Positions 1 through 64,000 of a DNA stretch of 64,000 nucleotides are shown in pieces. The stretch spans positions 7,423,517-7,487,516 of the forward strand of contig NC_088305.1 of the NCBI RefSeq assembly GCF_032854445.1. Reading direction: 5' to 3'. A program made the translations under genes and the position numbers. How positions within the stretch are numbered: position 1 is the first letter of the stretch; every line of letters begins with the position of its first letter. Under the pieces are notes generated by a model. That model made no database searches. It was given only the letters and a program-made list of their open reading frames with translations, and was not told the DNA's origin. The DNA is from Liolophura sinensis (lineage: Eukaryota; Mollusca; Polyplacophora; Chitonida; Chitonidae).

Positions 1-144
1 TTTTGCTGAACTTATGCTATAGTAAATGTGATCCTGCAATATTTGCCGACCTTTTTTCCCTTACATTTAGCGATAAAAGAATTTGACTGAAAACCATCCC
101 TATTCGTTAAACAAATGACATGATAATTACATTTATTTGTTCAC

Positions 145-578
145 TTCATTCATTACCACCAATCCATTTTAACAACATGTATTTTCCATCAAGAAATCAG
201 TTCAGTCATTGCCACTTACTGCCATTCCATTTTAACAACATGGTATTTTCCGTCAAGAAATCACTTCAGTCATTGCCACTAATCGCCATTCCATTTTAAC
301 AACATGGTATTTTCCGTCAAGAAATCACTCCAGTCATTGCCACTAACTGCCATTCCATTTTAACAACATGGTATTTTCCGTCAAGAAATCTCTTCAGTCA
401 TTGCCACTAATCGCCATTCCATTTTAACAACATGGTATTTTCCATCAAGAAATCACTTCAGTCGGTACCACTAACTGCCATTCCATTTTAACAACATGGT
501 ATTTTCCGTCAAGAAATGACTTCAGTCTTTACCACTCACTCCCATAGTTCTGCTCTAACAATGTGGTATTTCCTGACT
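145..578. repeat. 64-bp minisatellite, about 6.5 copies
   Basis: A regular 64-bp period is seen: the word AAGAAATC recurs at about 191, 255, 319, 383, 447 and 511. Each unit also contains CCATTTTAACAACATGGTAT. Copies differ by only a few substitutions. No coding role is apparent. Confidence 0.95.
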
Positions 579-610
579 TGGCTTTTAAATTTGGGTTTGG
601 TTTGATTTAA

Positions 611-755
611 TTTGATTTGATTGGTGTCTTACGCCATACTCAAGAGTATTTCACTTATACGACAGCAGCCAGCATTATGGTGGGAGGAAAAAGGGACAGA
701 GCCTGGGGAAACCCACATCCATCCGCAGGTTGTTGGCAGACCTTCCCATGTATGA
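611..755 (-). mobile_element. SINE family A copy, 5'-truncated
   Basis: Reverse-strand copy of the family described at 54549-54821. It retains the tail (TTGATTGGTGTCTTACGCC) and the conserved CAGCATTATGGTGGGAGGAA block, and stops before the tRNA-like head. Confidence 0.85.
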
Positions 756-991
756 ATTTGGGTTTGGGATTAACAGGTTAAATTCAGCGCAGAATGTGAA
801 AATAATCCGTGCACATTAATTTGTTCTTTTTACCCAACTGACATGTTCTCCAATAAGTAGGCCACTTTGACCTATCAGACTGTAATAATTCGATATAAAT
901 ATCAGTTAGCAATTTAGTGATTTCATAGGCATTTAAATGGAATAGTGAAAGACCATTTAACAATGTCCATGAAAATAGTTGGTTATATTTT

Positions 992-1335
992 TAGAAATTT
1001 TCCAACTGAGTAAAAAAGTTTTAAGAAATCAGAATCTTCGGCGGTGTGTAGTGTCTCAGAGGTTATCAGTGACGTCACACCCATATTCTTTCCTTGAAAC
1101 AGCTCAATTCAAGGTCCAGATCTATATGTATATGCATTTAAAATGATGAAATTAAGCAATATATATGTGTGTTAAGCGGCAAAACCTTGATGCGTCGTCA
1201 CTGGTCCAAGTATGGTCAGATAAGTTATCCATAGCATCCACAGTTACTAAACTGGATTTCTCTGACTTGAAAAAAATTCTAAAAAAATAAATCCAACTAT
1301 TTTGGTGGGCATGCATTTTTAATGGACTTTCATCA
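992..1335. repeat. Dispersed repeat, unclassified (first copy)
   Basis: This stretch aligns by eye, in the same orientation, with 31305-31570. Shared landmarks are AATTTTCCAAC, a GTCACA(C/T)CCATAT block, and an AAAACTTGAT-like block followed by CACTGGT and GGTCAG. Identity is moderate and copies have small indels. No ORF of note, so it is probably an old non-autonomous transposon. Confidence 0.5.
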
Positions 1336-1361
1336 GACCTACTTGTGTGCTTCGTGTTTTC

Positions 1362-1475
1362 TTTGCCCTTAAGGGCCCTGCCCGGTTTCCTCCCACTATA
1401 ATGCTGGCCGTCGTCGTATAAGTGAAATATTTTTGAGTACGGCGTAAAACACCAATCAAATAAATAAATAAGTAA
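1362..1475 (+). mobile_element. SINE family A copy, 3' half
   Basis: Contains CCTGCCCGGTTTCCTCCCAC, ATAATGCTGGCCGTCGTCGT and the AAACACCAATCAAATAAATA tail. The tRNA-like head is missing. Confidence 0.85.
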
Positions 1476-2577
1476 ATCTTTGCCTTTAGGAAAAATGTTA
1501 TTAATTTGAAAAGATCGAAGCAAATCCTTCAGGTCATGTCAAGTGTTTATAATTAGGCTACACTTAACCTTTAAAGATAAGAATTTGAATTAAGACATAA
1601 GTGTGTAAGATAAAAGTCGTTTTTTCTATCTTCACCAGTGGGTGTGATTTTGACAGTCATGTTCATGTAGAGTCTGACAATTTGACTTGATTTATAAATC
1701 ATTCATGAATACATACAGATAATGGTGAAGTTTTGCCACTTTTGTTAGCACAGAGTACATATGACTGTATTGATATGAAAGACTTTATCTCTACCAGACT
1801 TTCCTTGTTGTGATATGACTGAAAAATTGTAATGACGTTAAACTCCAGGCGTTCATCCATTCATTCCTTCTACAAGACTTCACCATTCTTCTGTAAATGT
1901 CAGACTCCAAATTGGAAACATCTTTGGTAGTGTTGTGCAATATCCTTGTCTTTAAGTCCCAACAAAATGGCAGGCTAAAATCTACAGTTTAAGTTAACTC
2001 TCACCTGTAGCTTTAGGTCACGGGGTTTGCAGGATTTCTGGCAGAGGGCAGAAGTTTACTTCTGACACTTCATTTTCCGCAATCAAATATAAATTTGATT
2101 ACGCCTTAATTGTGTACAGAAGTGACAATGATTCAGTGTGGCAACAAATGCCAGGGAAATGAAAATTAAAATTATGTGAGGAGTTGAGATCAAATTTGTC
2201 AAGGTGTATGTATAAATCATGTCACCTCACCTGGATTGATGTAAAATGGCGACCATTTTCTCACATTCCACTTTAAATAGGAATGACGGTGAAAACGGTG
2301 GAGTTTGCGTATCCTAGAGGTGGGATTGCTTCGCAGATGTACATGTTTGTTGTTGCCACGATGGCTGAAATATTTGTCAGTGCGTCGTTAACCAATAACC
2401 ATTCATTTATTCTTTTGTTGGATTCTAGCCGGCAGTAAACACCAGTTAAATAGATAATTTCTAAAATTTTAACCAGTTCTCTTCAGCTACAAATTTAGGA
2501 AGAGTTGATATTCAATAACAGATCTTTGTGTTCTGCTTAGGATTGTAATGTTTCCATTTCATTTGATTTCTATTCAG
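1476..2577. other. Non-coding stretch upstream of first recognised RhoGAP exon
   Basis: I recognise no exon, repeat or RNA here. It is probably intron or 5' flank of the PH-RhoGAP gene. An unrecognised short upstream exon (for example a WW or SH3 region of an ARHGAP12/27-like protein) cannot be excluded. Confidence 0.4.
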
Positions 2578-5500
2578 GATCTGAAGGACAGGTTCCTGAA
2601 CAAAACCAAGGTCATGGAGAATGGAAAAAGACTGAAGTAAGAGAAAAGTTGATCTCAGTCATATCAGACTTTTTATCAAAAGCTAAGCTTCCAAGACCAT
2701 AAAATAGGGAATTGCTGGAGAGCTCCTCTTAACTGCAGTCCCTCCAGATCTGTCCACCCCCTTGTTTATGTGTTATTTCTTCAACTCTTGTTTAGCCAAT
2801 TTATAAAACTCTATCACACTTCAGCAACCTTGACCAAGTTTTTTTTCAAGGGCATTTCATGCTTATGAATATTGTAAAGAAACGGTCACATTGGCATTAA
2901 GATACACATGTACTGCATACCTTTTTTCCATCATTTGCGATATTCATAATGCTTTGTACCAAACTTAATTAAATTAATTTTTTAGGAAAAACTGGACATC
3001 ATCATATGTGCTTTTGTCCGGGTCTAACCTGGTATTTTACAAGGACCAGAAGGCCTCGCAGGTCCGTGCCGGGTCCCCTCATGGGAAGCCCGACTTCATC
3101 ATCAACTTACACGGAGCTAATGTAGAGTTTGGGGGCAAAGACTTGTCCAGCAAGAAAAATGTGATACTGGTGAGTTCAAAAATTGTCGACTTTATGTACA
3201 ACAGCTCATGCACTGGTCTTTTTATTAAAGTATTTGCTCTAAAAATTAGTTAAAAAAAAAAGTGCATTTTGAGATACAAATAAAGGTGATTAAATATTGC
3301 TTTTGGAGGTGAAAGTCACGTTTTTGCGGTAGGATATCGTCTTCTGTCTGAATCTCCTTGTTATTAAGCAAGTTATCTCCGCTATATGGCTGTAACATTG
3401 CTTAAGTGATGTTATCACCCACGATCATTCGTTCATCCTGCGTGTACATGCGCCTTCCAAGCAGATTTTGAAACATTTTTCTAAAGTCAATAGGACTTTC
3501 ATGATCAAATGAAATTAATTACTTTCTCATGGACAACATATTATGTCTTATATTTTTTGTATACACACATTTTTGAACTGTTTGTAGTTGTATATTGTGG
3601 CTTTTGTGTCCATCATAGTAAATCTTTGATGCTTCATGTCACGATTGTAAAAGAGAACCAGCCCTTACTTTGTGTCTTTCGCATTCTTTGCCTTGTAGGT
3701 TTTCCTGCAGGTTTTCATATGACTTTTTACAGGTTGATTTGATTATAAATAACACAGTTTGCCATATTTTCTCGTCAGCTGACGACGGCACGGTCTAGTG
3801 AGGACCTGACCCAATACCTGCTGCAGTCTGACGACAACTCACGGATACACCACTGGTACATTACCCTGTCTGATGTGGTGGAGCGGATCGTGAGTGACTT
3901 TCACTTTCACTTTTAGTAACCAAACAGAGAAGAGAATTTCGATGCTGGCTTCCATCATAAAATCGTAAAATATTCATGAACAGTGGATAAAATCAATCAA
4001 ATAAATAGATAAATCAATCAATCAATGATCAGGGAACTCTGTGGGGGTTGCCGTAACATGAGTTCAAATCCAGCTCATACTGTCTTCCTCTGCATATGTG
4101 GGAAGGCCTTGCAGCAACCTATGGATGGTCGTGGGTTTCCCCTGGGTTCTGCCTGCTTTTCTCCCACCATAATGCTGGCTGCCGTCATCGTACAAGTGAA
4201 AGATTCATCAACATTAACAAATATTCTTTTCAGAGTATGGCGTGAAACACCAGTCAACTAAATAAATGAATATTTCCTGATCTCCTAAAATCATCTTATC
4301 ATGGGTGCAAAGCTGGTTACAGTATGCTTTTGCTGACATTTATAAAATTTTGTGCATGAGGACAAATCCAGTTTGGTGGACGACTGAACTATGGATCCAG
4401 GATTTTTTTATCGCTCTTAAATTGATAGGAAAGAAATTCACAGCATTGTCCCTTTTTTCTGTAGTGATGGTGGGAATTTTCTTATGTGAAATTGTCTTCT
4501 AGTTAGTCATGTGATAAGGACGTAGAACCTATTGTTACAGAGACAGGGTGTGGAGCTACCCACAGACCTGAACGGCAGCCCGGGGAAGAAATCACCTGTC
4601 AATTCTGAACCTAATCAGCTGAAGAGGGGAAAGTCTACCAAAGGGAAACCTGGAGGCTCAGGTAGGGGGCAATAACAACAACACTCAGTCCCTTACATCA
4701 TGTATCCCTTACTGGATGTATCCTCGCCTGATTAACCCTTTACTGAACTCATCTTTCACATGATATATCCCTTAATGAGCTCATCCTCACCTGATTTATC
4801 TTACTGGACTTATATCTCACCTGATAAATCCCTTCCTGGACTTGTCCCTTACTTGATATATACCGTACTCAACGTGTCCTTTACATGATATGTCCCTGTC
4901 TGGACTCATGCCTCACCTGACATATCCCTTGCTGGACTCGTCCCTCACCTGATGTATTCCTGTCTGGACTGGTCCTTTACCTGATATAGCCCTGTGTGGA
5001 CTCATGCCTCACCTGATATATCCCTTTGTGGACTCGTCCCTCACCTGATATATCCCTTTGTGGAATCGTCCCTCACCTGATATATCCCTCGCATGCTTCG
5101 TCCCTCCTTTGATAGTATTAGTTACCTGGTTACTCAATGATAGGATATGGAAGTATATGGTGTCAGTAATCGTCATGTGAAGGTTACAGACATCGTATAG
5201 CTCTGTATCCTGTCAATGAGTAATCATGTAGTGAAGTTAATCTGCAAAAGACTCATCAATTCAGTGCAGAAAACGGATGTGTAGGTGAATTGCTTCTGAG
5301 ATGGGAACATTGTTTTCACAACAAAACTAAGGGAGACAACCTACTCAGCAGACACATTTGACTTTGTAGGATACAAGAATATACACGTCCCCTACCTGCA
5401 ATGAAAAAGGAGTATTTTGTCTGCAGGATAAATGCCTTTCTCTCACCTGTCCCTCAGTGTAATAATGTAACAGGTGCACATTGTCATTTTGTATGCCGAT

Positions 5501-8500
5501 CTTCACATTTAATATTATTTTGATTTGAGTGGGTTATGTAGTTGATCAGTTTAGCAAATATTAACTCATTACTGTAACCTCACAAATTAAAGCTGAATTT
5601 CAGGTGGATCTATTTCTGACTTTGTGTCTTGGTGGCTTTGTTCGAATATACTAGCATTAGAAATATTTGGCATACTCTAATTCTTCAACGCATTTTCGCA
5701 AGGTATTTTTTCAGTCATATTCTGAAGGCATTATTCTGTTTTGACTGATATAATTATACTTTTTGTGAAGCACTGGTCGACCCGTATCAGTATAATGGCT
5801 GGGGCGGGGCGGCTTACTTGCCTTCGGTAAGTTGTCTCAGTGAAGCAGCATTAGATAAAAGAGCGGTGGAAATCCGTCCTGCAACAAGGAGGCATATTAC
5901 ATACACCCTAAGGATTCCTTCGTCATCTGAAATATGACTGAAAAATTGTTGAGTACGACGTTAAACCCCAAGCACTCACTCACTCAATTTGTGAAGCCTT
6001 GAAATTGGCTAATCCAACCAATGAGATTTGGTAATTAGGGTAATTGGATAGATGATGTATGGTTTCAAACCCAGCCTGGTACAGAGGTGTTGTAGATTCC
6101 TTGTCTGTAACTTTTGTGGGGCCTTTCATTGTGTTGTTATACATTTATTAGCGTTACTCATGTGGCTGTTTGAGCAGTCGAATGTTTGTTGAAAATTCAC
6201 TTTTTTTCCACCAAGTGTGGTGTACATGCCTGTATGGTTTCTGTCGCGCAGGAAAGAGAGAAGTTCTTGAGTATAGCACAAATAGAATGAGTAATCAAGT
6301 AAAATAAATTTGACATATACTATATGTACAGATTTGTACAAATATAAAATTTGCCAGGGATCATGGTATCATGTCATCTGCTGCATCTTCCTGACGTTGT
6401 CGTTACTTTTGCCAGGTATAAGTCGATCGGTGTCAACTGAGGAGACAGTCTCGCAGGAACGCAAAAGAAGGATACGAGATATTCTCTTTCATTTTATGAC
6501 CCGAAGACCTAGTCCAGAAGTGTTGAAGGAGAAAGGTATCATAAAAGGTAATCTGGACGTAATATACAGTTTTCTTAGTTATTTCCTCTTGCGACCATTT
6601 ATAATTACATATTTCATGAAGCAAGTTTCATCATTTGCATGGCATTTTTTAATGCCTTGTTTTGCCTTGTGAGAAAAACAGATTCTTTAATTTTGAAAAT
6701 TGCGGAGGAATTCATGAAAAGTCCTAAGCGTCAGCATGTGTATACTAATGTGTACATGTATGTTCTGATGTGTACATGTATATACTGATGTGTACATGTA
6801 TGTATTAATGCTAGCATATCTTTATCCGTCTAATGAATGATCATTAGCAGAGTTTAGTTCACTTTTTCAACTACATGTACGTACACATTACGAAATTGTG
6901 CAATGCTGATCTTCAAATTTTGTCATTTTGGGCACCAGAAGTCATGAATTATGGTCAGATTTGGTCATTAATTTTTGCTTCGAAACATCTTTAATGTACA
7001 GATTGACAAGTAATACATATTTTCTTCTTTGTTTCCCTGTAGATGTGGTGTTTGGATGTGACCTGAAGCAGCTGTGTGAGAAGGAAGGGGCCTCTGTACC
7101 CTTCTTTATCAAGCATGTTATCTCCTGTATAGAAGGTCAAGGTCAGTGTACCAGGCATTCAAATTGTTAAATGTGTCCGTCGTGAAGTCGGGAGACCTAG
7201 GATTAAATCTGGGTCAGGTCATAAAGACTGTAAAAATGGTACTTATTGTGACCTCACTTGACACTCAGCACTGAGCGGTTAGAGCAAGGAAATAGGATTT
7301 GTTTGCCCTGTGTCATTATAATGTGACTGGGTGGGGAGTCATGCCTGGTGTCTTTGGCACCAAATTGTTAAGTATGATGTTACATAAAACGTTAAACCCA
7401 AATTTATACATCCATATCTTCCATAGCAGCCAGAATTGAATATATCACAGTACGAGTTTACTGCAGGCTGTCCTTGTTTGCTTGGTCAGGAGATATACAT
7501 CAGGAGGGTTTTTCTGTGTTGGTTTATATGGAACCTTGAAAAACCTGGAAGTAAGCTTTCCAAGCCTTGAAAAGCCTGGAAGTAACTTTTCCAAGCCTTG
7601 AAAATCTTGGAAAATAAGGATGGTTATTTGTAGTTGGGCTGGGAAAGGCATTTAAATTCCGACTACAGAACCCGCCCAGGTACTCTACACCTATGTAGTA
7701 TGCCCTCACTCCTTTAAGGAAATCTGTTGTTCAATATCTTTGAAATTGCTTTATGCACTGTTAATGCACGGAAATCTCAAACCATTATTGTCATTTTACA
7801 ATGCTTCATGCTTGTGTAAATGTAGAATATTTATTCCCAGTAGCCTGGAAATTGGGAATTTTGAGCCTCGAAAATCCTTTTAAAAAGCCTTGAAGAAGCA
7901 TAGAAATCTAAAATGTTTGCAGCATACAAACCTGGTGAAACTGCTAACATGTTTCATGCTTAAGTTTTTCACTACAATGGAAAGAGTGAGACTATTCTCC
8001 TCGGTGGGGAGTGGTGTGGAGGTTGAATCCCAAACTTAGACAGGGAATTTGCAGATACCCACGCTTACATTGTTCATGCAGGCACATCACTCACATGAGG
8101 CAGTGGCTAGCAGAAGACCAGGTGAAAGATAAACTTGGGAAGATATAAGGAAAGGAACAACGTTTGGTAAAACATATTCTGAGAACTAAGGTTGATAATA
8201 TCTGGAAATTAATGTACACATCATATGTAAATTATGAACGTCAAGGACAGCTAGCTTTGTACTTGAAGCTTTTTGTGTTTATTTTTGAGTTGGTGTTAAT
8301 TCCCATGTTATTTAGACAATGTTTTCACTGCCATGTCCCTGCAAGTCAGGCATGTTGGTACTTGCAATCAAAATGGCAAATACCTGGATGTCTGCGTTCT
8401 GGATTTGGCTGGTGGCATTAAGCCATAATCGTTCATTCACTCAAATACATGTAGCTAAATGTACATGTATTAATGGCCCTGATCTGTTACAGGACTCAAT

Positions 8501-11500
8501 CATGATGGCATGTACAGAGTGAGTGGGAATGCCTCACAGATACAGAAACTGAGATGTATGGTGGATCAAGGTACGTCCATCAACTCTTAACCAATCAGAT
8601 TACAGAAACTTAGATGTATTGTAGATCAAGGTATGTCAATCAACTCTTAACCAATCAGATTACAGAAAGTTAGATGTATGGTGAATCAAGGTACGTACAT
8701 CAAATCTCAACCAATCAGATTACAGGAACTTAGATGTATGGTGGATCAGGGTACGTCCATCAGCTCTTAACCAATCAGATTACAGAAACTGAGATGTATG
8801 GTAGATCAAGGTACATCCATCATCCCATGTTTCTAGTAAACCTCAAAACACCTTTCAAAACTTAAAGAGCTTCTTTGGTGTCAAAACATCTGTGTCTTAA
8901 AAGCAGGGTGAATTGATAAAGACTGGGATAATCTGAATGACTTTCCTAAATTGTGAAAATATTGCCGTGAATGAAAACCGATTTCATCAGAGTATAGGGA
9001 AACGAAATATTTCTGTCCCTTCCACTTTGCCTGGTGTGATGTCACCTACGAACACACGACGATCGCTGACGTATATCCACAAATGACGCTACCCTTTCGA
9101 AAGCTCTTGACGTCATCCCAGCATAAATGCCTTACTCAACGTCACATCTGCCTGATTCGACATCATACAGGGAATATTACCACGTCACATCAGGAAAATT
9201 TAACGGACACAGCCGAAGAATTTGTTTTTCATGGAATATTCAGTTACATGGGTTAAATAGTGTTATTCATCAAAATCCTATTGAAACATGGTGTTAGGCT
9301 TACTCCGTAGGATTTTTTTCATAACATTGTAATATTTCTACACAATTTGTATTCTGACCAGAGTGGCACTTTAATAGAACTCTCAGAATCAGGAAAAATG
9401 GGCAAGTTAGTCATGGACGAAATTTGAGGTCATTTAGTGTACTTTCTAATTCCTATCTAATTAATACATGCATATTGGCATATACATGTATACGTGCATG
9501 TTTTAGTGTGGGAATTTCAGTATCAGTGTTCTGCTGGGGTCTGCAAACTATTATAATTTAATGAAAAGCGTATTAAATTGACAACACATGCCTGGATATT
9601 TTACAATGCAGTAGAATACTCTTTATTACATATCCATAGAGTCAGTTAAGTGTCAAGTAAATCGAATGGAGCACACACATGCTCAGCATTTTATTTTATT
9701 TTTTTCACATTAATGGAATTCATACCAAAAAAAAAACATATTGATAACCTCATATAACATGTAATTAAATACAACACATGCTTTTATTAAAGTTAATTAG
9801 GTAATGCAGTACTCCTTTTTACCTCACACACTTCCCCAACCACCACCCGATAATACTAGGTATCTGATGAGTACATATGATTTTAAACTTAATATCAAAT
9901 GAAGCATGCTTCATTAAACTCTTTATGGTTTTACAAAAATCAACCCACATTCAGGGAACCTTTACTGGATGTGTCAGCCTCCCCACAAACCCTCACTCTC
10001 ACCCACGCCCCTGTCTCCCCCCCTCCCTCCCCCCAACTGTGTTTTACATCCTCTCGGACACATGCCATTCAGCTGTTGCCAGGAATAAATCCTGTCGTCA
10101 TGTCATTCACATATCGGAGAGTTGTCAAGCTGTGAATTGCATCACGCAAATTACATCGTCCTGTATCAGTTCAGAGGAGATCCAGTGCACATCAGTACCT
10201 GCCACCACCCACCCCTCCCCACCCCTCCCCACCCATACCATCCCATTCAGGACCGTGCTGACTCTTTGGTTTCTTAATGAAGCCTTGATTTCCCTGATCA
10301 GTTTTGCCATAGCCTGAGAGATATCGTTGTTCATGGTGACTTGTTAAGAATCAGTAGTTGCCAGTGTTTTGGGGGCCAGTGCCAATGTTTTAGTTAGTCT
10401 TTTAATACATTGGTAGAAGACAACTCGTCTATACCACCATCATGGCATGGAAAAGTTGGCCAGTTACATGCCAAAGTTCTGTTCTTTGAAAAAAAAAAGA
10501 CCACATTAGACCAAATGTATACATGTACATTCAGCTATAAAGTATCCCACATGAAGTTTTAAAAAAAAAAACTTTTATACTGTTTTGTTCAAGTGAGCTT
10601 GAACCTGGACGTTGGAAATCCGAAGGTGCTGCCAGTTTATCAATTTTAACCAATCATGTGCGAGTTATTTCTGTAACCAGAGAACTCAGCTGTTTCCGAT
10701 GGTATCATCTCAGCTGTCTGTTGCCTGTAGTAGGTAAATGCCTGAGGTACAAGTGCTGCAGCCTCATGTTTCTGGTTTGTCTTTAATGTGGATTATCTCA
10801 TGGCATCATAAGAATTCCACAATAAAAGTTGATTTATATAGTTCCCAAACACATCAGATCGGCCCAGTAGCACAGTTGGTAGAGCGTCCGCTTCTGGAGC
10901 GGTAGATCTTGCATCAACCCTGGGTCGAGTCACACCTAAGAACTCAAAAGAGGAAGTTGTAACTTTCTCGTTTGGTGTTCAGCATGAAGGGGATAGTGCA
11001 ACTACTGGATGACCCGTATCAGTATAATGGCTCGGGCGGGGCGGCTTACCTGCCTTCGGTAAGGCGTCTCAGTGAAGCAGCATTAGATAAAAGAGCGATG
11101 GAAATCCGTCCTGCAACAAGGAGGCACATGACATGCACTCTAAGGATTCCTTCGATACCATGTGACTGAAAAATTGTTAAGTACATTAAAACCATAAGCA
11201 CTGACTCACTCACGAAACACATCAGAACAAAATTGCTGTTGTCGTTAAGGACTCGTTCGACCCTTCTTCTGAAATAACTACATGTACTGTTAAATTATTT
11301 TTTTTGTCTTTTCTTTTGAAACCAAGCACCATGGTTTTGTAAACCTCTAACACTGGCCACCACCACACAAGTGGAAGTCACTGAACATTCCGTTATTATG
11401 TAACACAAGAATCAAGTTAATAAGCTAAGATAAGCCCTACTCTTGTCTTGGGTATGTTGACTCAGACGTTCTACGTTATAGCCTTTAGCAGTCTGTTATC

Positions 11501-14500
11501 TGGCTCCAATTTTTTGTCTGTTTTTAAAACGATTGTTCATTCTGAACAGTTCATGACAGTTCATGATTTTACCAAATCAAATTACAGGACAAGTCTGAGG
11601 CGTTTCATTGTTTTTCAGTAACGTTGAAATCACCAAATGAAGTTTTCATTTTCAGATCAAACTTACAATTTTCATGACCCAAACGTTTGGGACATCAACG
11701 TCCTCACCGGAGCCCTGAAACTTTTCTTCCGAGAGCTCAAAGAGCCGCTGTTCCCGTTTGACTCTTACAGCAGATTTGTGGATGCCATTCGTAAGTGCTG
11801 TAATTCTTCATATTTTTAAGACAGATATTAGTAATATATTATGTTCTTGTCCCAGTTGTTGTTGTTGTTGCCTCAAAGTCAAGTCCTGGCCCAGGATCGA
11901 ACCAAGAAAATGGTAGTTTGCTGCCATCTCGCTTTGTATGCAACACTGAGAGGTTAAAGCGAGGAAAAATGACTGGTTGACCTGGTGTGAGTATAATGTG
12001 ACTGGGTGAGGTGTCATGTCTGGTGTTTTTGGCATGGTACTTCAGTGGTGGCAGCACTTTGGCGGCATGGACTTACCCTATCGTGAGAAGACATAATATA
12101 TATATCTACACACATCAAATGACATGTACAACATTGAACCCCAAGCATATATACAGGTATTAGCAAAATATTACTGATTAGAACATATGACACCAATTTA
12201 AACTGGTTTTGCTGTAGTGCTACATCTTGTGGTCTTGAACATATGAATGGTTTTAAAAGTTGCTCTCAATTTTCGAAATAAAAAAAACATTGTTTGTTGT
12301 TAAATGAATAATTTTAATCTTGAGTAAAGGCATTAAGAACCTTGGTTATGTTAATGACACTTGATTTCTCTTTTCCTCTCTGAGAATTCAGGAGAATTGC
12401 TGAGGGCATTTTTTTTTATCATTATTTTATGAGAATAAAACACAACAACTTTTGCGATCCACTAAATGGATCAAGTGCGATAGGCTACTAATATATGAGG
12501 AAATACTAGCACTCTTAATTTATTGCCATGGAGACATGTCACAATATAACCACCTTGAAACCTTTTCAAAATCATCTACAATATGAATAATCTGTTTCTC
12601 TCATTTTATAGAGGTTCCCCAGAGCTCGGCCAAGCTGAGAGCCTTTAAAGAAGCTGTAAATGCCCTTCCCAAATGTAACTATGAGACTATAAGGCTGTTG
12701 TTCAGACACCTGAAAAAGTGAGTAGTACTCTTGTCTTATGTGCACACACTGTTCTGTAGTTGTTCACACCTTTTTAATGCGAGATTTATTTGATTTCTTT
12801 ATTTGATTGGTGTTTTATGCTGTACTCAAGGATATGTCACTTATACAACGACGTCCAGCATTATGGTGGGAGGAAACTGGGCACAGCCCGGGGGAAACCC
12901 ATGACCATTCACAGGTTGGTGACTGACCTTCCCATGTAAGGCTGGAGAGGAAGCCAGCATGAGCTGGACTTGAACTCACAGGGACTGCATTGGTGGGAGG
13001 CTCCTGGTTCATTGCGCCATTGCTGGTGTGCTAACCCCCTCGGCCTTGTTTCATGTAAGAGAAAGCTTAATTGTTGCCTCACCTGGCTGTTCTTTATAGT
13101 TATATAAGGCCTAGATTTTTGTGGATGTTATTCAAGTCAAATTTTTCTTTTGGGTTATATGTGTAAGACCAGTCCCAACATTAAAGGCTGTATTTACTGT
13201 GGTAAACAGTTGTTGTGATGTCAGAGTATCCAAAGAGCATAAGGGGCCTTCCTGGCAAACTGGTTAGCTTGGTTGTTGCACAATGTCGCACAATGAGCCT
13301 CTCACTAATGCAGTCGCTGAGAGTTCATTTCCAACTCATGCTGGTTTTCTCTCCAGCCTTACGTGGGAAGACCTGCTAGAAACTCGGGGATGGTAGTGGA
13401 TATTTGCCCTGTTTCCTCCCATCGCAATGCTCGCTGCAGTTGTATAAATGAAATATTGTTGAGTATGGCATATAACTCCAATAAAATAACTAAATAACAT
13501 ATTCCAAAACACCAGCTGTATGGCATGTAGAATGAATGAATGATTTCTGTCCGGTCATACATCAGAAGGTCTGACAGCAACCTGCGGATGGTTGAGGGTT
13601 CCCCCGGTTTCCTCACACATACATGACTTAATGTTGGCCGATGTCATATTTTTGAGTGCAATGTAAAACATCAATTAAATAAATAAATAAATGAATGAAT
13701 GAATGATTAAATTCAAAGGCTGTCAAAATGTACAGTTTGCTCTTCCCAGAGGCCCTTTATAACAATACTAACAGTATATACATTTCCATTTTGTCCAACA
13801 TGAAAATTTGTTAATAAAACATCACTGTTTATATTTAAATCATTCAGCTGAAATTATAAGTAAGCAGACGTGTTACAATTTACTTGTTGATATAATTACT
13901 GTTCTGTGCAAGTTCAAAGCACTTGTAGAAATACCTGGCATTCACAGTTACACAGCCTTTTGTTCCTGGCTCTTCCAGATGAATGACCTTATGCTGGTTA
14001 TAGCACTGACATTCCAGCCTTGGAATCCTTGAAAGGGGTTAAAGCGTTCTCAAAGTCTTGAAAGCCCTTGGAAAACAGCTTGTGAATTTGTTATTTTGGA
14101 AGAGGGGCAAAATGTGTCATGATAATGTTGTAGGATGTAGTCATCTCATGTAAGAAAGACATATTTTTTAACTTGCCAGCAAAAGCTTCCAAAATACATT
14201 TAAAATACACAAAACTATTTTCTCCTAAACCAGTTTGCCATGGACCGGAGCAGAAAGATTAATCTCACCTCTTCAATCAAATCTAAGTTGACAGCTCTTC
14301 AGTAAGCCATAAGCAGCCATTTAATGACTCGACCTGTTAATATATCCACTAACTAATTCACCAGGCAGCCACATATACATGTACTTGTAAGCTCCATCAC
14401 TGAATTAATCCAAAGCTGTGAACTCATTGGTCTTTCCTTTGTTACATCACAGACATACATAAAATACGCATTGCAACGTCACAGAAGAAATCGATGGGTT

Positions 14501-14799
14501 CTACTGTCATTTGGACCTTCTATGTAGCTCGTCCTCGAGTCTCCCATTGTTTAATTAGTTACTTAAATTCATCAGTGAACCTGTTAATCAATCAATCAGT
14601 CAGTCAGTCATCGTTCGTCTGTTTCAGAGTGACTGAGCAGAGTAAGGAGAACCGCATGCAGTCTCACAATCTGGCCATCGTGTTTGGGCCGACTTTGTTG
14701 TGGCCAGAGCTCAGGGCACCCAACATGGCCGTCAGTTTAGTCTTCCAGAACCGCATCGTAGAATTTATACTCTTGGAATACGACAACCTGTTCAGGTGA
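2578..14799 (+). CDS. PH + RhoGAP domain protein (ARHGAP12/15/27-like), 3' portion, 10 exons
   Basis: A GTPase-activating protein that would stimulate GTP hydrolysis by Rho/Rac-type GTPases, with a PH domain for membrane phosphoinositide binding. Exons: 2578-2636, 2986-3169, 3779-3889, 4541-4661, 6416-6547, 7043-7141, 8493-8570, 11656-11790, 12612-12717, 14628-14799. All introns are GT-AG and the phases join without a shift, giving 398 codons and a TGA stop. Residues numbered from 2578: the PH domain spans about 1-118 (LNKTKVMENGKRLKKNW, then LVFYKD, IHHWY), followed by a basic linker. RhoGAP spans about 203-393, with the GMYRVSGN arginine finger at Arg244 (codon 8516-8518), LTGALKLFFRELKEPLF and LAIVFGPTLL. 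The protein ends shortly after the GAP fold, as in ARHGAP15/12. Order and motifs match the ARHGAP9/12/15/27 group. WW or SH3 exons, if any, were not found, so the subfamily is unresolved and the start lies upstream. The seventh exon's donor is tandemly duplicated (8541-8836). Confidence 0.93.
4041..4265 (+). mobile_element. SINE family A copy with internal insertion
   Basis: Lies in the intron after the third RhoGAP exon. It has GAGTTCAAATCCAGCTCATA (B-box region), ATAATGCTGGCTGCCGTCAT and a tail AACACCAGTCAACTAAATAA. A short extra segment separates the AAGTGAAA block from the tail. Confidence 0.85.
4685..5112. repeat. About 32-bp minisatellite in RhoGAP intron 4
   Basis: Degenerate units of roughly 32 bp built on CTCGTCCCTCACCTGATATA followed by TCCCTTTGTGGA. 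About 13 copies, most regular from 4900 to 5090. Confidence 0.9.
5773..5985 (+). mobile_element. SINE family B copy, 5'-truncated
   Basis: Matches the body of the full-length element at 10859-11214: GACCCGTATCAGTATAATGG, AGTGAAGCAGCATTAGATAA, CCGTCCTGCAACAAGGAGGC, and a tail with GACTGAAAAATTGTTGAGTA and CACTCACTCAC. The tRNA-like head is absent. Confidence 0.85.
6738..6812. repeat. Short 24-bp tandem repeat
   Basis: Three to four copies of a unit containing TGATGTGTACATGTAT, in the RhoGAP intron after 6547. Confidence 0.8.
7195..7405 (+). mobile_element. SINE-like element family D copy
   Basis: Contains TATAATGTGACTGGGTGGGG, a TCATGCCTGGTGTCTTTGGC block and GTTAAACCC near the end. The same order of blocks occurs at 11868-12110 (+), 44300-44530 (-) and, partly, near 51480-51600. 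I infer a SINE-like family; no intact tRNA head was found. Confidence 0.55.
7535..7640. repeat. Short tandem repeat, about 34 bp, 3 copies
   Basis: Three copies of AACCTTGAAAAACCTGGAAG / AAGCCTTGAAAAGCCTGGAA / AAGCCTTGAAAATCTTGG, separated by variants of TAA(G)CTTTTCC. A diverged relative occurs near 7850-7910. Confidence 0.75.
8541..8836 (+). repeat. 60-bp tandem duplication of exon end plus splice donor (RhoGAP), 5 copies
   Basis: The true exon ends at 8570. The 60-bp segment starting at 8541 (TACAGAAACTGAGATGTATG, then the last exon bases, the GT donor and TCTTAACCAATCAGAT) recurs at 8601, 8661, 8721 and 8781. All five copies keep a GT after CAAG or CAGG, and four of the five keep TACAG at the front (8721 has TACAGG). 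Each downstream copy therefore resembles a 25-nt mini-exon flanked by AG and GT. Confidence 0.95.
8925..9310. mobile_element. Possible fold-back element
   Basis: Left (about 8990-9050) and right (about 9165-9240) arms look imperfectly inverted. For example GGTGTGATGTCACC on the left faces CACGTCACATCAGGAAAATT on the right. Ends are not defined and identity is modest. Confidence 0.35.
9840..10340. other. RhoGAP intron segment, C-rich, no gene seen
   Basis: Contains C-rich simple sequence (about 9985-10035 and 10200-10235). Open frames across it show no recognisable domain and follow the low-complexity sequence. Confidence 0.5.
10859..11214 (+). mobile_element. Full-length tRNA-derived SINE (family B) with 12-bp target-site duplication
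   Basis: The 5' end is tRNA-like: TAGCACAGTTGGTAGAGCG fits a pol III A box, and GGGTCGAGTCAC about 45 bp later fits a B box. The body shares the block starting GACCCGTATCAGTATAATGG with the copy at 5773. It is flanked by identical 12-bp direct repeats (10847-10858 and 11215-11226), the mark of LINE-mediated insertion. It sits in the RhoGAP intron between 8570 and 11656. Confidence 0.93.
11868..12110 (+). mobile_element. SINE-like element family D copy
   Basis: Blocks CAGGATCGAACCAAG, GTATAATGTGACTGGGTGAG, GTGTCATGTCTGGTGTTTTT, GTGGCAGCACTTTGGCG and GAGAAGACATAATATAT occur in the order seen, inverted, at 44300-44530. It lies just after the exon ending at 11790. Confidence 0.65.
12798..13047 (-). 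mobile_element. SINE family A copy, near full length
   Basis: Reverse-strand copy. The tail TTTGATTGGTGTTTTATGCT is at the left, CAGCATTATGGTGGGAGGAA in the middle, TGAGCTGGACTTGAACTCAC (B box) and a diverged head ending CCCCTCGGCCTTG at the right. Confidence 0.9.
13245..13497 (+). mobile_element. SINE family A copy, near full length, diverged
   Basis: Starts at GGCCTTCCTGGCAAACTGGT (head), passes AATGCAGTCGCTGAGAGTTC and ACGTGGGAAGACCTG, and ends TATAACTCCAATAAAATAAC. More diverged than the other copies. Confidence 0.8.
13562..13707 (+). mobile_element. SINE family A copy, 3' half
   Basis: Contains AAGGTCTGACAGCAACCTGC, GGATGGTTGAGGGTTCCCCC and a tail AAAACATCAATTAAATAAAT with a short AATG run. 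Confidence 0.8.
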
Positions 14800-15407
14800 A
14801 ACACAAGACTGTAATATTTCTGCTTGGTATTCACTTTGGTCAAAGGCTTTGTGCTGAAGAAGCACCTGTAATTAGTGACTATGTGTGCAAGGATGTGGTG
14901 TAATAACGACAACGGAATTTCTGTGGGTGCTGAATTGGAACATTTTGGGTACAAAGAACGTGCTTAATAATCAATACAAGCATAAACCAGTGCTTGATTG
15001 TCTATTCACTTTAAGGATGTATTAGTGAATTTGAAATGTGGAAAAAGACTTGTTCTTGCATATTTTGGAACGGCGTGTGTATTTTTGATATATAATATGG
15101 AAAATGTAGAAAATTTATGCTTCAATCTAATAATTGTGTCGTTTTAGACGGAGAAGTAATGTACCATATTGTATACTTGTACATGGACTTGACCTCCATT
15201 AGATTTTCTCACGGGGTGATGCAAACCGGTACGTGAACCGCAGAGAAAATTTGATTGGAGGACCAGTAAAACTGTGATTAAAATGATCAATTAAACACAT
15301 TGTTACATGTACATATTTGTTCTACCAGTGAAATGGACATGCATAGCCTTTTGCTAATGTCAAAGATCAGTGTTAGGGTATTACAGGTGTGCCCATGTAG
15401 TCAAGTG

Positions 15408-15467
<60 letters not shown>

Positions 15468-15727
15468 GAATTGTACATTTATAGTTGTAAACTTTCGAGC
15501 ACCTGTTAGATTTTATAAGCGTATATGATGATTGATTGCCTGTGCACATGTGATGCATGTTTACACATTTATATGTAGATGTGGTACAGTGTCTAATGGA
15601 AACATTCAGTCAGTAGGAATATTTCTGCCATTTTAATTGACATCATTCCCTTGTCCATGTGGACCGTGTTTGAATTAATCTTGGTTGATTCACAGTGATA
15701 GCTTCACCCGGCAGTCACACAGCATTA
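14800..15727. other. RhoGAP 3' UTR / flank with (TA)n microsatellite at 15409-15464
   Basis: No gene is recognised after the RhoGAP stop. The main feature is about 56 bp of alternating TA at 15409-15464. Open frames here are driven by this repeat. Confidence 0.6.
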
Positions 15728-17187
15728 GTTTGTGGAGTTACAAACTGCTTGTGTGGAGTAACAAGCATGTGATATCACTGCTTTTGTGAAGTTACATTCA
15801 TGTGACATCACTGCTTTTGTGGAGTTACATGCATGTGACATCACTATTTTTCTGGAGTTACAAGCATTTGACATCACTACTTTTGTGGAGTTACATGCCT
15901 ATGACATCACTGCTTTTGTAGAGTTACATGCATGTGACATCACTATGTTTCTGGAGTTACAAGCATGTGACATCACTACTTTTGTAGAGTTACATTCATG
16001 TGACATCACTACTTTTGTAGAGTTACATTCATGTGACATCACTGCTTTTGTGGAATTATATGCATGTGACATCACTGTTTCTGGAGTTACAAGCATGTGA
16101 CATCACTACTTTTGTGGAGTTACATGCGTATGACATCACTGCTTTTGTAGAGTTACATGCATGTGACATCGCTATGTTTCTGGAGTTACAAGCATGTGAC
16201 ATCACTACTTTTGTGGAGTTACATGCCTATGACATCACTGTTTTTGTAGAGTTACATGCATGTGACATCACTATGTTTCTGGAGTTACAAGCATGTGACA
16301 TCACTACTTTTGTGGAGTTACATGCCTATGACATCACTGCTTTTGTAGAGTTAAATTCATGTGACATCACTACTTTTGTAGAGTTACATGCGTATGACAT
16401 CACTGCTTTTGTAGAGTTACATGCATGTGACATCACTATGTTTCTGGAGTTACAAGCATGTGACATCACTACTTTTGTGGAGTTACATTCATATGACATC
16501 ACTGCTTTTGTGGAATTATATGCATGTGACATCACTGTTTCTGGAGTTACAAGCATGTGACATCACTACTTTTGTAGAGTTACATTCATGTGACATCACT
16601 ACTTTTGTGGAGTTACATTCATATGACATCACTGCTTTTGTGGAATTATATGCATGTGACATCACTGTTTCTGGAGTTACAAGCATGTGACATCACTACT
16701 TTTGTGGAGTTACATTCATATGACATCACTGCTTTTGTGGAGTTACATTCATGTGACATCACTACTTTTGTGGAGTTACATTCATATGACATCACTGCTT
16801 TTGTGGAATTATATGCATGTGACCTCACTGTTTCTGGAGTTACATGCATGTGACATCACTACTTTTGTAGAGTTACATTCATATGACATCACTGCTTTTG
16901 TGGAATTATATGCATGTGACATCACTGTTTCTGGAGTTACAAGCATGTGACATCACTACTTTTGTGGAGTTACATTCATGTGACATCACTGCTTTTGTGG
17001 AGTTACATGCATGTGACATCACTGCTTTTGTGGAGTTACATGCATGTGACATCACTGTTTCTGGAGTTACATGCATGTGACATCACTGTTTCTGGAGTTA
17101 CATTCATGTGACATCACTGCTTTTGTGGAGTTACATGCATGTGACATCACTATTTTCTGGAGTTACAAACGTGACATCATTCCTTAA
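15728..17187. repeat. 33-bp minisatellite with higher-order structure, about 44 copies
   Basis: Units of 33 bp (occasionally 30) alternate between variants: CTGCTTTTGTGGAGTTACAT-, CTATGTTTCTGGAGTTACAA- and CTACTTTTGTGGAGTTACAT-, each followed by GCATGTGACATCA or TTCATATGACATCA. The variants recur in a roughly fixed order, giving a superimposed period of about 99 bp. Because 33 is divisible by 3, long frames open on both strands. I treat those as a by-product, not genes. Confidence 0.95.
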
Positions 17188-19485
17188 ATTTTGGAGGAAG
17201 TTGTGAGTGACATCACAAACCTTGACTTTTTCATTGATTTTTCTTTGTTATGTAGGGGTTAGGGTGCATCATTTCCTGCTTTATGCCAGGTTGACACATT
17301 CATGTCACAACTGCGCAGACTGTCAATTACACGTACATGATTGGATGATTCTGCACTTCAGTATTTATTTTGGATCCTACATGTTAAATTTAGATTAGAA
17401 AAGTTTTAATTCCAGAAGCTTAACAGAAAGACACTACAATGATGGAAGTTTGGAACCAGTTTGCTTGTGTCTGTACATGTATGTATTGTTGCCAAATGAC
17501 AGTAGTTTTGAAGAATATAAAACATCTTCTTGTGTTGTTTGCTCATTTGAAAACTGTATAGAGAAGTTCAGGTGTTACTGTTTTATGGCAGACAACAATA
17601 AAGTTGTACATCTACATGTACTCATAACTGGTTACTTAAAACAGTGAAGAACAATGAATTACAGCCTGGCCATAGTATGCTCAGACCAACCTTTTTACCT
17701 CCACATCTAAAGAGCTTCAGATTTCCAGTTTTCAGTCATGGTCTGATATTTGCCAGGTTTATAAGTTTATCAAAAAATATCAGGGTGAAAAAAATGTCAA
17801 AACTGTATATCGTAACATGTTCATGGTTGATAAGGCTGAGGCCTGTGACGAGATTTGCATGTATTCTGTCTTTGAAAAGGGCTTGTTTTCCTCAAAGAAG
17901 GGAAGCAACTCTTATACACACATGTGTACCTTTTGGAACAGTGGTGACCTCTGCCCTCTTGTGTAACATTATCAGTGATTTAAGTAACAGTACACATGAT
18001 TATGAATAACCATAGTTCGTAGTATTACTCAGCCAGGGGGCGCCTGTGTTCCATGGGGTAGAAGATTTGCTTCCCTTTGTAGAGGGCTGGTGAGCACCTT
18101 TGTCTGTCATACAATGGCAGTCTTGTTATTTTGAAATGTTTTTCCACCCACTTCTGCCAAAAGGACATCTTGTAAGAAATTCGGAGAGAAATTGCTGATA
18201 TATGTATAGTATATGTGTAAGTCCAAAATACATCGTATCAAACAACCTGATTGAAGAAACTTTTAGTACTTTCATATTTTTACTGTCAATGAAAAACATG
18301 GGTGCTTGGTAGTGTTTTTTTTTGGCTAATATGCACAAAGCTGAGCAAACCAGTTCAGTAGATCACCATGCCTTTTGACTTTTTAACCTACATGTACATT
18401 GCTGTTGACAGCTAGTAGTTTTCAGAAAAGGTATGGAAAAAAAAAGGTCTGAAATTTTGTAGCACAAAATGACAGGCAAATAATACAGGTAGAAAAAAAA
18501 ACAGGGGACAATTGTAATGTGGTGTTTGGGTTCAGGCGATTATGTTGCCATTTTTACTTGTTAAAAAAAGGGTTTTCCAGCTCTATGACATTCCTGTGAA
18601 TACTGTTTTTTGTTGTTGTTGTAATTTAAGAACTCATATATTTCCTGTTGAAGTTACTTTTTGATCCAGATTTAGCTAAGGTTGTCTATGCTGTATACAT
18701 GTAGATATGTCTTGATGCATGGATTCATTCCCAAGATGATTGTAGCAATAATATATGCAGGTTTTTCCAGGATACAAGATTTATGATAAAGCAATACTAG
18801 AACTGTAATAATTCGACAAATTTTCTCACTCTTTCTTGCCAACAGCCGTGAAGTATATGTTTTGCAGGGGGATGTTTAACTGCTTGCTCACTGTAGCTGT
18901 AACTGTCAAACTTTTGTCCAGTGAGGTGGTGTGCACAGTTCCATTTCTGACTCTGCCAGCAGTGGTTGTAAGTCAGGAGGTTTGTTATCAAAGAGCGGTA
19001 GTTTATACTGGACACTCCAGTTCTCTCCACGCATAAAACTGACCGCTATCATACAAATGTAAACTTTTTCAGCAGAGCCTCATGCACCAGTCTGACGACG
19101 AATTATTAAATAAATAAAGATGGCTCTTATACAGTTAGGGATTTTGACCAAAGTAGGCTAATTGTTGGGCTGTAGAAGATAGTTTTAATGAAGTTCTGAA
19201 TTGTTACTCCCCAAATCCCTTCACCACCTTCGTGTTTACTCTCACAGCTTTAGCTATTCCCGGCTGGAAGACGGTTCAGATCTTCCGGAAGATCTTCTAA
19301 CTCCAAAACCTGCCAGTTGTGTCTGCCTCTGTAGGCACCAACTGTGAAGTAGATGTTTGGAAGCATCCACATGAAAATCAAGTCATAATACCTCGGTATT
19401 CTCTGGCATTTAAGTTTACATTTGGCTTTATTATTGGATGTAACCAGGAAAACATTCTATCCACGGCCTTTGTGTAACATGTCGC

Positions 19486-19489
<4 letters not shown>
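17188..19489. other. Intergenic stretch, no gene recognised
   Basis: No conserved domain, SINE or clear array is seen. An AATAAA at 17597-17602 could be a distal polyadenylation signal for the RhoGAP gene, but nothing in the sequence decides this. Confidence 0.4.

Positions 19490-19553
<64 letters not shown>
19490..19553. repeat. (TA)n microsatellite
   Basis: About 64 bp of uninterrupted TA dinucleotides. Confidence 0.98.
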
Positions 19554-19556
<3 letters not shown>

Positions 19557-21957
19557 TCTGTTTAAAAGACTTCAGACTATGTTTATACTAACGGTTGTTA
19601 TATTAATGTCAATGTCTGTTATCAATATTATTCCACCATGCTTCAATGGTCTGACCAGAACTGTCAAAATAATCCATTCCAGTTGTGTTATGTTATACAC
19701 GTTATTGTTGGATGCCGTATATGTATGTTGCTTAGTGTGAAACTGTATATTTGCAAGTAGATCGTAATATAGCCTGTCTATAATGTCAACATGATGTTGA
19801 CATGGTCATATAGGTGTGTATAAATGATAATGTCAAGTTGTCAATATTCTGTGTTGTGTACATAGATTCCCTGATATATTTCCAGTGCTGTTAATATCAA
19901 AAAGCTACGTAGATGTTCGTTCTGCATCAGTTCATATACATTAAGTATTGATAATGAATGTGTAGTCGAGGACATCTTCAGATCAGTATGGTGTTGTGAA
20001 ATATCTAGTGTCATGTAAAATGTTTAAAATACACATAAGTTGAGGAAGGATTTCTGGCGATGTGTTGAATTTATCATTCCATATGCAAAAGTAAAATTTT
20101 TAAAGAATAGCCGAAGAACTTGCCTTTTGTCTATATATAACAGTATTTTGCGTGCTGAACGTTTGCTGTGACGTAAAATTAAGTGACTAGGCTTTTGTGG
20201 TTATAAAAGTACATTGCTTTACGGTGGAATGGTGTATCATGAATATTCGAGTGCAGGTTTTCTTATGTCAGATTTGCGTACATCAGAATTTCAATCGGTA
20301 TTCCATGTAAGCTTATATCACGGACCATATTAATTCGGCGCTTATGCGTGACTAGGCCCTCTACGCCGTGCAGTTAGCACAATAAAGTAAGTCTTCAATG
20401 ATGTTCCAATTTTTGTGAAAAAATTTCTTCGTTTGACACACCATGAGAAAGAATAAGGACGTCGTGAGTCATATTGGACATATTCAAAGCTCGGCATCTC
20501 TTTTCATTGAAACTATCAGATTTGACCATTCCTTCTTTTTCTTGTCTCCTCTGGAGACATATTGTGTATGTAGCAGATTGCAGTGTGTAGCCTTCGTATG
20601 CTTACCCATTGTCTATTCGTCGATGTTAAAGATATGGACGCTGGGTTTTATCACGTGTGAATAATGTTGACAACATCATGCAGTGTGCGTTGTGTTTTCC
20701 CTGCGATCCCCTGTCCTCCATGACTTTCACTTTTTTAAATACTGTTCAGCGATTCGCTACCAAAGTCCTGTCCTTCGACCAATGACGCTTAATCAGTGAC
20801 TAACTTCCCCATTCATGATATTCTGTTATGTTTTCACCCTATGTCAGTTTTGTTGGTACCTTTGCTAGGTTTACTTGTAACATTCGTAGATGCATTTGAT
20901 GCTGTGAAGAGTTGACGTTACATAAAATACATGATATATATAGTTTATGTGGCTTAGCTGTTGAATGTGACGTTGAACAAAGACGTTGTAACATGTGCGT
21001 GTGATTGTTCCGTAGTGAAATGTTACAAACCATTCACACATATAAACAGCTCTTCACCGTCATTTTTCAAGTTAAAATCTGTCATGGCCAATTTAGCCAA
21101 TATTGTAGATAAATGTAATAGTTTGGGTCCAATCATGTTCCATCCAGTTTGTGTTTTTTTTTTTTTACCTGTTGATCTTTTTTTGTTGTTCTGAGCCGTT
21201 CCTTCTAAAGCTGCCAGACAAGGATTTCGTGTGTACCGGTATGTTTTTTTTTTCTATATTGAAAATTGACCAATTCTTAATTCCACGTATGTCTATTATG
21301 TATCTTCAATTTATCCTGTAATAGCATTGCTAAACCCAGTTGGTTAGTTTTGCTCCGGCCATTGACGCCTTTATTATTATCGTTTTGTTTGTTTTTTGTT
21401 TTTCAGTAAATTATTTTTTTGTAAAATTGCTTGTCTGTGCAGCCTCAGCTGAAATTCGAGATTTTCTGTATTCTTACTAGTTTCGGCTTCGTGCGTAGAA
21501 TGTAATTTTGTTTTTAATTCTGCAAAAAGAAGGAAGAAAAAAATGGTTTGAAAAACGCTTTTTTGCCTTCAAGAGGTCACGTTTTCTGCGTCGTATACTC
21601 AGAAGTCTAAGTGTTTTGATTTGTTGAAATGTATAAAAGTACCCTTGATGTGTTCCACTTCAAAGTCCGTCTTCTTGGATTTCTTTTTCTCACTTGCTCA
21701 TACCCCATGTTAACCATGACTCCTAGTACACAACCTTTACCTGTGCGATTCTACCAACACCCGATCAGTCCTCGGGTTGTGTCTTTGTTTTCATATTTCA
21801 AATTTTATGTCTTAAACAAATCCACTGTTGATAAATAAACTTATGAATAGCAGATACGATGTTTACCTCATTCTTTATTGATTCGCACTATGTCCAGAAT
21901 CTGATTCCTCTCAATGCTTTCATTGGAAGTCCTGCTTTAAGTTTCGAGCCTTCCGTC
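19554..21957. other. Intergenic stretch, no gene recognised
   Basis: Sequence is AT-rich. Short open frames lack similarity that I can recognise and lack splice context. Several AATAAA words occur but none is tied to a gene. Confidence 0.4.
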
Positions 21958-22055
21958 ACCCAGAATCCTCTCACCAAAGAGGTCGCTGTGAGTTCAAGTC
22001 CATCTCATGCTGGCTTTCCTTCCCGGTCGTACGCGGGAAGGTTTTCCAGTGATCA
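21958..22055 (+). mobile_element. SINE family A, left part of a possibly interrupted copy
   Basis: Contains TCGCTGTGAGTTCAAGTCCA, TCATGCTGGCTTTCC and GTACGCGGGAAGG. It breaks off before the central block. A matching right part (GATGGTCATGGATTTTCTCT, CACCATAACGATGG) appears at 22318-22420. Confidence 0.7.
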
Positions 22056-22073
22056 GGGCCTAGTTTAACATAT

Positions 22074-22182
22074 GTACATATACGGTAAGTGCACATACAA
22101 TGATAAGTTATAGTGACATGCAAAGTATCGTGCGACAAATGTACAAAATAAAAAAAATGTCATATGCCGCTTTGTGAAACTG
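22074..22182 (+). repeat. Short dispersed element, copy 1
   Basis: Aligns with 22499-22610: both hold a run like ATAGTGAC(A/G)T(G/A)CAAA(G/T)TATCGT followed by AAATGTAC or AAATGCAC. Probably a small non-autonomous element. Confidence 0.5.
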
Positions 22183-22312
22183 AGGTCGGTTTCATGAAGC
22201 TTACTTAGTGTTAAGTTGCCCTTAGCTAAGTGCACTTTATATTTCTACAACATACGTTGCCATGCTAGTTAAGGGTTTATTTAGCTAAGTGAGCTTCATG
22301 AAACCGGCCCCT
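22183..22312. mobile_element. Small MITE-like inverted-repeat element
   Basis: The left arm GGTCGGTTTCATGAAGCTTA (from 22184) and right arm GCTTCATGAAACCGGCC (from 22293) are inverted copies. The inner parts TTAGTGTTAAGTTGCCCTTA and TAGTTAAGGG also pair. The element is about 130 bp, too short to code. Confidence 0.75.
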
Positions 22313-22317
22313 GGGCC

Positions 22318-22420
22318 CTAGCTGATGGTCATGGATTTTCTCTCACCATAACGATGGTTTCCTTCGTATAGGCCTAATGAAAATGTTTTTGAGCCCAGCA
22401 TAAAACGGCCATAATATAGA
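22318..22420 (+). mobile_element. SINE family A, right part of the interrupted copy
   Basis: Has GATGGTCATGGATTTTCTCT, CGTATAGGCCTAATGAAAAT and GAGCCCAGCATAAAACGGCC, the expected order of the family's 3' half. Confidence 0.65.
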
Positions 22421-22498
22421 TTAATGAATTTTATTTTTCAGACTAATTAGCTTTCGCTGAGATAAGTACACAAATGTATATGCCTGTATAGCTGTGGA

Positions 22499-22610
22499 TC
22501 CAGTTTCACAAAAATGTCGTACATGTACGATAATCGCATATGTATGACAATGGTATGGTAATAGTGACGTACAAATTATCGTAAGGCAAATGCACGATGA
22601 AGAAATGAAA
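22499..22610 (+). repeat. Short dispersed element, copy 2
   Basis: See 22074-22182. It begins CAGTTTCACAAAAATGTCGT and ends near GATGAAGAAATGAAACT, so its ends are weakly inverted. Confidence 0.5.
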
Positions 22611-22639
22611 CTAATCCCTGTTCCACTGTTACACGAAGG

Positions 22640-22745
22640 ACTCGTTTATTTTGGCCGTTCCGCGGCCTTCGTCACCCAAGAAAAGCTGAACCCATCGTAT
22701 AAGTGAAAAGTTTGGTATTCAGCAACAGTCAAATAAATCAAATAT
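22640..22745 (+). mobile_element. Diverged SINE family A remnant
   Basis: CCATCGTATAAGTGAAAAGT and CAGCAACAGTCAAATAAATC resemble the family's 3' end. The upstream half is too diverged to align. Confidence 0.45.
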
Positions 22746-22937
22746 ATAACACCATAAAAGTGGAAAATTCCTGAGTTTAACTATTTGGCTTAAGACGAAA
22801 TAATGTGACCTAGTCTAGTCAAAATCTGTTAGAAGCCGACACAAAAGCACAAGACCTGCCTTTCTCGGCTGGAAACCGAAGGCGCGGGTTCAAAGCCAGC
22901 CTTTCACGGAGAATATGTAGTTTTCTCCGCTCACACC

Positions 22938-23042
22938 GTCATGTGTTTTACGGTGTCATGTGAACATTTGCGCAGTCTAAGAACGCTTGCGTCATGTGTT
23001 TTGCGGTGTCATGTGAACATTTGCGCAGTCTAAGAACGCTTG
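22938..23042. repeat. 53-bp tandem duplication, 2 copies
   Basis: The segment from GTCATGTGTTTTACGGTGTC to TCTAAGAACGCTTG is repeated almost perfectly, with one A/G difference in the first 20 bases. Confidence 0.95.
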
Positions 23043-23339
23043 TCGTTGCATGCATGTAATTGTTCATTATACGTTCCAAGGTTCGTGTGGTTTGCTCTGT
23101 CCGTAAAACTGACCGTAATCGTATAGGTAAAAATGTGAGTGCGAGGTTAAATATCAGTCAGTCAATCAAGCAAACGGACAAAACCACAGACAAACCAAAC
23201 TCTCCGGGATTCCATGTTGTTTCTTCCCTTGATGGGACGCCAGTAGAAGTGCCTTTCATGATCCAGTGGTAAAGGCAAACTTCCTTTCCTGTGTCGCCAA
23301 CGTCTCTACCCTAAACCAATTAGTGTCATTCTATTCGTC

Positions 23340-23690
23340 AGAATGCATTCTCTGAAGGGGTACCAGTCAAACTGCTTTTATTGCCACCTGATAAGTCAAG
23401 GTCACGGTAAACCTCAGAAGAACTGATGTGAGCTATTGTTAGATTCGTTCTTGGGCTCTGTGATAGGATGCCAGTCAAATTGCTTTTATTGCCGCCTGAT
23501 AAGCCAAGGTCACCGAAAACGTCCAAGAATCAGTATGAGCTAGATAGATTGGATCTTACGCTTTGTATGATGGGTTGTCATTCAAATCGCTTTTATTGTC
23601 GCCTGATAAGTCAAGGTCACCATAAACTTTCAGTGTGAGTTATAGTTAGATTTGAACTTGCGCCTTCTCTGATGCAAGGCTGTAGTAGAA
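23340..23690. repeat. About 108-bp tandem repeat, 3 copies, each with an AAGGTCA site
   Basis: Copies share CTTTTATTGCCGCCTGATAA followed by a (C/T)CAAGGTCAC block, at about 23374, 23483 and 23590. The block resembles the monomer site of nuclear receptors such as ERR/SF-1 (TCAAGGTCA). A regulatory role is only inference. Confidence 0.85.
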
Positions 23691-23699
23691 GGGTCTTCC

Positions 23700-24465
23700 A
23701 TTAGGCCTACCCTGAAGACAACTGACATAATCTGCGCCCTTCAATTGTCAGCGCCACCCCTCGTGCATTGGTAACTCATTTCCAAATAGACCATAAGAGG
23801 AGAATTACGACATCGCGAAAGACAGCCAACATATTATTTGCTGGCGTGAGGCTTGCTCCCGCTGTGAAAATGCTCACTCCATGGTCAGAGATTCCTCTGG
23901 GCTTCCGTCTTGTTGAGAATTACAGGGATTATACTCTGAGGTGTACGCCGATTGTAGGGTATATATAGTCCGTGTATGAGATAAACAGTTGGGGTAGCCG
24001 TAGTGTTCATTTCTTGGAACACTTGTATATCTTTCTTGTATATATCCTTCAACTTGAGAGATGAAGAGCAACGTTTGAAGGAGAATTCGTCCGGGGAGGG
24101 TGGTGTCCTTCCAGAAGAGAATGGAGTAATTACATGGCTGCCATCATGATTATTGGCCCAAGGACAAAAAGCTGAATAATTGCGGCGTCACGGAGCAAAG
24201 TCGTCAAAAGCGGATGCTTTTTATTGGATTGCGTGGCCTCGGAATGCAAAGACAATAGACGAAAAAGAGAGGTAAAATAAATTCCTGTTATATGATTTTA
24301 TTAACTTTTAATACTCAGGATGTAAGCTTTCAACGACATGTACATCACCTGATACATACTTTTGCGCATGTCAAATAGCAATGTAGACGCTGTAGTTTAG
24401 GATTGTCCGCCATCATCAATATATCTTTGTAGAGGTTTAAATATCAAGTTGCAGGTTATAGATAT
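23700..24465. other. Intergenic stretch, no gene recognised
   Basis: No recognisable domain, RNA or repeat family. Confidence 0.4.
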
Positions 24466-24480
24466 CAAAAATAATTTCGG

Positions 24481-24854
24481 AGGCCTCCGTGGTTCAGTTG
24501 GTTAGCGCGCTGGCGCAGCGTAATGACCCAGGAGTCTTGCACCAATGCGGTCGCTGTGAGTTTAATCCAGTTCATGCTGGCTTCCTCTCAGGCCGTAAGT
24601 GGGAAAGTCTATCAGCACCCTGCGGATGGTCGTGGGTTTCCACCGAGTTCTGCCTAGTTTCCTCCCACCATAATGCTGGCCGCCGTCGCGCAAGTGAAAT
24701 GTTCTTTATAAATCAATGAATGATCATTGGTTTTCCCTTGGGTTCTGCCCAAAAATATGGGCTCTGCCAGGTTTCATCCCACCATAAGGCTGGCCGTCCT
24801 CGTATAAGTGAAATACTGAGAACGACGTAAAACACCAATCAAATAAATAAATAC
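24481..24854 (+). mobile_element. Composite SINE family A copy with duplicated 3' part and target-site duplication
   Basis: Full head (GGCCTCCGTGGTTCAGTTGG, TAGCGCGCTGG) and B box, then two successive 3' parts, each with the CACCATAA(T/G)GCTGGCCG block. The whole unit is bounded by 14-bp direct repeats with one mismatch (24466-24479 and 24855-24868). The duplicated arrangement was therefore inserted as one unit, or arose after insertion. Confidence 0.9.
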
Positions 24855-25477
24855 CAAAACTAATTTCGTGATGATGTCTGGATAAACAATATTTTAAAAA
24901 AACGTTTGTGAACTGAATTTTTTTCTACTTTCAACAGACGTTCCTCAAACACTATCACACTGTCGACGAGTTAGACGCTGTCCACTACTCAGTATCTTGG
25001 AATTAACTGCAGAGCAAGAACATGGGCTTCACGATGGTTACTATCTCAATCCACGAAATCTCACCTTCATAATGGCCACTGCCTCAGTCCGCGCAATCTC
25101 GCTGCTCTCACTTGCGTGACCGTCCAGTAGTTCAGCCTTAAAACGGATCTATGCGCAACTAAAGTGGTGAAGGTTCGACTTTCCATTTGGCTATTGTCCT
25201 TTACATTGTTCTGAAGGTGATTCGATCCTTAGACATATCTTTGTACAGACTAAACATATGTATCGTTGGAAACGGCTTTGTGAAAACCGGCTAGCCAGTT
25301 ACACATATGCATCAAGGCAAGTGAGCACGCATTTGTTTCCCTTTGGCTTTTATATTTTCTCTTTGAACAGTGCAAGTGAAGCAAGGTTATCCTCAAGGTG
25401 TACTTGTGTGAAACAAAAACCCGCCAGCATGTCTGAAGCAATTAAAAGCAGTGTTTTTCGGTATGTTGGATAAGAGA

Positions 25478-25926
25478 TGAAAGTTTGATCCATACAGACA
25501 AGCCGAAAGTGTCATCCAGTCGGACAAACTGAAAGTGTGATCCAGATAGACAAACTGAAGGTATGATCCAGATAAGCTGACAGTTCCATCCAGATAAACA
25601 AGCTGAAAGTGTGCTGCACAAGTTGAAAGTGTGATCCAGACACACAGGTTGAAAGTGTGATCCATATAAACAAGTAGAAATTATGCTCCAGATAGACAGG
25701 TTGAAAGTGTGACCCAGATAGACAAGTTGAATGTGTAATCCAGACAGACAAGTTGAAAGTGTGCTTCGAATAAACAAGCTGAAGGTGTGTTCCAGACAGA
25801 TAAGCTGAAAGTGTGCTCCAGACAGACAAGCTGTAAATGTGTTCCAGATGGACAAGCAGGAAATGTCATTATGCTTAAATGTTGGTTCAGATAGACAGGC
25901 GAATAAAGAATTTATCTGAAACATTC
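25478..25926. repeat. 26-bp minisatellite, about 17 copies
   Basis: Units of the form GTTGAAAGTGTGATCCAGAT plus AGACAA. A unit of 26 bp shifts frame at each copy, yet all minus-strand frames happen to stay open, giving spurious Cys/Ser/Leu-rich reading frames. Confidence 0.95.
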
Positions 25927-26155
25927 TGCAGCGGAACTGTAGCGGATTCTTGTTTAGAAATACGGTGTTTAAGCTCTGCTATAAGAGTAGAAATTGTCTG
26001 GAGATGAGGAAAGTTTGTTTTTGAAATGGAACAAAAAATGACATCTATTTGGGGTGTTGTGTGCATGTGAGTGTTTTATCCGTTCTACAGTGCCAGAAAT
26101 ATTCTTGTCTTTTGTTTACAGAGAAAACGCTGAGATCATTTCATTAATACCAAGC

Positions 26156-26590
26156 ATGTCAGGATTGCGTAACGCCTGCTCGATCACGTGGCTGTTCATT
26201 ATGTGTGTGCAACACTGGTCCTTAGGGGTCGTCAATTTACCAGTGACCAAGAAACTCCATTCCAACCCTCAGGAGAGTTGTTCTCAAAAACTGATCCGAA
26301 TACGTGTAGAAAAGCCCGGATGTACACCCATTGATGTGCTGACGATCGGATGTGCCGGAACCTGTCGATCTCGCTCGGTTCCCGAGTGGAAGTACGAAGA
26401 ACAGACACTGCGCATGATCCCTCATTGCACATGCTGTAAACCTCACGTTCGCAAACAGAAGTTAATCCATTTGAGTTGCCCGAATTCTTACCCTCCACAA
26501 CAGCAGATCCTACTTCCGGCTGCATTTCACTGCGCATGTCGGCCTTGCTCCGATGCGGAACCGGAATCTGAAAGACCGTATGATTACTGA
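26156..26590 (+). CDS. Secreted single-domain cystine-knot (CTCK) protein, bursicon/DAN-like
   Basis: Predicted extracellular signalling ligand of 144 residues. The N-terminus (residues 1-29, TWLFIMCV core) looks like a signal peptide. The cystine-knot domain spans about 42-131, with Cys at 42, 56, 66, 70, 91, 93, 94, 108, 126, 128 and 131. Landmarks are KPGC, CAGTC (the CxGxC ring motif), CTCC, LSCP and CACRPC. Spacing of 13, 9 and 3 residues between the first four cysteines, and 13 between CC and the next C, matches bursicon and the DAN family. The adjacent CC and CRPC favour bursicon alpha, while SVP and CCKP...CP..PP also recall gremlin/NBL1. Bursicon acts through LGR receptors; DAN proteins antagonise BMPs. 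I chose ATG 26156 because a good acceptor (TTTTGTTTACAG, ending 26121) lies just upstream and the signal peptide follows. An in-frame ATG at 26054 would precede that acceptor. The coding part is one exon and a 5' UTR exon is likely. Family call is solid, exact orthology is not. Confidence 0.8.
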   Translation: MSGLRNACSITWLFIMCVQHWSLGVVNLPVTKKLHSNPQESCSQKLIRIRVEKPGCTPIDVLTIGCAGTCRSRSVPEWKYEEQTLRMIPHCTCCKPHVRKQKLIHLSCPNSYPPQQQILLPAAFHCACRPCSDAEPESERPYDY

Positions 26591-26614
26591 ACTTATTGAC
26601 TATATAGTCTTGAT

Positions 26615-26620
26615 AATAAA
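26615..26620 (+). other. Candidate polyadenylation signal of the CTCK gene
   Basis: AATAAA, 25 bp after the stop codon, with further AT-rich sequence. The spacing is short for a 3' UTR, so a later site may be used. Confidence 0.4.
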
Positions 26621-26624
26621 TGTA

Positions 26625-27770
26625 AATAATGAGACTATAAAAGCATAATATGATTATATAAAGATATAAAAATTGAATAAATGATAAATACTAAAATAAA
26701 AAAAGAAAGACAATTTGAAATCCTCCGTATCTCATGTTTTATGTTATTATTGGAGTAACAGTGTAGTGCAGATGGATGTACTAAACCATTAGGTTAACTC
26801 ACTGGCATGCAACCAGAATAAAAGCGGGTACCCAGCAGTCCTTTTTCCTTCACTTCAACATTAATTTTAAATGTGAACTTAAGAACCATTTTAATGTTGA
26901 TGGGTACCGATGATGTCACACGGCCTTTTGAACTTTTCAGTATAATTGGCGCTAATAAATATTTAAGTTATATTATGACAGTAAGCAAATGGGTTAGAGC
27001 AAAAAATATAAATTTGTGACGTCACCGTGGGACCGACATTATTAAGACAACAAATGTAATCTAAGGTATCTTAGATGCAGTTTACTTTCTGATGCGACAT
27101 TCTTCTTTGTTATTGTTGTTTTTGTGGTTTTGTTTAAAACTTGCTCTATCTTAATAACATGAAGCTAACTTAACGTTTTGCTTGTCACCAGTGTCTATGT
27201 ATGACTAAGAGACGAATCGCACCTTTTCAGGTGCTTGTCGAAATTGTTTGATTTCTTTTTTCTGGGAATGGCGCAATGTTGCCCTGCCCGTCAGACACGG
27301 GGGCATGAATCAAAGAGTCTACCGATATTGAAGCCCTGCAATCCAGACATGTGGTTGCTTAAAATATGTTATAATATTCTGAGTGATGTGGGGGTAATTG
27401 ATTCTAAATTTTATGGCAAAGTTTATGCCTTTTCTTGCTAGGGAACAGTGGTCTTTATTCCGCAATCGTCGTTAACGTGAAAGGGGAACTGTTCGCTTTG
27501 AACACGCAGGTGAAGGTAGTGGCGGTTACGCGTATCTGATTGGTCAATGAAGATTAGTAATCTCTGATCATTGACCATTGGTGATCTTTGATTAGTGATC
27601 TTTGATTGGTTATTGACGATTTGTGATCGCCTGTCTTCAGCCCTCGTAACAACTGGAAAGTACAGTACCGGTATTTTACATTAGTTCCTTTGCTACCCGA
27701 TTTTAATGAGGCTGCATGTAAATCTTTATCATGGCTCGTGTACAATTAACCTAACAGGTACCTAACACAC
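26625..27770. other. Intergenic stretch, no gene recognised
   Basis: Short direct repeats of GTGATCTTTGATT occur near 27575-27610. Nothing else is recognised. Confidence 0.4.
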
Positions 27771-27774
27771 CGCA

Positions 27775-27905
27775 GGCTTACCAATGGTTAGAGCTGAGGT
27801 AGCGAGAGCTGGATTCGAGCCTGCACCCTCACTGATACAGGCCGATCTGGTGTTGTGAGAACACAGTTTTCGTCGCACGAGAAGACACAATACAGCTTGT
27901 GTCAC
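27775..27905 (+). mobile_element. tRNA-like SINE remnant
   Basis: CCAATGGTTAGAGCTGAGGT followed about 20 bp later by GGATTCGAGCCTGCACC resembles pol III A and B boxes. It continues with GAGAAGACACAATACAG, a block shared with family D. Too diverged for a functional tRNA. Confidence 0.55.
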
Positions 27906-28093
27906 AGCGATATTTGGAACAAAACGGAAAATGTAATACACTTAAAATGAAAAGCAATCGAGCTCGAACACAACTCTAATAGGGACAATTTCCGGGAGTA
28001 CATCGCTAGGACCGAATTGTTTTTGGCGGGTGATTTCATTTAGACACCTGTTTCGATTTCAACTGTCATGGCAAATTCTGCATGGCCGGGAGT

Positions 28094-28285
28094 AGACCGT
28101 GGTCAAGTGGTTAAGGTACTTGGCTTTTAAATCGCTGGGATTCACGAGATGCGGGTTCAATCCCGAGGTTGGCGAGGGAATTTGTTCGCGAGGGTGAAAC
28201 AACAATGAGATCACTGTCTACGCGGCCTCGGACCCCTCCCCCCCCCCCCCCACCATAGTATAGGTGAAAAAACAATCAATTAAAT
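28094..28285 (+). mobile_element. tRNA-derived SINE, third family
   Basis: GTGGTCAAGTGGTTAAGGTA (A box) and GCGGGTTCAATCCCGAGG (B box) give a well-preserved tRNA-like head at about 28096-28175. A non-tRNA body with a C-run (28237-28250) and a CAATCAATTAAATG tail follows. The related but decayed element at 37715-38080 supports a SINE rather than a tRNA gene. Confidence 0.7.
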
Positions 28286-28289
28286 GTAC

Positions 28290-29265
28290 CAAATATCTTC
28301 TGATATCAACTGTGTCCATTTACATCACCAGAAATCTATTTATTTACTTACACATATGGTTTGTGTATAAGGCGGCCGATTTCATCAGTTATGTATAATA
28401 CGACGGCTGTTAGTACCATAGATGGAGGAAAATAAAGTGTAAAGTAAGAGACTCCTTGACCTAGCCTGGTATTGAACCAACACACCCCGGGTGTCCTAGC
28501 TGTCGATTAAAATTCTTTATACTAGTAATTCATGTAACACATCCACAGCCTCTTGTGTATATATGTGTATGCTGCTGACACACATTTCATTGTGAATGTG
28601 CACATTTGTACACAATCGTTTTAAGAGAGTAGAGTGTTCCAGCAGGTAATATCTGAATGGTCATAATGAAAAAAAAACAGATTGATAGCTTGAAGGGTTT
28701 TTCACGACGTATACTCAGTGGTATCTCATTTAGATGGTAGGGGTAAGTTGTAGAGGTGCACGAAACAGAGTGCACGGAATAAACCACCAACCTTTTGCAG
28801 GTTACCGACCTGAGGAACTTTCGTTCATGTTACATGTATATCGAAAAACAAGTGACCTCCAGAATTAGGCTTCTAATCACACAGTCGCATTACAGCCGTC
28901 ATCCATGATGGATGACAACGTCCAAAGAACCCCCCTCTTCCCCCCAAAAAAGCAAGAAGCCACAAAGGAACGGAAAAAATGTACAGTTTAAGAAATTAGT
29001 ACGGATTCATGTAATATAAGCAGCCAACAGTTTGCATTGATGATGGAAAGACGCAAGGATGACTCCCAACATCGAGCAAATAGTTTGTATTTTATTTTAT
29101 GAGTGTCAAAAAAATATTAAATTTCTCTCTGAAAATATACGGTTCGTGTTTTACTAGATTTGTCTATAAAACTATTTACTCTTGACACTGTACACATAAA
29201 GTAAGAGTAAGTAAGTAAATAAAGTTAAAGAAAGTTAACAAGGATGTGAGGTACATAAGCCAGGC
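28290..29265. other. Intergenic stretch, repeat remnants only
   Basis: A B-box-like antisense fragment (GGTATTGAACCAACAC) near 28469 suggests another old SINE. No gene is recognised. Confidence 0.4.
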
Positions 29266-29266
29266 A

Positions 29267-29330
29267 ACTGAAAATTATGCATAAAATACTTTCATTTATT
29301 TGGATCATTTATTTATACATTTTTTTTTAC
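29267..29330. repeat. Fragment matching the terminal arm of the 39220-39600 fold-back element
   Basis: AACTGAAAATTATGCATAAA and ATACTTTCATTTAT match the arms of that element. Confidence 0.6.
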
Positions 29331-29699
29331 TTTTTAAATAGAGTTAAATACATTTCAATTTCCAAATTCTATGACGCACTTTTTACGATTTTATGATAGG
29401 TTATATACTCTACATGGTTTATGCAGGAATGCGATATAAAAGACAACAGTACAGAAAGAAAAATCAGAGCAGTGACGATGGTTGGCCAATGGCCAGTCCG
29501 ATGGCTTCTAATGATTTCTACCAACGTCACAAGTTATTATTGCAAAAACTGCTGTATCAAACTAGCTATTCTATCAAACACTTTCACCCCCAGTTTCTTA
29601 AATTTTACTCTGAGTATAAGTCCATGTAATTATGGACTGATGAGACTACCCCAAATGCTTTGTTGTCTACACATTTAATAAAGAATCAAGTGAAACAAT

Positions 29700-30120
29700 G
29701 TAAAAAGGGTCAGGTCTGGAGAATAGTCTATCTGGGGAAGCCCGGCTTATGCAGGAATACAATGGGACTAAAGACGCTTAGCATAGAGAGTAATACTAAA
29801 GCAGCGGCGAAAGTGTGATAGCTGTCAAATGGTCATGCGTAACCGCTGAAATACGGTCTCTTGTCAGTTAACCTCAAACAGGGTTTTATTCAATCTGTTT
29901 ATGTAAATGTATATAATATTCTAGCAACTTACAAGCTCTGTGAATAACACAATTGCTTAAGGAGAATTAGGTAAAAAAGAATGCAGTGGCGTTAATTGCA
30001 ATTTATTACATGTCACGGGTCTAAAATTACTCAAAATGCTATGTTGTCACCTTAGAATTCAATCATTTAAATACGTTTAATTTCGTTTTAAAAAATCAAA
30101 AATGAAATCTTAGTTCTCGT
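29700..30120. repeat. Dispersed repeat, partial match to 31180-31570
   Basis: Shared blocks include CCCGGCTTATG(C/T)A(G/A)GAA and TACGGTC followed by CTTGTCAGT or GTCTGTCAGT. This is a weaker match than 992-1335 against 31305-31570. Confidence 0.4.
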
Positions 30121-30124
30121 AGAT

Positions 30125-31175
30125 ATAACCATTTTCAGGAGTCTGTCTGTAGGTGCTTACTTCTTATTTGGAACCCATAATGGCGGCTTTTCAAGACAAT
30201 TTTATACTAGTATTACGTCAGTTTAATCAGAAGTATGTGGGGATTATCTCTTCAAATTGTGGTATATTTATTAAACTATGAAAGTATACACTTCAGGGTC
30301 GTCTCTGTTGTCATAATCCATTTGACACATAGACAACTGAAATGACGGGAATTTTGTCCAAGACGGTCACCATTTTGGATCATTCGCAGATTTATATATT
30401 GACAGGTGTTTGATACCTGCAGCAAATTCAATATGCGAACACGTTTGGTACTTTTCAAGTGGCCGTCTGTTAGCTTGATAAAAATCAAAAAGGACGGTCA
30501 TTTTTTTCAAAATGGCAGCCTATCGAGGTAAATAATACAGTTTTTGAAGTAGAAGTCCAACTATCACAACGAACTGAACATATTTAAAAGAAAGCGTATT
30601 TTGTTTAAGAGTGGACGAAAATAAAATAAAATCTTGATGCACATAAAACTATAACTTACATTGATTTCAGTTGCACGAGTGGACATTTGTCGAACATACA
30701 TATTTAGTGCAAGATCAGGGAATTGCTTTCTTTGTTTACAGAGGAGGCGAGGTATATGGCGTTAGTGGGTGTGTCCAAGTGCAAAAAATGCCTGCACTCG
30801 GGACTGAACCAGGAACTACGTCACTGAGTGTTTACATTATATCGATTGTTTACCGTCGTCAACCCGTGGCGTCAACGCCTTTTCCGGAGTCTCTGGAACT
30901 TCCGGAATGGTATACATGTTTATCTTCTGTGACATTGACCTCTGACTACATACGGTGCGTGTGTACCTTGATTGAGGTGATCGCATTGCCAACCTACATA
31001 TACATGTATACAGGGCAATAACGTGTACGGTGACATTTATCAGTTTTAACATTTGTAATGTAATCTTTCGGAACACTGCTTTAAACAAATGCGCAACAAA
31101 TTATTTGATTTGACCCAGGAATCATGTCTAAGGCGTTAAAAACAAAAAGAGGAGTAAAATAAACAATGAAAACAG
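30125..31175. other. Intergenic stretch, no gene recognised
   Basis: Open frames here have no recognisable domain. Confidence 0.4.
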
Positions 31176-31179
31176 TGCG

Positions 31180-31570
31180 AAGGGACCATGTCTTGGGGAA
31201 GCTTAGAATGTCAGCAGAACCCCGGCTTATGTAAGAAAACGGTATAAAAATATACGCAATATGGAAGGCCATTAAGCACTGTCCAAGAGAGTTAGTCCGA
31301 TATTTATGGTAAAATTTTTCCAACCAAGCAAAATACGTTAAGATTTTACGGTCGTCTGTCAGTGGGAATAGTTAATGTCACATCCATATATTTTACCTGA
31401 AATAGTTTAAGATCAAATCGCAAAAGCATTCACATTGCAATTATTAGTTCAGCAGTCTGTGTACGTGTAACAAATGTTAAAACTTGATATGACGCCACTG
31501 GTTACAATTTGGTCAGAAAAAAACCCGCCGCAGAATCCAATATTTCAATGGACTGGACTGAAAGAAATTG
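31180..31570. repeat. Dispersed repeat, unclassified (second copy)
   Basis: Its right part (31305-31570) aligns with 992-1335 and its left part with 29700 onward. Together these suggest a family longer than 400 bp. Confidence 0.5.
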
Positions 31571-31737
31571 ATATGCGTATTATTATATTATATAATATTA
31601 TGTATTGGCCACCTATTTTAATCTGCCTAGTCTAACAAACTTGCTTGACCAACAGATTTAATTTGGTTATACAGTTATGTCTTTTTTCCATTTTCTAGAC
31701 GAAAAATTTAGTGCAGCCATATCTAGTCTCAAAGGAG

Positions 31738-31884
31738 TCGTAACGTTATGCCGGTCGTAAATACCAAGGGGACATATGCCGTCAGTGTGCGACGTCATGG
31801 TGATTAGGCCGTCGTAACGTTATGCCGGTCGTAAATACCAAGGGGACATATGCCGTCAGTGTGCGACGTCATTGTGACTAGGCC
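31738..31884. repeat. 73-bp tandem duplication, 2 copies
   Basis: GTCGTAACGTTATGCCGGTC ... GTGCGACGTCAT occurs at 31738 and 31811 with very few differences, indicating a recent duplication. Confidence 0.95.
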
Positions 31885-32252
31885 AGCGTAACGACGCCTT
31901 TGAGACTCCCCCCACCCACCCCCACCTCCACCGTAGCCAATGTTTCAATTTGGCCACACGTCGAACATTGCCTTTTTCCTTTTCTCAAAGCATACAAAAG
32001 TACATGGCCAGGGGAATGCCTATCATTATCATTAACCCAAGGAGTTTGTTGGTGAAGTACAGACCACATAGCTGAAAGCTTGCTGATAGCCGTTGGGACA
32101 CATGTCAAAGAGAGTTTTTTTAGAATCACAAAGTAACCTTTGACCACTTTCTACAGACTTCTCACCATTTTCGATCACCACTTTGAAATTAGACTAGACC
32201 TTTTTTTAAATAGCTTGTTAACATGATTAGCGTGTTAACACCATTACCAAAA

Positions 32253-32405
32253 ATGTTTATTTATTTATTTGACTGTTGTTTTACGCCGTACCTAAAAATA
32301 TTTCGTTTATACGACGGCAGCCAGCGTTATGGTGGGAGGAAATCGAACAGAATCAGGGGGACACCCTGCTGGCAGACCTTCCCATGTACTACCGTAGGGG
32401 AAGCC
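32253..32405 (-). mobile_element. SINE family A copy, 3' half
   Basis: Reverse-strand TTATTTATTTGACTGTTGTT tail, then ATACGACGGCAGCCAGCGTT and GGCAGACCTTCCCATGTA. An internal piece near the GGATGGTCGTG block is deleted. Confidence 0.8.
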
Positions 32406-32950
32406 ATACTAAAAACCGTTTTGCTGAAGTGCGTTCTAGCGCATGCGCAGCGTCCGTGGAAAATCGTGGCCTTTTTGGCAAGCAGAGTGTACGAAAGAGG
32501 CGATATATACTCTCTACCATGCAGTTCATGTTATCTAGCCTATGGGACGCTGGTTGTGTGCCAATTAAGCCAGTTTGAGAACATTAACGTTATAATAAAT
32601 GTCAGCCACAAAGGTAAATTAGATGAAAGGTCAGATCTGTTCAAATGAAAATAATTGTAAAACTACAGCGCATGCCTTGGTATCATCAAGTAGGAATCCA
32701 AGAATTGAATGTGGAAATATGCTTATCTTAACTGCGGAAATCTGCTATATCTCTAACACATCTTTCTACTGTAGTTACTGCGTCCAATATGACAACTGGT
32801 CTTTTTGTAAAAATGGTATTGTTGGACGTGTAGAGCTTGTGTTTTGACATGTCACTGACCAAAAGCAATTTTTGTAGCCGGTATGACTGATTTTACAGAC
32901 AGCTGGATATAGGCCATTCGATAAAAAAAATAATGTATAGTAATTCTCTA
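32406..32950. other. Intergenic stretch, no gene recognised
   Basis: No conserved protein or repeat family seen. Confidence 0.35.
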
Positions 32951-32959
32951 CATGCATAT

Positions 32960-33320
32960 CAATTTCAGAAGGATCCATCTCTTGGTTTTTGAAAAGATGT
33001 TTAAAAGTAGGTGTTCTAGAAAGGCAAACTTCAAAACCCTTAAAGTTAATAATGTCCGCGAGACCGCTGCCAAACTTCAAGCTGCTGCGAAATGCTGTTT
33101 TCTAGAGAAACGACCCCCCCCCCCCCCCCAAACAAAATTAAGAATGAATGGTCCATCGATTGGTTTTTAGAAGAAGTAACCTAAAAGAGCAAATTTGAAA
33201 ATCCATAAATATAATATTCGCGAGATTGTTGCCAAACTTCAAACAGCTGTTGGATATCTACATTTCAACTGTCATGAATTAGCCGTAGATTGTGCACGAG
33301 TATGTGTTTGGAAATGGCGG
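32960..33320. repeat. About 178-bp direct duplication, 2 copies, diverged
   Basis: GGATCCATCTCTTGGTTTTT near 32970 and TGGTCCATCGATTGGTTTTT near 33148 start matching segments. Both continue to a (C/T)CGCGAGA(C/T)(C/T)G block and GCCAAACTTCAA. The first copy ends in a poly-C run. Confidence 0.75.
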
Positions 33321-33324
33321 GTGT

Positions 33325-34656
33325 TTGAATCTGTAAGGATATTCCACAAACAAAGCTTTTTAGAATTATTATACTTGAACATCATGTGGACATTTTTTAT
33401 TCATTAGGAAATATTCAAGGGTTTAGGTATTAATGCAAAGCAAATCACAATGCTGGCGCATATGCAACACCATAAAAACTAACTGCTTCTAATTGCTTTG
33501 ATATTTTAAATTCCATAGAGTTAGAGTTTATTGCGGTGGGTTAGTCTGCTAGGGATAACTTCACATCAGCTTTTCCTTAATTTCAATATTGGCAATTTTG
33601 GTATATGTATATCCGTGCACGAGGACAGCCAATTACGAATGGACTGGTGCAGTGCCAAGTGCGCCTGACCGGCTTCTCTTTCCAGTGAGGCATGCGGGAC
33701 TATTATAAATATTTGACCCTTGGGATCGGCCTGCAACAAAGAAACGCTCTTGTGGTATGAAGGAAATAATGGCAAATCAGACGTTTAATCCCAAACAGCT
33801 AATCAGTCAGTCAATCACGCAGTCAGTCAGAATATTTCATAAGAAACAATGTAAGTCCCGCTGTAAATGAGTACGTCATGTAAATATGGTTCCCAGCGAC
33901 CCCTCTGCATCTCATTTGTATTTCTTCGCTTTGGAAAATTAATGTAAAAAAGAATTAAAATGTGGTAAAGTAATAAATCAATAAATTTCAAATCTATCTG
34001 TCCAAAATGTATATGTTCTGGGTTGTGTGCCAATAACACCCCGTTTGCTGCTGTCGATATATTTGCTCGGAACAAACATTGGTTGGGTTTGTGTTCACGC
34101 ACCTAGCGGATAGACCTGTTTAGTTGTCAGTAGGCGGTCCCTACACGAGTTGACATACTGTTCTGTCGTACACTGTAATAAGTCCCTACGTTTAGCCTAG
34201 TCAAGGTGTGTTTTTTTTCAAAACAAGAGTTTGTTCATGAATACACGCAGTGTTTTATAAATACTTACATTTATTGCATAAATGCAGTCATTGATGCAGT
34301 AAATTGGATCGGTTTATTGCTTTAAAAAAGTGATTTAGACCTTTTAGTACTGATGATCAAAATTATCAAGCGATCTTATTATCAGTTGTTGGATAAATAT
34401 GTTTAGTATGTTACAGTTAAATATTAAGTACGTTTATTGTCTGCAGCAAAGATATGCTTATCAAACGTTTAAATGCTAAACACCTGTTTGTTTGTTTTTT
34501 TATAGTGAATACTAACGTTGATAGGCAGTTATAAATCATGACGTCCTACAAAACAAATAAATGGGCTATCGTGCAGGCAGAATAGTATTAAAGGGTTGTG
34601 TTTGGAGTCTGGCTTCCAGTGTGTATCTGCGGCACGACTCTAACATACCTGTTGCG
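33325..34656. other. Upstream flank of the alkaline phosphatase gene
   Basis: I recognise no TATA box or CpG-rich promoter with confidence, and no repeat family. The promoter and any 5' UTR exon should lie in or before this stretch. Confidence 0.35.
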
Positions 34657-37600
34657 ATGGCACATTTTAAGTTTCTAGCAAACTGGATGTTCATATTTCT
34701 ATGTATTGCAGTAACATCTGGTGCTAGTACAGCTCCCTATCTACCACCACAAAAGGAAGGTAGGTTCAATGGATTTTATTTAATTCTTGTTTTATTTAAT
34801 TATTTATTTCATAAGTATTTTACTTATATTTCACTTATACTACGATGGCCAGCATTATGTTGGGAGGAAAACAGGCAGAGCCCGGGGGAAACACACGACC
34901 ATTCGCAGGTTGCTGTCAGACCTTCCCACCTATGACCGGAGAGGAAGCCAGCATGAGCTGTACTTGAACTCACAGCAACCGCATTGGTGGTAGACTCGTG
35001 GGTCATTGCGCCGTGCTGGCGTGCAAGCCCCCTGGGCCACGGAGGCACCAATTTTTGTATTATTATGTCATACTGTTGAATTCTTCGCTGCGGTGAGTTT
35101 CATAGGTGGATTAAACCGAAGAGCCCATCCCGGTAAAACCAGCGACCTATTGCGACCCCTCTTATATTAACGAACTATCCCACGTGCGGCGTACAGATAT
35201 GCATCTATTTGTAATGGAGGCAAGTTGTGTTCAACGAACGTGAGGTAACAGTCAAGCGAGCGTCGTTGATTGCTAATTGCAAAAAATCCCCCAACAGTGA
35301 GATCAGGAGAATACAAAAATTCTCTGTCCAAATTCTCTGTCCAAATTCTCTGCCGGGATTGAACTCACAGGCCGTGTGTCCTATAACGTAAGTTTAATGG
35401 ATAATTGCTACATGGATACACAAGCCTAGGCAATGTAGACTACCGTATGGGTCGGTGTTTTTAAGTATGACGTAGACACCGAAGATAGATAGATGTATTT
35501 CAAAATGGCGAAATCAAGGTCTTTGTAAGGCATGTGATAAAGAACAGTAGCTTGTGCTGGACAACAGAAGTCTTCCTCACATAGTCTTAATTGCCGCCGC
35601 ACATGTGAAACAAATTAAAGAGAAATCAGATAAATGGGAAGGTAATTAATGTCGTTAATAATAATAATATGAAGAAAAAAATACCGCGCAAAATACAAGT
35701 GATATTTTTTTTTTCAAAAGGTGATAAGAACTTATACAAGTCACCAGAAATTTCATCCGTTTTAAAACATTTAACATTTACCGTTAGTTAAAAAAGATTT
35801 AAAGAAAAGTCAGGTACACGTACAAACAAACATATATTTTTTAACGATTCCGGGAAGAGAAAGGTGTCTCTGCTCTTAACGACGCCGGAAAGATAAGCAT
35901 TCATCTGCTCTGAACGATGTCGGAAAAAGAAACATTTTTTCTATTCTGAACGATGTCGAGAAGAGAAACACCCATCTGCTCTCAACGATGTCGAGAAGAG
36001 AAGCATCCATCTGCTCGGAATGATGTCGGGAAGAGAGAAATCCATTTGCTCTGAACGATGCCGGGAAAAGAAACATTTATCTGTTCTGAACGTCGATCGG
36101 AAAGAGAAACATGCATTTGTTTTGAACGTCGGAACGATAAACATTCGTCTGTTTCAGAACGATGTCGGCAAGAAAAGCAATATTGTGTTCTGAACGATGT
36201 CGAGAAGAAAAACTTTCATCTGCACTGAACGACGTCGTGAAGAGAAAAATTCATCTGTTCTGAACGATGTCGGGAAGAGAAATATTTATCTGTTCTGAAT
36301 GATGTCGGTAAGAGAAACATTCATGTGTTCTGAACGATGTCTGGAAGAGAAACATTCAGCTGCTCTGAACGATACGAAAAGAGAAACATTCATCTCTTCT
36401 GAACGATACGAAAAGAGAAACATCCATCTGTTCTAAACGATGTCAGAAAGAGAAGTATTCATCTCTTCTGAACGTCGATTGGAAAGAGAAACATTTATGT
36501 GTTATGAACGACAGTCGGAAAAAGAAACATTCATCTGTTCTGAACGATGTAGGAAAGAGAAACATTCATCTGACTGAACGATGTCTGGAAGAGAAATATT
36601 CATCAGCTCTGAATGACGTGGGAAAGAGAAACATTAATCTGTTTTGAACGTCGATCGGAAAGAGAAATATTGGTCTGTTCTGAACGACGCACGGAAAAAA
36701 AAACATTCAGCTGTTCTGAACGATGTCAAGGAGAGTAATATTCATCTGTTCTGAACAATGTCAGAAAGAGAAACTTTCATCTGTCCTAAACGACCATCGG
36801 AAAAAGAAACATTCATCTGTTTTAAATGATGTCGGGTACGGGAAGCATTCATCTGTTCTGAACGACGTCGGAAACAGAAGCGTTCATCGGTTCTGAATGA
36901 TGTTGTACATTCTCTGTCCTAGTGATTAAAAGGCAACCGCCATAACTACTAGGCCATAAATATAGTGAAATAAGTAATAACAAATATAAAACAAATCCTT
37001 GTTAAAAATGAAAAATAAAAACGAGACAACAATAGTGTATCTGCTCCACATTTGGCGGAGAACTTTCTTTTCTTTGATTTCTTTATAAACAGCACTGAAA
37101 AGGGATGTGAACAGTGTTTACTGCTGTTATAGCCTTCAAGCTTTTCTATAGTAAAACACATTTTTCACTGCTTATTCCCATTTCCTTTCCACTTCTTCTT
37201 GACTTTAGTGGTAACATTTTAGTATTTATCTATTTACTTGCTAGGTGTTTCATTCCGTTATAAAGAATACAGGATTTGTCATATTGCTTTAGAATGCACC
37301 ATGCAGAGTGAGGCGAATAAAAAAAATTCAGGTGAATGAGATTTAAAACATAATGAGATTTAAAACAGACCTGCATAGCATATATAAAGACAATAGCTGA
37401 AGGGAATAGTAAGCATTGGAGGACACAGTATATACACATAACGTGTAATGATATAAAGCCTGATCAGTGGGAGTACTTGTATTGTTTATGAACGACACCA
37501 CTATTATATGATTTATGTTTGTATCGTTTCAAATCACCGTTGAAATATACACCCAACTTAAGTCTCACCGTTGATTTATGTCATTGACACCTACGAGTTT

Positions 37601-40600
37601 TCGTCAGTTATTGTTTACATACGTTTTGCTAAGTGTTTCCATGAAGGCTAAGAACAAATGTTAATCACGCGGGGATATCGTGTACCTTATCCCAGAGCAC
37701 TTGACATTCGATCACGTATGGGTAGACACTAGGGGACCGGGGATGTAGCTGACTGAATAACGTGCGCGACGCCTGGTTCCGGTTCTATCCCGATCGTGGA
37801 GAGAGAATTTGTCGATTACGCCGGTTTCACATACCGTTGGCCTTGGTAACAATAATCTAGTCTCGCTGTTGGTGCAGTCTTTAAAGTTCATTAAAAACAA
37901 CATGTCTCACACCAATATGATGTGTATATCTTTACGTGGGCAAGTTCGTCATTAACTTACCAAAGGTTGGTTATTTCCCTAGGGAATTTTAAATTCCTCC
38001 ACCTGTAAAACTCTGTCTGTGGTATAAGTAAACAAAAATTGAGTATGACCTTAACCAACAGCCAATCAATCAATCAGTCGATTGATCGATCGGATATGAC
38101 AAGTGTTGTCTATTTAATTTTATCACACTCTGTTTTATTTTATTTCATTGTTTTATAGATTTTGCATATTCGCTGTATCCATAACCATAAACGTTTGTTT
38201 GGTTGATATTTTATAAATTGCACAATGATAATCTTGCCGTGAAAAAAGGCCTATACGTACTCCTTCGTTATGAGCTATCTGTTCTGAAACCTTAGATGTG
38301 GCGCACTGGAACAATCTGGGTCAGGATGAGCTGAAAGCCACTCTTGAGTATACCCCGAACACGAACGTCGCCCGGAACGTGATCCTGTTCGTGGGGGACG
38401 GGATGGGCGTGACCACCCTTACCGGGTCGCGGATCCTGAAAGGACAGCTAAAACAGCGATCCGGCGAAGAGGAGCAACTCTCGTTTGAAAAGTTTCCCTA
38501 TTCCGCCATGATTAAAGTAAGTTTGCCTACAATCGAGAATTTCTGCCACGACTAAAACAAATTTGCCTACGATCAAGCATTTCAGCCATGATTAAAGCAA
38601 GTCTGCATATCTTCACCACACAGTGCAGAAAAACTGAAGTTAAATCCGTGCCTAGCTGTTTGAGGAAAGTTGCTGACTAACCGACAGTCAGTCCGAGAGA
38701 CCGACAGACCGACAGTAAATCAGATAGACATAGAGACTGACTGACGGACAAGTAGAATATTTGTAAACGCCGACATAAACGTAACCTTCTTAGTTGGTAA
38801 TTTATCTGACCTTTGATTACAGGTATACAACACCGACGCCCAGGTGCCCGACTCGGCGGGGACTGCCACAGCTTTTCTCTCGGGGGTCAAGACGCGCAGA
38901 GGAAGGATCGGGGTGGGGCCGGGAGTTCCGGATAACAACTGCACTGCGGCCCAAAGAGAACAGCTCTCCACCATCCTCGACTGGTCACGAGCGGAAGGTA
39001 GGTACTGGTGTGAATTAAAGACCCTTGAGGAGGGAAACTTAGAGATGGACACTCAAACACCCGGAAACTGACACTGCGAGATTTATTGGTACTGTGGGAC
39101 TCGAAACGAAAAACACTTAATTGTATTCTGACACAGGCGCTGCACATTTTAACCAGGGATGGACACAGGGAGCACAGGTCTTTGGGTATTGGCACTGTCG
39201 GATTAAAACACGCATATTTTGCGCTTTAAGGAAAAGACCTCTGAAAATCGAAGTAAGCATCACCAAATAGACCACTTAAAACTATGCATAAATATACTTT
39301 CATTTATACTTTTAGATTTTTGTGAAAATAATTAAAGGTGTTTAATTATCTGAATTCTAAGGTGGGTTTTATGGGCAATACTATCCGGGTTTAGGAACTA
39401 TGGCATCACAGGTATTTTTTCCAACTCTATTCTGGTGAACATCCTAGATACCGTGAATATGGCTCATAAAGCCCACCATAGTATTCAAACATTTGCATGC
39501 TTTTCAAATCTGAAAAATTAAATGAAAGTATTTTTACGCATAGTTTTCAGTTGTCTGTATGATGATTTCATATTTTGTCTTTCTTTCGCTTTAAGTTATT
39601 TTCTTAGCTATTTGGTGCATGGTTTATGTTAATTGTCGTTTTGGGAATTGGCCTTGTGATTATTGACCTGGAACGTCCGTATTTGTTTACGGCTGGTATA
39701 CAATGTCTGTTTCGACGCACATATTCGGGTATTTGTCCTGGAGGATAAAGATGGATTCGGGGACTGAGACATAAGACAGGAATAGACACTAGGATATCGG
39801 TATTCAGGTATTGACACAGAGGGATTAAAACAGGGACGCACACAGGGAGATGGGTACCCGTGTTCGGGCATTGAGACTATGGGATCAAAACAGGGATGGA
39901 TATTTGGGGATAGAAACTCGGGTATTGGCACTGAGGTGTTAAAAACGCAGGTGGCCAATCTGGCTGACAATCCGGGGATAGATTTTCAGAGAAGGATGGT
40001 TAGCGTTAGATATTCCAGATTCGACTTTCAGAGATTATTGGTACATATATGAAATAGTGACACACAGATGGCTATGTGTCGACAATGGCAGATTTGCTGT
40101 CTAAGAAAAAAAAAAGTAAGGGATACGGGATAATATGATTAATTCCAAAAGAAGTCATATTTAGTCGTGGTTCACCGGTGACTTTCTGGATGCGTGACGG
40201 TGACTTTCTGGATGCGTGACGTTTATTTACTGGATGGGTGACGTTGACTTTCTGGATGTGTGACGTTGACTTACTGGATGGGTGACGGTGACTTTCTGGA
40301 TGCGTGACGGTGACTTTCTGGATGTGTAACGTTGACTTACTGGATTGGTGACGTTGACTTTCTGGATGCGTGATGTTGACTTTCTGGATGCGTGACGTTG
40401 TCTTTCTGGATGGATGACATTGACTTTCTGGATGCGTGATGTTGACTTTCTGGATGCGTAACGTTGACTATCTGGATGCGTGATGTTGACTTTTTGGATG
40501 CGTGGCGTTTACTTCCTGGATGTGTTTTTTATTGTTTGTCGGCGGTTTTGGATTATAGGCTGTTTCAAGTACCTAGCGTAGGTAGTGGTTTCCTCCTGAG

Positions 40601-43600
40601 CCTGAACGATGTAGTATAAGGGAAACGTTCAATGAATAAGTCTTGTAGTCGCTAAAGTGTGGCGGGGGAGGTGTCTGCATCTTAGACGACATGATGACAT
40701 ATTCCGCGACGTCCCTGGTTTTCCAGGACTTCACAGGGTTTCTTGCTTCTTTGATCGTGTGGATTTTCATGTCAGACGAAACAATAACCTAGCACTCGAC
40801 GCCCGTGGTTTCCATAGGTTTCTTGCCCCTCTAATTGTGTGGATTAACCAAATAAATATGTTATTTCTGTATATCGGAATTTTATACCTAAGCCGTACAG
40901 GGTTTCTTGCTTCTTTGATCGTGTGGGTTTTCATGTCAGACGACACGATAACCTAGCACTCGACGTCCGTGGTTTCCCAGGGTTTATTGCTTCTCTAATT
41001 GTGTGGATTAATCAAATAGACATGTTATTTCGGTACATCTGAATGTTATACCTAAGCCGTATTTTCCTACGTTGCAAGAGAAAAGATAACTCACCGAAGC
41101 TGTTGCAAACTCTGGCCCTCCCTTTTTCCCAGGTAAATCGGTGGGCATAGTAACTACAACTCGACTTACTCATGCTACACCAGCTGCAGCCTACGCCCAT
41201 GTGCCTAACAGGTACTGGGAGGGTGACGCGAGCATAGGACCGGCCGGGGTTGGGTGTCGGGACATTGCGTTACAACTGGTGGAGGACAACCCAGACATAC
41301 AGGTAAAACCACATTCACTTGATGCGATTTGTGGTCGTCGTTCGTCAGATTTGGCTTGTTGAACGAAAACAGAACACAGGGTATTTCACAAGCCCGCGTT
41401 CGCACGGTGCGATTTGTCGAATGCTACAAATTATACGAAACAGATACGTTTTGTCTTGTTTTTCGTTCAACTAGTCGAATTCGATGATACTACAAATGGG
41501 ACATTGAGAACGCAGCTTAAGTCAAACAGGGACTGATGCCCCAGGTAGTACATATATAGTCAGCGGGGCTCTCGAAACTAACGCGCCTTCAAGACATGAT
41601 TTTACGAAAGTTGATACATATGAACATACACCTTGCATATTCCGGTCTCTCGTCTCAATAGCACAGTCTACAACTACCGTAAAATCACACCTTTTTGCCT
41701 CGTTAGTTTTCGAGAGGCCAGACTTTATTCTTGATACTCTTGAAATGCTGATGTCCTCACTGCAGTTGAGAAGCCTTTGATCAGTTCGGTCGACGATACA
41801 AATCCAGATCTCGCTGGATCATCTTTGGAAGTTTGTTCACTGTACCTGTCCAATGTTGGAGACTTGTTTCGGGTTTCTTTCTCTCATAAGCATCTGCAGT
41901 GGCATAAGCGAAAAAAAGTGTCTAGTGTACCACATTAAATGTACATCAAATTAATAAACAAATTATTATTATTGCAGCTTAATAAATTTATTCAATCAAT
42001 ATTCTTTCTTTCATTCATCACCCATAAATCAATCCACTCCTTTCTTCATTGTCCATTTTTACACCCATTCATCCATTCTTTCCTCTATTCCTTCCCGTCT
42101 TACGTCCAGCCACCGACGTTGTCCCCTTCCCCTTTCCTTTCTTCATTGTCCATTTTTACATCCATCCATCCATTCTTCCTCTATTCCTTCCTTCCTACGT
42201 CCAGCCATCGACCTTGCCCCCTTCCCCTTTCCTTTCTTCATTGTCCATGTTTAAATCCATCCATCCATCCATTCTTTCCTCTATTCCTTCCTTTCTTACG
42301 TCCAGCCATCGACCTTGCCCCCTTCCCCTTTCCTTTCTTCATTGTCCATTTTTACATCCATCCATCAATTCTTTCCTCTATTCCTTCCTGTTTTACATCC
42401 AGCCATCGACCTTGCCCCCTTCCCCTTTCCTTTCCTCCTTTATTTGTTCATTTATTTCGTAATAATGTGCCCGTTCGTGTAACCAGCCAATCAATAAACT
42501 AATCAATTAACCAATTAATCAAATGCAGGTGTTATTAGGAGGAGGTCGCCGATACTTCATCCCTAACGACGAGCCGGATCCAGTCACAGGTGTCGTGGAC
42601 AAGAATAATGGTCGACGTGACTCTCGCAACCTGATTGAGGTATGTAAATTCCTGAGAGTGTTTAGAATTCCGCTCCTCCAATGCGGGTGTTTTGAGCTCG
42701 ATGAAATACATTCCTTAATAGTAAATATTTGAATTTTAAATTTAATTGGCGTTTTTTTTTTTAAATCTTTATATCTTTTTTTTTTACGGCAAATCGAATT
42801 CCAGTTTTAAGCTTGGAAACGCGACGGGAAGTGTTTGATTCAAAAACACCGTATATATGTACACAGGACAATAGGTGTGTCTCAATCGACCACTCTAAAC
42901 TCGAGATTTTGTGAGACTGCAAAACAGCGCAATTCTTTTATTTGTAGGAATGGAAAGCAGACAAAGCCAAGCGTAAAAAGGCTCGCCGTGTTGTTTTCAA
43001 TCAGCGGGATTTAAATTTGGTGGACACCAGACATAAGGACTATCTTTTAGGTAAGAATGATCACGCCGAACCGACCATTTATTTACTGTTTTATAACATA
43101 TAAGTGTATTACACCTGCGTGATGGGATTATGCTTGTCGAGAGGGAAGTCTTAAGGTGTTTATGCCTCCCCTTAAACATCCGGGCCCGCTGCCTCAAAGC
43201 GATTATTCACCAGTTAAAACTTATCAGAAATCCTCAATAAGTGTACATAGAGGAAACTGATAGGCATACACATGTTCAAATAAAAAGGGCTTTTTCACCA
43301 CTCTAGTAGACATGTTACATGTTTTGGAGAAAACGTTGGAAATGATTTAATGAAAGCGTCAATGTCATAAAAATGTTACGTGTTTATGGATGAACAAATA
43401 CAAACAGCGAGGCGTTTGCACATTAATGTGTATGGTTTTATAAATACATGCCATGCGTCGATAATGTTTGCAGTGTATGGCCCCAGAGGTTCCCATTTTG
43501 ATATGCATGTCATTGCCTTAACACAGCACTTTTTAAAGCGTTCTTAATTTTAAATCATACGCTCTGGCCTAAGCGATTAAATTAAGGGTTCAAATCTAGA

Positions 43601-46600
43601 CTTAATCGGAGTTTATTAAGATTGCTTTAGAGGCCTACTTAAGGCCTATTTGATGTGTTAATGAAGGATGAAGGAATGTATTTTTCTGTTTAAGGCTTAT
43701 TTAACCCGTCCTATATGAATTACGCATCGCAGAGACCAACTACGGGTCCCACGGCTGAGCCGTCCATTGCAAAAATGACACAAAAGGCTATTGAGGTCCT
43801 ACAGAAAAACCCCAAGGGTTACTTTCTGTTGGTTGAAGGTCAGTGAACACGGTTATTATGTACAATTTACTTTGTGAAAGAGGAAGGGTTGCGTTTTGTT
43901 TCATTAGATGTATTTATTTGATTGGTACTTTACGAGATATTGAAGAATGTTCACATGCTAGTGCGGCCAGCAATGTGATGGAAGGTCCAGAGCCTGGACG
44001 AATCCCACGACCATCCGCAGGCTGTTGACAAACCTTCCAAGGCATGACCGGTGGAAGTCAGCATAAGCTGGACTTGAGCTCACGGCGACTGTAATGGTGA
44101 GAGGCCCTGGGTCATTGCACCGCGCTGGCAAGCTAACCACCTCGACCACGGAGGCCTCGGTATGCCTGTTCAGGGCGAATATACTGATTTCCCACTCTTG
44201 TTTCACTCATACACACAAACCTTTTGTCAGAACACATACAAGCGTATATACAAGTATGTATGTATGCATACTTTGGGTTTAACGTCGTACTTAACAATTT
44301 TTCATTCATGTGACGATGTGTCATTAGGTGTGTGTACATATACTGTGCCCTCTTGTGGCAGGGCGGGTCCATGCTACCAAAGTGCTGTCGCCACGGAAAT
44401 GTCATGCATAAGACACCAGATATGACACCCCACTCAGTCACATTACACTGACACCGGGTCAACCAGCCATGTTTCCTTGCTCTAACCTCTCAGTTCTGAG
44501 CGCCAAGCGAGGCAGCAACAGGTACCATATGTGAAGTCTCTGGTATGAACTGATCTGCGTCTCCCGCTTCGAGGCGTATGCATACATCTTGTAAATATTA
44601 ATATAAATATTTATACAAAAGGTATAGAGGTATACCTATTGTAATATGAAGAATTATAACATGATGCAAAACTTCCAGGTATTGTACTTACTTGCTGGAC
44701 GCTTGTTGTTATACCGGGACTGGTGTCCTGCCTCTCACCACAGACTTCGCTGTGAGTTCAAGTCCAGCTCAGGCTGGCTTCCTGTCCGACCGTTGGTGGA
44801 AAGGTCATCCAGCAACCTGCGGATGGTCGTGGGTTTCCCCCGGGCTCTGCCCGGTTTCCTCCTACCATTATGTTGGCAGTTGTCGTGTAATTGAAGTATT
44901 CTTGAGTACAGCGTAAAAGACCAATCAGATAAATAAATCAAATAAATCTTAGGTTTCTGGGTTCTGGGACTGAGTGTATTGTTGTCATTTCAGGTGGGCG
45001 GATAGACCACGGGCACCATGCCGGGCGAGCTCGTAGGGCCTTTTCCGAAACTCTGGCTTTTGACGAGGCTGTGGAAAAAGCCGTTGAAATGACAAATCAA
45101 AACGAAACTCTGATTGTCGTGACAGCTGATCACTCCCACACGCTGGCGATGGGCGGATTTCCCGGCAGAGGAAACCCCATATTTGGTAGGTAACCACTCT
45201 GACCACGCCTAAGAAAGTCCATATTTTAGTGGGTAACCACTGACCACTACCAAACCATTCCTAAGAGACTCCTCAATCATTAACCACTCTGACCACGCCC
45301 AAGAAACCACACATTTGGTAGTTAACCACTGACCAGTACCAAACTACGTCTATGTAACTCTATAATCATTAGGTAACCACTCTGACCACGCGTAAGAAAC
45401 TCCATGTTTGTATAATGTATAACTCCATATACCACTAGTAACGTTCAAGTAATACCGTATTTGTTACCACGCTAAAGACATGTATTTGGTATTCCGACCA
45501 CGCCCAAGAAACACCATGTTTGGCACACTCTAAGAAAGGTTGGTTTTTCAAGGCACCCGACTCAGTTCTTTGGCATGCTAGACAGAGGGAAGCAAAGTTA
45601 GAACCAAACAAAATCTTTTTTTCGCTGCACCGAGTTCGTTAACCTGCAGCGATGCACAAACACGGTCTATAGACCACTAAAGCTAATCGTCACTGGCCTG
45701 CTCTGTACTTTAGGCACTTCTCTACCCACACTACCAGAGAGCCGTTAAGGATGAACCAGAGCTCCCTAACGACCGCGAAAGTACCTACAGCCAACACTAA
45801 CGGTTAGATTTTACACCTTTTCCAGAGACGTTTATTGCTTACCCTTGCAGTAGCAATCAAATATTTTGGATTATATTACATATATACCAACAGGTTGCAT
45901 AGAGAACCAATTATGAGAGCAGAGAAGCATGCGGCTCAATGAAGAACAATAAAGAACCAAGACCATTAGCAGGAAACACCATATTCGGTCGTTAAGCACT
46001 CTACCAACGCCAAAGAAACACCATATTCGGTCGTTAAGCACTCTGGCAACGCCAAAGAAACACCATATTCGGTCGTTAAGCACTCTGGCAACGCATAAGA
46101 AACACCATATTTGGTTGTTAAGCACTCTGACAACGCCAAAGAAACACCATATTCGGTCGTTAAGCACTCTAGCAACGCCAAAGAAACACCATATTCGGTC
46201 GTTAAGCACTCTGGCAACGCCAAAGAAACACCATATTCGGTCGTTAAGAACTCTGGCAACGCCCAAGAAACACCATATTCAGTCGTTAAGCACTCTAGCA
46301 ACGCCAAAGAAACACCATATTCGTTCGTTAAGCACTCTGGCAACGCCCAAGAAACACCATATTCTGTCGTTAAGCACTCTAGCAACGCCAAAGAAACAGC
46401 ATATTTCGTCGTGAACCACTCTGACATCGCTCAGTAGGTTAGCGCGCTAGCGCAGTGTAATGTCCCAGGAGCCCCTCACCAATGCAGTAGCTGTGAGTTC
46501 AAGTCCAGCTCATGTTGGCTTCCAAACCGGCTGTACGCGGGAAGGTCTGACAATAACCTGCTTACGGTCTTGAGTTTGTCACGGGCTCTGCCCGATTTCC

Positions 46601-48389
46601 TCTCACCATGATGATGGCCACCGTCATATAAGTGAAATTTTTCTTGAGTACGACGTAAAACACCAATCAAATAAACAGACAAATAAATAAGAGCTCACAT
46701 AGATGTATAGTCAGTCCCCCTCATACATGTGTATCGGTGACAACTGTTTATCAGCACCCCTCTCCTGTGTACGGGGGGGAATATTCTTTTGTACGGCGTA
46801 AAATACCAATCAAATAAATAAATAAGCACCCTTCTACATAGAAACATGCCGAAAAGTTTAACTTTTATTCACCACAAAATTTATACATCCTGAAATCCAT
46901 AACAGTAGTCTAACTACATTTGCCCTTCTTCTTGAATATACATACAATAAACTCACGAGTCGAGAATGTCCTCGATGACGCTGAAGGAAATGTAAACTAC
47001 CTAGGTGATAGATTTTGAAGGGAAACTGTTTGAAAAACTTTGCTGTCAGTAAGCAACATACAGAAAGAACTATTCCAAACATGTTTTGGGTTAGCTGAAA
47101 ACTTGTAACAAATTAATGTAAAAACGGAAAACTTTAACATTATATAGAAAATACCTCCAGCTCTGGTAGTTCGATCTTGTGCTACAGGTTAACGGACTTT
47201 AATTTTTCGGATCGTTCATTTCACAATATGTTGATGTTTTTTGACATGCAGGTTTGGACTTCTTCAAAGCCTCTGACGGAAAACCAATGACAACCTTGCT
47301 GTATGGCTTCGGACCGGGTCACAAGTCACCTCGTGAAGATCTGACCAACGTGGACACAGGTAAGTGTCACGTGGTGAAGATCTAACCCATGTGGACACAG
47401 GGAGGTGTCACGTGATGGATGTCTAACCAATGTGGACACAAGCAGGTGTCACATGATAAAAATCCGACCAATGTGGACACAGGTACTTGTCACGTGATGC
47501 CCATGTGGAACCATTGATGCCCTGGCTTGACCAAACCCTTGACCAGTTAGGCACCGGCCAATGGGCGGTGTCTTCCATCCACAAACCTAACCTCCGTGAA
47601 AAACTCTCCAGCACAGCCTTAAATACCAATCAACAAATCTTATGTGTTTTAAATCAAAGTTTGTGTCACGTGAAACTTTACAAAAACTAGAGCATACCGT
47701 TTCCCGTCAAAGACACAAACACACAGAAAAATAAAATCCATTTAAATCCAGAGCTGTTGTTGAAGTCTTCGACATCGTATTATTGGCATAAATTGCCACG
47801 AGCTTTTGTTTGTTCCACTTACTATCCGTTCTATCCATGCGTACTGGTTCGTACTCAAACACGCTATCTGGCTAAGTTGATTAAACTCCATTCGGAATAA
47901 ACTGTTCAACAGAATTAGCTGTTACTTGTGACGTACATTCACTCGAACCAAAATGGAGGAATATAAGATAAAGCGAAGGCGGGGAAATCTGCTAATTTCC
48001 TTTCCTCGACCAGGTTTGATCCGCCATACCTAGAAGGGTCATTGGCGACAAAGACTCGGCACCTGGTGTATATGAACTATGTAGCCTACGCGAGATCTGT
48101 ACTTCGTTAGTGTCTATTTTTTTTTTTTTTAGTGATTAATAATCTCTTAGTCATATACAGTTTTCATTTATAAGAACTGATTTTCATTCCAGCTTCGGAC
48201 ATGTATCGCCAGCAGAGTGCTGTCCCCTTGGGCTCTGGCACACATGGAATGGAGGATGTAACGGCGCACGCCATTGGTCCGATGTCTCATTTATTTCGTG
48301 GGGTCAAAGAGCAAAACTATTTGGCACATGCAATGGCGTATGCTTCCTGCGTTGGCCAGAACAAAGCTCATTGTAAGCCAACAGACTGA
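34657..48389 (+). CDS. ALPL: Alkaline phosphatase, secreted form, complete, 10 exons
   Basis: Zinc/magnesium phosphomonoester hydrolase of the animal tissue-nonspecific type. Exons: 34657-34759, 38296-38516, 38823-38997, 41133-41302, 42529-42639, 42948-43050, 43695-43838, 44994-45185, 47252-47359, 48193-48389. All are GT-AG and phases join exactly to 507 residues plus TGA. Residues 1-23 form a signal peptide ([19 protein letters not shown]). Catalytic Ser119 lies in [11 protein letters not shown]. Metal ligands are Asp69 (VGDGMG), His180 and Thr182 (THATP), Glu342/Asp347/His351 ([13 protein letters not shown]), Asp388/His389/His391 (TADHSH) and His460 (THGMED). It aligns end to end with vertebrate ALPL but stops at CKPTD, without the hydrophobic C-terminal segment that directs a GPI anchor, so the product is probably soluble and extracellular. 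An in-frame ATG at 34561 would bury the signal peptide, so 34657 is preferred. Three donors (exons 2, 8, 9) are tandemly duplicated. Confidence 0.97.
34826..35048 (-). mobile_element. SINE family A copy, near full length
   Basis: Reverse-strand copy in ALP intron 1. It has TTTCACTTATACTACGATGG, CAGCATTATGTTGGGAGGAA, TGAGCTGTACTTGAACTCAC and a head ending GGGCCACGGAGGC. It begins within 100 bp of the exon 1 donor. Confidence 0.9.
35049..35855. other. ALP intron 1 segment, SINE remnants
   Basis: GGGATTGAACTCACAGGCC near 35346 is an antisense B-box-like fragment, and AAATTCTCTGTCC is repeated near 35320-35350. No exon is recognised. Confidence 0.4.
35860..36905. repeat. About 35-bp minisatellite, about 30 copies
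   Basis: Degenerate units of 34-36 bp: TCTGAACGATGTCGG, AAGAGAAACATTCATCTGTT. It lies in ALP intron 1. Irregular length and substitutions suggest an old array. Confidence 0.95.
36906..37710. other. ALP intron 1 segment, nothing recognised
   Basis: AT-rich sequence without a recognisable exon or repeat family. Confidence 0.4.
37715..38080 (+). mobile_element. Decayed tRNA-like SINE in ALP intron 1
   Basis: ATGTAGCTGACTGAATAACG with GGTTCCGGTTCTATCC about 35 bp later resembles A and B boxes. GAGAGAATTTGTCG and a tail of CCAATCAATCAATCAG follow. Related in layout to 28094. Confidence 0.5.
38503..38620 (+). repeat. 40-bp tandem duplication of exon 2 end plus donor (ALP), 3 copies
   Basis: GCCATGATTAAAGTAAGTTT (exon end plus donor at 38517) recurs at 38545 as GCCACGACTAAAACAAATTT and at 38585 as GCCATGATTAAAGCAAGTCT. 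The period is 40. The donor GT has become AC in copy 2 and GC in copy 3. Confidence 0.92.
39020..39210. repeat. Degenerate array, about 38 bp units, left part
   Basis: Repeats of GGGTATTGGCACTG-like and GGATTAAAACA-like words in ALP intron 3. They share wording with 39720-39975, across the fold-back element. Confidence 0.6.
39220..39600. mobile_element. Fold-back (MITE-like) element in ALP intron 3
   Basis: Long imperfect inverted repeat. The left arm CTTAAAACTATGCATAAATA, TACTTTCATTTAT pairs with the right arm GAAAGTATTTTTACGCATAG, TTTTCAG. Inner GGTGGGTTTTATGGGC pairs with GCTCATAAAGCCCACC. Pairing weakens outward to about 39220 and 39600. It codes for nothing, and a fragment of the same arm occurs at 29267. 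Confidence 0.8.
39720..39975. repeat. Degenerate minisatellite, about 38-42 bp units, right part
   Basis: GGTATTCAGGTATTGACACA, GTGTTCGGGCATTGAGACTA and ACTCGGGTATTGGCACTGAG are successive units, each followed by GGGATTAAAACAGGGA-like sequence. Confidence 0.8.
40176..40525. repeat. 22-bp minisatellite, about 16 copies
   Basis: Units of GTGACGTTGACTTTCTGGAT plus GC, in ALP intron 3. Confidence 0.95.
40735..41020. repeat. Diverged direct duplication in ALP intron 3
   Basis: AGGGTTTCTTGCTTCTTTGA and TCATGTCAGACGA(A/C)AC recur about 163 bp apart (near 40736 and 40899). Each is followed by TAGCACTCGACG(C/T)CCGTGGTT. Confidence 0.85.
41303..41935. other. ALP intron 4 segment, nothing recognised
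   Basis: No exon, RNA or repeat family recognised. Confidence 0.4.
42038..42440. repeat. About 97-bp pyrimidine-rich tandem repeat, 4 copies
   Basis: TTTCTTCATTGTCCATTTTT begins units at about 42041, 42138, 42234 and 42333. Each unit also has CCATCGACCTTGCCCCCTTC. It ends about 90 bp before the exon 5 acceptor. Confidence 0.95.
43051..43694. other. ALP intron 6, nothing recognised
   Basis: No array, SINE or exon seen in this intron. Confidence 0.4.
43908..44156 (-). mobile_element. SINE family A copy, full length
   Basis: Reverse strand, in ALP intron 7. The tail is TATTTATTTGATTGGTACTT at the left, the B box is TAAGCTGGACTTGAGCTCAC, and the head ends TCGACCACGGAGGCC at 44156. Confidence 0.9.
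44300..44530 (-). mobile_element. SINE-like element family D copy
   Basis: Inverted relative to 11868-12110: CCAAAGTGCTGTCGCCACGG, ACACCAGATATGACACCCCA, CTCAGTCACATTACACTGAC and TTGCTCTAACCTCTCAGTTC. Confidence 0.65.
44720..44938 (+). mobile_element. SINE family A copy, head damaged
   Basis: In ALP intron 7, 56 bp before exon 8. B box CGCTGTGAGTTCAAGTCCAG, GGATGGTCGTGGGTTTCCCC and tail GACCAATCAGATAAATAAAT are clear. Confidence 0.9.
45171..45500 (+). repeat. Degenerate duplications of the exon 8 end plus donor (ALP)
   Basis: The exon 8 boundary CCCATATTTGGTAGGTAACC (donor at 45186) with its following ACTCTGACCACGCC is echoed at about 45216-45240, 45280-45335, 45370-45415 and 45480-45530. 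The words TAACCACTCTGACCACGC, AAGAAAC and CCA(T/C)(A/G)TTTGGTA recur. Confidence 0.8.
45970..46437. repeat. 42-bp minisatellite derived from the exon 8 donor region, about 11 copies
   Basis: Regular 42-bp units: AAACACCATATTCGGTCGTT, AAGCACTCTGGCAACGCC, AAAG. Compared with the exon 8 boundary (AAACCCCATATTTGGTAGGT, AACCACTCTGACCACGCC, TAAG) the units align over the full 42 bp, so I infer descent from it. Reading frames on both strands are open only because 42 is a multiple of 3. Confidence 0.93.
46428..46691 (+). mobile_element. SINE family A copy, abutting the 42-bp array
   Basis: TCGCTCAGTAGGTTAGCGCG starts the head exactly at the last array unit. TAGCTGTGAGTTCAAGTCCA, a central block and AAACACCAATCAAATAAACA follow. 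Confidence 0.9.
46745..46826 (+). mobile_element. SINE family A tail fragment
   Basis: TACGGCGTAAAATACCAATC and AAATAAATAAATAAG after a G-run. Confidence 0.7.
47331..47500 (+). repeat. 41-bp tandem duplication of exon 9 end plus donor (ALP), 4 copies
   Basis: ACCAACGTGGACACAGGTAA (donor at 47360) and GTGTCACGTG recur with TGGACACA at 47351, 47392, 47433 and 47473. Copy 4 keeps CACAGGTACTT. Copies 2 and 3 have lost GT (CACAGGGAGG, CACAAGCAGG). Confidence 0.93.
47505..48192. other. ALP intron 9, remaining part
   Basis: No exon or repeat family recognised. A T-run sits near 48118-48131, before the last exon. Confidence 0.4.
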
Positions 48390-49915
48390 TAATGGTGTGA
48401 TTCGGGAAGATGGCCACCATTAAGGAACCGGGAAGACTCCAGTCTGACGTAGGCCTACAGAAGACACTATATTCACGTACCTATACTAAGGACACCTCAG
48501 AAAGCCTTATCTTGAAAATAGGCGTCCACTGAAGCATGCTGTGCTGTCACGATCTTAATCACATTAGTAGGAGGAGTATTAGAGGCTGCAGTATAATTGA
48601 ATCTTCTTCCAGTTTCGGACGTGGATCGTAGCTTCCAGCAGATCTGAAGGCACTATATTCACGGTTTAAACCTGAAAAAAAAATGGCAGAAACGTCACCA
48701 CAGATTTACATATTAGACTGTCCACCAAAGAGAATATATATTACGATATTACTGAATGACAATTAAATCTTAAGGTTTGTTTCCGTGATCAATAGCATGG
48801 TAACAGTCCTTATCAATTACACATACATACATGTATATGATAATGCAGGGATTGTGTGAAGGTAAAATTAGTATTTCAGGATTTGTTATTGTTAACTATT
48901 ATCCAGTAGGCCTAGAATATTCTGACCATGACGGACAAAACTGATGTCACGTGACACAAACTGTAATACCCCTACCTCCAATCATAGCCATTATAACAGC
49001 CTTTAGGGTTCAGTTTATTGAGCCCATTCTTTTGTTAAACAGTAATAAAACATGGAGCTACCTCACGTTACAAATAAACCTCGAATTTTCTCCTCTGCGA
49101 CAAGTTACTACATGTGATTTACCCCAATAAAAAGACGCTTGTAGCTTACCCTCCCCCCTTCTCCCCCCGGGGTCACTAGGTCGGATTTCCCATAATTTCC
49201 GGTCGTACCTTATATCTACAGTTTCTGTGAATGAAGTATTCAAAGTATTAAAACAATGTTTATATTTTTTATATGTATGTGTCCAAATTGCAAACGGATG
49301 CTCATGTACACGTTTTTATGTAATTATTGTGATTATACAAATATAGTGAATCGCATTTATAACATTATCAAAAGAACTTGGAATGAATGGAATATCATTA
49401 TATTATAACTGCTGTAATGTTGCAGTGGATATTAACATTAGGATAAGATTAAATGTACAGCTTTGAAAGTCGTTTTAGCGGATATTCTTTGTAATGATTT
49501 CTATATATAGTGGTATAAATGATATGTCTCATTTAAAGCTACACTTTACGCAAACGTAAATGGTGTAATCCGATAAGGATGTCTTGCTTTGATTACTTGT
49601 GCCCATGAATGTGATGCAAAGACCAATTTTACTAGATATTTTCATGTTTACAGATTATTTACCTGTATATTTTCTGGTGTAAAGCACTTATCCAGTATCG
49701 TTTATATGGACAGTTCGGTATATATAGGCCAACTTTGGTGTATATTATAAGTGAATATCGGACCGGCAGTTGTCTTACTGCTGAAAGTGTTATAAATGCG
49801 ATAACATGATAATCGTACACAAAAATGGTCATTTGTGATGTTATTGTTGAAATAATTAAAAGTTAAATGGTGTATATACCTCAAAAATATCTTGTTTTTT
49901 AAACTGCTGTATTTG
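48390..49915. other. ALP 3' UTR and flank
   Basis: AATAAA words at 49044-49049 and 49126-49131 are candidate polyadenylation signals. No ORF with recognisable similarity is present. Confidence 0.5.
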
Positions 49916-49917
49916 AC

Positions 49918-50690
49918 CTAAAATGTTGGTGGTTTACTTCTGGCGAAGGTTGTTGGTTTCTTTCGAACAAAGGTCGGTGGTTTACTTTGGGCAAAGGTCG
50001 GTGGGTTACTTCGGGCGAAGGTCGGTGGGTTACTTCTGGAAACGGTCGGCCGTTTACTCCTGGCCTGGGTCGTTGGTTGACTTTAAGTGAAGGTAGATGG
50101 TTTACGTACTTCTAGCGAAGGTCTGTAGGTTACTTCTAGCGAAGGTCGTAGGTTCACTTCTGGCGGAGTTCGTTGGTTTACTTCTGGCAAAGGTCGGTGG
50201 TTTACTGCTGGGGAAGTTCGGCAATTTACTTTTGGCGAAGGTCGGTGGGTTACTTCAGTAGAAGGGTGGTGGTTTACTTTTCGCGATGGTCGGTGGGTTA
50301 CTTCGGAAGAAGTTCGGCAATTTACTTTTGGCGAAGGTCGGTGGTTTACTTCTGGCGAGAGTCGGTGAGTTATTTCTGGCGAAGGTCGGCGGTTTACTCC
50401 TAGCGAAGGCCGGTGGTTTACTTCTGGCGAAGGTCAGTGGTTTACTTCTGGTGAAGGTGGGTGGTTTACTTCTGGCGATGGTCGGTGGGTTACTTCAGAA
50501 GAAGGGTGGTGGTTTACTTTTGGCAGGAGTCGGTGAGTTACGTCTGGAGAAAGTCGGCGGTTTACTCCTAGCGAAGGTCGGTGGTTTACTTCTGGCGATG
50601 GTCGGTGGGTTACTTCAGAAGAAGGCTGGTGGTTTACTTCTGGTGAAGGTCGATGGTTTAGTTCTGGCGAATGGTGGGTGGAGTGACCGG
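49918..50690. repeat. 24-bp minisatellite, about 32 copies
   Basis: Units of GGTCGGTGGTTTACTTCTGG plus CGAA, with variants TTACTTCAGAAGAAGG. Groups of variants recur every four to five units, suggesting higher-order duplication. Long frames on both strands are by-products of the unit length. Confidence 0.95.
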
Positions 50691-50704
50691 GGTAATTAAC
50701 CACT

Positions 50705-50804
50705 GTATATAATGCTGGCCGCCGACGTACTGGTGAAGAATTCTTCAGCGTAACGTACGGCGTAAAACAGCAATCAAATAAATAAATAAATAAATAAATA
50801 AATC
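50705..50804 (+). mobile_element. SINE family A 3' fragment
   Basis: ATAATGCTGGCCGCCGACGT, AAAACAGCAATCAAATAAAT and an AAATA run. Confidence 0.85.
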
Positions 50805-51475
50805 ATATGTATAAAGCCAGTCTTTCAATCAAAACCTTCTGTTGGATAGCATGCACTTAAAAAACTTAAAAATACAAGAACGTCAAGTGGTCTTCACTTC
50901 ATCTTTATATGTGGTCTTTTCCTTTAACCACATATATGAGCCAAAGTAAGTCTATCATAAATTATATCGACCTATGCACATGCGTTTGAATTACCAGACC
51001 TATGTATTTCTAGTCTCAATTAGCTACGTCCAACTTTTTATGAAAGGACTACTGTATCAAACGATTAAGGCCTATGGGCTTTTGTACCGTGAATAGGGCC
51101 AGTGGCATAGCGAAAGGTGGTTGGAGGGTGCGGTAGGGCTTGGGGTTGGGGCTTGGGGTAGAGTGTGGGGTGGGAAGATGATGGAGGGAGGGTTGGGTCA
51201 TTCGGGTCATTCTATACAGCGTGTCAAACATTCCACAGGTAAATTATCTGCAGATAAGGACCATTCTTATTTTTATTTATAACGGGTGAAACCCATAATT
51301 ATAGGCTACTTTTGTCATGTATAATTTCGTGCTAGATTTTTGGTGGGTTTCACAAACAATATGAAATAAATTTTGGAAAGATTGTTTAAAACCTCGTTTC
51401 TCTGTACGGTGCCTAAAATAAATGCGGAGAATTTACTCGTCAATGGGGTACTAGTACGGGATCATCAAACTGGCC
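50805..51475. other. Intergenic stretch, no gene recognised
   Basis: Contains a G-rich stretch at 51118-51195. Nothing else recognised. Confidence 0.4.
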
Positions 51476-51479
51476 GGGT

Positions 51480-51610
51480 GGCGTCATGCCGAAGACCGAC
51501 AGGCCGAAGTGGTAGGCCTACTTGTTCCTGATACTTCAATGGCGGCAGCACTTTTTTGGCGCCGTGGACGCTCTTCCACAAGAAGACACAGTATAGGAAA
51601 ACCCCAAACG
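51480..51610 (+). mobile_element. SINE-like element family D fragment
   Basis: GGCGGCAGCACTTTTTTGGC and CACAAGAAGACACAGTATAG match the 3' part of the 11868-12110 copy. Confidence 0.5.
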
Positions 51611-51795
51611 TACATGAAAGCCGACATACATACATGCGCACACATACATACATTTTTTTTTGTGAGCGTTAAATCCGATAAATTTATTAATTTAATTTGG
51701 GTCTAAATTTGAAGCCATGTTCTAAAAAAAACACGGTACAAATACAGGCTCTGTATATATATATAGCCTACCGGTTCATCTTAATCATTCCTAGT

Positions 51796-53160
51796 CAGGG
51801 GCGTAGGAAGCGGGGGGGGGGGGGGGGGGGTGAGAGGCCAAGTGGGCGATGCCTCCCCTCCCCCACTGGGGCCAGCATATCTTTTGTGCCTCCACCCCCA
51901 CCCCCACTTTTCGGGTTCGGGAAATTATATATATTATATATATATATATATTTGTAACACAAACAGGTCCCTTCGCCGAATAAAACATGACACTATTACA
52001 AATATATTTTCTCGGTAAACTAAACATGGTACACTACAATTTTGCCAGTGCACATTACCATTAATATAGGGCCTACATGTTTTTTCCGTCCTTGGGCCTG
52101 CATATTTATATATGTTTATGAGTTAGCTCCCTCAGATGGGACTCGTCAGTCGATTGAAATGGAGCCACCTGGCAAACTTCGTCGAGTTTAACGGTCGATA
52201 GATTCGAAGTAATATATACCTGTTTTTCCAAACTGATAATGAGCCAAAATTATATAGGTTTATGTAGGTTTCCTTGTTTTGACTTTCAGTACACATACAG
52301 AAGTAGCACATACGGAATATATACAATTTTCCCATGGAAGGCCAAATCATCTACAGTGTAATTTGACAAAAAGTTGACTCATTTGTTCTCCAAACACAAT
52401 CTTTTTTTTTCTAATTTAGTGACTGTGTTTCAGTACGATGACGTTGCAGATCTATTCAGTCCAAAAAGCAGAATAATTAATATATTTGTACAATATATGC
52501 ACTCATGGGTGTTGAGTTATTTATTTCATTATGGTTTATCATTCCAAGATCATTTCACTTAGGACGGGCTGCAAAATTCAATCAGGGAAGGAAAGATAAG
52601 TAACAGTTGTAACCACAGACTTTGGCGCGTTACTGACAACTCCCCTAAATCAGACGCACGCCTTTTTTCTGGGCCAAAGGACTGATCAAAATGTGTATGT
52701 ATACATGTGAATGACATTGATTTCAATCGAAAGAAAGCCAGCGCGAATAGGCCGGCAAGTTTACCACCAATGCCCAGTAAACAATGGATGTTTCTTTTCA
52801 CCGATTCTCCTCGTACGAGTTAAATGCTTGTATTATTAAATCTACACCAACCTTGCTTCGACATGCATAAATTAAATGTTAAATTCTGGATAAATTGTTA
52901 CAATGTTCTTTGTTGACCCGTGGTTTTCCAGGCAAAAGCGTCAACAATTGAGCTAAACGTCTATTTCAATTTTTTCAGGCAGACTTAAATAGTCAATAAC
53001 ACCTCAGTTGGCATATTTAAGATACGGCAAATCGTCTCTAAGGCGATATAGCTCCTTTAGAGCTTCCGGGGCCTTGGCGGCCCCTGGAGCCTCGCCTTTT
53101 TTGCTGGGACTCTTGCTCCACCCTCCCACCCCCACTTTGAAATTACTTCCTACGCCCCTG
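51796..53160. mobile_element. Possible non-autonomous DNA transposon bounded by inverted CAGGGGCGTAGGAA ends
   Basis: CAGGGGCGTAGGAAG at 51796 and its reverse complement ending 53160 are perfectly inverted over 14 bp. Both ends have G- or C-rich sequence just inside. The CAG...G end resembles hAT-type termini. Flanking octamers do not match, so these may instead be ends of two separate elements. Confidence 0.4.
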
Positions 53161-53394
53161 CTACTGCAGTTCAGTGTTCATTCAGTGTTAGCAGGACGTT
53201 TAAATTAACATTATTTATAGGTTAAGTGATCAACTTTAATTTGTCAGTGTGAAACATAGCCTCTAAAATTCTAGAACGAGAGACAAGGCAACCAGTCATG
53301 AATAGGCGTTTAGCATTCGTCACATCTTGTTTCTTCCAAATAAAAACGTCGATCCTGTTTTTCATATCACCCGTGGCTTTGCTGAAAGTCAAAA

Positions 53395-56300
53395 ATGGCG
53401 TCGGGTGAGGCTCAATTTGGAGATATGACCCAGCCTCGCTCGAGCCTCACCCAAGGCTCCACGGGAGAAATGAGCAGACCAAATAACCTGCAAAGGATAG
53501 CTCAAAAGAAAACTCAAGTTAGGAAGTATCCGAGGAACAAAAAGTTGGAAAAATTAGCAGTGTATTCGTCGTGCAAAGTAAGCGGAAGTGGTACCTTTGA
53601 TACACAACAACAACCACATAATATTGAGGTCGCATGTTTTGTTTACCTTTATGTCAGCGAGATCTCCAAGCTTACAGCAAGAATACTTGAATGGATAAAG
53701 CTACCGGATATTATGCCCGACAATTAAATAGTTCTGGTGTAACGCGTTCAAGTCCTAATCAGGGAAATTGAACCCTTATGACGGCGAGAAACTTGTCAAG
53801 AAAAACTAACAGCTGACTTAGCTCTAATGTATAGCTCTACCTAGCCCCGAAAGACTCCAACTCCTTTTCTTACACTGGTCTAGCGTCTTTGGAGTCTCAA
53901 TGCCTACAATGTTAATTTCGTACTCAATGAAGGTCCAGGCCGATTTTCTATGTTATCGAACAAGTCTCTCGCAAATAAAATCCCAAAGCTAAGCTGGAAG
54001 CTCCTCCCATAACCGCAGTGCGGTGGGTGCGTAAAGCAGGTCTTTAGCTTGGTGTCTTTTTATTTGCTCGTTAAAACAAATCCTACCTGCCATGATGGCT
54101 GTGGTAAGTGTAAACAATTTTCCCTCCTGTGTGTGGAGAGTCCCCACCCCAACATAGTTCATTTTGAAGCCAACAACTGCTGCAACATTTCACCAACACA
54201 GTTGTGAACTAGTAATAAAAAACTTGCTCCATCTGTTGGATCCATGGAAAAAAATTGTTCTCACTTTTGTAAAATTTTAAATTCAGCCAAATGAGTTATT
54301 GCTCAAATTTGGATGCACTCATTGGCTGGTTTTGTTTTAACATGATTTTTGAGACCAGCAAGCTGCTGATGAAGAAAGGTGAGGCAGCCGAAATTGTAGG
54401 GCGCATATTTGTGGAGGTCTGCACTTCTACATGAGACGCACTATAAGTGCCTGAGGTGTGAGTTGGTTTCACTTTGGCACTACAGCAAGAAGAGTAAATA
54501 TAAGGGCTTAGGCTGCATGATGTTACTGCAGTGACTTCAGAGTATCGGGGGGCCTCCGTGGCTCAGTCGGTTAGCGCGCTAGCGCAGCATAATGACCCAG
54601 AAGCCTCTCATCAATGCGGTCGCTGTGAGTTCAAGTCCAGCTCATGCTGGCTTCCTCTCCGGCCGTAAGTGGGAAGGTCTGCCAGCAACCCGCGGATGGT
54701 CGTTGGTTTCCCCCGGGCTCTGCCCGGTTTCCACCCACCATAATGCTGGCCGCCGTCGTATAAGTGAAATATTCTTGGGTACAGCGTAAAACACCAATCA
54801 AAAAAAAAAAAAAAAAAAAAATCAGAGTATCGGAGCAAAGGGGCTGTCATGCAGGACTGCCGCTGTGATTGTCAACCCCATGGACAAAAAAGTTGCATTT
54901 TCAAATCATGTTGTCTTGTGTGCACTTTAAGTCAGGTGTTTGGTGGTTTACCCTGGGAACTCTCATTTCCACCACCCACAAGTGTAACGGTTTCATATGC
55001 CGTATATCTCTGGAGATCTAATCTCCTTGTGCTCCATTTAAGTTTCCCACTCAGCTCATACTATACCATCCAAACATGCATGGACTTAACCAATTAAATC
55101 ATTTAGAATTTGAAATCATTTGGAAAGTGGAGAGTGTCTAGTCACACGGTACCAATCACACTGCTCAAAGGTAGAATTGAGCGCTGTTCCAGAAAATAGG
55201 TCGATGAAGCATGTGTGTATTTGTTGTGCTCAATGTGATTGTGACGATGTTGTTGACTCAGCAGAAAATTCAAATGGTGGCTTTCGCTTGTTGAATGCAG
55301 CTTAAACAAATGAAAGAAAAAAGTATTGAGTATTGTCTCAGGGATATTATTGGTTTAAGGGGTTACACATTTTATGTATAGCACTGAGTCTCAAGCTAAA
55401 CATTCGCTTAGACCACTCATCTACTCACCATTAGTACAGTGGATTAGATATCTTAAGATGCTTGATTGTTTTCCAGTCTGATGGATGTAAGTGCAATGGC
55501 TGGAAGAACCCTAACCCCCCTCCCAATCCCCCACAAGTGGACTTGTCCAGCCCCTGGCCAGCCTGACTGATCCTGTCGCAGCTGTGGACACACTCTAGGT
55601 TTGTAGCTGGTTTATTGGATTTTATTCCCATGTACATGTAGTCTTTAAGGGCTGCTTTGCAACTTAAACATCTTGTTGATTTATAAAATAACAGTCAATA
55701 AAATCTTGTTGATCAATGCAAAGGATTTATTATGAGTATGATAAAGTGAAGATCATCCCAAATATGATAGCACATCATAGTTGCCCTACAGTAACATCCC
55801 CCCCCCCCCCCACAGGACCAGCATAGAGTATCACACAGTACACAAGGTATCACACAGTACCAGCAATTGTTCGTGCCTGTGCTGTCTGATATTTGTTGAA
55901 GACCACTGGTTGCACATATCCATATGTCACACGTGGAAAAGTGTGTTTTCATCTTGCCAAAGGTTATTGTTTACATGAGCACTGCAGTTTCGTTCACCTT
56001 TTTAATAACTTTTTAAATGCTCATCATATTAGTGAAACTTCTTGAGTATGGCGTATAACAACAGTCAAATAAATGAATGAAATGACAACGCTGGTATTCT
56101 GCCAGGTGCACATGTGTCTCACCTGGAGAATGAGGCAGAGGAGGAGTTGAACTGGCTACTGAAGATCGTGGTGGATGTGGAGAACCTGTTCATGTGTGTG
56201 CACAAGGAGGAGGACCCAGAAACCAAACAGGTCTACTTCTGTCTGTTCAAGGTAAGAAAACAAGACAAGACAGGTCTACTTCTCTCTATTTGAGGTAAGA

Positions 56301-59300
56301 AAACAAGACAAAACAGGTGTACTTCTGTCCGTTCAAGGTAAGACAACAAGACAAACATGTCTGCTTCTGTCTGTTCAAAGCTAGAAAACAAGACGAAACC
56401 TGTCTACTACTGTCTGTTCAGGGTAAGAAAACAAGACAAGACAGATGTACTTCTGTCTATTCAAAGTAAGAAAAGTAGACAAAACAGGTCTACTGCTGTC
56501 TGTTCAAGGTAAAAAAACCAGACCATCAGGTCTCCTCCGTCTGTTCAGGGTAAGAAAACAAGACAAAACAGGTCTACCTCTGTCTGTTCAAGGTAAGAAA
56601 ACAAGACAAAACAGGTCTACTTCTGTCTGTTCAAGGTAAGAAATTAAGACAAAACAGGCCTACTTTTGTCTGTTCAAGGTAAGAAAACAAGACAAAACAG
56701 GTCTACTTCTGGCTGTTCAAAGTTAGAAAACAAGACAAAACCTGTCTACTACTGTCTGTTCAAGGTAAGAAAAGAAGACAAAACAGGTCTGCTTCTGTCT
56801 GTTCAAGGTTAGAAAACAAGACAAAACAGATCTACTTCTGTGTTATCATGGTAAGGAAACAAAGCAAAACATTGTTACTTCTGTCTGTTCAAGCTAAGAA
56901 AACCAGACAATACAGGTCTTTTTCTATCTGTTCATGGTAGGAAACAAGACTAAGCCTTTATGCTTCTGTTTGTTCACAAGGAAACAAGACAATGCTGATC
57001 TACTTTTGCCTGCTCAAATTAAGGACACAAGACAGCATGATCCTGAATGTGTGTGTATTTATTGTAACACCTATGACAGGTGTGGACAGCCAAAATATTG
57101 ACATAGATTAGCCAAGCGCTCTTACTTCTGGCTTTTCAAGGTAAAGAAGCATTTATAATGAGCATAGAAATGGCGTTGGAATGGAAGTAATGTGTGTAAC
57201 CACCCATATATTGTCAGAAAATAAAATTCTTCTGTTTTTGATTTTTTGTTACTTTGAAGGCTGGTCACTGCTGTTCAAGGAATGTTTGGAACAACCGATA
57301 TGTATTACTATACATGTACTATGTTCTGTTTTTCATTTTCTTCTGCAGTTATTAAGAAAATGTATCCTGAACATGAGTAAGCCAACCATAGAAGGACAGT
57401 TAGGGAGCCCACCGTTTGAAAAGCCAAGTATTGCAAAGGTATTACATTTATTAAATGAGACATTAAGCTAACTGTGCCCCTCATTTAGTATATCATCCAT
57501 GTTACATTATTGGATATGAAGTGTTTGACTTAACGGCTGTGTTAATATAGGCCTTCAAAAAAAACACTGACTGACAGACCATCTGATTTACAGAGCTATT
57601 TTTTCCAGCTTTTGCAGTGGGCTGTGGTTGTGCGGCAAATGTGCTTGCCATTCAGTCACAGATAAGCATGAGGTAGAGGCTTGTACTAGGCCCTCTGCCC
57701 AGATTCTGTCCACCACTATGCTGGCCACTGTCGTAGACAAGAAATGTTCTTGAGTATGGTGTAAAACACCAATCCAGTAAACAAATAAAATTTTTTTATT
57801 GATTTATTATTTTGATTGGATTTTACGCCGTGCTGAGGAAATACTTCACTTATGTACTGGCAGCCAGCATTATGGTATGAGTAAAACATTTACAGCTGGA
57901 GGGAACCGTCAACCCCACCACATGCATATATGGCAGAGCTTCCCATGTATGGCTGTTGAGGAAGCGAGCTTGAACTGGACACCTGTGTGGATTATACCTG
58001 TGCTCAGTGCCATCTAAGTCTTCAACCTTTTCAACTGCCTCTGTAACCAATCAGTCCAGCTCATGCTGGCTTCCTCTCCGGCCGTACGTGGGAAGGTCTG
58101 CCAGCAACCTGCGGATGGTCGTGGGTTTCCCCTGGGCTGTGCCCGTGTTTCCACCCACCATAATGCTGGCGTATTCTTGAGTACGGCGTAAAACACCAAT
58201 CAAATAAATAAATAAATGTAACCAATTATGCCAATATTTTGAAACATCCCGAGAGACACATGGGGTGTTGAGAAGTAATTTGAGAAGTTTTAAGAAGCTT
58301 GCTTCTTTAGTGAAACAAGCAAATCGTTTTGGCATTATTTTCGTAATAATTGTATGCAAAACTTCCACTGAACAAATGTGCATTAGCTTGAAGGTTGAAG
58401 ATGTACAGTGATACAATTGGATTCCCAAGTTTCGTGCTTTAACACCTTTAAACACATTTAATTATTTTACCAACTTGGATTTGATTGGTGTTGACACCAT
58501 ACTCAAGAATATTTCACTTATACGACGGCGGCCAGCATTATGATGGGAGAAAACCGAGCAGAGCCCGGGGAAAACCCACGACCATCTGCCGGGTGCTGAC
58601 AAACCTTCCCACGTGTGGCCGGAGAGGAAGCCAGCATGGGCTGGACTTAAACTCACAGCAACCGCATTGGTGAGAGACTCCTGGGTCACCAACTTGGAGC
58701 CACCTGTATTATAATCCTATCATTTCTGGGTAAATGTCCTTGATAGTGTCCCTGATATTTCAGGTTTATATTCCTTGACATACTTACCTGTAATGCAATA
58801 TTCTGTGCTGGTTGAAGGGAGTGACGAACTTTGTGCTGTACAAGTTTGGTCACCTGGCTGAAAAGGAATGGAGAACGATGTACGACCTGGCTAAGATGTT
58901 TCTGCATTGTCTGAACCATTGGAAGCTGGAGACGCCCACCAGTCGCAAACAGAACGCACAAACGGATGACTTCACCGCTTACCAGCTGAACTATACCAGG
59001 TATTTTCTTTTTTTTTTTTTTCAGCATGGTATAAGCCATTTGGTATTTCAGGGATATTGGAGTTTACACATAGTTAGATGAGACAGGGTGGGGGCTCTCA
59101 CAAACTACCGTGTCAAAAAAAAAGAAATGTTTTCTGATTTTATGAAATGTGTCAACAGTGCCTTTGAGTTGACAAGCAGATGTATACTCTGTTTACCAGT
59201 TACTATAAAACAAAGTTTACGCCTTTTAGCTATGTTAATTTCTTCAACGAGATGAATGTCGATTTATGTTGACCTAACGACTCGAGAATTTTGCTAGGGT

Positions 59301-62300
59301 GGACAAAGAGATGTTGAGTTAGTGTTTGGAAACTTATGGAAGTTTTTAGTTGAGTCAGTGGAGTGTTGTAGAACTCACACACGGATGCTGATTGGGAACT
59401 TTTTAAGGATGTGCATTGTGTGTTCTTACAGTATTATCGTTATAGGGATTACACTTTCTGAATATAGCACAGATTCTGCTGCTAAAATTTGACTGTGGGT
59501 TTTGAACCAGCGACCTCAGGATCAGGCACCAAATCACCAGCAAGACATGTTAAAGAAGAAGACAATTTAAAAAACATGACACTTTAGGCTGAAAAGAGCA
59601 CATTTTTCTCTCTTTGGTGGTGCCTGCTGCATAATTTTACGATTTTTCCGCACCATACTTATAAAGTCTGAAAATGGCAAAGCTGGCATCAATCGCTCCA
59701 TCGCATCCTCCATCTTTAACACCCTGTAATTTATGCTGGGGGGTGTGTTGAATCTCAGCCAATGAGAAACACTACAAACTGTCAGCTTGTTCGTGTAAAC
59801 TGGCAACCTACATCCAACATTCCGCTTTCCCGATCGTCAAGCGCTACCTTCTGGGAAGAAAACTTCTATCGGAAATGTACGAACTGCATTTTGGCGGTTT
59901 CCGACAGCAATTCTCCTCCTGACACAAAAGACTTCAGGACTAGTTCTTAGGCAAAATAGCGTCGTCCACAGCGGATTTGGCGCTGACTTTATTTATAATT
60001 TATCTACTTGGGGTACATATTAAAATTTTTTTTTATGGCATGCACCTGCGAGGAAATGCATACTTTTTTCAATGGTATTTCATTGATATTTACATTTTCT
60101 TCTCCTTTAAGTGTCTAGACCACTCAATTGAAGGCCAGTTTTCAGCACTAGAATCTCTGCTATATTCAGAAAGTGTAATCCCTATTAACAATAATACTGT
60201 TACTTAGTCCACTTCCTAAAATGACATTTAAACCTGTCTGATATGTAGAGTTAATGCTTGGAATCTTTTGATTGAAGTTTTATGTTAAATCATTAGGGTG
60301 TTATAAGACTCACACACTAATAGGAACTATTTAAGGCTGCTTATGGAGTTTACGTGATTTAGAACATGGATTTCACAGAGTATTTCACAGCCTGTTTTAT
60401 ATGTGAATCATATAATTCAAACTACAATGTCCTCAGTGTACTCTTTACATGTGACATTGTATTCAGATGAAAAAAAAAAAGTGTGATCAAACACACAAAC
60501 AGACCAGCATGCAAGTTTATTATAGAGCCTTTCTGTCACCAGGTGGCTGTGCTACTGCCATGTGCCAGCGTTCTGCGACAGTCTACAACGCTATGAAACT
60601 ACACTAATCTTCGGAAGGACACTCTTGAGGTCTGTTTTCCAGACCATGAGGAGACAACTCTTGGACAAGTTTCGGGCCGAGAAGGAAAAAATGCCTCCTG
60701 AAAAAAGGACTTTGGTTTTGAATCATTTTCCGAGGTAAAACCACAGACTGGTGATTTTTGTGTTTGGTATTTTAGCTCAACTGTGTAAAGTACTGCTGTG
60801 ATGTAATGTTTCTGAGGTAAAACCACAGACTTGTGAATGGTTTTCTTATTTTAACTCGCCTAAGCAATGTTCATGGGGAGAGTACAGCTTACATTGGGAA
60901 TACAGTGACACTTAAAACAATGTTAAGATAAATAATAAGGGTCCAATCTAAAAAAGCACTGCTTGTATTGCGCTCAGGTGTTACATATACATAAAGCACA
61001 TTAGCACATGGGGGGTAATCATCATTGATGCCCTGCATGTGTTTTAATGACCAAAAATTACAAAATTCATGACACATATTTTTTTTGTGTATTAAAATCC
61101 ATGTTGATGTAAATTAAAATATTTAGGTACTTTATGTATTGAGCTGAAGTGTGGCATAGATCATACATGCCATAGAGACAAGCCTAGTTATTTTAGTTAT
61201 TGATCACATGCAGGCTTAGGTGAAATAGAAAAGCTCTGCATGTAAGTAGCTAAAAATCCATTTGTGGCAAATGGTAGCCCTGCTACCAAATTTCTGTTTT
61301 ATCAGAATTTTGTCGGTGGTTAATAGACAACCTGAGGAGGATCATGTTCAAGATGCCTGTCTCTCAAGGGATATGATGCTAGGATATCTGTAGAAAACGG
61401 TCACAATTATGCAGAATTCTGTATCACTTATCTCACAGGAGTTGGTTTGTATGCTTCAGGTTTTTGTCCATGTTGGAAGAAGAAGTTTATGGAGCCAACT
61501 CGCCCATCTGGGACCCAGACTATTCCCAGAACCCTGCCAACATACCTATCACCTCACCCCCCACAAGTATGTTTACATGTAGTTCACCCAAGTCAGTATG
61601 ATGTTATGTTTTACCAGTAGCAGCATTTGTGTACTAGTGTCAGCATATATGTGTACCAGCATCAGCATACATGTGTACCCAGTATCAACATATATGTGTA
61701 CCAGTATCAGCATATATGTGTGCCAGTATCAGCATACTTGTGTGCTAGTATCAGCATATTTGTGTACCAGTATCAGCATATATGTGTACCAGTATCAGCA
61801 TATACATGTACATATGCTTACCAGTATTAGCATACACGTGTACCAGTACCAGTATCAGCATACATGTGTACCAGTGTGAGCATATACATATATATGTACC
61901 AATATCTATATTTGTGTACCAGTATCACCATATATCTGTACCAGTATCAGCATGTATGTGTACCAGTATCAGTGTATGTGTACAGGTATAAGCATGGATA
62001 CCAGTATCAGCATACATGTGTACCAGTATCAGCATGGGTTACAAGTATCATATATATGTACCAGTATCAACATGAGAACCAGTATCGTGTTGATCCACCA
62101 ATAAGCTTAGCATAGTGCATAATCATAGTTTTTACATGTTTTCGTACTGGCACTAATGAGGTTACTTGGTTACAGCATAGTTCATACCACAACGGTTGTT
62201 CCCCTAATAAGTGAAGCTTTAGGATTGAACCCAGCTCTAGTTGGGTTGGCTGTGGCTTTAAGTCAGGAGGTTTGTCAGGTTTCTGATGAAAAGCACGTGA

Positions 62301-63316
62301 TTCCTCCATCCAAATCAAAGAAATATTATTTCTATGAAAAAGAATTATATTAGATATGTGGAATTATCCGGAAAAATGCTGTTTTCATATTTTTGATAGT
62401 AAATGTATGTAATACGAAGTAAAAGTGTTAGAGAATATCTCTGATAGAACTTGCCCTGTGGTTTTTCCAGCTCCACCTGCCCCAACAGGTGCTAGTGGTT
62501 TTAACAAGTTTATCAGTGCCTCCCTGGGGACTAACAGCAGCCCTAGCGACACAGTGACCATCAACGTCAACCCAGGGCTGATTGGCAATCATCGTCAGTC
62601 CAAGAGTCAGGATACAGGTGAGTTGAGAGTTAGTCCTCTGCAGGACGTCTTAAGTGTTAGCTGAGAGATGAGTCCTTTTATTGTGTGTACACAGTTTCCA
62701 GGGGTCATACATTGCGTGGAATTTGATATTGAATTTTCCAGGGGGTTTTGTAGTGGTGACCTGGAAAAGCTTTGAAACTGAGACCTACTGTGTATCGGGC
62801 TGACAAGAAATTTGTTTTCTTACATCTTTGAAATTACTTAATAGGTCATTTTAAGTGTAGAATATTTATTCTAGGCGCCCTGGAAAATGTGATGTTTGGG
62901 CATGGAAAAGCCATGAAAAAAAGCATTGAAATCTGACAGTTTTGAAATGTATGAACTTGGAGGTACAGTTACTCAAATCTCTGCCCTGTTTCCTGCCACC
63001 ATAATTCTGGCCATTTTCGTTCAAGTGAAATATTTTTGAGTACGACGTAAAACAACAATCAGATGAATAAATAATGAAATTGTTCAAATCCAGCTTCTGC
63101 AGTGGTGGAGATGAAAGTTAAGTAAGTAGATGTAATTAAGGTGTTTATTATGCCTTTCTGTTTTAACCTATTGTAGCCAGTAACAAACGTTTCCGAGAAG
63201 AAACGCAGACGGCAGAGGATTCCAAGCGGAAGAAGGTGGAAGGGGATGTGAGTGCGGAGCTCGTGAGTGAAACTGTGGCCACCATCAGTGACCCGGACAA
63301 AATGGTCGGCCCTGAT
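53395..63316 (+). CDS. KAT2A: KAT2 (GCN5/PCAF) histone acetyltransferase, 5' portion, 9 exons
   Basis: Catalytic subunit of SAGA/ATAC-type coactivator complexes, acetylating histone H3 in the nucleus. Exons: 53395-53577, 55477-55598, 56106-56251, 57349-57438, 58818-58999, 60543-60734, 61460-61566, 62471-62617, 63177-63316. Start is ATG 53395 (AAAATGG context). The part seen is the PCAF N-terminal region: KKLEKLAVYSSCK, CKCNGWKNPNPPPNPP, HVSHLEN, VDVENLFMCVHKEED, LGSPPFEKP, YKFGHLAEKE, WLCYCHVPAFCDSLQRYET, LNHFPRFLSMLEEEVYGANS. It aligns along its length with human KAT2A/KAT2B. After that comes a Ser/Thr/Pro linker and a basic KRFREE...SKRKK stretch, a possible nuclear localisation signal. The acetyltransferase and bromodomain lie beyond 64000. 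All joins are GT-AG and in phase except exon 2, which is two bases short. Exons 3 and 6 have duplicated donors. Invertebrates usually have one KAT2 gene, so A versus B is not implied. Confidence 0.95.
53578..54536. other. KAT2 intron 1, first part
   Basis: No exon or repeat family recognised between the exon 1 donor and the SINE at 54549. Confidence 0.4.
54549..54821 (+). mobile_element. Full-length tRNA-derived SINE family A with perfect 12-bp target-site duplication
   Basis: Reference copy for this window. The head GGCCTCCGTGGCTCAGTCGG, TTAGCGCGCTAGCGC carries an A-box-like TGGCTCAGTCGG. GTGAGTTCAAGTCCAGC is the B box. The conserved body has TCATGCTGGCTTCCTCTCCG, GGATGGTCGT, CCCGGGCTCTGCCCGGTTTC, ATAATGCTGGCCGCCGTCGT, AAGTGAAATATTCTTGGGTA and AAACACCAATC, then 23 A. 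Identical 12-bp direct repeats at 54537-54548 and 54822-54833 show retrotransposition into KAT2 intron 1. It is transcribed by RNA polymerase III in known relatives and depends on a partner LINE. Confidence 0.97.
54834..55476. other. KAT2 intron 1, last part
   Basis: No exon or repeat family recognised. Confidence 0.4.
55477..55598 (+). other. KAT2 exon 2 with two apparent one-base deletions
   Basis: The exon opens in frame with SDGCKCNGWKNPNP and VDLSSPWP, then meets TGA at 55565-55567. Matching family sequence continues in the other two frames: SLTDP first, then CRSCGHTL up to the donor. Length 122 has the wrong remainder; 124 would join exons 1 and 3 in phase. One base seems missing near 55558-55561 (after CCCTGG) and one near 55571-55573 (GATCCTGT). 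Confidence 0.85.
56022..56083 (+). mobile_element. SINE family A tail fragment
   Basis: TTAGTGAAACTTCTTGAGTA, ATAACAACAGTCAAATAAAT, ending about 20 bp before the exon 3 acceptor. Confidence 0.75.
56225..57147 (+). repeat. About 43-bp tandem array seeded by the exon 3 end plus donor (KAT2), about 21 copies
   Basis: The exon 3 boundary CAGGTCTACTTCTGTCTGTT, CAAG|GTAAGAAAACAAGAC (donor at 56252) is repeated down the intron. Early copies keep the donor exactly (for example 56338), later ones decay to GTTAG, CTAAG or GTAGG. The exonic part of each copy encodes VYFCLFK, preceded by CAG. Confidence 0.95.
57690..57789 (+). mobile_element. SINE family A 3' fragment, diverged
   Basis: CCCTCTGCCCAGATTCTGTC, CTATGCTGGCCACTGTCGTA, TAAAACACCAATCCAGTAAA. 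Confidence 0.75.
57799..57995 (-). mobile_element. SINE family A copy, 5'-truncated, diverged
   Basis: Reverse strand: TTTTGATTGGATTTTACGCC, GCAGCCAGCATTATGGTATG, GAGCTTCCCATGTATGGC, GAGGAAGCGAGCTTGAACTG. Confidence 0.8.
58053..58217 (+). mobile_element. SINE family A copy lacking head, internal deletion
   Basis: CCAGCTCATGCTGGCTTCCT to AAACACCAATCAAATAAATA, with the segment between ATAATGCTGGC and GTATTCTTGAG shortened. Confidence 0.9.
58480..58687 (-). mobile_element. SINE family A copy, 5'-truncated, with target-site duplication
   Basis: Reverse strand, in KAT2 intron 4 about 130 bp before exon 5. Direct repeats ACCAACTTGGA at 58469-58479 and 58688-58698 bound it, so truncation of the tRNA head happened during insertion. 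Confidence 0.93.
59001..60542. other. KAT2 intron 5
   Basis: GGGTTTTGAACCAGCGACCT near 59492 resembles an antisense SINE B box. The frame at 59762-59950 has no recognisable domain or splice support. No array was noted. Confidence 0.4.
60728..60860 (+). repeat. 82-bp duplication of exon 6 end plus donor (KAT2), 2 copies
   Basis: TTCCGAGGTAAAACCACAGA, CT.GTGA (donor at 60735) recurs as TTCTGAGGTAAAACCACAGA with an intact GT at 60817. Both are followed by TATTTTAGCTC or TATTTTAACTC. Confidence 0.88.
60865..61455. other. KAT2 intron 6, remaining part
   Basis: No exon or repeat family recognised. Confidence 0.4.
61613..62095. repeat. 22-bp minisatellite in KAT2 intron 7, about 21 copies
   Basis: Units of GTACCAGTATCAGCATATAT plus GT with small variants. 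It does not resemble the exon 7 end, so it is unlike the donor-seeded arrays. Confidence 0.95.
62978..63076 (+). mobile_element. SINE family A 3' fragment
   Basis: CTCTGCCCTGTTTCCTGCCA, CCATAATTCTGGCCATTTTC, AAAACAACAATCAGATGAAT. It ends about 100 bp before exon 9. Confidence 0.85.
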
Positions 63317-63719
63317 GTAAGTTTTCTTTAAGCTGATTTCATTGGGACATTTGGGCTGCTCCTTGTAGCCAACATACATTTAATTGTAACAGAAATACTC
63401 AGTTTCTCTCTTTTGTCACATGGTTAGTCATCTAATGGACAACATAAACATACCATAATGCTTTTTGGAAAAGTCTAGGAGAGAAGTGTAACCTGCATCC
63501 AGGACTACTATAATATCTGTCCTGGAAATTAGAAGAATTACAGTAGGCTACTTTGAAACATTTTTACTGAGATAGTAATTTCTTAAGTGATACATGCAGC
63601 TTTCCAATAGATCGTCTGTGGCGGCCGTCATGGTGTTTCAAACGTGATCTGGGTAGGAAATGTGACATGCGTTTCAAATCCAACTGAAAGCTCAATTAAT
63701 GAGCAAGATGATGAAAGCA
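63317..63719. other. KAT2 intron 9, start
   Basis: No further KAT2 exon is recognised before the window ends. Confidence 0.5.
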
Positions 63720-63962
63720 GGCTTCCATGGCTGATAAGGTTAGCATGCCAGTGTGATGCAATGACTTTAAGCCTCTCACCAATGTGGTTGCTGTGTTTTG
63801 AAGCCCAGCGCAAGCTGGCTTTCTTTCCGGCCATACGTGGGAAGGTCTATCAGCAACCTGCGGATGGTCGTGGGTTTCCCCAAGATAATGCTTGTTGTTG
63901 TGATATAAGTGAAATATTCTTTAGTATGGTGCAAAACAGCAATCAAATAAATAAATAAATGA
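63720..63962 (+). mobile_element. SINE family A copy, near full length
   Basis: Head GGCTTCCATGGCTGATAAGG, TTAGCATGCC; body ACGTGGGAAGGTCTATCAGC and GGATGGTCGTGGGTTTCCCC; tail AACAGCAATCAAATAAATAA. The CTCTGCCCGGTTTCCTCCCA block is deleted. Confidence 0.88.
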
Positions 63963-64000
63963 ACGAAGTCGTTATCAGGAGAAAGAGCCATGAAAACTGT

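What the first reader, a model, noticed from the sequence alone, without database searches (positions are those of the whole stretch)
8541..60860. Splice donors repeatedly seed tandem arrays in three unrelated genes
In six of 27 recognised introns, the real exon end plus its 5' splice site is the first unit of a tandem repeat extending into the intron: RhoGAP exon at 8570 (60 bp x5), ALP exon 2 (40 bp x3), ALP exon 8 (42 bp, degenerate then about 11 regular copies), ALP exon 9 (41 bp x4), KAT2 exon 3 (43 bp x about 21), KAT2 exon 6 (82 bp x2). Units are unrelated in sequence, so this is not one repeat family spreading. I saw no case spanning a 3' splice site. One-sidedness suggests a mechanism tied to the donor (for example R-loop or replication-transcription collision, or selection tolerating duplication downstream of the used donor). 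I know of no general description of such a pattern, but cannot check the literature.
Basis: partly seen in the sequence, partly recalled or inferred. Interest (0 to 1): 0.85.

Follow-up and report, generated by a model that had tools for sequence, protein, structure and literature searches.

The report
Splice-site-spanning minisatellites ("mirages") in a chiton
In a chiton genome, short tandem repeats sometimes start inside the end of an exon and run into the intron, copying the splice site many times; this kind of repeat was already known from amphioxus under the name "mirages", and here it turns up in a mollusc, more at exon ends than at exon starts but not only there.

Summary
Six of 21 exon ends that I could annotate in the window (RhoGAP, alkaline phosphatase, KAT2) are the first unit of a tandem array running into the intron; no intron-side copy spans any of 18 acceptors. 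The genome matches the Liolophura japonica assembly.

The pattern is not new. Tandem repeats that copy splice sites ("mirages") are described in amphioxus globin, Adh, troponin C and PGBD5 genes, at 5' and 3' sites (passages).

Donors are spanned in 12 of 231 (11 of 230 without one decoy), acceptors in 4 of 244 (p = 0.04-0.07). So acceptor cases exist, the bias is about 3:1, and donor occupancy (5%) is below intron-interior occupancy (about 10%). The window (29%) is an outlier. Array starts per base are 2-3.5 times denser in the last 50 exon bases than in introns (p = 0.001-0.03, post hoc, weaker without doubtful cases).

Most likely: ordinary minisatellite birth filtered by splicing. Copies on the intron side of the used donor are spliced out and tolerated. 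A mutational preference for exon ends is not excluded.

The parts
8537..8822 (+). RhoGAP-gene exon end (exon 8493-8570) plus donor as first unit of a 60 bp x 4.8 array
   Evidence: TRF; spanning score 60 at +180
38501..38600 (+). Alkaline phosphatase exon end (donor 38516|38517) as first unit of a 40 bp x 2.5 array
   Evidence: TRF; score 26 at +40; exon identity
45171..46430 (+). Alkaline phosphatase exon end (exon 44994-45185) as first unit; degenerate copies to 45400, then 45973-46430 42 bp x 10.9
   Evidence: TRF; score 20.5; 34 of 42 identity between exon/donor unit and distal consensus, shuffled maximum 24
47334..47499 (+). Alkaline phosphatase exon end (exon 47252-47359) as first unit of a 41 bp x 4 array
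   Evidence: TRF; score 45 at +41
56225..57034 (+). KAT2 (PCAF_N) exon 3 end (donor 56251|56252) as first unit of a 43 bp x 19 array; GT kept in 14 of 18 further copies
   Evidence: TRF; score 56.5; PCAF_N; copies
60725..60846 (+). KAT2 exon 6 end (donor 60734|60735) duplicated once, 82 bp downstream; 30 of 40 bases alike
   Evidence: score 23 at +82; not reported by TRF

Best explanation
These are mirages: minisatellites born from a short tandem duplication (units of about 26-120 bp) whose breakpoints straddle an exon-intron boundary, then expanded by ordinary repeat turnover. The first unit keeps the coding sequence and the used donor intact; every extra copy lands in the intron and is spliced out, so the array is close to neutral although it carries many decoy donors. 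The same happens at acceptors, with the last copy used, but less often, because a working 3' splice site (branch point, pyrimidine tract, AG) needs tens of bases and upstream AG copies compete. Shown: the arrays, their position, the intron-side direction of copies, the presence of both donor and acceptor cases, the donor-to-acceptor ratio in the sample, and the ordinary conservation of GT in the decoys. Inferred: use of the exon-proximal site (from protein homology, no RNA data), neutrality, and the reason for the asymmetry.
For: Window: 6 of 21 donors spanned, none of 18 acceptors by an intron-side array. Sample of 274 exon hits (173 loci, 268,395 bases): donors 12 of 231, acceptors 4 of 244, exon middles 1 of 204, shuffles 0 of 1425; the 16 junction cases were printed and inspected. 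Of the 12 donors, 10 have copies on the intron side only; the other two are a decoy second copy of one kinesin exon end (L105) and L172, where two donors stand 30 nt apart and the Pfam match ends at the first. All 4 acceptors have copies on the intron side only, so the last copy is the homologous one. Occupancy rises from exon into intron: 1.3, 2.6, 5.2, 5.6, 6.5, 9.5, 11.3% from -40 to +160 around donors; 0, 0, 1.6, 2.9, 4.5, 4.5, 5.7% around acceptors, as expected if selection filters a common intronic process. The lean to the donor side holds inside introns too: 50 of 693 points at +20, +40, +80 against 29 of 732 at -20, -40, -80 (p = 0.008), so it is not special to the junction. Decoy donors are neither purged nor specially kept: GT intact in 81 of 88 copies against 75 expected from dinucleotides of the same copies, over 9 arrays with at least 4 copies. 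Intron-only arrays are not enriched for donor motifs (sense 2, antisense 1 of 60 at score 4 or more). Unit lengths show no clear bias to multiples of 3: 2 of 6 in the window, 6 of 13 among the donor arrays (a set by a slightly looser overlap rule).
Against: Pure tolerance predicts array starts at exon ends no denser than in introns; they are denser (9 in 9.5 kb against 23 in 84 kb, ratio 3.5, p = 0.001; against the nearest 200 bp of intron ratio about 2, p = 0.03; with 7 arrays p = 0.02 and 0.14). In the window, donor occupancy (6 of 21) is above intron occupancy (96 of 657), the reverse of the sample, and far above the sample's donor rate (p = 0.001), although the window was picked for this. 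The donor/acceptor difference outside the window is only p = 0.04-0.07.
Confidence: 0.72

Rival explanations
1. Donor-linked mutagenesis: transcription or splicing at the 5' splice site (R-loop, fork collision, U1-bound nascent RNA) raises the rate of tandem duplication there, so donors seed arrays.
For: Array starts 2-3.5 times denser per base in exon ends than in introns; donors exceed acceptors about 3:1 in the sample and 6 of 21 to 0 of 18 in the window; sampled donor arrays have a higher mean G/C skew than intron-only arrays (0.19 against 0.04, p = 0.08).
Against: Donor occupancy is below intron-interior occupancy (12 against 26 of 231); intron-only arrays do not carry donor motifs; G/C skew of the six window arrays is -0.22 to 0.20; acceptor arrays exist, and within 8 bases of the junction array edges are about as dense at acceptors (2 in 1.9 kb) as at donors (2 in 1.75 kb); the start-density test is post hoc and small.
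Confidence: 0.17
2. Composition effect: minisatellites start more readily in G+C-richer, more complex sequence; exon ends are such sequence, and selection removes the arrays that would lie inside exons.
For: Donor-spanning arrays are G+C-richer than intron-only arrays (0.46 against 0.37, p = 0.003).
Against: Partly circular, since donor arrays contain exon sequence; does not by itself give the donor/acceptor difference.
Confidence: 0.25
3. Selected function: the repeated donors act as a U1-binding platform or as a reservoir of alternative 5' splice sites.
For: GT kept in 85 of 95 copies against 70 expected when compared with the first unit, 12 arrays; one kinesin exon has two plausible donors 30 nt apart, in frame (L172).
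Against: The excess shrinks to 81 against 75 of 88 when copies are compared with each other; unit lengths are not clearly multiples of 3; few copies are better donors than the real one (2 of 95).
Confidence: 0.05
4. Intron gain by tandem duplication of AG|GT sequence (Rogers model): the intron itself arose from the array.
For: Proposed for amphioxus globins and human segmental duplications.
Against: ALP introns interrupt the Pfam model at about the same positions (49, 98, 156, 265) in the window gene and its paralogues on C3, C5 and C9, so these introns are older than the arrays. Not tested for KAT2 and the RhoGAP gene.
Confidence: 0.02

Closest known systems
Amphioxus 'mirages' (Adh3, globins BflGb6 and BflGb9, troponin C, PGBD5)
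   Same: Tandem repeats whose unit includes a real exon-intron boundary, in several unrelated genes, with short units that differ from gene to gene; both 5' and 3' boundaries; in PGBD5 the first repeat abuts the 5' splice site (PMC3087553 and PMC3902484, passages read).
   Different: Chiton, not cephalochordate; up to 19-22 copies here; rates and the donor/acceptor ratio measured here on a sample; no RNA, polymorphism or somatic data here.
Internal tandem repeats at exon-intron boundaries in human segmental duplications (PMC2812944)
   Same: Tandem repeats straddling exon-intron boundaries (passages read).
   Different: There they change transcripts and may form new introns; here homology suggests an unchanged protein, and the ALP introns are old.
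Ordinary intronic minisatellites
   Same: Overlapping range of unit sizes and copy numbers; 60 of the 80 arrays in the sampled loci lie in introns only.
   Different: They do not include a splice junction; median period is shorter (31.5 against 60 bp) and G+C lower.

Membership tests
Mirages (splice-junction-spanning minisatellites of amphioxus) | Tandem unit contains a real exon-intron boundary | tested here: met
   6 of 21 window donors; 12 of 231 donors and 4 of 244 acceptors in the sample
Mirages (splice-junction-spanning minisatellites of amphioxus) | Both 5' and 3' boundaries can be affected | tested here: met
   Acceptor arrays in L159, L170, L088 and, with an ambiguous acceptor call, L077; not in the window itself
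Mirages (splice-junction-spanning minisatellites of amphioxus) | Unit length about 10-160 bp, different in each gene | tested here: met
   Window units 40-82 bp; donor-array periods 26-109 bp
Mirages (splice-junction-spanning minisatellites of amphioxus) | Normal mRNA is made despite decoy sites | not testable with these tools
   No RNA data; homology only
Mirages (splice-junction-spanning minisatellites of amphioxus) | Length polymorphism and somatic instability | not testable with these tools
   Two near-identical KAT2 copies both have 19.0 repeats, but they look like an assembly duplication
Mirages (splice-junction-spanning minisatellites of amphioxus) | Reported host is a cephalochordate | tested here: not met
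   Contig count 632, a contig of 96,433,062 and one of 37,343,639 bases match Liolophura japonica. This concerns the known range, not the mechanism.
Dispersed repeat family or transposon | Array unit recurs at unlinked sites | tested here: not met
   KAT2 array: only itself and its duplicate 11.4 kb away; RhoGAP array: no other match to the array among 40 scored of 247 candidates. The other four arrays were not tested.
Intron gain by tandem duplication | Intron is young and bounded by duplicated exon sequence | tested here: not met
   ALP exon boundaries shared with paralogues on C3, C5, C9; KAT2 and RhoGAP introns not tested

The most novel reading that the evidence does not exclude
The exon side of a used 5' splice site is a hot spot for the birth of minisatellites in this genome: array starts are several times denser there than in introns and than at acceptors, because transcription or co-transcriptional splicing makes that DNA prone to tandem duplication; chitons and lancelets would then share this independently.
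Probability: 0.17. Interest if true: 0.78.

Novelty: new member of a known kind. Interest (0 to 1): 0.42.

Why it matters
It shows mirages in a mollusc, so the phenomenon is not a cephalochordate peculiarity, and gives a rate from a sample: about 5% of donors and 1.6% of acceptors. Natural series of near-identical donors in tandem, with only the exon-proximal one expected to be used, are a ready test of how the spliceosome picks between equal 5' splice sites, and of whether duplication is more frequent, or only better tolerated, at exon ends.

Tried and rejected
Simple reading 'donors are enriched': rejected by occupancy. Then noticed that occupancy of intron points is inflated by inserted copies, so a per-base density of array starts was computed as a second, post hoc test; it gives a moderate excess at exon ends. 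Both are reported. With arrays limited to periods up to 60 bp the excess is 6 against 1.95 expected (p = 0.015).

Scoring was tightened between (each side of the junction must match on its own; threshold 14), after seeing that some matches were one-sided. With the looser rule the counts were 14 of 231 donors and 6 of 244 acceptors at threshold 16, or 15 and 7 at 12; sample 1 alone gave 5 of 91 and 2 of 98 at threshold 14. The plan in the notebook spoke of a p-value per junction; I used a score threshold with pooled shuffles instead, and flanks of 400 instead of 450 bp in sample 2.

GT conservation in decoys looked high against the first unit, but much of this was a reference effect; the control against other copies left 81 against 75. 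Donor motif as seed of intron-only arrays: no. R-loop skew: no clear signal. Organism first guessed as amphioxus; assembly statistics showed a chiton, and the mitochondrial gene order read by eye agrees.

Rows dropped before counting: TCP1 3 of 50 listed hits (long intronless-like frames), ALP 11 of 34 (6 in the window, 5 last exons), RhoGAP 3 of 45 (2 in the window, 1 single long exon), myosin 51 of 81 (letter limit), kinesin none of 132; kinesin and myosin lists themselves hold only scored candidates (122 of 207, 65 of 213). Of the 274 exon hits kept, 43 donors and 30 acceptors were not counted because the best site scored under 0.5 or was a repeat of another hit. One decoy second copy (L105, 27414708) was removed for the 11 of 230 figure.
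Full report
WHAT WAS CHECKED. Exon ends were set by protein homology and splice consensus: alkaline phosphatase by Pfam PF00245 and, for one exon, solved structures, KAT2 by PCAF_N, the RhoGAP gene by PF00620 (a PH match stays below its cut-off), remaining exons by eye. I could place 21 donors and 18 acceptors. Six donors have a downstream copy that spans the junction (scores 20.5-60). In one search, which tested part of these junctions, the others score at most 9.5 except one; they fail the two-sided rule. The exception is the acceptor at 48192 (score 14), whose match lies 420 bp downstream, in and beyond the last exon, and is not an intronic array. Donors against acceptors in the window: 6 of 21 against 0 of 18 intron-side arrays, p = 0.02, but the window was chosen for this pattern.

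ORGANISM. The genome has 632 contigs and 609.46 Mb; one contig is 96,433,062 bases and another 37,343,639. The Liolophura japonica assembly paper gives 632 scaffolds, 609,495,693 bp, longest 96,433,062, N50 37,343,639 (PMC11068029, passages read). The mitochondrial order cox3-nad3-nad2-cox1-cox2-atp6, read by eye from translations (only COX1 was matched to a family), agrees with a chiton (order in chitons recalled). I take the host to be this chiton.

PRIOR ART. [quoted passage not shown] Passages of PMC3902484 add PGBD5, where the first repeat abuts the 5' splice site, and cite troponin C. The original Adh paper is not in the library (identity recalled). Of eight paper searches, seven were on this topic and one on the organism. 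Their listings, some capped (15 of 38), show no title or abstract opening on mirages in a mollusc; papers listed but not opened could hold some. This is a limit of the searches, not proof of absence.

GENOME SAMPLE. Before fetching, I set the plan in the notebook: internal exons hit by Pfam families, exon ends called blind to repeats, donors against acceptors against control points. 274 exon hits were used: CCT chaperonins 47, alkaline phosphatase paralogues 23, RhoGAP 42, kinesins 132 and the first 30 of 81 listed myosin hits; 173 loci, 268,395 bases. 231 donors and 244 acceptors were callable. With the final rule donors are spanned in 12 (5.2%), acceptors in 4 (1.6%), exon middles in 1 of 204; none of 1425 shuffles reached the threshold. 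Control points in introns: 5.6, 6.5, 9.5, 11.3, 10.4, 10.4% at 20, 40, 80, 160, 240, 320 bp after donors; 2.9, 4.5, 4.5, 5.7, 7.8, 9.5% at the same distances before acceptors. Fisher p for 12 of 231 against 4 of 244 is 0.041; for 11 of 230, after removing a decoy, 0.066. The lean to the donor side is also seen inside introns (50 of 693 against 29 of 732 points within 80 bp, p = 0.008).

WHAT THE CASES LOOK LIKE. Each of the 16 positives was printed; several arrays are cut by the end of the locus. Donor cases include CCT exons with 66 bp x 7 and 109 bp x 5 arrays, a RhoGAP exon with 43 bp x 11, kinesin exons with 73 bp x 22 and 40 bp x 11, and a myosin exon with 66 bp x 6. The weakest (L100) has 8 exact bases on each side and no TRF call. 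Acceptor cases: a kinesin exon whose first 23 bases close a 64 bp x 6.7 array (L159), a 27 bp unit of pyrimidine tract plus CAG repeated about 15 times and ending 7 bases into the exon (L170), L088, and L077, whose acceptor call is ambiguous. So 3' cases exist, and as at donors the copies lie on the intron side.

TWO NULLS, TWO ANSWERS. But intron points inside an array are mostly inserted copies, whereas a junction is an original base. I therefore also counted array starts per base outside arrays: 9 in 9.5 kb of exon ends (-50..-9), 23 in 84 kb of intron 40 bp or more from the donor (ratio 3.5, p = 0.001), and about 2-fold over the nearest 200 bp of intron (p = 0.03). Without two doubtful arrays the p-values are 0.02 and 0.14. 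At acceptors the corresponding counts are 3 in 10.2 kb against 2.3 expected; within 8 bases of the junction both sides have 2 edges in under 2 kb. This is a lead for donor-linked mutation, not a proof: it is post hoc, small, and donor arrays are G+C-richer (0.46 against 0.37).

MECHANISM. The decoy donors are retained much like other parts of the unit (81 of 88 against 75 expected), unit lengths are not clearly in frame, and intron-only arrays do not carry donor motifs. The simplest account is that short tandem duplications are frequent in and near introns in this genome (60 intron-only arrays among the 80 found in the sampled loci, with 13 at donors, 4 at acceptors, 3 over exons); those straddling a donor leave exon and first donor intact and put the rest in the intron, where splicing removes it. 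Duplications straddling an acceptor must carry a complete 3' splice region to be harmless, which would explain the lower rate. Use of the exon-proximal site is inferred from homology.

THE WINDOW IS UNUSUAL. 6 of 21 against 11 of 230 (p = 0.001), and its intron occupancy is 96 of 657 points, 14.6%, so here donors exceed introns. The two KAT2 cases lie in a segment that is present twice in the assembly, 11.4 kb apart. The compared copies differ by 1 substitution and 23 small indels in about 4.25 kb, 19 of them bases missing from the window copy, which looks like a false duplication; both copies have the 19-unit array at exon 3 (the exon 6 duplicate was not compared).

VERDICT. Real, well observed, already known in kind, new for a mollusc as far as my searches go. 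Interest lies in the rate, the moderate donor bias and the open question of whether duplication is more frequent or only better tolerated at exon ends.

Noticed in passing
window 53389-64000 and G000:C11:7488368-7495566: Five of the six PCAF_N exons of KAT2 are matched twice, about 11.4 kb apart (exon 2 only in the copy outside the window); about 4.25 kb compared differ by 1 substitution and 23 small indels, 19 of them bases missing in the window copy, and the window's exon 2 does not read through. Looks like a false duplication with consensus errors.
   Followed up: partly
G000:C99: Contig C99 holds seven matches to mitochondrial COX1, spaced about 15.5 kb: a mitochondrial concatemer, probably an assembly artefact.
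   Followed up: no
window 48193-48640: Start of the last ALP exon with its acceptor has a partial copy 420 bp downstream (score 14), like a small exon duplication.
   Followed up: partly
window 12784-13013, 24479-24706, 34826-35049, 44747-44949, 46429-46688, 54548-54810, 58479-58688: A dispersed repeat of about 220 bp, about 76-88% identical between copies, on both strands; looks like a short interspersed element.
   Followed up: no
L172 (G000:C9:5669865-5672719): Kinesin exon with two good donors 30 nt apart, produced by a donor-spanning duplication; could add 10 in-frame residues.
   Followed up: no
L105 (G000:C11:27411137-27415230): Kinesin exon followed by a 73 bp x 22 array that includes a larger, near-identical copy of the exon's later part without a good acceptor: a decoy exon.
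   Followed up: partly
window 15744-17167: 33 bp x 44 array downstream of the last RhoGAP exon found, open over 90-180 codons in places; not linked to any exon that I found.
   Followed up: no
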